48,254 nucleotides of DNA, from assembly GCA_947377865.1 (NCBI GenBank), contig CANCHK010000010.1, forward strand, positions 1 to 48,254, read 5' to 3'. This DNA comes from Opitutia bacterium (lineage in GTDB: Bacteria > Verrucomicrobiota > Verrucomicrobiia > Opitutales > UBA953). Positions 1 through 48,254 of this stretch are shown one piece after another. Under the pieces are notes generated by a model. It was not told the origin of the DNA. It ran no database searches and saw only the letters and a list, made by a program, of their open reading frames with translations. A program made the position numbers and the translations under genes. Each line of letters opens with the position of its first letter. Position 1 is the first letter of the stretch.

Positions 1-1554
1 GGCCGCGTTTCCCTAGACGAACGCTTTTACCTGTCCGCGGACGACTTCTTCCCCGCCAACGCCGGCCTCGGCCTGACGTATGACGACGTCTCCCTGGCGA
101 CCCGCTACTCCGAGGTCCTCCCCCGGATGACCCGCCTCGATTCGTCCCTTTCCGACGCCCTGGCGCTCTCCCTTCCGATCGTCTCGTCCGATATGGACAC
201 GGTCACCGAGCATCGCATGGCCATCGCGATGGCCCTCAACGGCGGCCTCGGCCTCCTTCACTATAACATGCCGGAAGCCGACCAGGTGGCCGAAGTCCGT
301 CGCGTGAAGAACCACATCCACGGCATGATCGGCGACCCCGCGGTCGTCTCGGCCGACGATACCATCGCCCAAGTCCTCGCCCGTATTGAACGCGACGGCC
401 TGGCATTCAGCACTTTCCCGGTCACCGCCCCCGACGGCACACTCCTCGGCCTCCTGCCCGGCAGCACCGTCAAAGAACGCCACGGCCAGCGGAAGGTCGC
501 CGCGGTCATGATCCCGCGCGACAAGGTCTTCACCGTCGGCGAGAAGGATCTCGGCAAGGACCCCATCGCCACCGCCGACCGCAAGTTCTCCGAGCACGTC
601 GGCCAGAACAAGCTCCTCGTCGTCGACGCCAAGAACAAGCTGCGCGGCCTTTTCACTCTCAGCGATATCGAGCGCATCTCCGAAGAATCCCGCGCCCACG
701 TCCGCCCCACCCGCGATGCCGATTTCCGTCTCCGCGTCGGCGTCGCCATCTCGGTGCCCCGCACGGCCGACGGCGAAATCGACCGTACCCGCCTGCTCGC
801 CCACGTCAGCGCTCTCATTGACGAAGGTGCGGACGCTCTCGCGATCTCCACCGCCCACGGCCACACTAAGGGCGTCGGCGATGCGCTGCGCCTACTTCGA
901 AAAGCCCATAAGGACATCACCCTCATTGCCGGTAACGTCACCAGCGGCGAAGGTGTCGAATTCCTCGCCGCCGCTGGCGCCGATACCGTCAAGATCGGCC
1001 AGGGCCCCGGCTCGATCTGCACCACTCGCATCGTCGCGGGTGTCGGCATCCCACAGCTCACCGCTCTTTACGTCGCCTCCCGCGCCGCCGCCAAGAAGGG
1101 CGTGCGTATCCTCGCCGACGGTGGCATCACGAAGAGCGGCGACATCGTCAAGGCGCTCACGCTTGCCGACGCGGTCATCCTCGGCGGCCTCCTCGCCGGC
1201 AGCCGTGAAGCCCCGGGCAAGCTGATGGAAATTAACGGCAAGACTTATAAGGAATACCGCGGTATGGGTTCGCACGAAGCCATGCGCAAGGGTTCCGCCG
1301 CCCGCTACGGACACTCCGCCAGCGGTAAGTTCAGCAAGGTCGCCGCTGAAGGCATCGAAGCGCTCAAGGAAGTTTCCGGCACGGTCGACCAGGTGCTCGG
1401 CACCCTCGCCGGCGGCGTCCAGAGCGGCCTCGGCTACCTCGGCGCAGCCAACCTCGCCGAACACCGTAAGCGCGCCCGCTACATCCGCGTGACTCCGGCC
1501 GGCCAGCGTGAAGCCGCCCCGCACGACGTCATCGAAATCAAGGCCGGCTCCTAA
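1..1554 (+). CDS. guaB: IMP dehydrogenase, 5' end cut by window edge
   Basis: This enzyme oxidises IMP to XMP with NAD+, the committed step to GMP, in the cytoplasm. The reading frame is open from base 1, and the first visible codons already contain the family motif LTYDDVSL, so the true start lies just left of the window and the ATG at 127 is internal. Visible parts are the first barrel half (SSDMDTVTE), two CBS domains in the middle (around [10 protein letters not shown] and [17 protein letters not shown]), and the catalytic loop GPGSICTTR with its cysteine at 1018-1020. The flap motif EYRGMGS and a C-terminal [12 protein letters not shown] follow. The 517 visible codons are close to full family length. 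The next gene starts 8 bases downstream, suggesting co-transcription. Confidence 0.96.
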
Positions 1555-1562
1555 TTCTTTCC

Positions 1563-2495
1563 ATGGCTGCGTTCTTCCGAGGCTTACTCCTCTTCTTTTT
1601 CGGCGCCGCCGTCGGCGCTACCGGCGTCTTGTTTTTTGCGCCGAGCTTCAATGTCATCGTGAGCCGGGGGCCAATGCCCGTGAAGCCTGTCGAGCTCGCG
1701 GCAGTGCCTGCTCCGGCCGCTCCTGCTGTGGTCGTCAAGGCATCCGAACCCGTGCCGCTCGCCGCCGCTCCAATCACTGCCGCGGCGCCTTCTGCTCCGG
1801 CTCTCATGCCTGCCAGTGCTGTGAGTGCGCCCGCAGCAGTGGCGGCTACTCAGGAGCCGGCAACGTCCGAGCCCGCCCTCGACTTCAAATCCATCTCCGA
1901 GCACCTAATCCTCTGGCCCAACACGGTGACGGTGAAGACCGCGACGACCGTGCCGGTACTGGCTGACGGTAAGAAAATCCAAGACTTGGCCCTCGAGGTT
2001 GGCACAACCTTACAGCTCTCGAAGGTCCTCGCCGATGGGTCGCTCGAGGTCCGCGCTAAGGGTGCCAAGTTTGAGATCAAGGGCGCCCTCACCGATTTCC
2101 GCGCCGAACTCGGCAAGCGCGTCTCTGAGCTGGTCGCCAAGGGTACGAAGATAGACGCGCCTTTCCCCGTGGCCCCCGCCCCCATGCCTGCGGAGGCAGC
2201 CGCCGGCTCACCGACCGCCGCAATTTCAGTGTCACCGGGCGCCGCGGCTACTTCAAAGGGTCCTCTCACCCTCGCGCAGCGGGTCGATGTCCTTTTTGGA
2301 AATAAGCCGGCCGCGGTCGCTCCAGTCTCGGTCGTCGCGGCGCCCGCGGCACCCGCGGCACCCGCGGCACCCGCGGCACCCGCGACGTCCGTCGCTCCTG
2401 TCGTCGATGCCGCTGTGGCGGTGCCCACCGCCGACCCGAAGGGTGCAGAAAAGGGCAAGGAACTCGACCGTAAGATCAACCAGCTCTTTAAGTGA
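1563..2495 (+). CDS. Ala/Pro-rich single-pass membrane protein, function unknown
   Basis: I do not recognise a family. The 310-residue product begins with one hydrophobic segment (about residues 5-27, FFRGLLLFFFGAAVGATGVL) that should act as a membrane anchor. An Ala/Pro-rich linker to about residue 100 follows, then a compact region (about 105-205, starting LDFKSISEHLILWP) that could be a small beta-rich domain. A second Ala/Pro stretch includes exact AAP repeats encoded by a 9-base tandem repeat near 2345-2385, and the charged tail ends DRKINQLF. The short motifs RVDVLFG and RKINQLF resemble each other. It lies between guaB and xthA with gaps of 8 and 7 bases, so it is probably in the same transcript. 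No SD precedes the ATG. Coding is supported by tight packing and the signal-anchor layout. Confidence 0.72.
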   Translation: MAAFFRGLLLFFFGAAVGATGVLFFAPSFNVIVSRGPMPVKPVELAAVPAPAAPAVVVKASEPVPLAAAPITAAAPSAPALMPASAVSAPAAVAATQEPATSEPALDFKSISEHLILWPNTVTVKTATTVPVLADGKKIQDLALEVGTTLQLSKVLADGSLEVRAKGAKFEIKGALTDFRAELGKRVSELVAKGTKIDAPFPVAPAPMPAEAAAGSPTAAISVSPGAAATSKGPLTLAQRVDVLFGNKPAAVAPVSVVAAPAAPAAPAAPAAPATSVAPVVDAAVAVPTADPKGAEKGKELDRKINQLFK

Positions 2496-2502
2496 TCCGT
2501 CC

Positions 2503-3270
2503 GTGAGTCACGCGAAGATCTACTCTTGGAACGTTAATGGAGTCCGCTCCGCCTTGGGCAAGGGGCTTGCCGACTTCATCGCGTCGGCCGACCCGGATGT
2601 GCTCTGCCTGCAGGAGACGAAGTGCGAGACCACGGTCGCCTCGACCCTGGGCTTGGCTTACCCGCATCAGTTCTGGCACGAGGCCGAGAAGAAGGGCTAC
2701 TCCGGTACCGCCGTGCTTTCTAAGTCCGCCCCACTTTCCGTGGCCACAGATTTCCCGGGCGACCATCCGCCCGAAGGTCGCGTGGTCACCGCCGAATTCA
2801 AGGGCGTCTTTGTCGTCAGTGCCTACGTTCCGAATTCCCAGCGGGAACTCGAGCGGCTCGACTATCGTCTGCAGTGGGACGCCGACTTCCGCAAATACCT
2901 AGCCCGCTTGGCCAAGAAGAAACCTGTCGTAGTCTGCGGGGACCTCAACGTCGCGCACGCCGAGATCGACCTCGCCAATCCATCTACGAATCGCCGCAAC
3001 GCGGGCTTCACCGACGAGGAGCGCGAATCCTTCAGCCAATTACTTTCGCAGCACGGCTTCACGGACACTTTCCGGGCGGAGCATCCCGAATTAGCAAAGC
3101 GTTACAGTTGGTGGTCTTATCGTCCCGGTATCCGCGCCCGGAATATCGGCTGGCGCCTGGATTACTGCCTGACCTCCGACGGCCTGCAGTATTCGCAACC
3201 CGACATCCATGACAAGGTGACGGGTTCCGACCACTGCCCCGTGTCGGTCCGCGTTCAGGCCGAGCTCTGA
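2503..3270 (+). CDS. xthA: Exodeoxyribonuclease III (AP endonuclease)
   Basis: A 255-residue exonuclease III/AP endonuclease of the EEP superfamily, which nicks DNA 5' to abasic sites in base excision repair. The start is GTG at 2503, because similarity begins at KIYSWNVNGVRS; the longer open frame upstream overlaps the preceding gene and is alanine/arginine nonsense. Conserved metal and catalytic sites are visible: Asn10 in WNVNG, Glu38 in CLQETK, GDLNVAH in the middle, and the terminal GSDHCPV with Asp243 and His244. It follows the preceding gene by 7 bases. Its last 16 bases overlap the end of the convergent peptide transporter gene, so the two transcripts must run into each other. Confidence 0.95.
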   Translation: MSHAKIYSWNVNGVRSALGKGLADFIASADPDVLCLQETKCETTVASTLGLAYPHQFWHEAEKKGYSGTAVLSKSAPLSVATDFPGDHPPEGRVVTAEFKGVFVVSAYVPNSQRELERLDYRLQWDADFRKYLARLAKKKPVVVCGDLNVAHAEIDLANPSTNRRNAGFTDEERESFSQLLSQHGFTDTFRAEHPELAKRYSWWSYRPGIRARNIGWRLDYCLTSDGLQYSQPDIHDKVTGSDHCPVSVRVQAEL

Positions 3271-4787
3271 TCCGTTGACGTGTGTTCGCCGGTCAGTCGG
3301 CGCACCCAGGGGACGAGTACCAGGAGTAGCACCGTCATCCCGCCCACGAGCAGCGCTTGCTGCCAGAAGAAGTGCGCAAGCGACTGAGGATCCTTGGCGT
3401 TGAACTCGGCTGCGACCACGCCCGCGAGTTTATTCCCGAGCGCGGTACCGAGGAACCAGATGCCCATCACGAGCCCGGTGAGCTTCACGGGGGCTAGCTT
3501 GGTCATCGCGCTTAGCCCGACCGGGCTGAGACAGAGTTCGCCGAGGGTCTGGAGGAAGTAGACGCCGATCAGCCACCAAGGACTGACCTTCCCGGCGGCG
3601 GTGAGCTGCGCGGCGGGGACGAGTAACGCGAACGACAATCCGAGGAATACGAGTCCCCAGACAAACTTCATCGGGATTGAGGGCTGCTTCTCGCGTAGCC
3701 TTACCCAGAGCCACGCGAACAGGGGCGCCAGCGCGAGGATGAAGAGCGAGTTCACGGACTGGAACCACGATGAGGGGAAGTCGAAACCTAGCAGCCTATT
3801 GAGCGTGAGTTCGTCGGCGAACAGCGTGAGCGAAGAGCCGGCCTGTTCAAAGACCGCCCAGAATAGGATCGCGCAGATGAAGAATACGAGAATCGCCGCG
3901 ATGCGATGGCTATCCTGGTCTCTCTGCACGACGCCAAACCAGATCACGCCGACGATTGGGAGCGCATAGACGATCGGATTGATCCAGGATACGTAGTCCG
4001 AGGCGATCATCACGCCGAGCAGTGACGATGTCCCCAGTGCGACCAGTGCGAGACGACCCCACGGGCGAGGCGCGTCTGCTTGGGGAGGATGGCCGACGTG
4101 CGACAGCCAATGCCAGTGGCGCAGGTAGACGATCATGCCGAGCGTCATGCCGACTCCCGCCGCACCGAAGCCCCAGTGCCAGCTATGTGTCGGGTCGAGG
4201 CCCCATCCGGCCAGCAAAGCTTTAAACTGTTCTCCTTGCGCGAGCCAGCCGACGACCAGTGGCGCGGCGAACGCGCCGAGGTTGATACCCATGTAGAAGA
4301 GCGAGAAGCCAGCGTCGCGACGCGTGTCGCCATGCGAGTATAATCCGCCGACGAGCGTGCTGATGCTCGGCTTGAGCAGGCCGGTACCGAGCGCGACGAG
4401 GATGAGCCCGGCGTAGAAGGTCGCTACGGAATTGAATGCCAGTAGGTAATGCCCCGCGGTAATGATCACCCCGCCGACTAGGACGGCACGCCGGGCGCCG
4501 ATGAAGTTGTCTGCAAGGTAGCCGCCAAGAATACACACCATGTAACTCGCCATGGTGTAGTTGCCGTAAATCTGCGCCGCGAACTTCTGGTCCATGCCCA
4601 TCCCTCCCATTGCGAGCGGCGCGATCATGAACAGCAGGAGAATCGCCCGCATGCCGTAATAGGAGAACCGCTCCCACATCTCGGCGTAGAACAGCATACT
4701 CAGCCCCCGGGGGTGGCCGGCTATACCCCCGTGGTCGCGCTCGGTGTGCTTGGCCAGCGATTCGACGTCTGGGGTCAGTTCGTGCAT
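3255..4787 (-). CDS. POT/PTR family proton-dependent oligopeptide transporter
   Basis: A 510-residue inner-membrane MFS transporter of the POT (PTR2) family, importing di- and tripeptides with protons. The family signature is clear near the N-terminus: EMWERFSYYGMRAILLLFM matches the ExxERFxYYG proton-coupling motif. A second signature follows in the GGYLADNFIGARRAVL loop. About 14 hydrophobic segments are visible, and length is typical. The ATG at 4787 gives a cytoplasmic N-terminus of about 30 residues. The 3' end overlaps xthA by 16 bases in convergent orientation. It is divergent from the feo operon, with 123 bases between the starts. DtpT/YdgR-like, but substrate range cannot be read from the sequence. 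Confidence 0.93.
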   Translation of the reverse strand: MHELTPDVESLAKHTERDHGGIAGHPRGLSMLFYAEMWERFSYYGMRAILLLFMIAPLAMGGMGMDQKFAAQIYGNYTMASYMVCILGGYLADNFIGARRAVLVGGVIITAGHYLLAFNSVATFYAGLILVALGTGLLKPSISTLVGGLYSHGDTRRDAGFSLFYMGINLGAFAAPLVVGWLAQGEQFKALLAGWGLDPTHSWHWGFGAAGVGMTLGMIVYLRHWHWLSHVGHPPQADAPRPWGRLALVALGTSSLLGVMIASDYVSWINPIVYALPIVGVIWFGVVQRDQDSHRIAAILVFFICAILFWAVFEQAGSSLTLFADELTLNRLLGFDFPSSWFQSVNSLFILALAPLFAWLWVRLREKQPSIPMKFVWGLVFLGLSFALLVPAAQLTAAGKVSPWWLIGVYFLQTLGELCLSPVGLSAMTKLAPVKLTGLVMGIWFLGTALGNKLAGVVAAEFNAKDPQSLAHFFWQQALLVGGMTVLLLVLVPWVRRLTGEHTSTDQSSA

Positions 4788-4861
4788 CGGAGGGGGTTAT
4801 AAGCGGGGAAGCGGGGGAGGGGGAGCCGGGAATGCAATCCGGCCCAGCCAGCGGGTCGGCG

Positions 4862-4905
4862 TTGACAAAAGGGGTCCAAGGTCTAGTTTTGAGACTCATT
4901 CTCAA
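4862..4905 (+). promoter_or_regulatory. feo promoter with overlapping Fur-like operator
   Basis: A consensus -35 TTGACA lies at 4862-4867 and a -10-like TAGTTT at 4884-4889, 16 bases apart. Overlapping the -10 is a perfect inverted repeat, TTGAGA and TCTCAA separated by five bases (4889-4905). It resembles Fur-type iron boxes (TGAGA...TCTCA). Position and the downstream iron-uptake genes make iron-dependent repression the natural reading. The regulator itself is not in the window. Confidence 0.6.
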
Positions 4906-4910
4906 TTAGA

Positions 4911-5171
4911 GTGACTCCGCTTTCCCAACTTCTACCCGGCCAATTCGGCAAGCTGGCCTCGCTCAATCCCGAGCGCGGGGTGGATCAGCGTCTGATGGCT
5001 CTCGGCCTACTCCCGGGCATGGTCTTGAAGCTTATCCGCCGGGCGCCCCTCGGCGACCCGCTCGCCATCGAGTTCGGTGGCCAGGTCGTCAGCCTGCGTC
5101 TCGCCGAAGCCGAGAACCTGATCGTCGACGTCTCCGCCGACTGTCCCATCCAACGCCCACGCCAACCGTGA
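4911..5171 (+). CDS. feoA: Ferrous iron transport protein A
   Basis: An 86-residue cytoplasmic SH3-like protein that assists FeoB in ferrous iron uptake. The FeoA pattern is present: LSQLLPGQFGKLASL, then RLMALGLLPGMVLKLIRRAPLGDPLAIEFGG, then LRLAEAENLIV. The start is GTG at 4911, the only start codon before the conserved region. It lies 5 bases after the Fur-like palindrome, with no SD. The stop codon overlaps the feoB start (GTGA), implying translational coupling. Confidence 0.93.
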   Translation: MTPLSQLLPGQFGKLASLNPERGVDQRLMALGLLPGMVLKLIRRAPLGDPLAIEFGGQVVSLRLAEAENLIVDVSADCPIQRPRQP

Positions 5172-7321
5172 GCACTCCCGATGCAGGCCTGCTGGTTGCG
5201 CTCGTCGGTAACCCTAACACCGGCAAGTCGACCCTCTTTAACGCCCTAACGGGCCTGCGTCAGCGCGTCGGCAATTACCCGGGCGTCACCGTCGCGCGCA
5301 AGTCCGGCACGTGCGACCTCGGCGACGGACAGAAGGTCGAGCTCGTCGATCTGCCTGGGCTCTACTCGCTCGCGGCGGCTTCGCCCGATGAGCAAGTCGT
5401 CATCGATGCGCTGTCAGGCAATATCGCTGGCGATCGTCGTCCCGACGCCGTGGTGCTCGTCGTCGATTCCACGAATCTGCTCCGCAATCTCTTCCTCGCT
5501 TCGCAGGTCGCCGAGCTCGGTCGTCCAGTGGTCATCGTGCTTAACCAAGCTGACGTCGCCAAGGAGCAAGGCCTGCGCATCGATACCGAGTTGCTTTCCC
5601 GTCGCCTCGGCGGCGTGCCTGTCGTGATGTCGTCTGCTTGGAAAGGCGAAGGCATCCTCGACGTGCGTCGAGCGATCGCCAGCGCGGTGGCTAACCAGAC
5701 GCCCATGAAGCGCGTCGCGTGGCCGACCAACATCGCCGCCGCTTTGACCGATGTCGCGACGGCCGCCGCTGCTGACACGGGTAAGCCAGTCACAGAGGCA
5801 GAAGGCCAACGCCTGCTCTTCGACACGAATCCTTCGACCGCCGATCGCCTGGGCTGGACTCTCGCCCAGCGGGACAAGACCTTGCGCTCCGCTCGCGATC
5901 GCGTCCGTAATTCCGGCTACAACCCGATGGCCGCTGAACCGCTCGTGCATTATGCGCACCTACGCATCATCCTCGAAGGTGTGGTGACCGAAGGTGCAGG
6001 TAAGGCCGGACGCAGTGCCGCCGTCGACCGTCTGCTGCTCCATCGCTTCCTCGGGCCCGTTCTGTTCTTGGGCATCATGCTCGGCTTCTTCGGCTCCGTT
6101 TTCTGGCTGGCGAAGTTCCCCATGGCTTGGATCCAGTCCGGAGTAGATTGGACGAAGACCATCGTCGCGCCGCCTCTGGATGCCTATCCGATGCTCCAGA
6201 GCCTGCTGGCGGACGGCATCATCGGGGGCGTTGGGGCCTTCCTGGTCTTCCTGCCGCAGATTCTGATCCTCTTCCTTTTTATCGGAATCCTCGAAGACAG
6301 CGGCTACATGGCGCGTGCGGCGTTTATCATGGACCGCCTGTTCAGCTGGTGCGGCCTGAATGGGAAGAGCTTCGTCCCGCTGCTCTCTGGTTTTGCCTGC
6401 GCGATTCCTAGCCTTCTTTCCACGCGGACGATCGAAGACCCTAAAGCCCGTCTCGCGACCGCCTTTGTGGTGCCGTTCATGAGCTGCTCGGCGCGCTTCC
6501 CAATCTACGCGCTGATGTGCGCCGCCTTTATCGGCCCGCTCTACGGGCCGGGCTGGGAATCTGTCGTCATGGTCGGCATGCACTGCGTCGGGTTGTTCTT
6601 TGCCGTCCCGACCGCGTTCGTGCTCACCCGCCTCGTGCTCAAGGTGAAGCCGCAGCCGTTCGTACTCGAGCTCCCGCGCTACCAGATGCCCAAGCCGCGC
6701 GATGTCCTCTGGCGCATGTGGCAGAACGCCGCCGAGTTCGTCTCCAAAGCGGGCACGGTCATCTTCGCCATCACGATCATCGTGTGGGCACTTTCCTACT
6801 TCCCGCGCGACGCATCGGTCGCCGAACGTATCAAGGCGTCCAACCCCACAGCCGCCGAAGAAGTGGTGAAGGCCAAGACTCAGGCCGCTTACGTCGAACA
6901 GTCCTACATGGGACGATTTGGCAAGGCGGTGCAGCCGGTCTTCGACCCGCTCGGCTTCGACTGGAAGATCACCGTCGGCGTGCTGGCGAGCTTCCCGGCC
7001 CGCGAGGTCATCGTCTCGACGCTCGGGGTGACCTATTCCGTGGGCGAAGGCGCAAAGGCGGATAGCCAACATCTTCGCAAGGCGATGCAGGATGCGAAGT
7101 GGTCCGAAGGCCCGCGCGCTGGCAGCCCGATCTTCTCCCTCGCCGCGGTGCTCGCCCTAATGGTGTTTTTCGCCCTCTGCTCGCAGTGTGGCCCGACCAT
7201 CGCCACGCTCGCTCAGGAGACCGGCGGCTGGAAGTGGGCCGCGGGCTCCTTCGTCTACATGACGGCCCTTGCTTGGCTCGCCGGCACGGCCGTCTATCAA
7301 GTCGTCATCCGACTCACATGA
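5168..7321 (+). CDS. feoB: Ferrous iron transport protein B (GTPase permease)
   Basis: A 717-residue inner-membrane Fe(II) transporter with an N-terminal G-protein domain. The G1 loop GNPNTGKS is at residues 14-21, a G2-like region is in NYPGVTVARKSG, G3 is DLPG, and G4 is NQAD. After the GDI-like region come two Gate domains and the core. The Gate cysteine motifs are PLLSGFACAIPSLLSTRTI and PFMSCSARFPIYALM, and the characteristic FPAREVIVSTLGVTYSVG follows. Full family length. It starts at GTG inside the feoA stop, and its own TGA overlaps the ATG of the next small gene, forming a tightly coupled three-gene operon under the Fur-like box. Confidence 0.97.
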   Translation: MSTPDAGLLVALVGNPNTGKSTLFNALTGLRQRVGNYPGVTVARKSGTCDLGDGQKVELVDLPGLYSLAAASPDEQVVIDALSGNIAGDRRPDAVVLVVDSTNLLRNLFLASQVAELGRPVVIVLNQADVAKEQGLRIDTELLSRRLGGVPVVMSSAWKGEGILDVRRAIASAVANQTPMKRVAWPTNIAAALTDVATAAAADTGKPVTEAEGQRLLFDTNPSTADRLGWTLAQRDKTLRSARDRVRNSGYNPMAAEPLVHYAHLRIILEGVVTEGAGKAGRSAAVDRLLLHRFLGPVLFLGIMLGFFGSVFWLAKFPMAWIQSGVDWTKTIVAPPLDAYPMLQSLLADGIIGGVGAFLVFLPQILILFLFIGILEDSGYMARAAFIMDRLFSWCGLNGKSFVPLLSGFACAIPSLLSTRTIEDPKARLATAFVVPFMSCSARFPIYALMCAAFIGPLYGPGWESVVMVGMHCVGLFFAVPTAFVLTRLVLKVKPQPFVLELPRYQMPKPRDVLWRMWQNAAEFVSKAGTVIFAITIIVWALSYFPRDASVAERIKASNPTAAEEVVKAKTQAAYVEQSYMGRFGKAVQPVFDPLGFDWKITVGVLASFPAREVIVSTLGVTYSVGEGAKADSQHLRKAMQDAKWSEGPRAGSPIFSLAAVLALMVFFALCSQCGPTIATLAQETGGWKWAAGSFVYMTALAWLAGTAVYQVVIRLT

Positions 7322-7467
7322 ACCTCGAAGCCGTTATCGTCGGTGCCATCGTGGGTTTCGCCGTGGCTTGGCTCGTGCGCCGGTGGCTCGCCGCCGCTCG
7401 TCGTCGTAAGGAAGGTGGCTGTGCTGGGGATTGCGGCTGCGCGACGAAACTAAAGCCTAAGAAGTAA
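7318..7467 (+). CDS. FeoB-associated Cys-rich membrane protein
   Basis: A 49-residue protein with one transmembrane segment (about residues 5-24, AVIVGAIVGFAVAWLVRRWL) and a short tail holding three cysteines (Cys35, Cys39, Cys41; GGCAGDCGCATK). This matches the small FeoB_associated family often found after feoB. The ATG at 7318 overlaps the feoB stop by four bases, which fixes the start. The cysteine cluster could bind ferrous iron or sense it, but that is inference. Confidence 0.82.
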   Translation: MNLEAVIVGAIVGFAVAWLVRRWLAAARRRKEGGCAGDCGCATKLKPKK

Positions 7468-7511
7468 GCGATGGCTGTGGCATAGTGGGTTTCTGGTGAC
7501 ATGCTATCGGG

Positions 7512-7631
7512 ATGTCCCTCAAAACCCGCCACACCCGTCATCGCGCCAAAGCCCCGGTCAGCCCTCGTGCCACGCGACTGTCGGTCCGCAAGGTGAACCG
7601 TTCCAAGGCGAAGCCGAAGGCAGCGAAGTAA
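7512..7631 (+). CDS. Small basic protein, 39 residues
   Basis: A short open frame encoding 39 residues that begins MSLKTRHTRHRAK and ends KPKAAK. About a third of the residues are Lys, Arg or His, with no acidic residue. It lies 44 bases after the FeoB-associated gene. Very basic tiny proteins of this type occur in the PVC group and can be nucleic-acid or ribosome binding, but I do not recognise the family. Coding status rests on composition and the in-frame start and stop only. Confidence 0.45.
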   Translation: MSLKTRHTRHRAKAPVSPRATRLSVRKVNRSKAKPKAAK

Positions 7632-8109
7632 GCCTTAGAGGCAAGTTGACCGGTTGATCGGTTGAATCGTTGGCCAGGAAGATCGCGTCGCTCAAGGGGA
7701 GGCCGGAAACCGGGAAGTTAGCTTCGGGCACATCCTTTCGGGTGACAGGTGACGGCCATCAGGGCATCAGCCTCCCAGGAGTCGGCCATTCAGCTATCGG
7801 CTGCCGGCTCCAGGCTCCCGCGGCCGATCGCCGAGAAGCCGATACCTGAGTTGCCGTCACCCGTGGCTGTCACCCGTCACCCGGAATTTAAATCCCCTGC
7901 AAATCATCCGGTTCCCCTTTGAGCCTTATCTCTCTCTGTTCAACCGAGCCTCTGAGCCTCTCATGTGCGCTTCGTGTCCCCCTGTCACCATGCCAGCAGA
8001 TCCCCACGCGGCTCTTCTGGTCAACCGAGCCTCTGGGCCTCCGTGCCTCTCATGTGTTCCCCTGTCCCCTTGTCACCGTGCCAGCATGCCCCCTCGCGCT
8101 AGCTCGCGC
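7632..8109. repeat. Repeat-filled spacer between feo operon and aguA
   Basis: No convincing gene. At 7738-7892 a block begins with GGGTGACAGGTGACGG and ends with CCGTCACCCGTGG plus more CACCCG copies, so its ends are inverted repeats; a related block is at 21691-21818. At 7939-7996 and 8022-8086 an imperfect direct repeat of about 60 bases starts TCAACCGAGCCTCTG and ends TGCCAGCA. The spacer ends with a CATGCCCCCTCG module and a CGCG...CGCG hairpin touching the aguA stop. Open frames here are repeats read as codons. Confidence 0.7.
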
Positions 8110-9135
8110 TCACACCGGCTGCTGCTGACTGAGGCAATGCAGCGCGCCGCCTTCGATGAGCAGCAAGCGGCAATCGATGCCCGCGATCTTGCGGCCGGGG
8201 AAGCAGTCGCCGATGATGCCCATGGCGATCTTGTCGGAATCCTGGCCGTAGAGAGGCACAAGGACTCCGCCGTTCACGATGAGGAAATTGGCGTGGCTCG
8301 GGGGCAGGTCGCGGCCGGCGAGGCGGATCGGCTTGGGCAGCGGGAGCTCGAGGACGTCGAGCCGCTGGCCGCGCGGACGCATCTCGCGCAGGCGCTTGAG
8401 GTTCTCCTGCATCGGCGCGTAGTTGGGCGAGGCCTTATCGGCTTCGCTGACGGCAAGAATCGTGCGCGGTGCGATGAAGCGGGCGAGGTTGTCGATATGG
8501 CCGTCGGTATCGTCGTTGGCCAGGCCTTCGCCGATCCAGAGGAGTTCGTCGATCGCGAGTCCGTCGCGGATGGCGGCGTGGAACGCGGCGTCGTCGCGGC
8601 CTTCGGCGCGGTTCGGGTTGTTCTGCACGGCCTCGGTGGTGAGGAGCAGGCCGTCGCCGGAGACTTCGATGCCGCCGCCTTCGAGTTCGAAAGGATAGCT
8701 GAACTTCTTCACGCCGAGGCGCGCGGCGATCTTGCCGGGGACCTGGTTATCGAGCGACGCCTCGAACTTGCCGCCCCAGCCGTGGAATTCCCAGTCGGTG
8801 AGCGCGAGCTCCTTCGTCGCGTCGTTTTTTACGAAGATCGGGCCGTGGTCGCGGCACCAGACGTCGTCGGTCGCGATGTCGGTCAGTTCGATGACGGAAA
8901 GGTCGGCCTTGGCTTCCTTGAGCTCGCGTTCGGCTTCGGCTCGCAGCTTGCCCGCGGCGTTGATCTTCACCGGCTGGAACTTCGAGATCGCGGCGGCGAA
9001 CTCCGCGAACTTCGCGGGGATGAGGCCGTAGTGGCCGGGCCAGAGCGCGGTGTTCGACGGCCAGGATAGCCACGTGGCGGACTGGGGTTCCCATTCCGCT
9101 GGCATGCGGAATCCGAGGGAGCGTGGCGTGGACAT
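8110..9135 (-). CDS. aguA: Agmatine deiminase
   Basis: A 341-residue cytoplasmic enzyme of the guanidino-modifying superfamily, converting agmatine to N-carbamoylputrescine plus ammonia. Visible signatures are MPAEWEPQSATWLSWP at the start, DDVWCRDHGPIF, EGGGIEVSGDG, NDDTDGHIDN, and the C-terminal GGALHCLSQQQP with catalytic Cys334. The start is placed at MSTPRSLGFRMPAEW (9135) because the extra upstream residues are arginine-rich and overlap aguB. It lies 8 bases after aguB, so the two consecutive pathway steps are co-expressed. Its stop is followed at once by an extragenic hairpin. Confidence 0.95.
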   Translation of the reverse strand: MSTPRSLGFRMPAEWEPQSATWLSWPSNTALWPGHYGLIPAKFAEFAAAISKFQPVKINAAGKLRAEAERELKEAKADLSVIELTDIATDDVWCRDHGPIFVKNDATKELALTDWEFHGWGGKFEASLDNQVPGKIAARLGVKKFSYPFELEGGGIEVSGDGLLLTTEAVQNNPNRAEGRDDAAFHAAIRDGLAIDELLWIGEGLANDDTDGHIDNLARFIAPRTILAVSEADKASPNYAPMQENLKRLREMRPRGQRLDVLELPLPKPIRLAGRDLPPSHANFLIVNGGVLVPLYGQDSDKIAMGIIGDCFPGRKIAGIDCRLLLIEGGALHCLSQQQPV

Positions 9136-9143
9136 GTGGAAGG

Positions 9144-10013
9144 TCAGTCGCGCAGACGGCGCGTCAGGTCGCCGTAGGCGTCGATGCGTCGGTCGCGGAA
9201 GAACGGCCAGATGCGCCGGAATTCGCGTTGCTTCACGAGGTCGCAATCGGCGAGGAGGACTTCTTCCTTCTCGATGGAGGCGCGGGCGACGATCTCGCCA
9301 TACGGATCCGACACGAAGCTCTGGCCCCAGAACTGGGTGCGGCCTTCGCTGCCGACGCGGTTGGTCGCGGCGACGTAGCAGCCGTTGGCGACGCCGTGGC
9401 CGCGCTGGACGGTTTCCCAGGCGTTATGCTGCGCGTGGCCGAGGGCGGCCTTCTCTTCGGGCAGCCAGCCGATGGCGGTCGGGTAGAAGAGGATCTGCGC
9501 GCCGCCGAGCGCGGTGAGGCGCGCGGCTTCAGGGTACCACTGGTCCCAGCAGATGAGCACGCCGATATCGCCGTGCGCGGTCTTCCAGGTGCGGAAGCCG
9601 AGGTCGCCAGGCGTGAAGTAGAATTTCTCCTCGAAGCCCGGGTCCTGCGGGATGTGCATCTTACGGTACTTGCCGAGCACGGTGCCGTCGGCATCGATGA
9701 CGGCCGCGGTGTTGTGGTAGACCTCGCTGCCGCGCGCTTCGAACAGCGGGGCGATGATGACGACGCCGAGACGCTTGGCGGCCTTGGCGAGTTCGGTCAC
9801 GGACGGTCCGGTCTCGATCGGCTCGGCGAGGTCGAAGTTCTTCGGGTCTTGATTAATGCAGAAATACTTCGTCGTGAACATCTCCTGCAAGCCGATGATC
9901 TTGGCACCCTTGGCCGCCGCTTCTTCGATGCGGGGCAAGGTCTTGCGCACGTTCGCCGCCGGAGTGTCCTCGGCAGTGAGCTGGATGAGACCGACGCGGA
10001 CGGAGTCAGCCAT
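9144..10013 (-). CDS. aguB: N-carbamoylputrescine amidase
   Basis: A 289-residue nitrilase-superfamily amidase, hydrolysing N-carbamoylputrescine to putrescine, CO2 and ammonia. The Glu-Lys-Cys triad is seen in LQEMF, YRKMHIPQDP and LICWDQWYPE. The family-typical ATNRVGSEGRTQFWGQSF follows. Start at MADSVRVGLIQL (10013); the longer frame upstream overlaps hisG and lacks similarity. It lies 10 bases after hisG and 8 before aguA. With aguA it gives the arginine-agmatine-putrescine route; arginine decarboxylase is not in the window. Confidence 0.95.
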   Translation of the reverse strand: MADSVRVGLIQLTAEDTPAANVRKTLPRIEEAAAKGAKIIGLQEMFTTKYFCINQDPKNFDLAEPIETGPSVTELAKAAKRLGVVIIAPLFEARGSEVYHNTAAVIDADGTVLGKYRKMHIPQDPGFEEKFYFTPGDLGFRTWKTAHGDIGVLICWDQWYPEAARLTALGGAQILFYPTAIGWLPEEKAALGHAQHNAWETVQRGHGVANGCYVAATNRVGSEGRTQFWGQSFVSDPYGEIVARASIEKEEVLLADCDLVKQREFRRIWPFFRDRRIDAYGDLTRRLRD

Positions 10014-10023
10014 GACGGGGTCG

Positions 10024-10908
10024 TCAGTAGACGAGCTTGTTGATGGGGTACTCCACGATGCCCTCGGCACCAGCGGCCTTGAGGGTCGGGATGAACTCGC
10101 GGGCCTGGCGGGCGTCGATGATCGTCTCGACGGCGATCCACTCGGGATTGCTCAGCGGAGAGACGGTCGGATTGCGCAGGGCAGGGAGGGCGGCGGCGAT
10201 CTGGTCGAGCTTCGCCTTCGGAAGATTGAACTTCAGGCCGACCATGTGCTGTGCGGCGAGGGCGCCCTGCAGCATGAGGACGATCTGTTCAATCTTAGCG
10301 CGCTTGGCGGGATTGGCCCAGGCGGCCTTGTTCGCGACGAGGACGGTGGTGGTCTCCATGAGCTGGGCTACGATGCGCAGCTTGTTGGCCTTGATGGAGG
10401 AACCGGTCTCGGTGATGTCGACGATGGCGTCGGCGAGCTCAGGTACCTTCACTTCGGTGGCGCCCCAGGAGAATTCGACTTCGCATTCGACGCCCTGCGC
10501 CTTGAACCAGCGGCGGGTGGTCTCGACGAGTTCGGTGGCGACGCGCTTACCGGCGAGGTCCTTGGCGGTCTGGACCGGAGAGGCTTCGGGCACGCAGAGA
10601 ACCCAGCGAGATTTCTGGGCAGAGGCGCGACTGTAGATCAGTTCGCAGACCTGCACGACGTCGGCATTGTTTTCCTGGACCCAGTCCTGACCGGTGAGGC
10701 CACAGTCGAAGAAGCCATGCTCGACATAGCGGGCGACTTCCTGGGCGCGGATGAAGCGGCCATCGAGGGCGGGATCATCGAAGGAGGGGCGGTAAGAGCG
10801 GCTGCTCTTCGTCACGGGGAACCCGGCGCGGGCAAACAGCTGGAGAGTGGCCTCTTCCAGGCTTCCCTTGGGCAGACCGAGCATCAATTTGGCGGCTTCC
10901 TGACTCAT
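10024..10908 (-). CDS. hisG: ATP phosphoribosyltransferase, long form
   Basis: A 294-residue enzyme for the first step of histidine synthesis, joining ATP and PRPP. The HisG core begins LMLGLPKGSLEEATLQLFARAGF, with the phosphate-loop region later as VDITETGSSIKANKLRIV. The C-terminal part (about 215-294) matches the regulatory ACT-like domain of the long form, so feedback inhibition by histidine is expected. Start at MSQEAAKLMLGLPKG (10908); the upstream extension would run into the promoter region shared with the divergent lipoprotein gene. It is the first gene of a hisG-aguB-aguA operon, an unusual partnership, with no other his genes nearby. Confidence 0.94.
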   Translation of the reverse strand: MSQEAAKLMLGLPKGSLEEATLQLFARAGFPVTKSSRSYRPSFDDPALDGRFIRAQEVARYVEHGFFDCGLTGQDWVQENNADVVQVCELIYSRASAQKSRWVLCVPEASPVQTAKDLAGKRVATELVETTRRWFKAQGVECEVEFSWGATEVKVPELADAIVDITETGSSIKANKLRIVAQLMETTTVLVANKAAWANPAKRAKIEQIVLMLQGALAAQHMVGLKFNLPKAKLDQIAAALPALRNPTVSPLSNPEWIAVETIIDARQAREFIPTLKAAGAEGIVEYPINKLVY

Positions 10909-11002
10909 TAGACTATTGAGGAAGACCACCCAACGCCCCTCCGCAAGCATTAAGGGGTTGACGGGGAACCCCCGCGAAATGACCATTTTTCAGCCAAATA
11001 TC

Positions 11003-11377
11003 ATGTATCGCTCCCTGTTTCTTCTCGCACTTGCCGCGGCCATCGTGGGCTGCAAATCTGGTAAGTCTCCCCGCTCTGCCCCCGCTGCTGGTGGCGAGCC
11101 CCGTTTCTCTTGGCAGAAGGATGCGCCGGCGACCGCCGACGGCTCTCACGTGACGGTACTATCGGTTCGCCCAAACTTCGCCCTCATCGAGCTCTCGGCC
11201 ATCGAGAAGCGTGATCCCGGCTCCCGCCTGCAATTGTCCAAGGGCGGGAAAAACTTCGTCGTCGAAGTCATCAAGGCCGATGATCGCTCCGCCGTGGTCT
11301 CCATTCTGGCTGGCCAGGCTGCCGTCCCCGCGGTCGGTGCCGGTGACGAACTGGGCCTCGCTGTCTTGGCCCAGTAA
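11003..11377 (+). CDS. Small lipoprotein
   Basis: A 124-residue secreted lipoprotein of unknown function. The N-terminus MYRSLFLLALAAAIVGCKSG is a lipoprotein signal with lipobox IVGC, so Cys17 should be lipidated and the protein membrane-anchored. The mature part is a small beta-rich region (TVLSVRPNFALIELSAIEKR, then RLQLSKGGKNFVVEVIKADD, then GAGDELGLAVL). It resembles short SH3-like or OB-like folds, but I cannot name one. ATG 11003 is preferred over ATG 10979 because it gives a standard signal peptide. Transcription is divergent from hisG and ends at a strong terminator. Confidence 0.8.
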   Translation: MYRSLFLLALAAAIVGCKSGKSPRSAPAAGGEPRFSWQKDAPATADGSHVTVLSVRPNFALIELSAIEKRDPGSRLQLSKGGKNFVVEVIKADDRSAVVSILAGQAAVPAVGAGDELGLAVLAQ

Positions 11378-11409
11378 GGAACGCTGGGAGTCACACCCCG
11401 TGACAGAAG

Positions 11410-11442
11410 GACCCGCTTGCCCACCGCAGCGGGTCTTTTTCT
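11410..11442 (+). terminator. Rho-independent terminator
   Basis: GACCCGC (11410-11416) pairs perfectly with GCGGGTC (11429-11435) across a 12-base loop and is followed by a T-rich run. It is 33 bases after the lipoprotein stop and separates that gene from the next operon. Confidence 0.88.
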
Positions 11443-11540
11443 TGCCCAGTATCCCTGAAAGCCTCCGATAAGCCCACTTTTTGCCTCCGCCGTTGACCCT
11501 GCTCGGTGGCATGCCTACTGCTCGGTTTTAGCGTCACCTG

Positions 11541-12314
11541 ATGTCTGTCCCCCCTAAAACCACCCGTCTCGGCTCCGCCCTGCGCAAACTCCTCACAATG
11601 CTGTGTGGAGTAGCGCTGTTTCTGGTCGTGGTCGGCTTGCTGGGCGTTTGGGCCTTGGGTCGGTTCGCCCCCAAGCTGCTCGACTACTCCTTGGCCACTA
11701 AGTCCGGCGCCCATCTCGCGGTCGAAAGCAATGAGACCAATCTCTTCGCAGGACGCCTCGCACTCACCGGGCTGACCATCACTAATCCGACCCGCTGGTC
11801 TGAAAAGGAATTCTTGAAAGTTCGCCGCCTCGCTATCGAGCTCGAGCCGCTGACGTTCTTTGAGGGTGGTAGCCAGATTGTCACTGATGCCGAACTCGAC
11901 ATCGAGCACCTGACGATCGTCGGCAAGGCTGACTTCCTCGCCGATAACAACGCGAAGGACATCTTCAATGGACTGAAAGCCGCTCCAGGGCCTACGGCTG
12001 ACCCCTCGCCTGCACCAGGACCGGCCGCCGCCAAGCAGCCGTTCCTGATCAAGCACCTGCGCGTACGCGTCGACCGTATCACGGTGATTTCCGGCGATGG
12101 AACCGACCAGCGCAAGCTGGTCATCGACCAATCCTTTGACTACGTCTTCGAGGCCCGCGACATCACCGAGCACAACTTCGACGAGAAAGTTTCCCGTCCG
12201 ATGGGCACGCAGGCCGTAAAGACCGCCGCCTTGAAGCAACCGGAACTTCTGATGGACCTTGCCCGCCAACGTCTCCGCAAGTCCGTGACCGAGAAGCTTC
12301 TCGGCGAAAAATAA
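11541..12314 (+). CDS. AsmA-like membrane-anchored protein
   Basis: A 257-residue protein with one N-terminal transmembrane segment (about 20-43, MLCGVALFLVVVGLLGVWAL) and a periplasmic region. The pattern right after the anchor (LVESNETNLFAGRLALTGLTITNPTRW, then KVRRLAIELEPLTFF) looks like the N-terminal part of AsmA/DUF748-type proteins, which handle lipids or outer-membrane assembly. This one is much shorter than classical AsmA. An Ala/Pro linker near residues 150-165 splits two beta-rich halves. It starts the run leading into grpE, whose ATG follows its stop by 4 bases. Family assignment is tentative. Confidence 0.75.
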   Translation: MSVPPKTTRLGSALRKLLTMLCGVALFLVVVGLLGVWALGRFAPKLLDYSLATKSGAHLAVESNETNLFAGRLALTGLTITNPTRWSEKEFLKVRRLAIELEPLTFFEGGSQIVTDAELDIEHLTIVGKADFLADNNAKDIFNGLKAAPGPTADPSPAPGPAAAKQPFLIKHLRVRVDRITVISGDGTDQRKLVIDQSFDYVFEARDITEHNFDEKVSRPMGTQAVKTAALKQPELLMDLARQRLRKSVTEKLLGEK

Positions 12315-12318
12315 TCTT

Positions 12319-12819
12319 ATGACTGATCCGACCGCCTCTTCCGAACCGACTCCGCCCGAAGCCCGCCTCGCCGAGCTCGAGGGCGAGATCGCGCGACTCA
12401 AGGACACGGTGCTGCGCAGCAACGCCGACCAGCAGAACCAGCAGCGTCGCCATCAGCGCGAACGCGAGGAGCTGCGCAAGTACGCCACATCCGGCCTGCT
12501 CGAAGATCTCCTCCCTGCGCTGGATTCGCTCAACCTCGGCCTGGAGTCCGCCGCGAAGCAGACCGACGGAAGGGCCGTTGCCGAAGGCTTTCGGATGGCA
12601 GTCGGCCAGCTCCGCTCGATCCTTTCCTCGCAGGGCCTCGTCGAGGTGACCCCGGTTGGCCAGCCTTTCGATCCCGCCCGCCATGAAGCTGTAGGCTCAG
12701 AGCCCAGCACCGACGTGGCCGAAGGCACGGTGCTCCGCGTCGCCCGCTCTGGCTGGCTGCTTCACGACCGCGTCCTCCGTCCGGCTGCAGTCTTTGTTTC
12801 TTCCGGCGCCGCCAAGTAA
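12319..12819 (+). CDS. grpE: Nucleotide exchange factor GrpE
   Basis: A 166-residue cytoplasmic co-chaperone that releases ADP from DnaK. The N-terminal half is a long coiled coil (RLAELEGEIARLKDTVLRSNADQQNQQ). The conserved core follows (LLEDLLPALDSLNLGLES, then GFRMAVGQLRSILSSQGLVEV), and the beta-wing ends in FDPARHEAVGSEPSTDVAEGTVLRV, matching the family HEAV motif. It is somewhat shorter than E. coli GrpE. dnaJ follows by 9 bases; dnaK is not in the window, so the chaperone genes are split. Confidence 0.96.
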   Translation: MTDPTASSEPTPPEARLAELEGEIARLKDTVLRSNADQQNQQRRHQREREELRKYATSGLLEDLLPALDSLNLGLESAAKQTDGRAVAEGFRMAVGQLRSILSSQGLVEVTPVGQPFDPARHEAVGSEPSTDVAEGTVLRVARSGWLLHDRVLRPAAVFVSSGAAK

Positions 12820-12828
12820 TTTACCCCG

Positions 12829-13971
12829 ATGGCCGACGACTATTATTCCTTGCTGGGCGTGGCGAAGTCCGCCTCTGCCGAAGAGCTCAAGAAGGCCTAC
12901 CGCAAGAAGGCGATGGAATTCCATCCGGACCGCAACCCGGGCAACAAAGAAGCGGAGGAGAAGTTCAAGAAGGTTTCCCGCGCCTACGAAATCCTCGGCG
13001 ACGACGCCAAGCGTAAGCTTTACGACCAACACGGCGAGGCGGCTTTCGACCCTAATATGGGCGCAGGCGCCGGGCGTGGTCCAGCTGGCGGCGGTTTCCG
13101 CGGCGCCGACCCGCGCGATATTTTCGAACAGATGTTCGGTGGGAGTGGTGGTGGCGGTTTTGGCGACATGTTCGGCGGGGGCGCCCAAGGCCACGACAAC
13201 GCTGGCGAAGACTTACGCGTTGACCTTAAAATTTCGCTCGAAGAGGCGGCCGAAGGCGTCGAGCGCAAGATTCCTTATCGTAAGCACGTCGCTTGCGCAA
13301 AGTGCTCTGGTTCCGGCGCCGAAGCCGGAGCGAAGAAGACGCGTTGTCCGACCTGCCATGGTCACGGACAGGTCGTGCGCTCCCAAGGTTTCTTCTCGAT
13401 GAAGCAGACCTGTCCGAGTTGCGGCGGTGAAGGCGAACGTATCGATAAGCCTTGCAAGCCCTGCTCCGGCGAAGGCCGGACGGTTGCCGAATCCACGGTC
13501 AGCCTCCGCATCCCTCCTGGTGTCGATACGGGTACGAAGCTCCGCTCTAGCGGCAACGGATCCGCGGGCCGTCGGGGTGCCCAGGCGGGCGACCTGTACG
13601 TCTACATCACGGTCACGGATCACGAGCTCTTCGAGCGCGACGGCGACGACCTGGCCTGCAGTGTCCCGGTGAAGTTCTCCATCGCCACCCTCGGCGGCAA
13701 GATCGTCGTCCCAAAGCTCAAGGGTAAGACCACCTTGAATATCCCCTCTGGCACCCAAGGCGGCACGATCTTCCGTCTTCGCGGCGAAGGTATGCCTCCG
13801 CTCCGCGGCTCGACCTCGGGTGATCTCTTGGTGCGTGTCGACATCGACGTCCCGAAGAAGATGACCGATAAGGAAAAGGAAGCCCTCAAGGCCTACGCCG
13901 CCGCTTGCGGCGACGAAGCCGCGCCGGTCTCCGAATCCTGGCGTACGAAGTTCAAGAAGTTCTTCCCTTAA
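12829..13971 (+). CDS. dnaJ: Chaperone DnaJ (type I Hsp40)
   Basis: A 380-residue cytoplasmic co-chaperone that stimulates DnaK ATPase and delivers substrates. Domains in order are the J domain with HPD at residues 32-34, a Gly-rich linker (about 75-120, including [15 protein letters not shown]), a zinc domain with four CxxCxGxG-type repeats ([32 protein letters not shown]), and C-terminal substrate domains ([27 protein letters not shown]). Typical length. Follows grpE by 9 bases in one transcript. Confidence 0.97.
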
Positions 13972-13976
13972 CCCCC

Positions 13977-14004
13977 TTGCCCGATGGGGGGCGGGTCGTA
14001 AGGT
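13977..14004 (+). promoter_or_regulatory. Candidate nadC promoter, leaderless geometry
   Basis: TTGCCC (13977-13982) and TAAGGT (13999-14004) are 16 bases apart, and the nadC ATG begins 7 bases after the -10-like box. Transcription would therefore start at or next to the start codon. The same geometry recurs before coaX. Confidence 0.4.
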
Positions 14005-14010
14005 GAACCC

Positions 14011-14937
14011 ATGCCGCGCGACCCCGGCCAGACCGATCGACTCATCCGCCGTCTCCGCTGGGACGAGCTAGATCGGTCATGGTTGCTCCGTTTTGCGGAG
14101 TTCGCGCGCGAAGAAGATCTCGCCGGCCTCGGCCTCTCCCAGCGCCCGCTCCGCCCTGGCGATCCATCGGCTGCCTTACTTGCGGGCGCCGAACGCGCTC
14201 GCGCCCGCGTGGTCGCGCGACGTCCGATGGCCCTCGCCGGCCTCGGCCTACTCGACGTGGTCTTCGCGGCTTATGGCGGCCGCTGCCATGCCAAGCCGCT
14301 CGCCTATGACGGTCAGTTTGTGCCCGCCGGCACCGCGGTCGCCGAAGTCGAAGGCCCCGCCACCGAACTACTTTCCGCCGAACGCATTCTCCTCAATTTC
14401 CTCCAACGCCTCTGCGGCGTGGCCACGCGCACCCGTGAGCACGTCCTCGCACTGGGTTCTTCGCCGACGAAGCTACTCGATACGCGTAAGACGACGCCGG
14501 GATTTCGTATGCTTGAAAAGTATGCAGTCGGCCAGGGCGGCGGCTATAACCACCGCCTCGGGCTTTTCGACCGCATCATGGTGAAAGATAATCACCTCGC
14601 GGCCGGTGGCGCCACGGCTGGCGAACGCATGACGAAGTTGGTCCAGCGCGCGCGCGACAGTCGCCCAGACCTACTCGTCGAAGTCGAAGTCGACCGCCTT
14701 GATCAGATTACTCCGGCACTCGCTGCCGGGGCTGATATCATCTTGCTCGATAACTTCCCGCATGCGGACCTTCGGGATGCGATTCCGCTCCTCCGCGGTA
14801 AGGCATGGTCCGAAGTGAGCGGTGGCGTCAGCCTGGAATCACTCCCGCTCATTGGCGCACTCGCCCCTGACTTCGTCTCGAGCGGCGGCCTCACCCACGC
14901 CGCACCCTGGTGCGACCTTGGTCTCGATTGGATTTAA
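14011..14937 (+). CDS. nadC: Nicotinate-nucleotide pyrophosphorylase (carboxylating)
   Basis: A 308-residue quinolinate phosphoribosyltransferase that makes nicotinate mononucleotide from quinolinate and PRPP in de novo NAD synthesis. Signatures are SAERILLNFLQRLCGVATRT, then LLDTRKTTPGFRMLEKYAV with the PRPP/quinolinate-binding Arg and Lys, then YNHRLGLFDRIMVKDNH. EVEVDRLDQ and ADIILLDNF follow, with a C-terminal VSGGVSLESL. The N-terminus is about 20 residues longer than usual. It is followed 9 bases later by birA, giving a cofactor cluster (NAD, biotin, CoA). Confidence 0.95.
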   Translation: MPRDPGQTDRLIRRLRWDELDRSWLLRFAEFAREEDLAGLGLSQRPLRPGDPSAALLAGAERARARVVARRPMALAGLGLLDVVFAAYGGRCHAKPLAYDGQFVPAGTAVAEVEGPATELLSAERILLNFLQRLCGVATRTREHVLALGSSPTKLLDTRKTTPGFRMLEKYAVGQGGGYNHRLGLFDRIMVKDNHLAAGGATAGERMTKLVQRARDSRPDLLVEVEVDRLDQITPALAAGADIILLDNFPHADLRDAIPLLRGKAWSEVSGGVSLESLPLIGALAPDFVSSGGLTHAAPWCDLGLDWI

Positions 14938-14946
14938 CTTAACGTC

Positions 14947-15936
14947 ATGCCAGCCCTCGACAGCAGTATTCTCCTCGCTTTCCTCGAGGCCGCCGGCGAG
15001 CCGGTCAGCGGCGACCGCCTCGCGAAGGAGCTGGGTGTGTCGCGTGTGGCAATCTGGAGTCGGCTTGAGCGGCTGCGTGCCGCGGGCTTCGACTTCAAGG
15101 CCTCAACCCGCAAGGGCTATGAGCTCAAGTCCGTCCCTCGTGAGCTAAATGAGGCGTTGCTCAACGCTCATCTCCGTCGTCTCAAGGTCGCGCCGGACGT
15201 CGAATTTCTCATCGAAGCGGACAGTACGAATTCCGAAGCTGAGCGACGCCTTGCGGTCGGTCAGCAGGCTCCGTTCGCGGTGCTGGCCCGTTCGCAGCGA
15301 GCGGGCCGCGGCCGCCTTGGCCGCAAATGGCATAGTGCGCAGTCCGGCAATCTCTACTTATCGCTCGCCTTCCGGCCGTTCATCCCGCCGGAGCGGTTCA
15401 AGCCATTCACGCTCTGGATGGGTCTTGCGCTATGCGCCCACGTCGAAAAATCCCTCGGCCTGAAGCTCGGCTTGAAGTGGCCTAATGACCTCCAGACGCC
15501 CGACGGCCGCAAGGTCGCCGGCATGCTCACCGAGGCACGCCTCGACGCCGATTCGGTTCGCGAGCTGGTTTTCGGCCTGGGCCTCAACTTTACCGGCCAG
15601 CCTAAGGATTTCCCTTCCGAGATCCGCGCGACCGCCGGTTCGCTTGAGGCGGCGCTCGGCGAACCGATTGACCTCAATCGGGAGGCGGCGGCCGTCATCG
15701 CTGCGCTCTTCCGCGCTTGGGAGCAATTCGAGGAAGGCTCATGGTCGCGCTCTTTCCGCAAGCTCTGGCAACATCATGACGTCCTCGGCGGGAAGTCCGT
15801 GCGCGTGGGCCTTCGCGGCGATCCGGTCGCCGGCATCGTCGACGGTATCGACGATGAGGGTTCCCTGATTCTCCGCACGGGCGGCGGCCGTAAGACCATC
15901 GTCTCTTCTGGCGAAGTCACCTTGCGCAAAGCTTGA
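14947..15936 (+). CDS. birA: Biotin operon repressor / biotin-protein ligase
   Basis: A 329-residue bifunctional protein. Residues 1-65 form a winged helix-turn-helix (GDRLAKELGVSRVAIWSRLERLRAAGFDFKAS), so it may repress biotin genes. The ligase domain has EADSTNSEAERR, the adenylate loop GRGRLGRKWHS, then LSLAFRP, LKWPNDL and GLNFTGQP. The C-terminal SH3-like domain ends RKTIVSSGEVTLR. It attaches biotin to carboxylase carrier proteins in the cytoplasm. Confidence 0.95.
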   Translation: MPALDSSILLAFLEAAGEPVSGDRLAKELGVSRVAIWSRLERLRAAGFDFKASTRKGYELKSVPRELNEALLNAHLRRLKVAPDVEFLIEADSTNSEAERRLAVGQQAPFAVLARSQRAGRGRLGRKWHSAQSGNLYLSLAFRPFIPPERFKPFTLWMGLALCAHVEKSLGLKLGLKWPNDLQTPDGRKVAGMLTEARLDADSVRELVFGLGLNFTGQPKDFPSEIRATAGSLEAALGEPIDLNREAAAVIAALFRAWEQFEEGSWSRSFRKLWQHHDVLGGKSVRVGLRGDPVAGIVDGIDDEGSLILRTGGGRKTIVSSGEVTLRKA

Positions 15937-15940
15937 GCGC

Positions 15941-15968
15941 TTGCCCCCGCTTCGCCCCCGCCTTACTT
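15941..15968 (+). promoter_or_regulatory. Candidate coaX promoter, leaderless geometry
   Basis: TTGCCC (15941-15946) and TTACTT (15963-15968) are 16 bases apart, and the coaX GTG begins 8 bases after the -10-like box. Spacing is nearly identical to that in front of nadC, suggesting a second leaderless start. Confidence 0.4.
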
Positions 15969-15975
15969 TCCCCCT

Positions 15976-16728
15976 GTGTCTCTTTTCTGCCTCGATGTCG
16001 GCAATACGCATGCGCATTGGGGTGTCGTCGACGGACTCACGGTGCTTGCCCATGGCGAAATCGCCACCGCATCATTGGAGACATCGGCCCTGACGTCCCT
16101 GCTCGCCGCACACCCAACGAAGGGCATCGCGCTTGCGAGCGTGGTCCCTTTGGTCACCGCTTCGATCTCGCCGGCGCTCCTCTGTAGCGGTCGTCCGTTC
16201 TACCATCTCTGTCACGACACCGTGAAGGGCCTCGGCTTTGATTACCCCAAGCCCGCAGAAGTCGGCCAGGATCGCCTCGCTGATTGCGTGGGCGCCCAGC
16301 TTGTCTCCGGCGCGCCCGCGGTGATTATCGGCATGGGCACGGCCACCACGGTCGATATCCTGACCGAACGCGGTTACGCGGGTGGCATCATCGCCCCTGG
16401 ACTCGGCGTCATGACGCAGTATCTCCACGAGCGCACGGCGCTCTTGCCCGCCCTCGACCCGTCCTCGCTGCTCGGTGGCCCGGCGATCGGCAAGTCGACG
16501 GTCGATGCGATGCGCGCTGGTTGTGCCCTCGGTTTTGCCGGCATGATTGGGGCGCTACTCGATGGCGTGTGCGCCGAGCTCGTCCGCCAGGGCTCCCCGA
16601 TGCCTAAGGTAATCGTCACGGGCGGCGCCGCGGTCTACCTCCCGGCTTCCTGGCAGGCACGCGTGGCGCACGAGCCGCACCTGACCTTGCTCGGCCTCGC
16701 CGAAGCTCACCGACGTCATTTCGCATGA
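15976..16728 (+). CDS. coaX: Type III pantothenate kinase
   Basis: A 250-residue ASKHA-fold kinase for the first step of coenzyme A synthesis. The phosphate-binding motif is LDVGNTHAHWGVVDG at the start. A substrate loop follows in the form PAEVGQDRLADCVGAQ, and the second phosphate motif is IIGMGTATTVDIL. GGIIAPGLGVM and IVTGGAAVYL complete the fold. GTG 15976 is used because it sits directly before the first motif. Neighbourhood with birA is common for this family. Confidence 0.94.
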   Translation: MSLFCLDVGNTHAHWGVVDGLTVLAHGEIATASLETSALTSLLAAHPTKGIALASVVPLVTASISPALLCSGRPFYHLCHDTVKGLGFDYPKPAEVGQDRLADCVGAQLVSGAPAVIIGMGTATTVDILTERGYAGGIIAPGLGVMTQYLHERTALLPALDPSSLLGGPAIGKSTVDAMRAGCALGFAGMIGALLDGVCAELVRQGSPMPKVIVTGGAAVYLPASWQARVAHEPHLTLLGLAEAHRRHFA

Positions 16729-16928
16729 GCGACCCCGATTCCTTGGCGAAGCTCCGACGCTTCGTTCCCATCCTCGCCTTGATCATCCTCCTTCAGGCGG
16801 GGTTCCTCGTCTACGCCTTGTTCGCGGCCAAACTCCCGAAAGTCTGGCCGCTCGTGGTCGGAGACCTCGTCTTCTCGGCGATTCTACTGGCCTTCCTGTG
16901 GCGGTTGTTGGGCCGCCGCAGGGGTTAG
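16725..16928 (+). CDS. Small two-segment membrane protein
   Basis: A 67-residue protein with two hydrophobic segments (about 13-33 and 41-60) and a basic C-terminal end (LLGRRRG). The ATG overlaps the coaX stop by four bases, which supports coding and translational coupling. I do not recognise the family. Its last four bases overlap the convergent PfkB kinase gene. Confidence 0.65.
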   Translation: MSDPDSLAKLRRFVPILALIILLQAGFLVYALFAAKLPKVWPLVVGDLVFSAILLAFLWRLLGRRRG

Positions 16929-17869
16929 GCCTTCATCAGCTTTAGGAGTGCCTTACGGCGGGCGCGGATCTCGCGGCAGCCAGCCTTCGCCAGGCGATCG
17001 GTCGAGAAGGCCTCAACGGTCAGGCTGGCGACGGCGGTGCCGTAGACCATGGCCTGCTTAAGGGTCGCGAAGTCAGTCGAGCCGACCGAGGCCAGGTAGC
17101 CGAGTAGGGCCCCGGCAAAGCTGTCACCGGCCCCGGTGGGGTCGCGCAGCTCGGTGACCGGGTAGGCGGGGAGGGCGAAGAGGCCATCTTCGTGGAAGAG
17201 CACGGCACCATGTTCGCCTTTCTTAATGATCACGGTCTTGCTGCCGTGCTTGCGCAGCTCTCGGCCGGCGACGATGACGTTGGATTCGCCGGTAAGCTTG
17301 GCCGACTCGGTATCGTTGATGACGAGCAGGTCCGCGCGGCGCATAACTTCTCCTAGCTTTTCGCGCTGCGTCTCAATCCAGATGTCGATGGTGTCAGCCA
17401 GGACGAAGCGCGGCGCGCTGAGTTGATTGAGGACGTCGAGCTGTAGGTCGGGCCGGATGTTGCCGAGCATCACGAACGGCGAGGCGCGGTGCGCTTCGGC
17501 CAGCTTGGGCTTGAAGTGCTCGAAGACGTTGAGCTGAAGGTCCTCGGTATCGCGGCGGTTGTAGTTCTCGTGGTAGCGTCCGCGCCAGAAGAACGTGCGT
17601 CCGGATGAATCGGTGAGTAGTCCGTCGAGGTCGATGCCACGCTTGGCGAGCTTGTTGCGGTCGCGGTCGCGGAAGTCATGCCCGACGACACCGACGATGC
17701 GCGGCGGAGCGAAGTAGCTGGCGGCGAGGCATGCATAGGCGGCACTGCCGCCGAGGATGCGTTCGCCTTTGTCGTGCGGTGTGACGATACTGTCGTACGC
17801 CACGGAGCCGACGACGAGCACGGGGTCGGCTTCGCGGCCCTTGTTCTTGATGCGAGTAGGAGTGGTCAT
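16925..17869 (-). CDS. PfkB-family carbohydrate/nucleoside kinase
   Basis: A 314-residue ribokinase-fold kinase. The N-terminal beta motif is VLVVGSVAYDSIVTP, the substrate glycines are in GGSAAYACLAASYF, and the C-terminal catalytic signature DPTGAGDSFAGALLGYL contains the base Asp and anion-hole GAGD. IIKKGEHGAVLF precedes it. Substrate cannot be read; the sequence is of the type annotated simply as sugar or adenosine kinase. Its ATG overlaps the NUDIX stop by four bases, so the two are translationally coupled. Confidence 0.9.
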   Translation of the reverse strand: MTTPTRIKNKGREADPVLVVGSVAYDSIVTPHDKGERILGGSAAYACLAASYFAPPRIVGVVGHDFRDRDRNKLAKRGIDLDGLLTDSSGRTFFWRGRYHENYNRRDTEDLQLNVFEHFKPKLAEAHRASPFVMLGNIRPDLQLDVLNQLSAPRFVLADTIDIWIETQREKLGEVMRRADLLVINDTESAKLTGESNVIVAGRELRKHGSKTVIIKKGEHGAVLFHEDGLFALPAYPVTELRDPTGAGDSFAGALLGYLASVGSTDFATLKQAMVYGTAVASLTVEAFSTDRLAKAGCREIRARRKALLKLMKA

Positions 17870-18423
17870 GAGAAGAGGTCGGGACGCACGTCACGAAGAC
17901 GGTAGAGTGCGAGTAGGGCGAGCGAATGCTGTGCGGTGTTAGCGAGCGCCAGCTCGAGTGCGGCCTTGGGCTTAAGCGCCAATACCTGGATTTCCTCATG
18001 CTCGTCCGGGGCCCGTCGACCCGTCGGGCGTACGCCCTCTAGCAGCACGAAATGGCAGCGATTGGCCTGGATGGCGGGGTTCGGGGCGCAGGTGCCGAGC
18101 AGGCTGGCACGGCCGCCGGCGAAGCCGGTTTCCTCCTCGGTCTCGCGCACGGCAGCGAGCACGGGATCTTCGCCGCGCTCGATGATGCCGCCCGGTGCTT
18201 CGGTCGAAAGGTCGCGCGTTCCGAAACGATATTGGCGGACCATCACGAGCCGTCCGTCTTCGGTAATCGGGAGCGCGAGAACCCAGTCGCCGGAGCGGAG
18301 TACAAAAAAATCACCCTCTCGTTTATCGAGAGGGTGATTACAGTGTTCCTTGTAAACCCGGAAAACCCTGCAGTCGGCGTGGAGCTCTTCGTGCTGGACA
18401 GTCCAGCGAGAGGGCGCCGACAT
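17866..18423 (-). CDS. NUDIX hydrolase, ADP-ribose pyrophosphatase-like
   Basis: A 185-residue cytoplasmic NUDIX enzyme. The Nudix box is complete: G, then E, then RETEEETGF, in GGIIERGEDPVLAAVRETE and what follows. The preceding VRQYRFGTRDLSTEAPGG matches ADP-ribose/GDP-mannose pyrophosphatases, which recycle sugar nucleotides. It lies 8 bases after the LysM gene and is coupled to the PfkB kinase. Codons 29-40 coincide with a perfect terminator-like hairpin followed by seven T residues on the coding strand, described separately. Confidence 0.92.
   Translation of the reverse strand: MSAPSRWTVQHEELHADCRVFRVYKEHCNHPLDKREGDFFVLRSGDWVLALPITEDGRLVMVRQYRFGTRDLSTEAPGGIIERGEDPVLAAVRETEEETGFAGGRASLLGTCAPNPAIQANRCHFVLLEGVRPTGRRAPDEHEEIQVLALKPKAALELALANTAQHSLALLALYRLRDVRPDLFS
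18304..18339 (-). terminator. Intrinsic terminator-like hairpin inside the NUDIX gene
   Basis: On the minus strand a 13-base perfect stem (18339-18327 with 18321-18309) encloses a five-base loop and runs directly into seven T residues (18310-18304). It lies 93 bases after the LysM stop codon and about 85 bases inside the NUDIX frame. It is the most canonical terminator on this strand in the region, so it may end LysM transcripts or attenuate NUDIX-PfkB expression. Confidence 0.7.
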
Positions 18424-18431
18424 GCGCGAGC

Positions 18432-18938
18432 TTACTTGGTCTTCAGCTTCTGACCGATACGCAGCTTGTTGGAATCAACGCCGGCGTTGAGGTCCTGGAG
18501 CGCCTTGAGGGAGATACCGGCCTTCTTGGCGATGGAGCTAAGGGTCTCGCCCTTGGCGACGACGTGTTCGCCGGGGCCGGCGGCAGCGGCAGCCTTGCCG
18601 GAACCTGCGGCAGCGGCCTTCGGTGCGGAAGCGACTTTCTGGAGAGCGACGATTTGGTCAGCGAGGGCCTTTTCGTTTTCGGAGGTCTGCTGCTTGGTAG
18701 CAGCGAGATCGGCCTGGAGGGCCGAGACGTCGGCGGCGTTCGCCTTGCTGGCGAGGGCGGCGCCGAGCTCCTGAACGCTGGTCTTGGCAGCGGCAGCTTC
18801 ATCGCTGGCGGCCTGAGCGGCGCCCTTGGCCTTGATGCCGAGCACGAGGCCGGCAGCGCCGAGAGCGAAACCGAGGATACCCACGATGAGCGGGAGCTTG
18901 GATTCGGAGGAGGAGGATGAGATGCTGTCGTTTTCCAT
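18432..18938 (-). CDS. Membrane-anchored LysM-domain protein
   Basis: A 168-residue protein. A Ser-rich N-terminus (MENDSISSSSSESK) is followed by one transmembrane segment (about 15-36), an alanine-rich coiled coil (about 40-98), an Ala/Gly linker, and a C-terminal LysM domain (about 124-168, HVVAKGETLSSIAKKAGIS). The LysM domain should bind peptidoglycan, so the protein probably links membrane and wall. Start at ATG 18938 rather than upstream, because the upstream frame crosses into the tRNA-Pro region. No SD. Confidence 0.85.
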   Translation of the reverse strand: MENDSISSSSSESKLPLIVGILGFALGAAGLVLGIKAKGAAQAASDEAAAAKTSVQELGAALASKANAADVSALQADLAATKQQTSENEKALADQIVALQKVASAPKAAAAGSGKAAAAAGPGEHVVAKGETLSSIAKKAGISLKALQDLNAGVDSNKLRIGQKLKTK

Positions 18939-18983
18939 GTGTAGGAGGTGTTTTGCGGGTTGGAACAGTTGGAGATTAGCGGT

Positions 18984-19013
18984 TTGACAAGGACGGCAAC
19001 ACAAAATCAGACT
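18984..19013 (+). promoter_or_regulatory. Candidate promoter of tRNA-Pro
   Basis: A consensus -35 TTGACA (18984-18989) is followed 17 bases later by a weak -10-like TCAGACT (19007-19013). The tRNA begins at 19028. Confidence 0.35.
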
Positions 19014-19027
19014 GTTTCTTCGGGTAC

Positions 19028-19103
19028 CGGGCAGTATCTCAATTGGTAGAGTCCCTGCTTTGGGAGCAGGGTGTTGCAGGTTCAAGTCCTGTCTGCCCGA
19101 CCA
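19028..19103 (+). tRNA. tRNA-Pro (anticodon UGG)
   Basis: Acceptor arm CGGGCAG pairs with CTGCCCG. The D arm is CTC...GAG, the anticodon stem CCTGC/GCAGG encloses the loop TTTGGGA with anticodon TGG, and the T arm contains GGTTCAAGTCC. Discriminator A is followed by an encoded CCA end. All four arms fold without mismatch that I can see. Confidence 0.93.
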
Positions 19104-19136
19104 CCCGACACTTTCAAAAGCAAGCCAGGAGACCCC

Positions 19137-20345
19137 TCAGGCGTATGCTAGGACTTGTCCGTTCTTGATGACGGTCACATGATTGGCCCCATCTGGGCGG
19201 GTCGAGACCTCTGTCCGCCCGATCACCTGCGCCGCCAGGCCGAGCTCGGCGGCAATCCGGAGGGCCACTTCGGCGTCCTTGGGTTCCAAGAACACCTCTA
19301 GGCGGTGCCCCATGTTGTATACCTGATGCATTTCCTTGGCATCCGTCCCACTGACCCGGGCGATTTCGGCGAAAATGGGGGGAGTGGGGAAGAGGTTGTC
19401 CTTGATGAAATGGACCTTGGTGCCGAACCGTCGGCACTTGGTCTGGCCCCCGCCCGAGCAGTGGACAAGCCCCTTGACCCGCAGGTTGCCGAGGGCCTGG
19501 AGCAGGCGCAGGGCGTAAGGGGCGTAAGTGCGGGTGGGAGAGAGGAGGGCCTGGCCGACGGTCAGGGCTGAGCCGGGGAGGGGGTCAGTCAGGCGATGGG
19601 GACCGCAATAGGCCAGGTCGGCTGGGGTAGCCTTGTCATAGGTTTCGGGATACTTCTCCGCGTAGTATTTAGAGAGCAGCTCGTGGCGGGCGCTGGTCAG
19701 ACCATTGGAGCCAATGCCGCTGTTCTCGGCCGACTCGTACTTTGCCTGGCCGTGGGAGGCGATGCCGACGATGACGAGGCCTGGGACGACACGCGCAGCG
19801 TCGACGACTTCAGAGCGTGCGAGAATCGCGGTAGCGGTGGAATCGACGGTGAGCGTGGGCGTGAGGTCTCCGACGTCGGCGGTCTCGCCGCCGCCAGAGG
19901 TGATGCCGAAGCCTTGTGCACGCAGCATAGCGAGCACGTCTTCAGTGCCATTGATGAGCTCCGCCAGGATCGCGCCCGGGATGGCCTTGGCATTGCGGTT
20001 GATCGTTGAGGAAAGGATGACGCCCTTGGTCACACCGACGCACAGGAGGTCATCGATGTTCATCACGATGCTGTCCTGCGCGATGCCACGGAAGACGGAC
20101 GCGTCGCCTGTCTCCTTCCACCAGAGGTAGGCTAGGAGGGCTTTCGTGCCGGAGCCGTCTGAATGCGTGACGACACACTTCGAAGCGTCGCCGGTCAGGT
20201 TGTCGGCGACGATTTTGCAAAACGCCTGCGGGAAGAGGCCGGGGTCGAGGCGGTCGACCGCAGCGTGTACTTCGCTCTTGGAGGCGGAGACGCCCCGGGC
20301 CGCGTATCGGCCGGAATCAGAGGAGGGCTTGCTTTCGTGCGCCAT
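19137..20345 (-). CDS. purM: Phosphoribosylformylglycinamidine cyclo-ligase (AIR synthase)
   Basis: A 402-residue enzyme for the fifth step of purine synthesis, closing the imidazole ring with ATP. It is the longer, Bacteroidetes-like form rather than the about 345-residue E. coli form. Visible motifs are [18 protein letters not shown], then [18 protein letters not shown], then [42 protein letters not shown], and the end [14 protein letters not shown]. The start ATG 20345 gives a short Ser-rich lead. It is divergent from the next gene with 54 bases between starts. A TTGACC box lies upstream on the minus strand. Confidence 0.94.
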
Positions 20346-20399
20346 GGCTCTTGCGTGCTTATCTCCGACCCTGCTATTCGGTCAACGCCCTTCTCCCTC

Positions 20400-20849
20400 G
20401 TGCTGCAACTCTTCCTCAGGAATCCCTGGCTCCGTCGCCTCACCGCGGCATTGGTCGGCCTTTTACTCGGACTCGCGTTGGTTGCCGGCTGGGCCTGGTG
20501 GAATGCGCGCAGCCTTCGTGCTTTAGCTGACGATCTTCGCCGGGCCTACGAGACGCATGACGCCACGGCGATGGAAAGTCTCTTCTGCTGGGACGGCGTC
20601 GACGCCACCACCCGCGGGCGTATCCGCTTCGTCATCTTGCAGGAATATGAACTCCCCATCGCCTCGGTAGTCATCCGCCCACTCTCGACGCTCGACCGCC
20701 AAGCCGGCCCGGGCATCCGCCCTAATCTCTCGCCAGACGCCAAGATCGAAGTCACGTACGACACGACCGACCGACTTTCCGCCGCCTTCTTAGTGGGCCG
20801 CGATGGCTGGTTTCGCCATAAGCTGGTCGTCATGCTCCCCGCAAACTGA
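20400..20849 (+). CDS. Membrane-anchored protein of unknown function
   Basis: A 149-residue product from GTG 20400. It has one N-terminal transmembrane segment (about 14-34, LTAALVGLLLGLALVAGWAWW) followed by a soluble region beginning RSLRALADDLRRAYETHDATAM. That wording (helix with YETHDATAMESLF) resembles NTF2-like folds, but evidence is thin. Longer in-frame starts would overlap the divergent purM gene and its promoter. Unknown family. Confidence 0.6.
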   Translation: MLQLFLRNPWLRRLTAALVGLLLGLALVAGWAWWNARSLRALADDLRRAYETHDATAMESLFCWDGVDATTRGRIRFVILQEYELPIASVVIRPLSTLDRQAGPGIRPNLSPDAKIEVTYDTTDRLSAAFLVGRDGWFRHKLVVMLPAN

Positions 20850-20896
20850 CGCGGATTCTTGACAGCCCCCCGCCGTCTTCCAATTAATCTGACCCT

Positions 20897-21130
20897 ATGG
20901 CCGACAAGAACGATAAGCGTCCCGAAAGCGTCTCGGGCAAATTCTACGTGGATTCGCAGTGCATCGATTGCGATCTCTGCCGCGAGACCGCCCCCAAGTC
21001 CTTCACCCGCCAGGATGACGGCGGCTACTCCTACGTCTTCGCCCAGCCGACCGACCAGGAAGGTATCGATAAGTGCATGGAAGCCCTCGAAGGCTGCCCG
21101 GTCGACGCCATCGGCAAGGACGGCGAATAA
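20897..21130 (+). CDS. Single-cluster ferredoxin
   Basis: A 77-residue [4Fe-4S] ferredoxin. Cysteines are in QCIDCDLCRETAPKSF (Cys22, Cys25, Cys28) and the closing EGCPVDAIG, the usual pattern for a one-cluster, Thermotoga- or Desulfovibrio-like ferredoxin that carries electrons in the cytoplasm. A TTGACA (20859-20864) and TAATCT (20885-20890) stand just upstream and leave only six bases before ATG, so the mRNA may be leaderless. A terminator follows 20 bases after the stop. Confidence 0.92.
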   Translation: MADKNDKRPESVSGKFYVDSQCIDCDLCRETAPKSFTRQDDGGYSYVFAQPTDQEGIDKCMEALEGCPVDAIGKDGE

Positions 21131-21150
21131 TCGCTCTGCCGATTCTCCCG

Positions 21151-21180
21151 AAAGCCCTGGATGTCCGGGGCTTTTTGTTT
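21151..21180 (+). terminator. Rho-independent terminator after the ferredoxin
   Basis: AAAGCCC (21151-21157) pairs with GGGGCTTT in the stretch 21167-21174, with TGGA/TCCG continuing the stem, and a T run follows to 21180. Confidence 0.8.
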
Positions 21181-21214
21181 GGTCGTCATCAAAGGCTTCG
21201 CCACACTTGCTGCC

Positions 21215-21622
21215 ATGGGCGTCAAAATCTCCTGCGAATACCTCGGCGACCTCCGCGTGCGCGCGACCCATGGGCCTTCGGGCACCGTGCTGCATACTGA
21301 CGCCCCGGTCGATAACCATGGCAAGGGCGAGTCGTTCTCGCCGACCGACCTCACCGCGACCTCCCTCGCAGCCTGCATTATGACGATTCTTGGCATCCAG
21401 GCCAAAGGACTCGAATTGGATTTCCGTGGCCTACGCGTCGACATCGAGAAGCATATGACCGCCCAGCCTCCTCGCCGTATCTCGAAGCTCGAGGCCACAA
21501 TCCACATGCCCGCCGGCATCGCCGAGGATTTGCGAGATCGCCTCATCCGCGCCGCCAACGCTTGTCCGGTGAAACAATCTTTGCACCCAGACGTCGAGAT
21601 CGCGCTGGTGTGGATTTGGTAG
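21215..21622 (+). CDS. OsmC/Ohr-family redox protein
   Basis: A 135-residue OsmC-like thiol peroxidase, probably acting on organic hydroperoxides or as an uncharacterised YhfA-like member. The two redox cysteines are in LAACIMTILGIQAKG and NACPVKQSLHPDV. ATG 21215 is chosen because KISCEYLGDLRVRATHGPSG begins the family domain and the terminator lies just upstream. The stop codon TAG at 21620-21622 lies inside the GTAG head of a REP element (21619-21643), so the repeat provides the end of the gene. Confidence 0.88.
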   Translation: MGVKISCEYLGDLRVRATHGPSGTVLHTDAPVDNHGKGESFSPTDLTATSLAACIMTILGIQAKGLELDFRGLRVDIEKHMTAQPPRRISKLEATIHMPAGIAEDLRDRLIRAANACPVKQSLHPDVEIALVWIW

Positions 21623-21643
21623 GGATGCGATGACATCGCATCC
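21619..21643 (+). repeat. REP element, family B, supplies osmC stop
   Basis: GTAG followed by a perfect palindrome with arms GGATGCGAT and ATCGCATCC around loop GAC. Further exact copies are at 31478, 41655, 45445 and 46503. Confidence 0.85.
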
Positions 21644-21946
21644 GTTCGCTAGCGCCGTAAGAAGTCCATGAACTTAGCTAAGACCCGATAGGTGACGGGT
21701 GTCGGCCCCCGGGGAATCAGCCCTTCAGGAATCGGCATTTCAGCCCTCGGCAATCAGGATCCTGCGGCCGGCTCCCGAACGGCCGACGCCTGAACTCCCG
21801 GAGCCCGTACCCGTCACCTGAAATGTTTTCCTACCCCAACCCCTATCCCTACCCCTACCCCTTCACTCACCTTTGCACTGCCTCTCCCATGCCTCCGCTT
21901 CGCAGCAGCCCCCCTGCCAGCAGTTCCCCCGCGCGACTTCGTCGCG
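21644..21946. repeat. Repeat-filled spacer between osmC and the sugar transporter
   Basis: No gene seen. 21691-21818 is a block with inverted ends (GGTGACGGG at the left, CCCGTCACC at the right) related to 7738-7892. 21816-21876 (CACCTGAAATGTTTTCC, then a C-rich tract of CCCTA units, then CTCACCTTTGCAC) recurs at 46673-46733. Then follow GCTTCGCAGCAG and GCCAGCAGTTCCCCC modules. The spacer ends with a CGCGAC-TTC-GTCGCG hairpin touching the transporter stop. Confidence 0.7.
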
Positions 21947-21950
21947 CTAC
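21932..21950 (-). repeat. Short GTAG hairpin supplying the transporter stop
   Basis: Read on the minus strand, GTAG (21950-21947) is followed at once by CGCGAC, loop GAA, GTCGCG. The TAG is the stop codon of the FucP-like transporter. The arms are 6 bases, shorter than the 9-base arms of the main families. Confidence 0.65.
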
Positions 21951-23257
21951 CAGTGGCGCTTCTTATGCCCGACCATCGCGTAATAAGTCAGATAAAGATA
22001 ACAGGGTAGAATAATCCAGTAGGCTGAGCGCACGGAATGATGGTCCGCAATCCATCCATAGCCGAGCGGAAGAATCGCGTTACCGCAGAGTCCCATAATC
22101 ATCACCGAGGCACCGACTTTTGTGAAGCGCCCGAGTCCATCCAGCGCTAGCGGCCAGATGCCGGCCCAAGTCAGCGAGTTGGCGAAGCCGAGTAGCACCA
22201 CGAACCAGAGCGATATGTCGGTAGTATGCCCGCCGTAGGTGATGGTGCCAGGTGCGGTCACGATGAGGATGGAGAGTACGACGCCGACGCTCGTGCAGAA
22301 ACGCAGCATCGCCAGTTGCGAGATAAAGCGGGGAATCAGGAGGATGCCGGCGACGTAGCCGCAAATCATCGCCGTCAGCACGTAGGACGGGAAGGCTTTG
22401 GCTTCGAGTAAGGGCAGGCCCATCGACTGAGCGTAGGGGATGATGGTGTCGACGGAGATCACTGAAGCGCCGACGTGCAGGAAGATGCCGAAAGCGCCCA
22501 AGATGAGATGAGGGAACTGGAAGATGCCGGTCTTGTCGGCGTTAGCTTCGGCGACGTCCGCGCTCTCATGCTCGGTGTCGATTTCCGGTAAGGGCGACCA
22601 CCGCACAAGGAAGCCGAGCGCGAGTAAGGCCGTACCCACGCAAGCGTAGGGCATCACCACCCGACGAATCAGCTCGTCGAGCGCCGTCGCTTTCTCGGCC
22701 GGCGCCATCGTCGCGAGGCGCGCGAAGAGGTCAGTGTCGGTCACCTTGAATACCACCGCCGCGAAGACCAGCGGCGCGAGGATGCCGGCTCCTTTGTTGC
22801 AGATACCCATCACGCTGATGCGCCGTGCGGCGGTCTCCTTCGGGCCGAGGACGGTGATGTAGGGGTTGGCGGCCGTCTGCAGGATGGCTAGGCCCGCGCC
22901 CAGCGTGAATAGCCCGCCGAGGAAGACGCCGTAGGTCCGCGTTAGCGCCGCTGGCACGAAGAGGAAGGCGCCCGCGGCCATCACCCAGAAGCCAATCATC
23001 ATCCCGCGCTTGAAGCCCGTCCGCTTCAGCAGATGCGCGGCGGGCATCGAGAATACCAGGTAGGAGATATAGAACGCGAACGTGACCAGGTACGCCTCGA
23101 AGTGCGTCAGCTCGCAGCCGATCTTGAAATACGGGATGAGAATCGCGTTCACCCAGGATACGAAGCCGAAGATGAAGAACAGCACGGCGATGATCGCGAT
23201 CGAGACGCGGGTCTGCCCCGGGGTCAGGTCGCGGACATGGACGGGGGCGGAACGCAT
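21947..23257 (-). CDS. FucP-family sugar:proton symporter (MFS)
   Basis: A 436-residue inner-membrane transporter of the fucose/glucose/galactose permease branch of the MFS. The family signature LQTAANPYITVLGP is present, as is AHLLKRTGFKRGMMIG in the loop between segments 2 and 3. Twelve hydrophobic segments can be counted. The substrate is probably a neutral monosaccharide such as L-fucose, glucose or galactose, fitting a polysaccharide-degrading lifestyle. ATG 23257 is preceded by a divergent spacer. The stop codon is part of a GTAG hairpin. Confidence 0.9.
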   Translation of the reverse strand: MRSAPVHVRDLTPGQTRVSIAIIAVLFFIFGFVSWVNAILIPYFKIGCELTHFEAYLVTFAFYISYLVFSMPAAHLLKRTGFKRGMMIGFWVMAAGAFLFVPAALTRTYGVFLGGLFTLGAGLAILQTAANPYITVLGPKETAARRISVMGICNKGAGILAPLVFAAVVFKVTDTDLFARLATMAPAEKATALDELIRRVVMPYACVGTALLALGFLVRWSPLPEIDTEHESADVAEANADKTGIFQFPHLILGAFGIFLHVGASVISVDTIIPYAQSMGLPLLEAKAFPSYVLTAMICGYVAGILLIPRFISQLAMLRFCTSVGVVLSILIVTAPGTITYGGHTTDISLWFVVLLGFANSLTWAGIWPLALDGLGRFTKVGASVMIMGLCGNAILPLGYGWIADHHSVRSAYWIILPCYLYLTYYAMVGHKKRHW

Positions 23258-23300
23258 GCGCGGGGTTTCGTCAGCCTGCCCACCCCGCGGCTATGAGCAA

Positions 23301-23330
23301 TAAAAAGACCCCGGCGTTCCGGGGTCTTTT
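23301..23330 (-). terminator. Rho-independent terminator of the SlyD-like gene
   Basis: A 12-base perfect stem (AAAAGACCCCGG with CCGGGGTCTTTT) around loop CGTT, with A and T runs on opposite sides, so it can work in either direction. It sits 22 bases after the SlyD-like stop on the minus strand. Confidence 0.85.
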
Positions 23331-23351
23331 AGTTTGGCGATGAATCTGAGC

Positions 23352-24011
23352 TTAGGCCGAGCAACCGCAGCCGCCGGAACCACAGCCGCCTTGCTTCTGG
23401 GCGACGGGCTGTTCGGTGGAGCAGCAACCGCCGGCCGCCGCGCCTTCTTCGGAAGAGCAGCAGCCCCCTTCGGAGGCTTCGCCGCTGGAGCAGCAACCGC
23501 CTTCGGAGCTTTCGCCAGAGCCACAACCGCCGCCACCGCAGCATCCGCCCGACTGATGTGGGTGGCCGTGGGAGAGTTCGGTGAGTTCGGCCGCGCGGAC
23601 GGAGACGACCTTGATGTCGAAGTGCAGGGTCTTGCCGGCGAGCTCATGGTTGCCATCGAGGGTCACTTCTTCGCCTTCGATCTTCTTGATCGTGAGGACG
23701 CGCATGCCGAGGTTGGTCTCGGCGTGGAAGCGCATGCCAATCTGCGGAGTGTTCGCGCCAAACGCGGTGAGGGGCACCAGCTGGAGGAGCTTCTCGCTGT
23801 ATTCGCCGTAGCCGAGCTGCGGAGGGACGAGGACATTCTTGGTGTCGCCGGCGACGAGGCCTTCGACGCCTTGTTCGAGTCCAGGGATGATGTTCTGGGC
23901 GCCGTGGAGGTACTCCATCGGACCGCGATCGCCGGAGGCGTCGATGATGTTGCCCTGGTCGTCCTTCAGGGTGTATTCGATGGCGACGACGGTTTCTTTA
24001 GCTACGCGCAT
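23352..24011 (-). CDS. slyD: SlyD-like FKBP peptidyl-prolyl isomerase with metal-binding tail
   Basis: A 219-residue cytoplasmic isomerase and chaperone. The FKBP part (about 1-70) has VAIEYTLKDDQGNIIDAS and YLHGAQNIIPGLEQGVEGL. The inserted flap domain (about 75-125) is typical of SlyD. After residue 150 comes a tail with HGHPH and then repeated GGCC pairs (GGCCGGGGCGSG, GGCCSSGEASEGGCCSS), about 15 cysteines in 65 residues. SlyD tails bind nickel and other metals, usually with fewer cysteine pairs. Start at MRVAKETVVAIEY; upstream codons are outside the fold. Confidence 0.92.
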   Translation of the reverse strand: MRVAKETVVAIEYTLKDDQGNIIDASGDRGPMEYLHGAQNIIPGLEQGVEGLVAGDTKNVLVPPQLGYGEYSEKLLQLVPLTAFGANTPQIGMRFHAETNLGMRVLTIKKIEGEEVTLDGNHELAGKTLHFDIKVVSVRAAELTELSHGHPHQSGGCCGGGGCGSGESSEGGCCSSGEASEGGCCSSEEGAAAGGCCSTEQPVAQKQGGCGSGGCGCSA

Positions 24012-24120
24012 GGTGATTAGGACTATCGAACCTAGGGCGAAATCAGGCCGAGGCAAGGCGACAGGTATCTAAACCTTGACCGAACCAGCAGCGGCGGCTT
24101 CCCTAACCTTCCTGCTGTTT

Positions 24121-24196
24121 GGGGCCGTAGCTCAGTTGGTAGAGCGCGTCGTTCGCAATGACGAGGCCGTGAGTTCGAACCTCATCGGCTCCACCA
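24121..24196 (+). tRNA. tRNA-Ala (anticodon CGC)
   Basis: Acceptor GGGGCCG pairs with CGGCTCC (one G-U). The D arm is GCTC...GAGC, the anticodon loop TTCGCAA holds anticodon CGC, the T arm is GTGAGTTCGAACCTCAT, and discriminator A is followed by an encoded CCA. Confidence 0.93.
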
Positions 24197-24210
24197 GCAG
24201 GACTTGCCTT

Positions 24211-25551
24211 TTAGGCCGGCGTCACGCCTTCGTCGCCTGGTAGTTCCTTGGCCCCCTTGCGGGCACGCCTCACCTCGGGTAAGGACTCGTGGGCCTGGAT
24301 GTCGATGGTGGCCCCGTCCGCCAGCTGGCGCTCGGCCTTCATCTTCTCACCTTCGGTGATCAGTTTTTCGGCGTTATTGTATACGCGTGAGCGGAGCGTC
24401 TCCAGCGTCTGGTTATATTCTTTCACGGCCTTGTTGAGGCTGCCGCCTGCGTCGGCGAAGTGGTCGCTGGCGATGCGTACGCCATCGTGTAGCTTTTCCG
24501 CAAGCTCGATGACCTTCTCGGCGCGCTGCTCGACTTCCACGCGATCCCACGAGTGGGCGATGGTGCGGAGCACAGAGAGCAGGGTGGTTGGTGTCGCAAT
24601 GACGACCTTCTGGCCCCAGGCGTTCTCGATCAGGAGCGGGTCGACCTGGAGCGCCGTGCTGAATAGCGCCTCGCTCGGCAGGAAAAGCACGACGAATTCC
24701 GGGGACGGCTTGTATTGGTTCCAGTATTCCTTGGCGCCGAGTTTCTTGGCGTGCTCAGCGAGCTTGGCTGCGAAGTCTTGCAGCAGGCGGGTGCGCTCGG
24801 CTTCCGTCTCGGCCTGGCTGGCCTCGATGTAAGACTTGGTCGGCGCCTTGGCGTCGACGACAATCTTACGCCCGCCGGGAAGCGAGATCACCATGTCGGG
24901 CCGCAGATTGCCCTGTTCGGCGGCGGTGGAATTCTGCGTCTCGAAGTCGACATGCTCTAGCATGCCGGTGAGTTCGGCGACGCGGGAGAGTTGCAACTCA
25001 CCCCAGCTGCCCTGCTTATTGGTGGAAGTCATCGCCGACGCTAGCTTGCGTGCCTCCTCGGCGACTTTCTCCGATCGCTCATTGCTGGTCTTGAGCGAGC
25101 CTTTCAGCTCGTTATTGGTGCGGGTCAGCTCGTCGAGCTGGCTCTTGAACGGCGCGAATTTCTGCTCGGCCATGCCGATGAACTGTTCTCGGCTCTGGGT
25201 GAGTTGGCTCTGCGCGGCATTGGCGAAGGCCTCGCGCATCCGCTTTTCAAGTTCTCCGAAAGACGCCTTGGTCTCCTCGAGGCTACGTTGGGAAGCGGCT
25301 TTATCTGCTTCGGCCCGGGCGACGGCGGCCTCAGCTGTCGTGGCTCGGACGAGGGCTTTTTCGCGTTCAGCTTGGAGTGACGCGGTGTCCTGCGTGCGAC
25401 GGGTCTCCGTCGCGGCGACGAGCGTCTGCGCCGCGACAAGTTCCTGGCGTAAGGCCTGATCGGACTGGCCCGGCGGTTGGGAGCGGCGGCCAAGCAGGTA
25501 GCCGAGGTAGCCGAGCGCGAGGCCCAGCAGGGTGGGGACGATATAATCCAT
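24211..25551 (-). CDS. rmuC: RmuC-family DNA recombination protein
   Basis: A 446-residue protein of the RmuC family, which limits inversions at short inverted repeats. Residues 4-22 form a membrane anchor (IVPTLLGLALGYLGYLLG), residues about 35-170 a long coiled coil, and the nuclease-like core follows. Core motifs are NKQGSWGELQLSRVAELTGM, then RPDMVISLPGGRKIVVDAKAP, then VLFLPSEALFSTAL and TPTTLLSVLRTIAHSW. Start at MDYIVPTL (25551); the arginine-rich upstream extension overlaps the next gene's end. A role tied to inverted repeats is notable in a palindrome-rich genome. Confidence 0.93.
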   Translation of the reverse strand: MDYIVPTLLGLALGYLGYLLGRRSQPPGQSDQALRQELVAAQTLVAATETRRTQDTASLQAEREKALVRATTAEAAVARAEADKAASQRSLEETKASFGELEKRMREAFANAAQSQLTQSREQFIGMAEQKFAPFKSQLDELTRTNNELKGSLKTSNERSEKVAEEARKLASAMTSTNKQGSWGELQLSRVAELTGMLEHVDFETQNSTAAEQGNLRPDMVISLPGGRKIVVDAKAPTKSYIEASQAETEAERTRLLQDFAAKLAEHAKKLGAKEYWNQYKPSPEFVVLFLPSEALFSTALQVDPLLIENAWGQKVVIATPTTLLSVLRTIAHSWDRVEVEQRAEKVIELAEKLHDGVRIASDHFADAGGSLNKAVKEYNQTLETLRSRVYNNAEKLITEGEKMKAERQLADGATIDIQAHESLPEVRRARKGAKELPGDEGVTPA

Positions 25552-25601
25552 CTGGATGCTTATGAGAAAGACACTCTGCCCCGCCGCGGGGCTTCCGCAA
25601 C

Positions 25602-26141
25602 TTATCCCCGCGGGTCGCCTTCGATGGCGATGGCGTTGCCGAGCTCCCATGCGGCCTCGTACGCGGCCACGTAGTCTGGCGATGACCATGCGGGCGAAGC
25701 GGGCTCTCCGCCGAGCCCGGCGATGAAGCCGTAGCGGATGCCGTGTGAGATACGACGCCGACGTGGATTCTCCCTTTGGTTACTCCATTCGAGGGCGCGG
25801 GTAAACGTATCGTCCGGAATCGGGGAGACCACCGATCGGCCGACCTGCCAGGCGACGACGCCAGAGTGGTCAAGGTCGCTGACCTTGCGGCCGAGTACCA
25901 AGGAGGAGGGCACGGGGCCGTTCTGCCGGCCAGCTTCAATCTGGGCCTGGATTTGTAACCTCAAGGCGACCCGCCAACGCTCCTCCTGGGTAAGCAGGCC
26001 GTAGTCGTAATCTGGGTCGTCCGCCGCAGTGTCTCGCAGCTCGGTCTTGGCGTAACGCCTCCATTTACCCAACCAGACGTTCCATTCGTCCGTTCCTCGG
26101 AGGGGGGGCTTGCCGAGCCAGTCGGGGAGGTCTTCGCGCAT
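25602..26141 (-). CDS. Hypothetical protein, 179 residues
   Basis: I do not recognise a family. The product is hydrophilic and rich in Trp and Arg (MREDLPDWLGKPPLRGTDEWNVWLGKWRRYAKTEL). A helical middle region (LTQEERWRVALRLQIQAQIEAGR) is followed by a C-terminal Trp/Tyr-containing part (SPDYVAAYEAAWELGNAIAIEGDPRG). No signal peptide or membrane segment. It lies 50 bases upstream of rmuC on the same strand. Coding is supported by a clean start and stop and balanced composition. Confidence 0.6.
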   Translation of the reverse strand: MREDLPDWLGKPPLRGTDEWNVWLGKWRRYAKTELRDTAADDPDYDYGLLTQEERWRVALRLQIQAQIEAGRQNGPVPSSLVLGRKVSDLDHSGVVAWQVGRSVVSPIPDDTFTRALEWSNQRENPRRRRISHGIRYGFIAGLGGEPASPAWSSPDYVAAYEAAWELGNAIAIEGDPRG

Positions 26142-26197
26142 GCTGTTAGAGGGGCTTTTAGTGCTGATATGCCATTTCTTGGGCCTCCCGCAAGCCT

Positions 26198-26219
26198 AAG
26201 GTGAAATAATGTTCACCTT
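26198..26219. promoter_or_regulatory. Perfect palindrome upstream of gspD
   Basis: AAGGTGAA and TTCACCTT, 8-base perfect arms around ATAATG. It lies 118 bases before the gspD start, in the only AT-rich stretch nearby. It could be an operator for the secretion operon or for the divergent hypothetical gene. Confidence 0.35.
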
Positions 26220-26336
26220 CTAGGATCTACTCCCTAGCTCCAGGCAGGGCACATCTCAAAATAACCGCTTTAAATTGGATTTTTCGTCGAACTATTTCTC
26301 AGGTTTGGTGTTATCCAAGTCGTACCCCTTATTCCA

Positions 26337-28493
26337 GTGATCTGCACCCATTCGACCCAACATGAAGGGCGGGCCTCTTTGCCCCTTTTCTGCCTGCTCA
26401 TCGCCGCCGCCATGTCCCCGGCCCTGAGCTTCGCCCAGGCTGCCCCGGCCGTGCCGCCTGCGGCTCCTGCCCCCGCCGCGGCTTCGCTCGCACCGGTCGC
26501 TGCCGTCGCCGCGGCGGTCCCGCTTCCAGGCCTCAGCGGCTCCGATCAGGTTGGTCCGGTCATCCTGCGCGATGAGACCGTCGCCCAAGTCCTCGACCTG
26601 ATGCAACGCTGGACGGGCAAGTCCATCCTTCGCCCCCAAGCCCTCCCAGCCAGCGTCTACACGCTCTCCCTTCCGGCCTCGATCACGCGTGACGAAGCGC
26701 TGCTCGCCATCGAGACGCTTCTGAACCTCAACGGCATCGCCGTTATCCAGCAGGGCGATAAGTTCCTGAAGGTCGTCCCCAACCTCGTCGCAAAGTCCGA
26801 GTCGCCTACACTCATCGCCGGTTCGACCCTCGCGCTGCCGCCCAGCGGCCGCATTGCCACCAAAATTTATACGCTCAAGCACGCCAACGCGCAGGAGTTT
26901 ATCACCCAGATTGCCAGTGCCTTGAATGCGACGCTCGCTTCGCCGCCCGTCTACTTCGGCCGCAACAACGCCTTCCTAATCACCGACTCAATCACGAACC
27001 TCCAGAAGATTGAAAACCTGGTTGCCCAGCTCGATCGCCCGCAACTCGACCTCGTGGTCACCAAGAGCTACACGCTCACTAACGCGATGGCCACCGACCT
27101 GGTCAACAAGCTGACCGCAATGCTTCGCACCCCGCAGGTCGCTTCCGGCGGTGCACCTTTCCGCCTCAGCACCGGCACGACCTTCCTCGCCGACGAACGG
27201 ACTAACCGCGTCCTACTGATGGGTTCGGCCGACCAGCACGAGTTCTTCGACAAGCTGATTGAGACGCTCGACCAGAAGTCCAACCCGAATACGAAGACCG
27301 ACGTGATCTTCCTGCGCCATGCCGACGCCCAGCAGGTCGCGACGCTCGTCACTTCCCTCGTCACGGGCCAAACCACCGCCGCCACTCGCGCCGGCAACAC
27401 GACCCGTACCACGACCCTTAATCGCACCACCGCGGCCGCTCCGGTCGCCGCTGCCCCCGCCGCCGCTAGCGCCGCCGCTAGCGCCAGTGGTTCCCAGCAG
27501 GCCGGTGCCGACGAGTTCAGCAACACGGTGACGGTCCTGCCTGATATCCGCAGCAACTCCATCGTGGTCTCGGGTACCAACGACGACCTCCGTCTCCTTC
27601 ATGACCTGATTGATAAGGTCGACGTCGTCCTCCCGCAGGTCCGCATCGAGGTCGTCATCGTCGAGGTAAAGCTCTCCGACAACGAGACCAACGGTTTCAA
27701 CACCCTCGGCCTCACGGTCACCAACGGCAAGTTGGTCGGCATCGGTGGCACCGGCGGCGGTTTCAATGTGAACGGCACGCCGGCCACGACGAACACGACC
27801 TTGGGTGCGAACAGCGTCGCGGTAAACGCCTCCCAGGGCATTCTTACGGGCAACAATCTTACCGCCACGATTGGTCTCGTCACGACCCCACGCAAAGGCG
27901 ACCTGAAGGTCCTCTCGGTCCCGGCCATCACGACGACCCATAACAAGGAGGCCACGATCTTTGTCGGCGAATCCCGCCCGGTCATCACGGGCTCGACCCT
28001 CTCCACGACGACCGGCTCCTCGACCTCCACGGTCTCGCAGCGCGACATTGGTATCCAGCTCAAGGTGCTTCCGCTCATCGGTAAGGATGGTTCCGTCCAA
28101 CTTCAGGTCTCCCAGTCCGTCGAAGACATCCTCGGAACGACGATTCTCGACGGCAACGAACAGCCGATCATCGGACGACGCACGACGGATTCCTTCGTGA
28201 GCGCGATGAGCGGAGAGATCGTCGTCCTCGGCGGCCTCCAGCGCACGGTGACCACGAAGTCCACCTCCCGACTCGGACCGATTCCTTTCCTTGGCGATCT
28301 CTTCGGCTCGTCCACCAGCACTGAAGAGAAGCAGGAGCTGATTATCTTCCTCCGCCCCTACGTGCTGAACAGCACGGCCGTCGACAACCTTGACGCCCTC
28401 AGCCGCGCCGCCAGCAGCCCGATGGGTCCGGAAGTGAAGAAGATCATCGACAACGTCCCCGGTAAGGCGCCCGCCACCCCGGCGAAGAAGTAA
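26337..28493 (+). CDS. gspD: Type II secretion system secretin GspD
   Basis: A 718-residue outer-membrane secretin, the exit pore of the type II system. A signal peptide (about 1-34, SLPLFCLLIAAAMSPALSFAQA) and an Ala/Pro linker precede the N0 region (QVLDLMQRWTGKSILRPQALP). N1-N3 repeats follow (AKIYTLKHANAQEFITQIASAL, VVTKSYTLTNAMATDLVNKL, NTKTDVIFLRHADAQQVATLVTSL). A Thr/Ala-rich gap separates them from the secretin core (VEVVIVEVKLSD, VLSVPAITTTHNKEATIFVGES, VLGGLQRTVTTKSTSRLGPIPFLGDLFG). Start is GTG 26337; later starts would remove the signal. gspE follows after one base. Confidence 0.93.
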   Translation: MICTHSTQHEGRASLPLFCLLIAAAMSPALSFAQAAPAVPPAAPAPAAASLAPVAAVAAAVPLPGLSGSDQVGPVILRDETVAQVLDLMQRWTGKSILRPQALPASVYTLSLPASITRDEALLAIETLLNLNGIAVIQQGDKFLKVVPNLVAKSESPTLIAGSTLALPPSGRIATKIYTLKHANAQEFITQIASALNATLASPPVYFGRNNAFLITDSITNLQKIENLVAQLDRPQLDLVVTKSYTLTNAMATDLVNKLTAMLRTPQVASGGAPFRLSTGTTFLADERTNRVLLMGSADQHEFFDKLIETLDQKSNPNTKTDVIFLRHADAQQVATLVTSLVTGQTTAATRAGNTTRTTTLNRTTAAAPVAAAPAAASAAASASGSQQAGADEFSNTVTVLPDIRSNSIVVSGTNDDLRLLHDLIDKVDVVLPQVRIEVVIVEVKLSDNETNGFNTLGLTVTNGKLVGIGGTGGGFNVNGTPATTNTTLGANSVAVNASQGILTGNNLTATIGLVTTPRKGDLKVLSVPAITTTHNKEATIFVGESRPVITGSTLSTTTGSSTSTVSQRDIGIQLKVLPLIGKDGSVQLQVSQSVEDILGTTILDGNEQPIIGRRTTDSFVSAMSGEIVVLGGLQRTVTTKSTSRLGPIPFLGDLFGSSTSTEEKQELIIFLRPYVLNSTAVDNLDALSRAASSPMGPEVKKIIDNVPGKAPATPAKK

Positions 28494-28494
28494 T

Positions 28495-30174
28495 ATGCTG
28501 ACCGTCGACCGGCACGGACTGCCCTCGGCCCTAGCCGAGCGCCTGACCGACGAAGTACGCGCTTCGTTCGCAGAGACGCCGCGCGAAGGCCGTTTCAAGT
28601 TCCTCGCTCAGGCACTCAACCTCGACGAAGCCGCGTTGCTCGCCGAACTTTCCCGCCTCACGGGCCTCGAAGTCCTCGAAGAGCCTGCAATCGATCCGGA
28701 GGGGATGAAAATCCTGCCCGCGCGCATCGCCTCCGAGGCTCAGGTCGTCCCCACGCTCCTTCCTGGCGAAGAAGGCCGCCTCCGCCTCGTCACCGCCCTT
28801 CCGCCCGACACCGATACTTCTGATTGGGTTGCGACCTTCGCCACCCGGCGCCCGAAGTGGTACCTCGCTCCTCCCGAACGCGTCAGCGCCCTGATTAATG
28901 AGAATTACGGCGTGGGTTCCGGCAGCCTTGAAGACGAAGGTGACGACCTTCCGGCCGCCGAAGCCTCCAATGACGTCGAAGCCGACCAGGACGCCGCTGT
29001 GGTGCGCTTCGTCACTGAAGTCCTCACGCAGGCCGTCGCCGAAGGCGCGACCGACGTCCACTTTGAGCCGCAGGAGAACAATCTGCGCATCCGCTACCGC
29101 GTCGACGGCATCCTCATCGCCATCCCGCTCCCGGACAACCTCGCCCGCTTCCAAGACGCAATCATCTCGCGCTTAAAGATTATGGCGCGCCTGAACATTT
29201 CGGAGCGCCGCCTCCCGCAGGATGGCCGCATCAACTTCCGCGACGGCAAGACGGTTCTCGATATCCGTGTCTCGACCATCCCGACGATCTACGCCGAGTC
29301 GGTTTCGCTGCGTCTCCTTAATCAGCGTAAGGAAGCCTATAATATGGATCGCATTGGCATGAACGCCGAAGAGCAGGCCGCGGTCCGCAAGGTTCTCGAC
29401 TACCCGCACGGCATCATCCTGGTCACGGGACCGACGGGTTCCGGTAAGTCGACTACGCTCAACGCCTTCCTCCAGGCAATCAATTCGCCGGATATCCGCA
29501 TCGTGACGATTGAGGACCCCATCGAATACGAAGTGCCCGGCGCTAACCAGGTGCAGACGCGGGCGGAAATCGGCCTCACCTTCGCCGGCGCTCTGCGCAG
29601 CACACTGCGCCAGGACCCGGATGTCATCATGGTCGGGGAAATTCGCGACTTAGAGACGGCCGAAATCTCTATCCGTGCTTCGCTTACGGGCCACTTGGTT
29701 TTCTCCACCCTGCACACCAACGACGCGCCCGGTGCCATCACGCGTCTCGTCGACATGGGCGTCGAGCCCTTCCTTGTCGGCTCTGCCGTCGAACTGGTCA
29801 TCGCCCAGCGCCTCGTCCGCCGACTCTGCCCAGATTGCGCCAAGGCCGTCCCGGTCGATCGCAAGAAACTCCTGCCCGCCCTCGAGGCCCTCGGCATGGA
29901 TGAATCCTTCCTCAAGGACGTTACTTCCCTGAAAGAAGCCGTCGGCTGCCGCAAGTGCCGTAACACGGGCTACCGCGGCCGCGTCGGCGTCTTCGAAATT
30001 TTCCACCCGAAGCCGCTGCACGATCTCATCGTCGGCCGCGTATCCAACCGCGAACTCACCGAAAAGGCCATCGAGCAGGGCATGCGGCCTCTCGCTAAGG
30101 CGGGCTGGCTCAAGGTCGCCGCTGGTCTTACGACCATTGACGAGCTCGTCCGCAACCTGAGCTCGAACGAATAA
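28495..30174 (+). CDS. gspE: Type II secretion ATPase GspE
   Basis: A 559-residue cytoplasmic hexameric ATPase powering pseudopilus assembly. The N-terminal domain (about 1-140) docks to GspL. The catalytic part has Walker A GPTGSGKST at residues 312-320, Asp box EDPIEYEVPG, Walker B DPDVIMVGEIRD, and a His box in GHLVFSTLHTNDAPGAITRL. A zinc motif is CPDC (445-448) with CRKC (485-488). Also similar to PilB, but the neighbours make GspE the better name. Starts one base after gspD. Confidence 0.94.
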   Translation: MLTVDRHGLPSALAERLTDEVRASFAETPREGRFKFLAQALNLDEAALLAELSRLTGLEVLEEPAIDPEGMKILPARIASEAQVVPTLLPGEEGRLRLVTALPPDTDTSDWVATFATRRPKWYLAPPERVSALINENYGVGSGSLEDEGDDLPAAEASNDVEADQDAAVVRFVTEVLTQAVAEGATDVHFEPQENNLRIRYRVDGILIAIPLPDNLARFQDAIISRLKIMARLNISERRLPQDGRINFRDGKTVLDIRVSTIPTIYAESVSLRLLNQRKEAYNMDRIGMNAEEQAAVRKVLDYPHGIILVTGPTGSGKSTTLNAFLQAINSPDIRIVTIEDPIEYEVPGANQVQTRAEIGLTFAGALRSTLRQDPDVIMVGEIRDLETAEISIRASLTGHLVFSTLHTNDAPGAITRLVDMGVEPFLVGSAVELVIAQRLVRRLCPDCAKAVPVDRKKLLPALEALGMDESFLKDVTSLKEAVGCRKCRNTGYRGRVGVFEIFHPKPLHDLIVGRVSNRELTEKAIEQGMRPLAKAGWLKVAAGLTTIDELVRNLSSNE

Positions 30175-30180
30175 GCCGCG

Positions 30181-31413
30181 ATGGCCGTCTTCAATTACAC
30201 CGCGCGCGACGCCGCTGGCGCCGTGACCGAAGGCAACATTGAGTCGCAGTCGCGCCGCGAGGCGCTTCGCAAGCTGCAGGCTCGCGGCCTCAAGCCGGTC
30301 AAGGTCGAGGAAGCTGGCGCCGCCGTGCGTGCTAAGGAAGCTGTTCGCGAGGGCGGCCCTTCCGATAAGGAACTTGTGCCGACCGAGGCCGAGTGCCTGC
30401 CTTTCCTCGAATCGATGGCCGACCTCGTCCGCTCCGGGATGTCTGCGGGCGAAGCCCTTCGCCTCCTCGCCCTCCGCCTACAGAAGTCTCGCCTCCGCGT
30501 CCTCTGCGCCGGTATTTGGTCTAAGCTCGGCGAAGGTCAAAGCCTCTCCGCCGCGATGGGCGCCTACCCGAAAGTCTTTGACGGCCAGACACTCAACCTC
30601 ATCGCCGCGGGTGAAGCCACGGGCAATATCCGCGATGTTTTGGAGCGCCTGATTTCGCACTTCACGGAGCAGACGGCGTTCCGGCGCAAACTGGTCAGTG
30701 CGATGGCCTACCCGCTCTTTATCTGTGTCGTCGCCATCGGGGTCGTGATCTTCTTCGTGCTCTTCCTGCTGCCTCGCCTAAAGACGCTCCTTGATTCCCT
30801 TGGCGGTAAGCTGCCCCTCTCCACGAAGCTGCTGATTAACTTCTCCAGCGTATTCATGGTGGTCGGGCCGATCCTCTTCGTCGCCGGTCTCCTTGCCGTC
30901 ATCGGCATTGCCCGCTGGCGCAAGACCGAGGAAGGCAAAATCGCCTCCGACGCACTCCTCCTTAAGGTGCCGCTCGCCGGTTCCTTCGTGATGCGTGTCT
31001 CGGTGCTGAACTTTTGCCATACGCTCGCGGTGCTTCTTGAGAACGGCATCACGACCGCCGAAGCCCTCCGCCTCGCCGAGAAGACTGCGCCGAACCGAGC
31101 CCTCCGCCAGCAGCTCCGCGAAGCCACCGACCGCGTGCTCGAAGGCGATAGCCTATCGAAGGCCCTCGCCCGCACAGGTTATTTCCCGCGGCTCCTTCTC
31201 GATCGCGTCGCGGTTTCCGAACAGACCGGCAACTTGGCACCTGGCCTCCGTGACATCTCGCGTTCTTATCGCGCGGAACTCGACCGCTGGCTCGACACGG
31301 TCTCACAGACGATTTCGACCTCTGTGCTTCTCGCGGCCTTCTCGTTCGTCGGTTTCATCGCCTTTGCGATTATTGCGGCCGTCTTCGAAGTCAGTTCCAG
31401 TTTCCGCTTCTAA
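30181..31413 (+). CDS. gspF: Type II secretion inner-membrane platform protein GspF
   Basis: A 410-residue polytopic protein with two tandem GspF domains. The lead YTARDAAGAVTEGNIES is typical. Domain 1 starts at FLESMADLVRSGMSAGEALRLL and ends in a hydrophobic segment; domain 2 starts at FCHTLAVLLENGITTAEALRLAE. Three membrane segments are at about 180-205, 230-255 and 380-405. It starts 6 bases after gspE. Its stop is followed directly by a hairpin (31413-31432) and then by REP elements. Confidence 0.93.
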   Translation: MAVFNYTARDAAGAVTEGNIESQSRREALRKLQARGLKPVKVEEAGAAVRAKEAVREGGPSDKELVPTEAECLPFLESMADLVRSGMSAGEALRLLALRLQKSRLRVLCAGIWSKLGEGQSLSAAMGAYPKVFDGQTLNLIAAGEATGNIRDVLERLISHFTEQTAFRRKLVSAMAYPLFICVVAIGVVIFFVLFLLPRLKTLLDSLGGKLPLSTKLLINFSSVFMVVGPILFVAGLLAVIGIARWRKTEEGKIASDALLLKVPLAGSFVMRVSVLNFCHTLAVLLENGITTAEALRLAEKTAPNRALRQQLREATDRVLEGDSLSKALARTGYFPRLLLDRVAVSEQTGNLAPGLRDISRSYRAELDRWLDTVSQTISTSVLLAAFSFVGFIAFAIIAAVFEVSSSFRF

Positions 31414-31432
31414 GGGCGGCTTACGCCGCCCT
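31413..31432 (+). terminator. Hairpin directly after the gspF stop
   Basis: AGGGCGGC pairs perfectly with GCCGCCCT around loop TTAC, beginning at the last base of the gspF stop codon. There is no T run, so it may protect the 3' end rather than terminate by itself. Confidence 0.5.
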
Positions 31433-31440
31433 GTCTTGAG

Positions 31441-31589
31441 GTAGGGACAGCACCACGTGCTGTCCTCTGCATTTCAGGTAGGGATGCGATGACATCGCAT
31501 CCGCTGTCTTTCTGCCTCTGGTAGGGACGCGTCGGCGACGCGTCCGCCTCGACGCTAACCCCTCGGTCGCGACACCGTCGCGCCCCTAC
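31441..31589. repeat. REP cluster after gspF: families A, B, C and D
   Basis: Four GTAG-headed 25-base elements. A is at 31441-31465 (arm GGACAGCAC, loop CAC), B at 31478-31502, and C at 31521-31545 (arm GGACGCGTC, loop GGC). D lies inverted at 31565-31589 (minus strand: arm GGGCGCGAC, loop GGT, one mismatch). C and D face each other, so the pair runs from GTAG to CTAC. Confidence 0.85.
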
Positions 31590-31791
31590 CTTAGACACCA
31601 AGGGAAACCGGAATGTTAGCTGCGGTCATATATCCCCAGCCAATCATCCGGTCTCCCTGTTCGCCGCAGGGCGAACCATGGGTGGGGTACGATGAAGCCT
31701 GCCTCCAGCCGCCCTGCGGCTACCCCTTCATTCACCTTTGCACCTTTGCACTTCAGTATGCCCCCTCGCGGCCTCCGGCCACGCCTGCGCC
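31590..31791. repeat. Mosaic spacer between the two secretion blocks
   Basis: No gene seen. It holds a GTTCGCC...GGCGAAC hairpin (about 31659-31676), also found at 41775-41792, and a CAGCCGC-CCT-GCGGCTACC hairpin near 31703. TTTGCAC boxes lie at about 31736-31751, and a CATGCCCCCTCG-type hairpin (ATGCCCCCTCGCGGCC, loop TCC, GGCCACG) ends at 31785. The gspM-like stop follows. Confidence 0.65.
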
Positions 31792-32364
31792 TTATTTGCC
31801 GGCGGCTTCTGGCTCGCCCGCTGCCTTCGCTCCGACGGGCAAATCGCCAAGGAGCTCCAACGCGGTGATGGTTGCCTTGAAGGTGACGGTGCCAGCAGTG
31901 CCGCGATCCGCCGTCATGGAAAGTTGGCCGATGGCGAGGTAAGGCGCGCGCGCCTTCACGTTTTCGTAGAAGCGGAGCACGCTCGCGAGGTCCGCCTTGC
32001 GACAGCTCATCTGGAGTGAGTGGATTGCAAACTTGCCGGCCTTGGTGGTCTTGGGCGATTCGGTGTTGGCGCTTAGGCCCGCTTCCTTGGTGGCGTTGAC
32101 AGCTTCAGCGACGAGCTTGGCTTGGTCATAGCCATGTCCGGAATCCAATCCCTGGACCGCGAGCGCCGTGGCGTTGCGAATCTCCCGCTCTTTCGCGAGC
32201 CATGACTTTTGCACGATGGCGTTCTCCTCGAGGGCGCGCCAGTCGTCCCAGCCGCCGCGGACGCGGGCCCAGGCGCCGGTTGACCAAAGGGTCGCGGCAA
32301 CAAGAAGGGCGGCGAGCGCCATGAAGCGTTCGCGGGGTTTCAGGCTGAAGAAGAAGTGTTTCAT
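31792..32364 (-). CDS. GspM-like type II secretion protein
   Basis: A 190-residue single-pass inner-membrane protein with a short cytoplasmic lead (KPRERFMALAALLVAATLWS) that closely resembles GspM (LxxRERxLL...). The anchor is at about 13-33. The periplasmic part has a helix (WRALEENAIVQKSWLAKEREIRNATAL) and a ferredoxin-like region (FAIHSLQMSCRKADLASVLRFYENVKARAPYLAIGQLSM). Its start overlaps the gspL-like stop by four bases. GspM normally dimerises with GspL. Divergent sequence, so named by layout and position. Confidence 0.8.
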   Translation of the reverse strand: MKHFFFSLKPRERFMALAALLVAATLWSTGAWARVRGGWDDWRALEENAIVQKSWLAKEREIRNATALAVQGLDSGHGYDQAKLVAEAVNATKEAGLSANTESPKTTKAGKFAIHSLQMSCRKADLASVLRFYENVKARAPYLAIGQLSMTADRGTAGTVTFKATITALELLGDLPVGAKAAGEPEAAGK

Positions 32365-33512
32365 TGTTTGGGGGTTTCGGCGGCCTTGAGGAGCGCAGCC
32401 TGCTTGAAGGTGATCTCGAGGCGGAAGGTGGTCGAAGTCTCGCGCACACGGGGTTCGCTATTCGTCACGGACTCGACCTCAGGCATGGCCTGCACGGCCT
32501 TGAGAAAATCGGAGATGTCGCCAGCATTCGGGGTCTTGGCATCGACAGTCATCAGTGGCTTGGTCAGCGCGCTGTCCTTGGGCTTCTTGAGCTCGCAATG
32601 GATATTCGTGAACTCGACGGTTGCCGGGCGTTTCTCATTCACGAGTGCGAGCATCTCAATCGGAAGTAGGCGCTTTACGCCGAGCTCTAGGATCCGCGAG
32701 GTGATGGCCTGTGAAGCCTCGATATCCTCGACCACCGGCCGGCGGGCTTCATTGGCGGCCTCGAGTGAGCTAGAGCGCATGCCGACCACCATGCCGGCAA
32801 GGTCTAGGATCAGTGAGATGGCGAGGACGGCCGCACCGAGGCGCGCCGCGTTCCAGAGGATGAGGTTGAGGCGCTCCTTCTTGCGGCGCTCGGCGAGGAA
32901 GTCGCTGTCGCGGATGTCGGAATCGTCCAGGCCCTTCTTGGGGATCGTGAACGTGCCGTTGCCTTCACGCTTTAACTCGAGGCCGCCTTCGACAATCGAG
33001 CCGGAAAGTGCGCCGATCACGTTCTCCACGGCGACGTCGGCTGGCAGGTCCGCCCGGGCGGCAGCTTCGCGCGCGATGCCGGCTTCGTCCGCATCGGCGA
33101 GTTCGGCCACGACGATCGCAGTAGGCAGCTCGTCGCCAGCCTTCCAGGCGAGGGCAGTGAGGCGCTCGTCGCCGCGATGCACAATGATGGCGTCCGTCGT
33201 CGGACGATGGCCGCAGAGGGCGAGGAACTCAGGGACAACCTGGCAGTCTTCCGGCCAGGCGAAGCTTTCCTCCGCGGTGAAGCGACGGCGGTGGGCGGCG
33301 TAGGCCAGCACCTGCTTTCCATCCGACGACGTGACAAAGCCGACAAGCATCTGCTCGAGCGGGAAGGGGGAGATGGCCTCGAGGGCGAGGTTCACCTGTC
33401 CAGGGACGTCTTCGCCATCGACGGCGAGACGCCGCACGAAGAAGCGGTTTCCGGGAAGCATCGCGGCTTCCTGCGGCTTGGCGTCCTTGAAGAGACGGGA
33501 GAGGGAGGTCAT
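32361..33512 (-). CDS. GspL-like type II secretion protein
   Basis: A 383-residue protein with a cytoplasmic N-terminal half (FFVRRLAVDGEDVPGQVNLALEAISPFPLEQMLVGFV) resembling the actin-like domain of GspL/PilM. One membrane segment lies at about 222-248 (WNAARLGAAVLAISLILDLAGMVVG), followed by a periplasmic PilN/GspL-like region. It should tether GspE to the pseudopilus base with the GspM-like protein. Start at MTSLSRLFKDAKPQ (33512), which overlaps the gspK stop by four bases. The longer upstream frame is gspK read out of frame. Confidence 0.82.
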   Translation of the reverse strand: MTSLSRLFKDAKPQEAAMLPGNRFFVRRLAVDGEDVPGQVNLALEAISPFPLEQMLVGFVTSSDGKQVLAYAAHRRRFTAEESFAWPEDCQVVPEFLALCGHRPTTDAIIVHRGDERLTALAWKAGDELPTAIVVAELADADEAGIAREAAARADLPADVAVENVIGALSGSIVEGGLELKREGNGTFTIPKKGLDDSDIRDSDFLAERRKKERLNLILWNAARLGAAVLAISLILDLAGMVVGMRSSSLEAANEARRPVVEDIEASQAITSRILELGVKRLLPIEMLALVNEKRPATVEFTNIHCELKKPKDSALTKPLMTVDAKTPNAGDISDFLKAVQAMPEVESVTNSEPRVRETSTTFRLEITFKQAALLKAAETPKQ

Positions 33513-34795
33513 TTGGTGAGTGGCTTCGTTGCCCGGGGGGCAGAGGTGGCAGAGGGTTCGGTGGGGGTGGGGGCCGGGGCTGCGGAGTCGTCGGGGGGCT
33601 TGGGGGCTGGCGGGGCTCCGTTGTCTTCTTCCCAGGCGAGAATCTGGAACGGATAGGCGATCGTCTTGCTGGCGACTCGGCCACTCATGGTCGATTGACC
33701 GAGGGTGGCGGGTGCTTCGATCCCGGGGGTGAGGTAGGGAGAGGTGTTCGTCGTAGTCGACCGCGGAACTGCTGTCGAGGTTCCCGTCGTTTTCGCGGCG
33801 GCGGTCGTCCCGGTCCGGCTTAGGCCGATGCTGGGGTCGGTGTCCGGGTTGGCCGCGGCCGAGGGATAGGCGACGTCTTCGCGGATGGCCACAAGGGCGC
33901 TGACTCGGCACTTGGACAGACCTTCCTTTACGGTCACCCGGACCCACATGAGGATGACCTCGTCATCGAACTTGGCCATATTGACCCCGCCGCCGACAAG
34001 CTGGCGGACTTCGCTGGTCACACGGAAATAGGGCGGGGTGCCGACGATGCGCTTGCCGATCTCGGCCTGGCGCTCGCGGATTAGGTTCACCTGGTTCTCG
34101 TCCAAGCCCTGCGAGAGCAGGACGGCGTCCGAGGCGGTGTTGATGTTAGCCTGGGGGAAGGTGTACAGGCTGACGCAATCCTTGAACGCGAGGAAGATGG
34201 GGGTGGGGTGGCCCTGCTCGTCGAAGAACAGTTCCTTGGCGACGCCGATGGAGCGGAATTCCTCGAAGCTACGGATGGGCCGGCGTGCCGGGCGAAACGA
34301 GAGCGTGCTGCGCTGATAGGCGGCGTCAGCCGCTTCTTCCTCGATCGATTCATACGACTTGCTCTGCCAGGCGACGATGGCGTCCGCAGCGCGTTCGGCG
34401 TCGCGCTGCTCCATGCCAAGCGAGTAAAGGAGCTGGATGATATCGTTCTTTGAAAGGACGCTCAGCGGGAGCTTGGCGGTCTCGTCCTCGTAGTCGAACT
34501 TCACCTCGAGGCCGTCCCGCGCGGGGAAGCCGGCGTAGGCGTGCGGGTCGTCGTAGCCCTGAGCGGGTGCGTGAATCTTATTCAGGTCAATCGAGCGAAT
34601 TTCGGCGATGACGGCTAGCGCCAACTCCAGCTCCGACTGCGCGTCGGCCCTTAGGCGTCGGCGATCTGCTTCGCGGGTCGCAATGGCGAGCTCCAGAGAG
34701 TTGTCTTCCATGAACCTCCCCAGCAGCAGGGAGGCCAGCGTGATGAGGACGAGGACGACAATAATAACCGAGCCGCGGCGCTTCTTTACGTTCAT
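33509..34795 (-). CDS. gspK: Type II secretion minor pseudopilin GspK
   Basis: A 428-residue large minor pseudopilin that caps the pseudopilus tip. The prepilin leader is KKRRG (cleavage after Gly8), followed by SVIIVVLVLITLASLLL. As usual for GspK there is no Glu at position +5. The body contains the helix-hairpin-helix-like segment NINTASDAVLLSQGLDENQVNLI. The C-terminus (about 310-428) is Thr/Pro/Ala-rich and looks unstructured. Overlaps gspJ by four bases at its start. Confidence 0.9.
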   Translation of the reverse strand: MNVKKRRGSVIIVVLVLITLASLLLGRFMEDNSLELAIATREADRRRLRADAQSELELALAVIAEIRSIDLNKIHAPAQGYDDPHAYAGFPARDGLEVKFDYEDETAKLPLSVLSKNDIIQLLYSLGMEQRDAERAADAIVAWQSKSYESIEEEAADAAYQRSTLSFRPARRPIRSFEEFRSIGVAKELFFDEQGHPTPIFLAFKDCVSLYTFPQANINTASDAVLLSQGLDENQVNLIRERQAEIGKRIVGTPPYFRVTSEVRQLVGGGVNMAKFDDEVILMWVRVTVKEGLSKCRVSALVAIREDVAYPSAAANPDTDPSIGLSRTGTTAAAKTTGTSTAVPRSTTTNTSPYLTPGIEAPATLGQSTMSGRVASKTIAYPFQILAWEEDNGAPPAPKPPDDSAAPAPTPTEPSATSAPRATKPLTK

Positions 34796-35433
34796 GGCGT
34801 GGATGCGCCGGAGCGCTTAATGGGGAGGTTGATAACTTTTTCGGACTTGAGCGCGCCGCGCTCGAACAGGAGGTGGATGCGTGCGGGCTTTTTCCAAGTG
34901 GTAGCGCCGGTATCATTCACGGGTTCATCCTCAATCTTCCACTCCTTGAGGTCGGGGTCGTAATATTCGTAATGAATCTCCGTCACGAACGGGCTGATGA
35001 CGGTGTCGTGCTTGTCGGTCTTATCTCGCTCGATCTCGAGGCGCGACTGCCACTGGAATACCAGCCCGCGACCTTCCTCGACGAACACGTTGAAGTCGAC
35101 GTCGGGCAAAGGCGCTTCAGGCCAGTCCGCCAAGCGTCCAGCATCGGCGAGCAGGAAGCTGAGACGCGGCTTGGTCGTGCCCGCGCCGTCGTCGACGTCC
35201 TTGAGCGCGACGCCGGAGGAGCTTGGGCCGTAGGTGGCCTGCTCGAAGGCGTTACGCACGAGTGCGGTCGCGGCGCGCGCATGTTGATCGAAGAGACGTC
35301 GGTCACGTCCACCGCCCCAAAGCTCGCTCATCGAGAAGAGAAATGAGCTCAGTGAAACCATCAGAATGCCGAGCAAGGCGAGCGAGACGAGCATCTCGAG
35401 CAGCGTGAAGCCACGGCGGCGAGTTGCGTTCAT
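34792..35433 (-). CDS. gspJ: Type II secretion minor pseudopilin GspJ
   Basis: A 213-residue pseudopilin. The leader RRRG/FTLLEMLVSLALLGILMVSLS shows cleavage after Gly8 and Glu at mature position 5. The soluble part includes LVFQWQSRLEIERDKTD and ends in a basic tail. Overlaps of four bases at both ends place it in one translationally coupled string. Assigned as GspJ by position between I and K and by size. Confidence 0.87.
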   Translation of the reverse strand: MNATRRRGFTLLEMLVSLALLGILMVSLSSFLFSMSELWGGGRDRRLFDQHARAATALVRNAFEQATYGPSSSGVALKDVDDGAGTTKPRLSFLLADAGRLADWPEAPLPDVDFNVFVEEGRGLVFQWQSRLEIERDKTDKHDTVISPFVTEIHYEYYDPDLKEWKIEDEPVNDTGATTWKKPARIHLLFERGALKSEKVINLPIKRSGASTP

Positions 35434-36074
35434 CGCTTGGCCGGCCGCGCGGCGGGCTGCCCTCCAGGTTGTCCGCCCTTGGCGGGTTGGCCGTTCTTGC
35501 CGTTCGGCGTCGCCGCGGGTTGGCCCTTGCCGCCCTTAGTGCCCTTGCCATTGGCTCCGGGCTGTCCAGGCACGAGTTTTTTCCCGCGCGTGGGCGAACT
35601 AATGAAGGAGGAGTTGCCGTCGGCCTCTTTATAGCCGCGGTCTTTCTCGAGGCGCTGGCGGGCGTCGTCGCGGATTTTCTGGCGATCGGACGGGATTGAC
35701 CACGTGGGTCGCAGGAGCATGCGCGCCTCATTGATCTCTTCGCCGTAGTCGCCGTCGGCGACAGCTTGGATCTCGCACGTGAGCTGTACCGCGAAGAGGT
35801 CGCTTACCGCGGTGGCTTCGATCTTTCCCTTCCAGCGAGCGGTGCGGCCTCCCGGCAGGTGGATTTCGCCGCCGGTCTCGACGTCGTCAAAACCAGGCGT
35901 CTCCATCAGCGCAGCGCGGCAGCGTGCGATATCGTCCAGGCGCTGCTCGTCTTGCTGCAACGCGATGCGGCCGAGGATGACATTGGAATACGCCGCTCCG
36001 AGACTCACGGCCGCGAGCGCGAAGATGGCGAGGCTGACCAGTACCTCGATGAGAGTGAAACCGCGGCGTCTCAT
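35430..36074 (-). CDS. gspI: Type II secretion minor pseudopilin GspI with Gly/Lys-rich tail
   Basis: A 214-residue pseudopilin starting MRRRG/FTLIEVLVSLAIFALAAVSL (cleavage after Gly5, Glu at mature +5). The pilin core ends near residue 145. The remaining about 65 residues form a Gly/Pro/Lys/Asn-rich low-complexity tail (GKGTKGGKGQPAATPNGKN), unusual for GspI, which is normally about 125 residues. The tail resembles Gly-Lys stretches in the nearby phosphatase and sulfatase. Confidence 0.85.
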   Translation of the reverse strand: MRRRGFTLIEVLVSLAIFALAAVSLGAAYSNVILGRIALQQDEQRLDDIARCRAALMETPGFDDVETGGEIHLPGGRTARWKGKIEATAVSDLFAVQLTCEIQAVADGDYGEEINEARMLLRPTWSIPSDRQKIRDDARQRLEKDRGYKEADGNSSFISSPTRGKKLVPGQPGANGKGTKGGKGQPAATPNGKNGQPAKGGQPGGQPAARPAKR

Positions 36075-36613
36075 TTGGGGGTTACGGGCGGCAACGGCGC
36101 GCAGGTCAACGGGTCGATCGGGATGACCGTCCGGTTTTCGTTGCGGGTGACGTCCAGGCGAACGCGGTCACACGTGCCGTCTGGATAGAAACGCATACGG
36201 GCGAGGGCCTTCTCGGAAGCCACGCCACCAAGCAGAATCGCCCCCGTACTCTCGGGCGCGAGAATCTTAACCTTCACGCCTTCGACTTTGGGAAGCTTTT
36301 CTTCGGTGCGCGGATGGTCCTCGTCGGCGTTTTCTTCCCCCCAGATGAGGTCTGGGCCGTCTTCGTCGGCGTTGTCCGTCGGCGCGAGCTCGAGGATCTT
36401 GCCCTTTTCCACCGCTTGGCGGCGGATGGTCTGCAGGAGCGCGGTCAAGGCGTCTTCAGGGTCCGAACGCGAGGTTCCCTTGAGCAGCTGCGCCGAGCCG
36501 CCAATCATGACGGCCGCCAGCATGCTCATCAGTCCGAGGACAAGCAGCGTCTCCAGTAAGGTGAAGCCGCGGCGCGCCAGTGGGCTGGATTGATGCTGTG
36601 AAGCCAGGTTCAC
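36071..36613 (-). CDS. gspH: Type II secretion minor pseudopilin GspH
   Basis: A 180-residue pseudopilin with leader ending LARRG/FTLLETLLVLGLMSMLAAVM (cleavage after Gly16, Glu at +5). The soluble part has ALLQTIRRQAVEKGKILELAP, then ARMRFYPDGTCDRVRLDV, the usual GspH closing beta pattern. Start and stop each overlap their neighbours by four bases. Confidence 0.87.
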   Translation of the reverse strand: MNLASQHQSSPLARRGFTLLETLLVLGLMSMLAAVMIGGSAQLLKGTSRSDPEDALTALLQTIRRQAVEKGKILELAPTDNADEDGPDLIWGEENADEDHPRTEEKLPKVEGVKVKILAPESTGAILLGGVASEKALARMRFYPDGTCDRVRLDVTRNENRTVIPIDPLTCAPLPPVTPK

Positions 36614-37065
36614 CAGTTGCCGATATCGTCTTCGGTGTCCGGCTTATTGTCTTTGCCCATCGAGAAGAGGTCGTAGGGCGTCGACGAGGTGTCGGAGTTC
36701 TTGGTGCCGGGGTAGCGGTACTGAAACTCATGGCCCCACGGATCAACCGGCACGCGCCCACCCTTGGCGTCGAGGTAAGGTCCGCGCCACCCGGTTTTTC
36801 CTTCCGGTGCGACGACCAAGGCCTTCAGGCCTTCTTCAGTCGAAGGATAGTCGCCAACCGCGAGACGGTAGTTCAGCAGCGCAGTCTTCATCGAGTCATT
36901 GACCATCGTCTTGGCGGAGAACTCTTGCCCTTCGCCAAGAATCTTCCCGACGTTCGTGACGGCGAGGCCGACGAGCATGCCGACGATGGCGACGGCGACG
37001 AGAATCTCCATCAGGGTGAAGCCCTTGCGGAGACGGCGGGCGGTGTTCTTTTGGACGGTGGTCAT
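36610..37065 (-). CDS. gspG: Type II secretion major pseudopilin GspG
   Basis: A 151-residue major pseudopilin. The leader is RRLRKG/FTLMEILVAVAIVGMLVGLA, cleaved after Gly15, with Glu20 at +5. The C-terminal signature DYPSTEEGLKALV, then WRGPYLDAKGGRVPVDPWGHEFQYRYPG, then YDLFSMGKDNKPDTEDDIGNW is diagnostic, including the calcium-site aspartates. Start at MTTVQKNTARR (37065); no SD, but a C/T-rich run lies upstream. Strongest single marker that this is a T2SS rather than type IV pili. Confidence 0.95.
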   Translation of the reverse strand: MTTVQKNTARRLRKGFTLMEILVAVAIVGMLVGLAVTNVGKILGEGQEFSAKTMVNDSMKTALLNYRLAVGDYPSTEEGLKALVVAPEGKTGWRGPYLDAKGGRVPVDPWGHEFQYRYPGTKNSDTSSTPYDLFSMGKDNKPDTEDDIGNW

Positions 37066-37084
37066 GGGAGGGTAAAAAAAGGGG

Positions 37085-37711
37085 TTAGCGAACCTTCTGG
37101 CTCTTTGAGGTCTTGGCCGTCGGGGCCTTGGTCGTCGGGGCCGCATCGCCGCGCGCGCGGGGATCGGTGCCGTCGGGCCCGCGCCCTTTGCCGAACTTAT
37201 CTCGCATCGACTGGCGGAAGGCTTCGATCTGCTCAGGGGTGAGATTGGCCGCACCACCCACTCCGGGTGCGCCGCCGGCGGCGGCCTGCGGAGCCACGGC
37301 GTTGGAAACGGCGGCGAGCTGCGCGGCACTGGGGCCCTTGTAAGCAATCACGACGGCCTGGTGCAGTGCCATCTGCTGGGACTGTCCGCTGTTGTCGATC
37401 ACAAGGGTCTCGTTCGCAGCGTCGAAGCCTTTCACGACGACGGGTACGTTCGTCGAAGGGGCTTCGCCTTCGGCCACCCAGCTGGACTGCTTGGTCAGGG
37501 TATTGTAGATGCTGTAGTAGTTGACACCACCGTCCGCATACATGCCGCGGAACTCAAGGGTGCTGGGCGCCACGCCCGGACCAGCCGGGGCGGCTGTGCC
37601 GCCGAAGGGCGAATTCTTGACGAGGCCGTCGAGGTCGATCGCGGAAACGGTGCCTAGGCTGAGCCAGGCAAGGGCGAGCAGTCGGCAGGTAATTCGGGGT
37701 GCGGTAAGCAT
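37085..37711 (-). CDS. Secreted protein with GspC-like HR region
   Basis: A 208-residue protein with an N-terminal signal (MLTAPRITCRLLALAWLSLGTVSA). The region at about 45-115 (STLEFRGMYADGGVNYYSIYN, then VKGFDAANETLVIDNSG) follows the pattern of the GspC/PilP homology region. The tail is Ala/Gly/Pro- and Lys-rich. First gene of the minus-strand secretion block, 19 bases before gspG, where gspC would be expected. Unlike classical GspC it has no clear transmembrane anchor beyond the signal, so the name is tentative. Confidence 0.65.
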   Translation of the reverse strand: MLTAPRITCRLLALAWLSLGTVSAIDLDGLVKNSPFGGTAAPAGPGVAPSTLEFRGMYADGGVNYYSIYNTLTKQSSWVAEGEAPSTNVPVVVKGFDAANETLVIDNSGQSQQMALHQAVVIAYKGPSAAQLAAVSNAVAPQAAAGGAPGVGGAANLTPEQIEAFRQSMRDKFGKGRGPDGTDPRARGDAAPTTKAPTAKTSKSQKVR

Positions 37712-37992
37712 CTTATTAAAGGGGAGGGGTATCTCTAAAACACCAACCAAGGGGTTAGGTTGCCAACTTCATTATCATCTTGGACGCCCCTCCGCAGGGT
37801 ATCGAGGAATAATGGCCAAAATAGGCTTTTTTGCCTCTATTTTAAGCATAAAAGCCCTAAGAACTGTCCGAAAGCGCATACCCAATCGATTATCACTCAG
37901 CCGGTTACGGTTTTTACGAGTTTTTGACAACTTTTTGACGGTTATGGCCTTTGGTTTGCAACCTCCGCCCACCCGCTATGTTTAAATGACGG
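37712..37992. promoter_or_regulatory. AT-rich divergent promoter region
   Basis: 281 bases between the secretion block and the DUF1592 gene, the most AT-rich stretch in this part. It has an AAAATAG...CTATTTT inverted repeat with an inner GGC/GCC (37818-37843) and two TTGAC copies (37924-37929, 37935-37940). A TTTGCA...TATGTT pair (37955-37960, 37977-37982) leaves only ten bases before the ATG at 37993. No gene seen. Confidence 0.45.
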
Positions 37993-40299
37993 ATGCAGCT
38001 CCCGGCCCCTCGCGCAGCTTGGCCCACCCCGATCATCGCAATGTTCGGGGCGCTCGTCTGTGCCTCGGCCTGCGCTCAGGATTTCCAGAAGGATATTAAG
38101 CCCTTCCTTAGTAAATATTGCTACGAGTGCCACGACGCCGAACTGGCCAAGGGCCATCTCAACCTCGAGGAATTCAAGGACGACGCGCGCTTCTTCCGCG
38201 ATCAGCGCATCTGGCGCGAGGTGGTCACGCAGGTCACCTCTGGCGAAATGCCCCCGGTCAAGGTGAAGGTGCGTCCGACGCCCGCCGAAATCGAAGGCCT
38301 CCAGACATCGACCCATAAGCTCCTCGCCGCCGCTATCGCCAAAGCAAAGCCGGATCCGGGCGACGTGACAATCCGCCGCCTCAACCGGATGGAGTTCAAT
38401 AACACGATTCGCGATCTCTGCTACCTTGACGAGAATTTCTCCGCAGACTTCCCCGCCGATGACACGGGCTACGGCTTCGACAATATCGGCGACGTGCTGA
38501 CGTTCTCCCCAGTTCACCTCGAGCGCTTCCTTGCGGTCGGCGAGCAGATTGCCGCCAAGGCGATGCCGACCACGCCCAACGAACTCGACGGCACAGGTCT
38601 CGCGATGATTGAGATGCTCCCGAAGGGACGCCGCGTCGAGCAGCAGCGCTACTTCGAGCCAGCGCCATATCTCACCGGTCCGATGGAAGCGCCGCGCGAC
38701 GGCGATTACATCATCTCGGTCAACCTCCGCTCCACGGGCGCGTCTGGCGATCCCACCGCAAAGGTCGCCTTCCTCGTCGATGGCACGGAAGTCGGCCAGT
38801 ACGCCTTCAAGGCGATCAAGAAGTCCGAGGTCGCGACAGCCAAGGTCACCCTTAAGGCCGGCAAGCATGAGTTCACGCTGAAGTGGCTCAACCCTCCCGC
38901 TAAAATCCCCGGCAACGCCCGCTCTCTCTCCGGCCTCCGCCTTCGCCTGCTCGGCCCCGCCGACACGCGTACCGAATTTCAGCGCCGCCTCGCCCTCGCG
39001 ATCGGCGACAAGACCGGCGAGCCTCGCGCGAAGCTCGTTGTGAATTGGTTTGTGAGCCGTGCCTTCCGCCGTCTGGCCACGAGCGCCGAAATCGCCCGCT
39101 ATTCCAAGGTGTTCCTTGACGGCGAAAAAGCCGGCGGGACATGGGAAGCCGGCACACAGGCGATGATTGCGGTGGTGCTTGCTTCCCCAAAATTCATCTT
39201 CCGCGCAGAACAAGACGAGAAGCCGACCGAACGCGACGCCCACCCGGTCGGTGAATTTGCCTTGGCCTCACGCCTCAGCTACTTCCTCTGGGGCTCGATG
39301 CCTGATGAAGAGCTCTTCCAGCTCGCCTACGCCGGTAAGCTTTCGGCGAACCTCGAGGCCCAGGCCCGTCGCCTGCTCAAGGACCCGCGCGCGCAATACC
39401 TGACGCAGGGCTTCGGCATCCAGTGGCTCCAGTTGCGCCAGCTTTCAACAGTTTCACCCGACCCGACGCTCTACCCGAAGTTCAGCGAGGCGGTCCGCGG
39501 CTCGATGATGAAGGAGACCGAACTTTTCTTTGCTGAGGTCGTTCGCGAAGACCGCGACGTGCTCGACTTCCTCGACGGCGACTTCACCTACGTCGACCGC
39601 ACCCTCGCGGCGTTCTACGGCATCAACGCCGACTTCCCGCGCGCCCGCGATAAGGGCGAATTCGTGCGCGTGACTCTCCCAAAGGGCGAACGCGGCGGCA
39701 TCCTCACGCACGCCTCGATCCTCACGGCGACTTCTAACCCGACGCGCACGTCCCCCGTGAAGCGCGGTAAGTGGATCCTCGAGCAGATCCTCGGCACACC
39801 TCCGCCGCCCGCGCCTCCTTCCGTCCCCACGCTCGATGGTCAGCAGCTCAAGGGTAACCTGCGCCAGCGCATGGAACAGCACCGCCGCGATCCGGCCTGC
39901 TCCTCCTGTCATTCACGCATGGACGCCATCGGCTTCGCGTTCGAGAAGTTCGACGGGGTGGGGCTACTGCGTACGTCGGACGAAGGCTCTCCGATCGACC
40001 CCTCCGGCAAGCTCTCCGATGGACGCACGTTCTCTGGCGCTGGCCAGTTGAAGCAGCTGCTGCGTAAGGATAGTGAGAAATTCGTCCGCAATCTTTCCAC
40101 GAAGCTCCTCACCTACGGCCTGGGCCGTGGACTCGACTACTATGACGGCCCTGCGGTCGACAAGATTACGGAATCGGCCTTGAAGTCCGGCAACCGCTTC
40201 TCCTCCGTCGTCCTGGGGGTCGTCCTGAGCGACCCTTTCCGCCTCCGCCGCGGAACATCGCAGGTTGAAGCGGGGTCTGAATCTCCTAAGAAGAAATAA
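37993..40299 (+). CDS. Secreted DUF1592-type cytochrome c protein
   Basis: A 768-residue exported protein of the Planctomycete/Verrucomicrobia cytochrome-like class. A signal peptide (about 1-28) is followed by the first heme motif CYECH (Cys43, Cys46, His47) in a PSCyt1-like segment. Then come DUF1587 (TIRRLNRMEFNNTIRDL), a carbohydrate-binding-like beta region (about 230-315), DUF1595/DUF1592 (FRRLATSAEIARYSKVF, ASRLSYFLWGSMPDEELF) and DUF1588 (RGGILTHASILTATSNPTRTSPVKRGKWILEQILG). A second heme motif CSSCH (636-640) is followed by DUF1585 (SDGRTFSGAGQLKQLL). Likely acts in the periplasm with the DUF1552 partner 7 bases downstream. Physiological role of the family is not settled. Confidence 0.92.
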   Translation: MQLPAPRAAWPTPIIAMFGALVCASACAQDFQKDIKPFLSKYCYECHDAELAKGHLNLEEFKDDARFFRDQRIWREVVTQVTSGEMPPVKVKVRPTPAEIEGLQTSTHKLLAAAIAKAKPDPGDVTIRRLNRMEFNNTIRDLCYLDENFSADFPADDTGYGFDNIGDVLTFSPVHLERFLAVGEQIAAKAMPTTPNELDGTGLAMIEMLPKGRRVEQQRYFEPAPYLTGPMEAPRDGDYIISVNLRSTGASGDPTAKVAFLVDGTEVGQYAFKAIKKSEVATAKVTLKAGKHEFTLKWLNPPAKIPGNARSLSGLRLRLLGPADTRTEFQRRLALAIGDKTGEPRAKLVVNWFVSRAFRRLATSAEIARYSKVFLDGEKAGGTWEAGTQAMIAVVLASPKFIFRAEQDEKPTERDAHPVGEFALASRLSYFLWGSMPDEELFQLAYAGKLSANLEAQARRLLKDPRAQYLTQGFGIQWLQLRQLSTVSPDPTLYPKFSEAVRGSMMKETELFFAEVVREDRDVLDFLDGDFTYVDRTLAAFYGINADFPRARDKGEFVRVTLPKGERGGILTHASILTATSNPTRTSPVKRGKWILEQILGTPPPPAPPSVPTLDGQQLKGNLRQRMEQHRRDPACSSCHSRMDAIGFAFEKFDGVGLLRTSDEGSPIDPSGKLSDGRTFSGAGQLKQLLRKDSEKFVRNLSTKLLTYGLGRGLDYYDGPAVDKITESALKSGNRFSSVVLGVVLSDPFRLRRGTSQVEAGSESPKKK

Positions 40300-40306
40300 C
40301 CCCGCC

Positions 40307-41653
40307 ATGAAGACCGACCTCATCCCCCGCCGCACGGTGCTCAAAGGCCTCGGCGCTGTCATGGCCTTACCGTGGCTCGAGGCGATGGGCGTCCAAACCG
40401 GGTGGGCTGCGGGCAATACTCCCGTGAAGAACGCCGCGCCAAACCGTATGGCGTTCCTCTACGTCCCCAACGGCGTGAATATGGATGGTTGGCGCGTCGG
40501 CGCCGAAGGCGCGCTGCCTACCAAGCTGCCTCCGATCCTCGCTCCGCTCGCTGGCGTGAGGAATCATTTCTCCATCCTCACGGGGCTCGCGGCCGATAAG
40601 GCCCGCTCTCACGGCGACGGCGGCGGCGACCACGCACGCGCAATGTCTGCTTTCCTCACGGGCGCCCAGCCCCGCAAGACCGACGGCGCCAACATCCGCG
40701 CCGGCGTCTCGGCCGACCAGCTCGCCGCCTCACGCATCGGCGACCGCACGCGCCTCGCCTCCCTCGAGATCGGCACCGAAGCCAGCAAGCTCGCCGGCGG
40801 CTGCGACTCGGGCTACTCCTGCATCTACCAGTCTAACATCTCCTGGCGCTCGGCCACGCAGCCGATGCCGAAGGAAGTGAACCCGAAGCTGATTTTCGAA
40901 CGGCTCTTTGGCTCGGGCTCCGACGCCGAACGCAAGCAGCGCGACGCTTCCCGTAAGTCGGTCCTCGACATGGTCCGCGAGGATTTCCGCGAACTCAACG
41001 GACGCCTCGGCGCCGACGACCAGCGCAAGCTCGATGAATATTTCACTGCGGTCCGCGAGATGGAACTGCGCATCCAGAAGTCCGGCACGGAAGGACAGAC
41101 GAAGCTCCCCGTCGGCGCGCTGCCCCCAAAGGGCATCCCTGAAAGCTACGCCGAACACCTCCGCCTCCTGGCCGACCTGACGGTGCTCGCTTTCCAGACC
41201 GACACCACCCGCGTCGCGACGTTCGTCCTCGCCAACGAAGGCAGCAACCGCTCCTACCCGTTCATCGGCGTGCGCGACGGCCACCACAGCATCTCCCACC
41301 ACGGCCACGACCCGGTGAAGTTGGCGAAGATCCAAGACATCAACGTCTTCCACTCGACACACCTGGCCTACCTCCTCGAACGCCTGAAGTCCGTGAAGGA
41401 AGGCGACGGCAACCTGCTCGACCACTCGATGATCGTCTACGGCTCCGGCAACGGCGACGGCGACCGTCACAACCACGACGACCTTCCGATCCTCCTGGCC
41501 GGCGGTGGCTGCGGTACGCTCAAGCAGGGCCGCCACATCGTCTACCAGAAGGAGACCCCGATCAACAACCTCTGGGTCAGCATGCTCAACCGCATGGACA
41601 TCCGCGACGTCCAGCTCGGCGACAGCACCGGCGAACTCAAGAAGCTCTCTTAA
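40307..41653 (+). CDS. Tat-exported DUF1552 protein
   Basis: A 448-residue DUF1552 protein, the regular partner of DUF1592 proteins in this phylum. A twin-arginine signal is clear (IPRRTVLKGLGAVMALPWLEAMG). The body contains RMAFLYVPNGVNMDGW, then HARAMSAFLTGAQPRK and SIDQ-like GVSADQLAA. The C-terminal half resembles DUF1501/sulfatase-like folds (SYPFIGVRDGHHSISHHGHD, MIVYGSGNGDGDRHNHDDLPILLAGG), with His/Asp metal-site candidates. Start at MKTDLIPRRT (40307). The stop is followed after one base by a GTAG REP element. Confidence 0.9.
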   Translation: MKTDLIPRRTVLKGLGAVMALPWLEAMGVQTGWAAGNTPVKNAAPNRMAFLYVPNGVNMDGWRVGAEGALPTKLPPILAPLAGVRNHFSILTGLAADKARSHGDGGGDHARAMSAFLTGAQPRKTDGANIRAGVSADQLAASRIGDRTRLASLEIGTEASKLAGGCDSGYSCIYQSNISWRSATQPMPKEVNPKLIFERLFGSGSDAERKQRDASRKSVLDMVREDFRELNGRLGADDQRKLDEYFTAVREMELRIQKSGTEGQTKLPVGALPPKGIPESYAEHLRLLADLTVLAFQTDTTRVATFVLANEGSNRSYPFIGVRDGHHSISHHGHDPVKLAKIQDINVFHSTHLAYLLERLKSVKEGDGNLLDHSMIVYGSGNGDGDRHNHDDLPILLAGGGCGTLKQGRHIVYQKETPINNLWVSMLNRMDIRDVQLGDSTGELKKLS

Positions 41654-42090
41654 GGTAGGGATGCGATGACATCGCATCCGCCGCATCTCTGCCGTCCCCA
41701 ACCGCTAACCGCCAACACCTCGCGACGCCGTCGCGCCGGTAGGGACGGCTCTCCGAGCCGTCCGCCTGTATCGCGTTCGCCGCAGGGCGAACCCAGGTAG
41801 GGGCACGATTCATCGTGCACTCCCATCTTGGAGGGCGCGGCGAAGCCAAGCCCCTACCTCCGGCCGCCCTGCGGCGGCCCCATATACTCGATACTCTATA
41901 CTCCATACTCTGGTTAAGGTTCCGGGCGCGGGCTTCGCCCCCGTGTCAACGTGCCCACGTGCCCCCTCGCGGCGCCTTGCGCCGCGCAACCTTAACCCTC
42001 CATTAAGCCCTGCATTTTCCTGAAAATTTACTCCCTTACCTGAAGAAACTTCTGCTCCCACTTGGCGTTCCACTTTCGTACTCTCACCCC
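41654..42090. repeat. Repeat-filled spacer with REP families B, E, F
   Basis: No gene seen. B element 41655-41679. A CGCGAC-GCC-GTCGCG hairpin at 41721-41735 stands just before E (41739-41763, arm GGACGGCTC, loop TCC). A GTTCGCC hairpin is at 41775-41792. F (41797-41821, arm GGGCACGAT) faces F' on the minus strand (41833-41857, two mismatches). GGCCGCC/GGCGGCC hairpin at about 41862-41879. A CATGCCCCCTCG-type hairpin (GCGGCGC-CTT-GCGCCGC) lies at 41959-41985. The last 70 bases hold the promoter area of the phosphatase. Confidence 0.75.
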
Positions 42091-43710
42091 ATGCACCCCG
42101 AAGATCCGTCCGTCGGAAAACCCAACCCGTTCTATAAGCCTGCCTTCGGCCTGGTGGTACGCCGCCAGTTCATCGGCATCATGGCCGCGACCTTCGGCTG
42201 GACGCTCCTGCCTTCCGTCTCCGCGCAGGAGAAGAAGGGGAAGGGCGGCGGCAAAGGCGGCAAGGGTGGTGGCGATGACTCCTCCAAGGCCCGTGGCCCG
42301 GTCTTTCAAGGTGAGTACGTCCTCCCGGAATCCCTCGCGGAATTTTCCAAGCTCTCCTTGATCTTTGGCCGCGCGACCGACAAGGCCATCACGGCCAGCC
42401 TCGTCCCCGCTACGACGATGGAAGCGTTCCTCGAAATCGGCACGGCCAAGGGCAAATACACCCGCAAGACGTCGGTGGCCCAGCTGCCCTCGGGTAAGGC
42501 CACGGAAATCGTCATCGATGGGCTGACCCCGAGCACGGAATACTTCTACCGTCTCAATTACCGTAAGCCAGGCGCCGGCAACTACACCCAGCGCGCCGAG
42601 GCCCGTTTCGCCACGCAGAAGGCCCCGGGCTCGTCCTTCGTCTTTACAATCCAGGGCGACTCCCACCCAGAGCGCCCCCAGTCCAGCCACCCCGACCTCT
42701 ATTCCCGCACGCTCGCGACCGCCGCCGCCGATAAGCCCGATTTCCATATCTGCATCGGCGACGACTTCTCGATCGAACGCGTCCGCACGATCAACGACGC
42801 CAACTGCCAGATTCCCTACCTCCTGCAGCGTCCGTTCCTCGGTCTCGTGGGCTCCGTCGGCCAGGTCTTCCTGATGAACGGCAACCACGAACAGGGCTCG
42901 CTCTTCAACTTCTCGCAGAAGGACGAGCGCCGCGACGTCGCCATCGGCGTGCAGAAGGCCCGCAACTCGCTCTACCCGCTCCCAGGCAACGAAGGCATCT
43001 ACACCGGCCACGCCGAGCCGTTCAAGGACATCGGCCCGCTGAAGAGCTACTGCTCCTGGACCTGGGGTGACGCGCTCTTCGTCCTCCTCGATAATTACTG
43101 GCACTCGCCGGCGCTCGTCGACAGCGGCTTCGGCGGCAAGGGCGGCAAGGGCGAGAAGGGTGGCGACGACAAGAAAAACCGCGACTGGTGGGGCCTCACC
43201 ATCGGCGACGCCCAGTACAAGTGGCTCAAGCACACGCTCGAGACCAGCAAGGCGAAGCACAAGTTCGTCTTCGCCCACCACGTCCTCGGCTCCGGCCGCG
43301 GCGGCGTCGACGAGGCCGACCTCTACGAATGGGGTGGCCAGGGCAAGAAGGGCGAAGGCTCTTTCAAGGAAAAGCGCCCAGGCTGGGAACTCCCAATCCA
43401 CCAGTTGATGGTGAAGCACAAGGTCAGCGTCTTCTTCCAGGGCCACGACCACCTCTACTGCCAGCAGGAGAAGGACGGCATCATCTACCAGGAACTCCCG
43501 ATGCCTTCCGACCACGGCTACATCGCCTACAACGAAGACCGCTACGCCTCCGGCAAGAAACTCCCCAGCGCCGGCTATATGCGCGTCACCGTCACGCCCG
43601 CCTCCGCCAAGGTCGAATACGTCCGCTGCTTCCTCCCCAAGGACGAAACCAAGGATACCAAGCACGGCATGATCGCCCACTCTTACGAAGTAAAAGCCCG
43701 CCCCGCCTAA
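42091..43710 (+). CDS. Tat-exported metallophosphatase with fibronectin-like N-domain
   Basis: A 539-residue exported metallophosphoesterase. A twin-arginine-like signal is seen (VVRRQFIGIMAATFGWTLLPSVSA). It is followed by a Gly-Lys low-complexity stretch (about 49-62) and a fibronectin-like domain ending GLTPSTEYFYRLNY. The calcineurin-like domain carries metal motifs FTIQGDSH, CIGDDF, MNGNHEQ, FAHHVLGSG and FFQGHDHLYC. This order fits PhoD/purple acid phosphatase relatives. A second Gly-Lys insert (GGKGGKGEKGGDDKK) interrupts the catalytic domain at about residue 350, a loop not usual in the family. Confidence 0.88.
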   Translation: MHPEDPSVGKPNPFYKPAFGLVVRRQFIGIMAATFGWTLLPSVSAQEKKGKGGGKGGKGGGDDSSKARGPVFQGEYVLPESLAEFSKLSLIFGRATDKAITASLVPATTMEAFLEIGTAKGKYTRKTSVAQLPSGKATEIVIDGLTPSTEYFYRLNYRKPGAGNYTQRAEARFATQKAPGSSFVFTIQGDSHPERPQSSHPDLYSRTLATAAADKPDFHICIGDDFSIERVRTINDANCQIPYLLQRPFLGLVGSVGQVFLMNGNHEQGSLFNFSQKDERRDVAIGVQKARNSLYPLPGNEGIYTGHAEPFKDIGPLKSYCSWTWGDALFVLLDNYWHSPALVDSGFGGKGGKGEKGGDDKKNRDWWGLTIGDAQYKWLKHTLETSKAKHKFVFAHHVLGSGRGGVDEADLYEWGGQGKKGEGSFKEKRPGWELPIHQLMVKHKVSVFFQGHDHLYCQQEKDGIIYQELPMPSDHGYIAYNEDRYASGKKLPSAGYMRVTVTPASAKVEYVRCFLPKDETKDTKHGMIAHSYEVKARPA

Positions 43711-43927
43711 TCCTGCCTCTAGGTAGGGACAGCACCACGTGCTGTCCTCCGCATCTTAGGTAGGGTCGGGACCGCGTCACGACATAGTCTGTCTCTATAG
43801 AATGATGCCTCTGCTTCGCAGCAGTTCACCCATCTGACCACCACCTCCCCCAACCCCTTAACTCACCTTTGCACTTTTGCACGCGGCTCCGCCGCATTTG
43901 CACCCTTGCACCTCACTTAACTCCCCC
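43711..43927. repeat. Repeat-filled spacer with REP families A and H
   Basis: A element at 43723-43747. A degenerate GTAG element at 43760-43784 (arm GGTCGGGAC, loop CGC, right arm two mismatches). Then a GCTTCGCAGCAG module, a C-rich stretch, and TTTGCAC boxes flanking GCGGC-TCC-GCCGC (43863-43905). The repeat material runs on into the start of the sulfatase frame. Confidence 0.75.
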
Positions 43928-45406
43928 ATGTCCCCTCGCCCCCTCGCCCCCATGCCCCCTCGCGACTCCGCCGCGCGCCCCACTTTTGCACAGGCGCTTC
44001 GCGCCGGTTTGCACTTTTGCACCTTTGCACTGTTCTCCCTCGCCGCTTCCGCGGCGTCGCCCGCCCGCCAGCCCAACATCGTCCTCATCCTCATCGACGA
44101 CATGGGCTATCGCGACACGGGTTTCGTCGGGAACAAGTACATCAGCACCCCGAACATCGATAAGATCGCCAAGTCCGGCGCCGTCTTCTCGCAGTGCTAC
44201 GCCAGCGCCCCGAACTGCGCGCCGACCCGCGCGTGTCTCCTCACGGGCCAATACACCCCGCGCCATGGCGTCTACACCGTCGTCGACGACCGTTACGCCC
44301 CGGGCCAGCCGCACATGAAGGTGATGTCCACCAAAGGCAACGACGAGCTGCCTGAGAAGACCAAGACCGTCGCCGACGTCCTGAAGTCGGGCGGTTACTC
44401 CACCGCGCTCATCGGGATGTGGAACATCGGCCGCGGCCGCAATGGCACCCCGGGTTCGCCCACCGGTCGCGGCTTCGATGTCTATAAGCGTCCCGACGAC
44501 GTAAACTTCGAGAAGGATGCCTACATGGACGGCAAGGGCCGCTACCTCTCCGACGCGCTCTGCGACGAAGCCCTGTCCTGGATCGATAAGAACAAGACCA
44601 AGCCCTTCTTCCTCTACTACGCCGAACACTCCGTCCACGAGCCGTTCGACCCCAAGCCCGCGCTCGTCGCGAAGTACAAGGCCAAGACGCCCACCGGCCT
44701 CGATAAAGGCATCACGCCTGAATACGCCGCCACCGTGGAAGCGGTCGACACCAGCATCGGCCGCATCATGGCCAAGCTCGAAGCTGATGGCCTGACCAAG
44801 GACACCCTCGTCATCTTCACTTCCGACAACGGCGGCCTCCCTTACGTCGTCAACCCGCTCCGTGGCAGCAAGGGGCTCCTCTACGAAGGCGGCATCCGCG
44901 TGCCGGGCGCCGTCTCCTGGCCCGGCGTGATCCCCGCTGGCAAGACCTTCGACGAACCCGTTGCCAGCATGGACTTCATGCCGACCATCCTCGAAGCCGC
45001 CGGCCTCCCGCTCCCGAAGGATCAGCCCACCGATGGCATCAGCCTCATGAAGCAGCTCAAGACTGGCGCCGCGCTGAATCGTAACGCCATCTACTGGCAC
45101 TTCCCCTGTTACATCGGCAAGGGCGAGCCCATGAGCCTCCTGCGCGCTGGCGACTATAAGCTCATCCAGAAATTCGCCGGGCCCACCTTCGAGCTCTACA
45201 ACGTGAAAAAGGATCCCAGCGAAGAGAAGGACCTCGCAAAGGCTGAGCCCGCCAAGGTCGAGGAACTCAAGAAACTCCTCCTCGCCTGGCAGAAGGACAC
45301 CGGCGCCTTCCTCGCGGACAAGAAGAACGAAGCCTACGACCCCAACGCCAAGGAACAACGCGGCGGCGGCAAAGGCGGCCAAGGCGGCGGCAAAAAGAAG
45401 AAGTAA
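43928..45406 (+). CDS. Secreted sulfatase (type I, formylglycine)
   Basis: A 492-residue arylsulfatase-family enzyme removing sulfate esters, probably from sulfated polysaccharides. Metal motif NIVLILIDDMGYRD, the modification site NCAPTRACLLTGQ (Cys at 44216-44218 to be converted to formylglycine), YAEHSVHEPFD, FTSDNGG and the end TFELYNVKKDPSEEKDLA are all present. Start is uncertain: ATG 43928 or 43952, or TTG 43877. All give a hydrophobic segment GLHFCTFALFSLAASAA acting as signal peptide, encoded by TTTTGCAC repeat units. The last 15 residues are RGGGKGGQGGGKKKK, similar to tracts in neighbouring secreted proteins. Confidence 0.92.
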   Translation: MSPRPLAPMPPRDSAARPTFAQALRAGLHFCTFALFSLAASAASPARQPNIVLILIDDMGYRDTGFVGNKYISTPNIDKIAKSGAVFSQCYASAPNCAPTRACLLTGQYTPRHGVYTVVDDRYAPGQPHMKVMSTKGNDELPEKTKTVADVLKSGGYSTALIGMWNIGRGRNGTPGSPTGRGFDVYKRPDDVNFEKDAYMDGKGRYLSDALCDEALSWIDKNKTKPFFLYYAEHSVHEPFDPKPALVAKYKAKTPTGLDKGITPEYAATVEAVDTSIGRIMAKLEADGLTKDTLVIFTSDNGGLPYVVNPLRGSKGLLYEGGIRVPGAVSWPGVIPAGKTFDEPVASMDFMPTILEAAGLPLPKDQPTDGISLMKQLKTGAALNRNAIYWHFPCYIGKGEPMSLLRAGDYKLIQKFAGPTFELYNVKKDPSEEKDLAKAEPAKVEELKKLLLAWQKDTGAFLADKKNEAYDPNAKEQRGGGKGGQGGGKKKK

Positions 45407-45408
45407 AG

Positions 45409-45594
45409 GCAGGGACAGCACCACGTGCTGTCCTCTGTATCTAGGTAGGGATGCGATGACATCGCATCCGCCCTATCCCAGGTAGGGGCAGCACCGCGTG
45501 CTGCCCTAGCTCCCCTGTCTCAAGGTAGGGACGCGTCGGCGACGCGTCCGCCTCGACCCTTACCCCCTCGGTCGCGACACCGTCGCGCCCCTAC
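45409..45594. repeat. REP cluster after the sulfatase: A, B, G, C, D
   Basis: Five elements in a row. A at 45409-45433 (head GCAG instead of GTAG), B at 45445-45469, G at 45482-45506 (arm GGGCAGCAC, loop CGC), C at 45525-45549, and D inverted at 45570-45594. The A element starts two bases after the sulfatase stop. C and D again face each other over 70 bases. Confidence 0.88.
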
Positions 45595-45802
45595 CTCCTG
45601 CTGCCACCCGCCACCCGAAGCTCTGCCTCTGCCCCTTGCCCACGTGTCACCTTGCCCGCATGCCCCCTCGTGGCCTCCGGCCACGCTTGCTTCGCAGCAT
45701 GCCAGCCTGCCAGCAGATCCCCCCGCGGCTCCGCCGCGCCTGCTTTGCAGCAGTTCACCATGCCAGCAGTTCCCCCACGAATGAGCGAGCGCAGCGCGCC
45801 GC
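45595..45802. repeat. Spacer with hairpin modules before yoeB
   Basis: No gene seen. A CATGCCCCCTCG hairpin (CGTGGCC-TCC-GGCCACG, 45669-45685), GCCAGCAG modules near 45705 and 45760, a CCGCGGC-TCC-GCCGCG hairpin near 45723-45738, and finally a long stem (45777-45786 with 45801-45810) that includes the yoeB stop. Confidence 0.65.
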
Positions 45803-46066
45803 TCATTCGTAATGCGTCCACATCCGGATCACCTTCACCGTCTTCTCCTTCGCATACACCTGATAGACGAGCCGATGCTGCAGGTTGATCCGACGCGAGT
45901 AGGCGCCGGCCAGGTCGCCGACCAGCGCTTTGACGGGTGGGGGATTATGGAAAGGGTTCTTGGCGAGCACCGCGAGCAGCGTCTCGATCTTCGGGCGCAG
46001 CCCCGCCTTGGACGCCTTCAAGGCGTCCTTCTGGGCCTGCTTCGTATAGACCAGCTCCCAGCTCAC
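45803..46066 (-). CDS. yoeB: YoeB/Txe-family toxin (mRNA interferase)
   Basis: An 87-residue RelE-superfamily toxin that cleaves mRNA at the ribosome. The start MSWELVYTKQAQKDALKASKAGLRPKI and the end YSRRINLQHRLVYQVYAKEKTVKVIRMWTHYE match Txe/YoeB, including RRIN..HRLVY and the C-terminal HY. Its ATG overlaps the antitoxin stop by four bases, the standard antitoxin-first order. The last codons take part in a 10-base perfect stem. Confidence 0.93.
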   Translation of the reverse strand: MSWELVYTKQAQKDALKASKAGLRPKIETLLAVLAKNPFHNPPPVKALVGDLAGAYSRRINLQHRLVYQVYAKEKTVKVIRMWTHYE

Positions 46067-46299
46067 CAGCGGAGCTTCTTGGCGGATTTCTTCAGCGGCT
46101 CCTTCATGCCGCTGCGAATCGAGGCACCCACGCCTGGGATCGCCGATAGGTGGAGCGTCTCTTGGATGTTCGCCCAGTCGGCCTCGCTCACCAGCACCGC
46201 ATTGCCGCGTTTGCCCGTGATCTGGATCGGCTCGTGGACGGAGGCCTCGATCAGCTTATAGAGCTGCGCGCGGGCGCGGGTGGCGGAAATCGTCGTCAT
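46063..46299 (-). CDS. YefM/Phd-family antitoxin
   Basis: A 78-residue antitoxin that binds the toxin and represses its own operon. MTTISATRARAQLYKLIEASVHEPIQITGKRGNAVLVSEADW is the Phd/YefM DNA-binding domain; the basic C-terminal part wraps the toxin. Start at ATG 46299, right after the operator-like palindrome. The upstream extension would cross that palindrome and is rejected. Confidence 0.93.
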   Translation of the reverse strand: MTTISATRARAQLYKLIEASVHEPIQITGKRGNAVLVSEADWANIQETLHLSAIPGVGASIRSGMKEPLKKSAKKLRW

Positions 46300-46309
46300 G
46301 GCCACAAAG

Positions 46310-46325
46310 GTACGCAAAAGCGTAC
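46310..46325. promoter_or_regulatory. Operator-like palindrome of the toxin-antitoxin operon
   Basis: GTACGC and GCGTAC, perfect 6-base arms around AAAA, 10 bases upstream of the antitoxin start. YefM/Phd proteins bind such palindromes, so autoregulation here is likely. Confidence 0.6.
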
Positions 46326-46444
46326 GCATGGCAAGGGCGTCTTCGACGCCCGTTGATCCGTTGATTGGTTGAATGGTTGCTTTCATAGTCGGCACCCCCC
46401 GACGCTCCTCATCTCAGTCGCTCCCCTCAACCCCGGGAACCCCT

Positions 46445-46496
46445 CAGCATGGGGTCTGACTTCGTCATGTCACATGACGTGTCTGACCTCATGCTG
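46445..46496. repeat. 52-bp palindromic repeat, copy 1
   Basis: Outer arms CAGCATGGGGTCTGAC and GTCTGACCTCATGCTG match at 14 of 16 positions. The centre holds its own hairpin (GTCATGT/ACATGAC). A second copy with the same outer arms but a different centre is at 47701-47753. Both are preceded by the same CCTCAACCCCGGGAACCCC. Confidence 0.8.
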
Positions 46497-46502
46497 GCCT
46501 AG

Positions 46503-46656
46503 GTAGGGATGCGATGACATCGCATCCGCTGTATCTCAGGTAGGGGCAGCACCGCGTGCTGCCCTAGCCGCCAACACCTGCCTCGGGTAGGGACGCGTCG
46601 GCGACGCGTCCGCCTAAACCCTTATCCCCTCGGTCGCGACACCGTCGCGCCCCTAC
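46503..46656. repeat. REP cluster left of DUF3800: B, G, C, D
   Basis: B at 46503-46527, G at 46540-46564, C at 46587-46611, D inverted at 46632-46656. The C-D unit (46587-46657) is identical over 71 bases to 47879-47949 on the other side of the DUF3800 gene. Confidence 0.88.
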
Positions 46657-46991
46657 CTCTCCCGCCACCCGCCACCTGAAATGTTTTCCTACCCCAACCC
46701 CAACCCCTACCCCTTAACTCACCTTTGCACGTTCGCACGCGGCTCCGCCGCATTTGCACCTTTGCACTGCCTCTAATCAGTCTGCCTCGTGCCGCTCCCA
46801 CCCGCTTACCGCTAACCGCCACCCCCTCGCGACTTCGTCGCGTTGGTAGGGACGGCTCTCCGAGCCGTCCGCCCTACTTGTGTCTTGCCTCCAGCCCGCC
46901 GTGCATGAAAATTGATTACGAGTCCGAGAGCGCGCCAGTCGCGTGAGTAGCACTCCCTAGGGGTCGCGGAAACGCGGCCCCTCCCTATTTA
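46657..46991. repeat. Repeat-filled spacer downstream of DUF3800
   Basis: No gene seen. 46673-46733 repeats the 21816-21876 block (CACCTGAAATGTTTTCC plus C-rich tract plus TTTGCAC). TTTGCAC boxes flank GCGGC-TCC-GCCGC near 46738-46750. A CGCGAC-TTC-GTCGCG hairpin (46828-46842) precedes E at 46846-46870. The last 100 bases are less repetitive. Confidence 0.7.
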
Positions 46992-47651
46992 TCAAGCCAA
47001 CCAGCGGGCGGGTGGGGATATCTTATCTAGTTCGGCAAAAACTTCCTCCGGCCGCTTGTCCCTGAATAAAGCATTTGGATGCAGGCGTTGGCGTTGTAAG
47101 TAGGCGATCAAGTCGACGGCCTGTAGAAAATAGGAATGTCGGGAATCCCGGTGGAAGGGATCCTCAATGATTAAGGCCTGCCGTGGATGACTGGAGCGAA
47201 ACTCCATGATGGCCTGTTTGATGGCTGCGGCTTCACCAACGTCCGCGATGAGGAGCATTGGGCGGTCCGAAGTTGCGCTGAGATCAGCCGCTAGATCTTT
47301 CCAACAGGCCTGCAATGGCTCTGACTCGCTATGTTTCAGGCAAGCCACCGAGCAAGAACTGAGACCTTCGATTTGTCGAAGCTCTCGCAGCAACCATAGC
47401 GCTATGCGCAGGCGCTGGCGGGGTTCCAGTCCGAGAAATCGCTTTGCGCCGCCAAGGAATTCGGCTGCATGGATTTCCGCCGAGAGTTTCAGGCCTAATT
47501 GGTCGCGCATGCGTTGCCGGAACGACACCAAGCGTGCTTGAGCTTCATGCCAATGCTCAGATGGGATTTTCAGTCCGGATAAGATATATGATGCCGTCGG
47601 GGAATTGATTGCACCCGGATCCCCGCTCTCGTCGATATAGACCAATTCCAT
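46992..47651 (-). CDS. DUF3800 protein, likely horizontally acquired
   Basis: A 219-residue DUF3800 protein, a family with an RNase H-like fold often found near mobile and defence genes. The signature LVYIDESGDPG opens the protein and SYFLQAVDLIAYLQRQ is the conserved C-terminal motif; acidic residues in both could bind metal. Base composition is visibly less GC-rich than its neighbours, and codon choice differs (many A/T-ending codons). It is the only gene here with a purine-rich AGGTGGGGG directly before ATG. Nearly the same repeat array flanks it on both sides. Function unknown. Confidence 0.85.
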   Translation of the reverse strand: MELVYIDESGDPGAINSPTASYILSGLKIPSEHWHEAQARLVSFRQRMRDQLGLKLSAEIHAAEFLGGAKRFLGLEPRQRLRIALWLLRELRQIEGLSSCSVACLKHSESEPLQACWKDLAADLSATSDRPMLLIADVGEAAAIKQAIMEFRSSHPRQALIIEDPFHRDSRHSYFLQAVDLIAYLQRQRLHPNALFRDKRPEEVFAELDKISPPARWLA

Positions 47652-47700
47652 CCCCCACCTATCACCCGCACCCCTCGCCCCCTCAACCCCGGGAACCCCC

Positions 47701-47753
47701 CAGCATGGGGTCTGACTTCGTTCGGAATGCTGAACGTGTCTGACCTCATGCTG
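47701..47753. repeat. 52-bp palindromic repeat, copy 2
   Basis: Same outer arms as 46445-46496, but the centre is GTTCGG/CTGAAC instead of GTCATGT/ACATGAC, so the inner stem changed while staying palindromic. Confidence 0.78.
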
Positions 47754-47758
47754 ACCCA

Positions 47759-47962
47759 GGTCGGCGACGCGTCCGCTGTATCTCAGGTAGGGGCAGCACC
47801 GCGTGCTGCCCTAGCCGCCGCTTTGTGTTCCCAACCGCCAACCGCTAACCGCTAATACCTCGCGACTCCGTCGCACGGGTAGGGACGCGTCGGCGACGCG
47901 TCCGCCTAAACCCTTATCCCCTCGGTCGCGACACCGTCGCGCCCCTACCTCGCGCCCCTACC
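47759..47962. repeat. REP cluster right of DUF3800: truncated C, G, C, D
   Basis: A C element lacking its head and left arm (47759-47774), G at 47787-47811, a CGCGAC-TCC-GTCGCA hairpin at about 47860-47874, C at 47879-47903, and D inverted at 47924-47948. The last 13 bases of D are then duplicated once (to 47962). Confidence 0.85.
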
Positions 47963-47963
47963 T

Positions 47964-48014
47964 CAAAACAAAAAAGGCCGGGCGCCGAGGGATTCCTCCC
48001 CCAGCCCCCGGCCT
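47964..48014 (-). terminator. Terminator of the right-edge gene
   Basis: On the minus strand AGGCCGGG and CCCGGCCT form a stem with a GC-rich middle, followed by TTTTTTGTTTT. It lies 58 bases after the stop of the partial gene at the window edge. Confidence 0.75.
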
Positions 48015-48071
48015 GCTCATTCATCTCATCAACGATACAACCATCCAACGATTCAACTGCCCGTGCCGATT

Positions 48072-48254
48072 CTACCCTTTAGTCTTAGGCACGGGCACTC
48101 GATACAGATTCGCGACATGCAGATCCTTCGTCTCCGGCGCGTAGAAGAAGTCCGCCGCCATAGCGTCCTCGTCGTTCAGCCGCCAGAGGGTGAGGCTCTT
48201 GTCGACGCGCACCGGCAGGCCTTTGTGCATCGCGTAGAACGGATTGGTGATCGG
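48072..48254 (-). CDS. C-terminal end of an unidentified protein, cut by window edge
   Basis: Reading from the right edge on the minus strand gives 60 residues with no stop until TAG at 48072-48074. The product begins PITNPFYAMHKGLPVRVDKS and ends NLYRVPVPKTKG. The composition is that of a normal folded protein (LTLWRLNDEDAMAADFFYAPETKDLHVANLY), and a terminator follows. I do not recognise the family from this tail. Confidence 0.65.
   Translation of the reverse strand, partial: PITNPFYAMHKGLPVRVDKSLTLWRLNDEDAMAADFFYAPETKDLHVANLYRVPVPKTKG

Follow-up and report, generated by a model that had tools for sequence, protein, structure and literature searches.

The window, i.e. the whole analysed stretch of 48,254 nucleotides on contig CANCHK010000010.1 of an Opitutia bacterium, carries between 21619 and 47948 a series of short hairpins with GTAG at their foot, a mark of GTAG REP elements, and within the window their clusters sit after gene ends. 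We sorted them into families A to H, and for each we list the cognate RAYT genes (TnpA-REP) found in the genus; elements lie on the plus strand unless stated otherwise. Family A (GGACAGCAC.CAC) is present at 31441..31465, 43723..43747 and, with a GCAG head, 45409..45433 (cognate RAYTs L060, L166 and L169-L172), and family B (GGATGCGAT.GAC) at 21619..21643, 31478..31502, 41655..41679, which is directly past the stop of the ORF at 40265-41653, 45445..45469 and 46503..46527 (L181, L183). Families C (GGACGCGTC.GGC) and D (GGGCGCGAC.GGT) occur in the window as facing pairs in four of four cases, with C as the plus-strand left half at 31521..31545, 45525..45549, 46587..46611 and 47879..47903 and D as the minus-strand right half at 31565..31589, 45570..45594, 46632..46656 and 47924..47948; their cognate RAYT is L064/L177, with C and D nearby. 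Family E (GGACGGCTC.TCC) was found at 41739..41763 and 46846..46870 (L190, L204) and family G (GGGCAGCAC.CGC) at 45482..45506, 46540..46564 and 47787..47811 (L061, L072, L165, L167, L168, L188). The single copy of family H (GGTCGGGAC.CGC.GTCACGACA) at 43760..43784 recurs as identical 25 bases on both sides of the RAYTs L175 and L194. Family F (GGGCACGA-TTCA-TCGTGCAC) at 41797..41820 is faced by a minus-strand partner at 41833..41857 (GGGCTTGGC.TTC, 7/9 pairs), whose related stems are found at the RAYTs L203 and L186. L206, a RAYT fragment with which a contig begins, has a similar facing pair on its downstream side.

A reading of the sequence alone had described at least 20 GTAG-headed spacer palindromes with a fixed 9-3-9 architecture and freely varying stems. 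The count was reproduced: 20 GTAG plus 9-3-9 hairpins have at least 8/9 Watson-Crick pairs (22 at a threshold of at least 7/9), and each of 20 dinucleotide-shuffled versions of the window contained none. The stems A, B, C, E and G are all perfect as claimed, with D at 8/9 and H at 7/9. The 9-3-9 geometry holds for most window elements and had to be given up as a fixed rule, as F is an imperfect 8-4-8 hairpin and 33 of 124 hairpins sampled from the genome have a 4-base loop. Similarly, the stems do form many families, but 112 of the 124 sampled hairpins start with GG and end with CC. Stems in the window come with a single loop each, and across the genome some are combined with more than one.

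Four window clusters begin only 2-28 bases past a stop codon (31441, 41655, 43723 and 45409) and the hairpins form stable folds (folded as DNA), as would be expected of non-mobile transcription terminators or mRNA 3' structures. An Rfam scan of the window at gathering cut-offs returned two tRNAs and nothing else. We consider this explanation improbable, since it is at odds with the GTAG head, the facing pairs and the pairing with RAYTs described below, and since REP arrays vary between genomes behind orthologous genes. A role as RNA hairpin and mobility can coexist.

The excess of GTAG hairpins expected genome-wide was confirmed. In 364,129 bases of the own genome (contigs C1-C4) we counted 124 of them with 3- or 4-base loops, a high copy number as is typical for GTAG REPs, against 0, 2 and 0 in three shuffles. 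Taking this sample and the window together, GTAG heads 144 of 726 such hairpins and the next head, GAAC, 29. A stricter GTAG hairpin pattern gave 75 matches in the own assembly and none in the reversed control, whereas the broad pattern GTAGGGN{17,18}CC gave 381 against 181 and was therefore used for ratios only. Some families are uniform, with the GGATGCGAT stem present in 14 of 17 AT.GAC elements of the own genome. Across 55 genomes of the genus, REP enrichment rises with the number of RAYTs (Spearman 0.63, p 2.6e-7, uncorrected for relatedness and completeness); five RAYT-free genomes exceed an enrichment of 1.2, among them G055 with the highest value of all 55, 2.36. In 400 kb of genome G051, GAC, the family of one of its RAYTs, is the commonest away from RAYTs (13/70), CCCT is seen once despite a CCCT RAYT being present, and CGC (8) and CAC (6), which have no RAYT of their own there, are about as frequent as GCC (8 away from the GCC RAYT). 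G049 has a single RAYT, which belongs to the TACC family; of the 9 TACC elements found in 200 kb, 8 are located at most 1 kb from that RAYT, so that this genome shows no dispersal.

RAYT genes, which the sequence-only reading had expected in this and sister genomes and had stated to be absent from the window, were identified in 27 of 54 congeners and in the own genome, where one is of GTAG type, and all matches of the own genome are indeed outside the window's contig. In total 54 strong match rows, some of them pieces at contig ends, fall into 28 of 55 genomes. The single GTAG-RAYT of the own assembly, which is 75.7% complete, lies on contig C63 and belongs to a TGC family absent from the window. 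In 21 aligned RAYTs the motifs HUH, WQ..FDHR and Y...NP.RA, including the catalytic tyrosine, are invariant, and the nearest solved structure is E. coli TnpA-REP (4er8, E 1.1e-15). Against model NF047646 (cut-off 80) four RAYTs scored 75.9, 72.8 and 60.4, i.e. below, and 81.8, above; with Pfam Y1_Tnp (cut-off 23) L055 (26.2) passed and L062 (22.3) stayed below. The search on plasmids gave one weak match only, in a Chlorohelix plasmid, and the residue data discussed below are thus from one phylum. RAYT matches below 100 bits, proteins outside 120-220 aa (120-260 for the second set in the tree), REPs not reading as 21 or 22 bases and four proteins of the second set that duplicated first-set sequences were excluded; the second set comprised 60 chosen places and additional loci drawn from among the matches listed.

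Each of the window families A-H could be matched to its own RAYT somewhere in the genus, F only approximately, and RAYT clades are flanked on both sides by REPs of their own family. The same element flanks a RAYT in congeners for A-H (again approximately for F); within the own genome only the TGC family shows this. A recognised REP was found within 200 bp on at least one side of 86 of 96 RAYTs and on both sides of 67; the 29 with at least one side empty are partly explained by contig ends and by imperfect families missed in the scan. The flanking copies are inverted for families A and G, and some flanks are direct. Among the 67 RAYTs with two-sided REPs, 60 have an identical loop on both flanks (permutation mean 6.5, maximum 16). 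On the RAYT tree the loop label changes 21 times compared to a mean of 54.9 and a minimum of 49 in 200 shuffles, and the stem labels of bases 3-9 are tree-congruent as well, with 14-20 changes where shuffling gives means of 28-41. This congruence and the dependent-evolution test given below both point to co-evolution of RAYTs and REPs. Loop and stem base 8 are not the whole of family identity, as GGTCAGCAC.TGC and GGGCGCCAC.TGC share both and yet belong to separate RAYT clades. One clade, which in the first set occurs only in the Opitutia genus, lacks a C at loop base 2 throughout (0/30 labelled), while 50 of 51 other RAYTs have it.

These data do not support the proposal of the sequence-only reading that one enzyme recognises GTAG and hairpin shape rather than stem sequence. 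A single RAYT that acts on every short hairpin headed by GTAG, and so mobilises all families, would fit the one head, the similar geometry across families, the one GTAG-RAYT beside many families in the own assembly, and the tolerance of group 3 RAYTs to many stem changes (reported in the part of PMC8266576 available to us). It conflicts with the loop-matched flanks, with the window families each having their own RAYT and with the tree congruence; moreover, the loop bases are nearly constant in the flanks of one RAYT, and loop mutations abolish or reduce cleavage according to the same part of PMC8266576. We therefore rejected a single enzyme for all stems as very improbable, and one reading hairpin shape alone is also unlikely because each RAYT adjoins its own family. 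It is possible, if doubtful, that sister RAYTs share substrates to a limited extent and that the C63 RAYT (GGTCRGCAC.TGC) serves A and G too: both share stem bases 4-9 (CAGCAC) with its family, the RAYTs of the three families cluster on the tree, and A and G are present in the own genome with their own RAYTs absent from the assembly. Against this, the three families each have their own RAYT clade with the loops CAC, CGC and TGC, and B, C/D and E lack the CAGCAC stem.

In order to see which bases vary, we compared REPs within the flanks of one RAYT (135 pairs) and in 2,167 further pairs, neither being independent, and pairs of unequal loop length were left out, which biases towards loop constancy. 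Within one RAYT's flanks loop base 1, loop base 2 and stem base 8 differ in 4%, 9% and 10% of pairs and between RAYTs in 62%, 60% and 73%, whereas stem bases 3-7 differ in 22-42% within and 58-71% between. Two different stems with a shared loop are often found in the flanks of one RAYT, so part of the stem seems to be little read and a weaker, shape-type reading survives. On the protein side, Arg occurs at residue 53 if, and only if, loop base 1 is G (46/46, second set); column 53 was the best for this base already in the first set, and the rule itself was worded after both sets. For residue 92 the prediction, made before the second set was obtained, was a non-basic residue with C at stem base 8; 40 of 47 cases agree with it and 7 do not. 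(Numbers are those of L055; residue 53 corresponds to E. coli V42 by our reading of the HMMER alignment and residue 92 to K82.) The dependent-evolution test gave LR values of 54.5 and 33.1 (4 df) for the two residue-base pairs and 3.1 and 1.4 for the swapped pairs, with 3 of 24 control columns also above 9.5 (controls for stem base 8 not among them). The starred independent pairs were too few for a sign test, and a column ranking by nearest-pair differences did not single out 53 and 92 (ranks 19 and 26 of 142), which we read as fast columns differing everywhere.

Taken together, the window hairpins are very probably non-autonomous GTAG REPs, spread and kept by many paralogous RAYTs that each act mainly on their own family. 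The multitude of hairpin families would then reflect the many related REP transposases present in the genus. As HUH Y1 nucleases, these RAYTs would spread the elements, single or as facing pairs (REPINs or dimers), by single-strand cleavage and transfer as in other RAYTs. GTAG would be the 5' guide shared by all families, hence their common head and short hairpin; identity would lie largely in loop bases 1-2 and stem-top base 8, and stem bases 3-7 would drift with compensating changes. The one GTAG-RAYT beside many families, some of them uniform, in the own assembly speaks against this reading, as do the five enriched RAYT-free genomes and the CCCT, CGC and CAC counts of G051, and the RAYTs for A-H may be missing from the incomplete assembly or may have been lost. 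We lean slightly towards a further step, in which RAYTs use a residue-base code, with residue 53 for loop base 1 and residue 92 for stem base 8, and the genus has departed from the usual C at the second loop base and diversified into a dozen or so REP families (12, counted on the RAYT tree). From the sequence correlations, Arg53 would select G, and Tyr, or Leu in one clade, T and C; at residue 92, Arg or Lys would go with stem-8 T, Arg, His or Lys with A, and Glu, Gly, Ala or Gln with C. Both residues may contact their bases directly. In the literature outside subscription papers and preprints no such code for RAYTs was found, as far as the available parts of PMC3733652, PMC8266576, PMC6006769, PMC2817692 and PMC3686654 are concerned. 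As to shape versus sequence, the loop and the top pair thus appear to hold most of the family identity, the remaining stem being freer. The 127 RAYT-REP pairs are a natural data set from which REP specificity may be predicted from protein sequence, and how a RAYT picks its REP could be tested by swapping one or two residues.

The earlier assignment of the GTAG palindromes to RAYT-type REP elements was correct, and the window elements fit a known kind. GTAG REPs, including those of Opitutus terrae, and REP heterodimers as such are already described in the part of Di Nocera et al. 2013 available to us (PMC3733652). The families given there resemble ours in the GTAG head, in stems of mostly 6-9 bp with loops of 2-3 bases in many families, in the presence of several families per genome, in homo- and heterodimers, in a location mostly downstream of coding regions and in repeat-specific REPtrons; they are from a different genome, and the likeness is one of description and not of compared family sequences. 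With TnpA-REP group 3, as far as the accessible part of PMC8266576 shows for the S. maltophilia REPtron Sm, the elements share the short perfect palindrome with a 3-base loop, a decisive first loop base, which in Sm is the G of the published loop GCT, and a tolerant stem bottom; the Opitutia genus differs in having many loops and one clade without C at loop base 2. Compared to REPINs, in the portion of PMC3116915 that was available, facing REP pairs and an adjoining RAYT are common to both, while here the halves often differ in the stem and have most of the loop in common, as in C/D and GGTCAGCAC/GGTCGGCAC.

Between 21619 and 47948 the window contains 20 hairpins in which GTAG is followed by a 9-3-9 palindrome pairing at 8 or more of its 9 stem positions, against none in 20 dinucleotide shuffles, and 24 elements once weaker and variant copies are counted, among them a GCAG-headed variant (45409), the weaker family H (43760), and family F (41797) with its partner (41833). 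Families C and D always occur together in the window as one facing pair, present four times (31521/31565, 45525/45570, 46587/46632 and 47879/47924). Folded as single-stranded DNA, six of six window elements were predicted to form the hairpin, D keeping an internal mismatch. Four hairpin clusters start 2–28 bases after a stop codon, and the genes preceding them match the T2SSF, DUF1552 (HXXSHH), metallophosphatase and sulfatase families. In the own assembly (2.32 Mb, 128 contigs, 75.66% complete), contigs C1–C4 (364,129 bases) hold 124 such hairpins, with a loop of three bases in 91 and four in 33, while three shuffles gave 0, 2 and 0. GTAG heads 144 of the 726 hairpins of this size on C1–C4 and the window, the runner-up head 29. 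The hairpins picked out by the sequence-only reading are thus confirmed, and their excess holds beyond the window. Further intergenic repeats recur beside REP clusters, namely C-rich spacers (21809–21856 and 46667–46714) and a CACCTTTGCAC motif adjoining small GC-rich palindromes (GCGGCTCCGCCGC) at about 21868, 31741, 43864 and 46720; close to the contig end, a DUF3800 gene (46992–47651, minus strand) has REP clusters on either side.

The assignment of these elements to REP sequences mobilised by RAYT transposases is supported as well. The own genome gave four Y1_Tnp matches; one of them, at C63:6801-7238, is a RAYT and carries the facing pairs GGTCAGCAC.TGC / GGTCGGCAC.TGC (labelled by loop) on both flanks. 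RAYTs are also found in congeners: a profile built from 21 RAYTs matched in 35 of the 55 genomes of the genus (E ≤ 0.001), its 54 strong rows, contig-end pieces included, coming from 28 genomes. One TGC-family RAYT (L057, G007:C73) has an internal stop and still has REPs of its family on its flanks. In G027, from a different family of the same order, the RAYT-like genes L069 and L078 occur with 8-5-8 GTAG hairpins, GGCCTCCG-CTTGC and GGGTCGGG-TTCAC.

For the pairing of RAYT and REP family, 150 loci were reduced to 102 distinct proteins, of which the 96 reaching at least 100 bits were used. A REP lies within 200 bp of 86 of them, and on both sides of 67; the loop is the same on both flanks in 60 of these 67 (permutation mean 6.5, maximum 16), the other seven differing by one loop base (four) or having TAC readable as a 3- or 4-base loop (three). 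Every window family could be matched to a RAYT somewhere in the genus: A to L060, L166 and L169–L172, B to L181 and L183, C/D to L177, E to L190 and L204, F and its partner approximately to L206, L203 and L186, G to L061, L072, L165, L167, L168 and L188, and H to L175 and L194, with identical 25 bases on both sides. Family H shows the same mismatches, leaving 7/9 pairs, in several genomes and next to its RAYT, and because they are kept in this way the imperfect stem may be its preferred form. On the RAYT tree (91 rows, 81 labelled) the loop type changes 21 times, compared with a shuffled mean of 54.9, and the labels of stem bases 3–9 also track the tree. A single enzyme recognising GTAG and hairpin shape whatever the stem, as had been proposed, is not supported.

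The own assembly has many uniform families beside one RAYT. The simplest answer is that sequence is missing from it, since congeners carry some of their RAYTs on tiny contigs, such as G002:C236 (3,197 bases) and G048:C77 (3,970); alternatives are a recent loss of the RAYTs from this genome and cross-action by sister RAYTs on several families. Over the 55 genomes, enrichment of the broad pattern GTAGGGN{17,18}CC above its reversed control is higher in genomes with more RAYTs (Spearman 0.63, p 2.6e-7, relatedness and assembly incompleteness being ignored), five RAYT-free genomes with enrichment above 1.2 being exceptions. The top enrichment of the genus, 2.36, belongs to G055, with no RAYT detected. 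In 400 kb of G051, whose RAYTs are of the GAC, CCCT and GCC families, the 70 hairpins away from RAYTs were led by GAC (13), GCC (8), CGC (8) and CAC (6), and CCCT was sighted once. G049, with a TACC RAYT only, has TACC in 9 of 12 hairpins in 200 kb; it has few dispersed REPs, as eight of these nine are no more than 1 kb away from the RAYT and just three hairpins of any kind occur elsewhere. G019, where no RAYT was found, has seven hairpins in 200 kb. Downstream of orthologous T2SSF genes, REPs in differing combinations are present at 9 of 12 loci, the own included (two of the nine end early at contig ends), and the three loci without REPs differ in their downstream sequence as well; for the sulfatase gene it is 4 of 7 loci, one REP-less locus having just 19 downstream bases. 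No clean empty site was seen among these 12 and 7 loci.

When different REPs beside the same RAYT are compared two by two, provided that their loops are equally long (135 pairs), loop base 1 differs in 4% (62% between RAYTs), loop base 2 in 9% (60%), stem base 8 in 10% (73%), stem base 9 in 19% (36%) and stem bases 3–7 in 22–42% (58–71%). Loop and stem base 8 are not the whole family identity, because GGTCAGCAC.TGC and GGGCGCCAC.TGC share both and belong to different RAYT clades. Residue 92 (L055 numbering) corresponds, by our reading of the alignment, to E. coli K82, said to contact the bulged C27. In the first set, where it is basic, stem base 8 is not C in 53 of 55 RAYTs, and where it is non-basic the base is C in 24 of 26. 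This rule, fixed in advance, was tried on 88 further phylum loci among the matches listed and agrees with 40 of the 47 usable ones (Fisher p 4.8e-4, the rows not being independent). When loop base 1 is G, residue 53 is Arg in 26 of 29 first-set RAYTs, and when it is another base in 1 of 52; the second set gives 18 of 18 and 0 of 28. Dependent evolution was favoured over independent evolution for both residue–base pairs (LR 54.5 and 33.1, 4 df) and not for the swapped pairs (LR 3.1 and 1.4); when 24 control columns were paired with loop base 1, the LR was at most 16.2 and three columns exceeded 9.5, and supported independent pairs were too few for significance. One RAYT clade, whose 32 rows all come from this genus, shows C as loop base 2 in 0 of 30 labelled RAYTs, compared with 50 of 51 outside the clade. 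The three G-loop RAYTs of the first set that lack Arg (L177, L181 and L183) have Leu and fall in this clade, in which the reading would have to differ.

The variation among REPs beside one RAYT agrees with in vitro cleavage by S. maltophilia Sm, for which PMC8266576 describes the first loop base as decisive and cleavage as improved by changes at three bottom stem positions. Likewise, the pairing in this genus fits the statement, in PMC6006769, PMC3733652 and PMC2817692, that every tnpA-REP goes with a REP family of its own.
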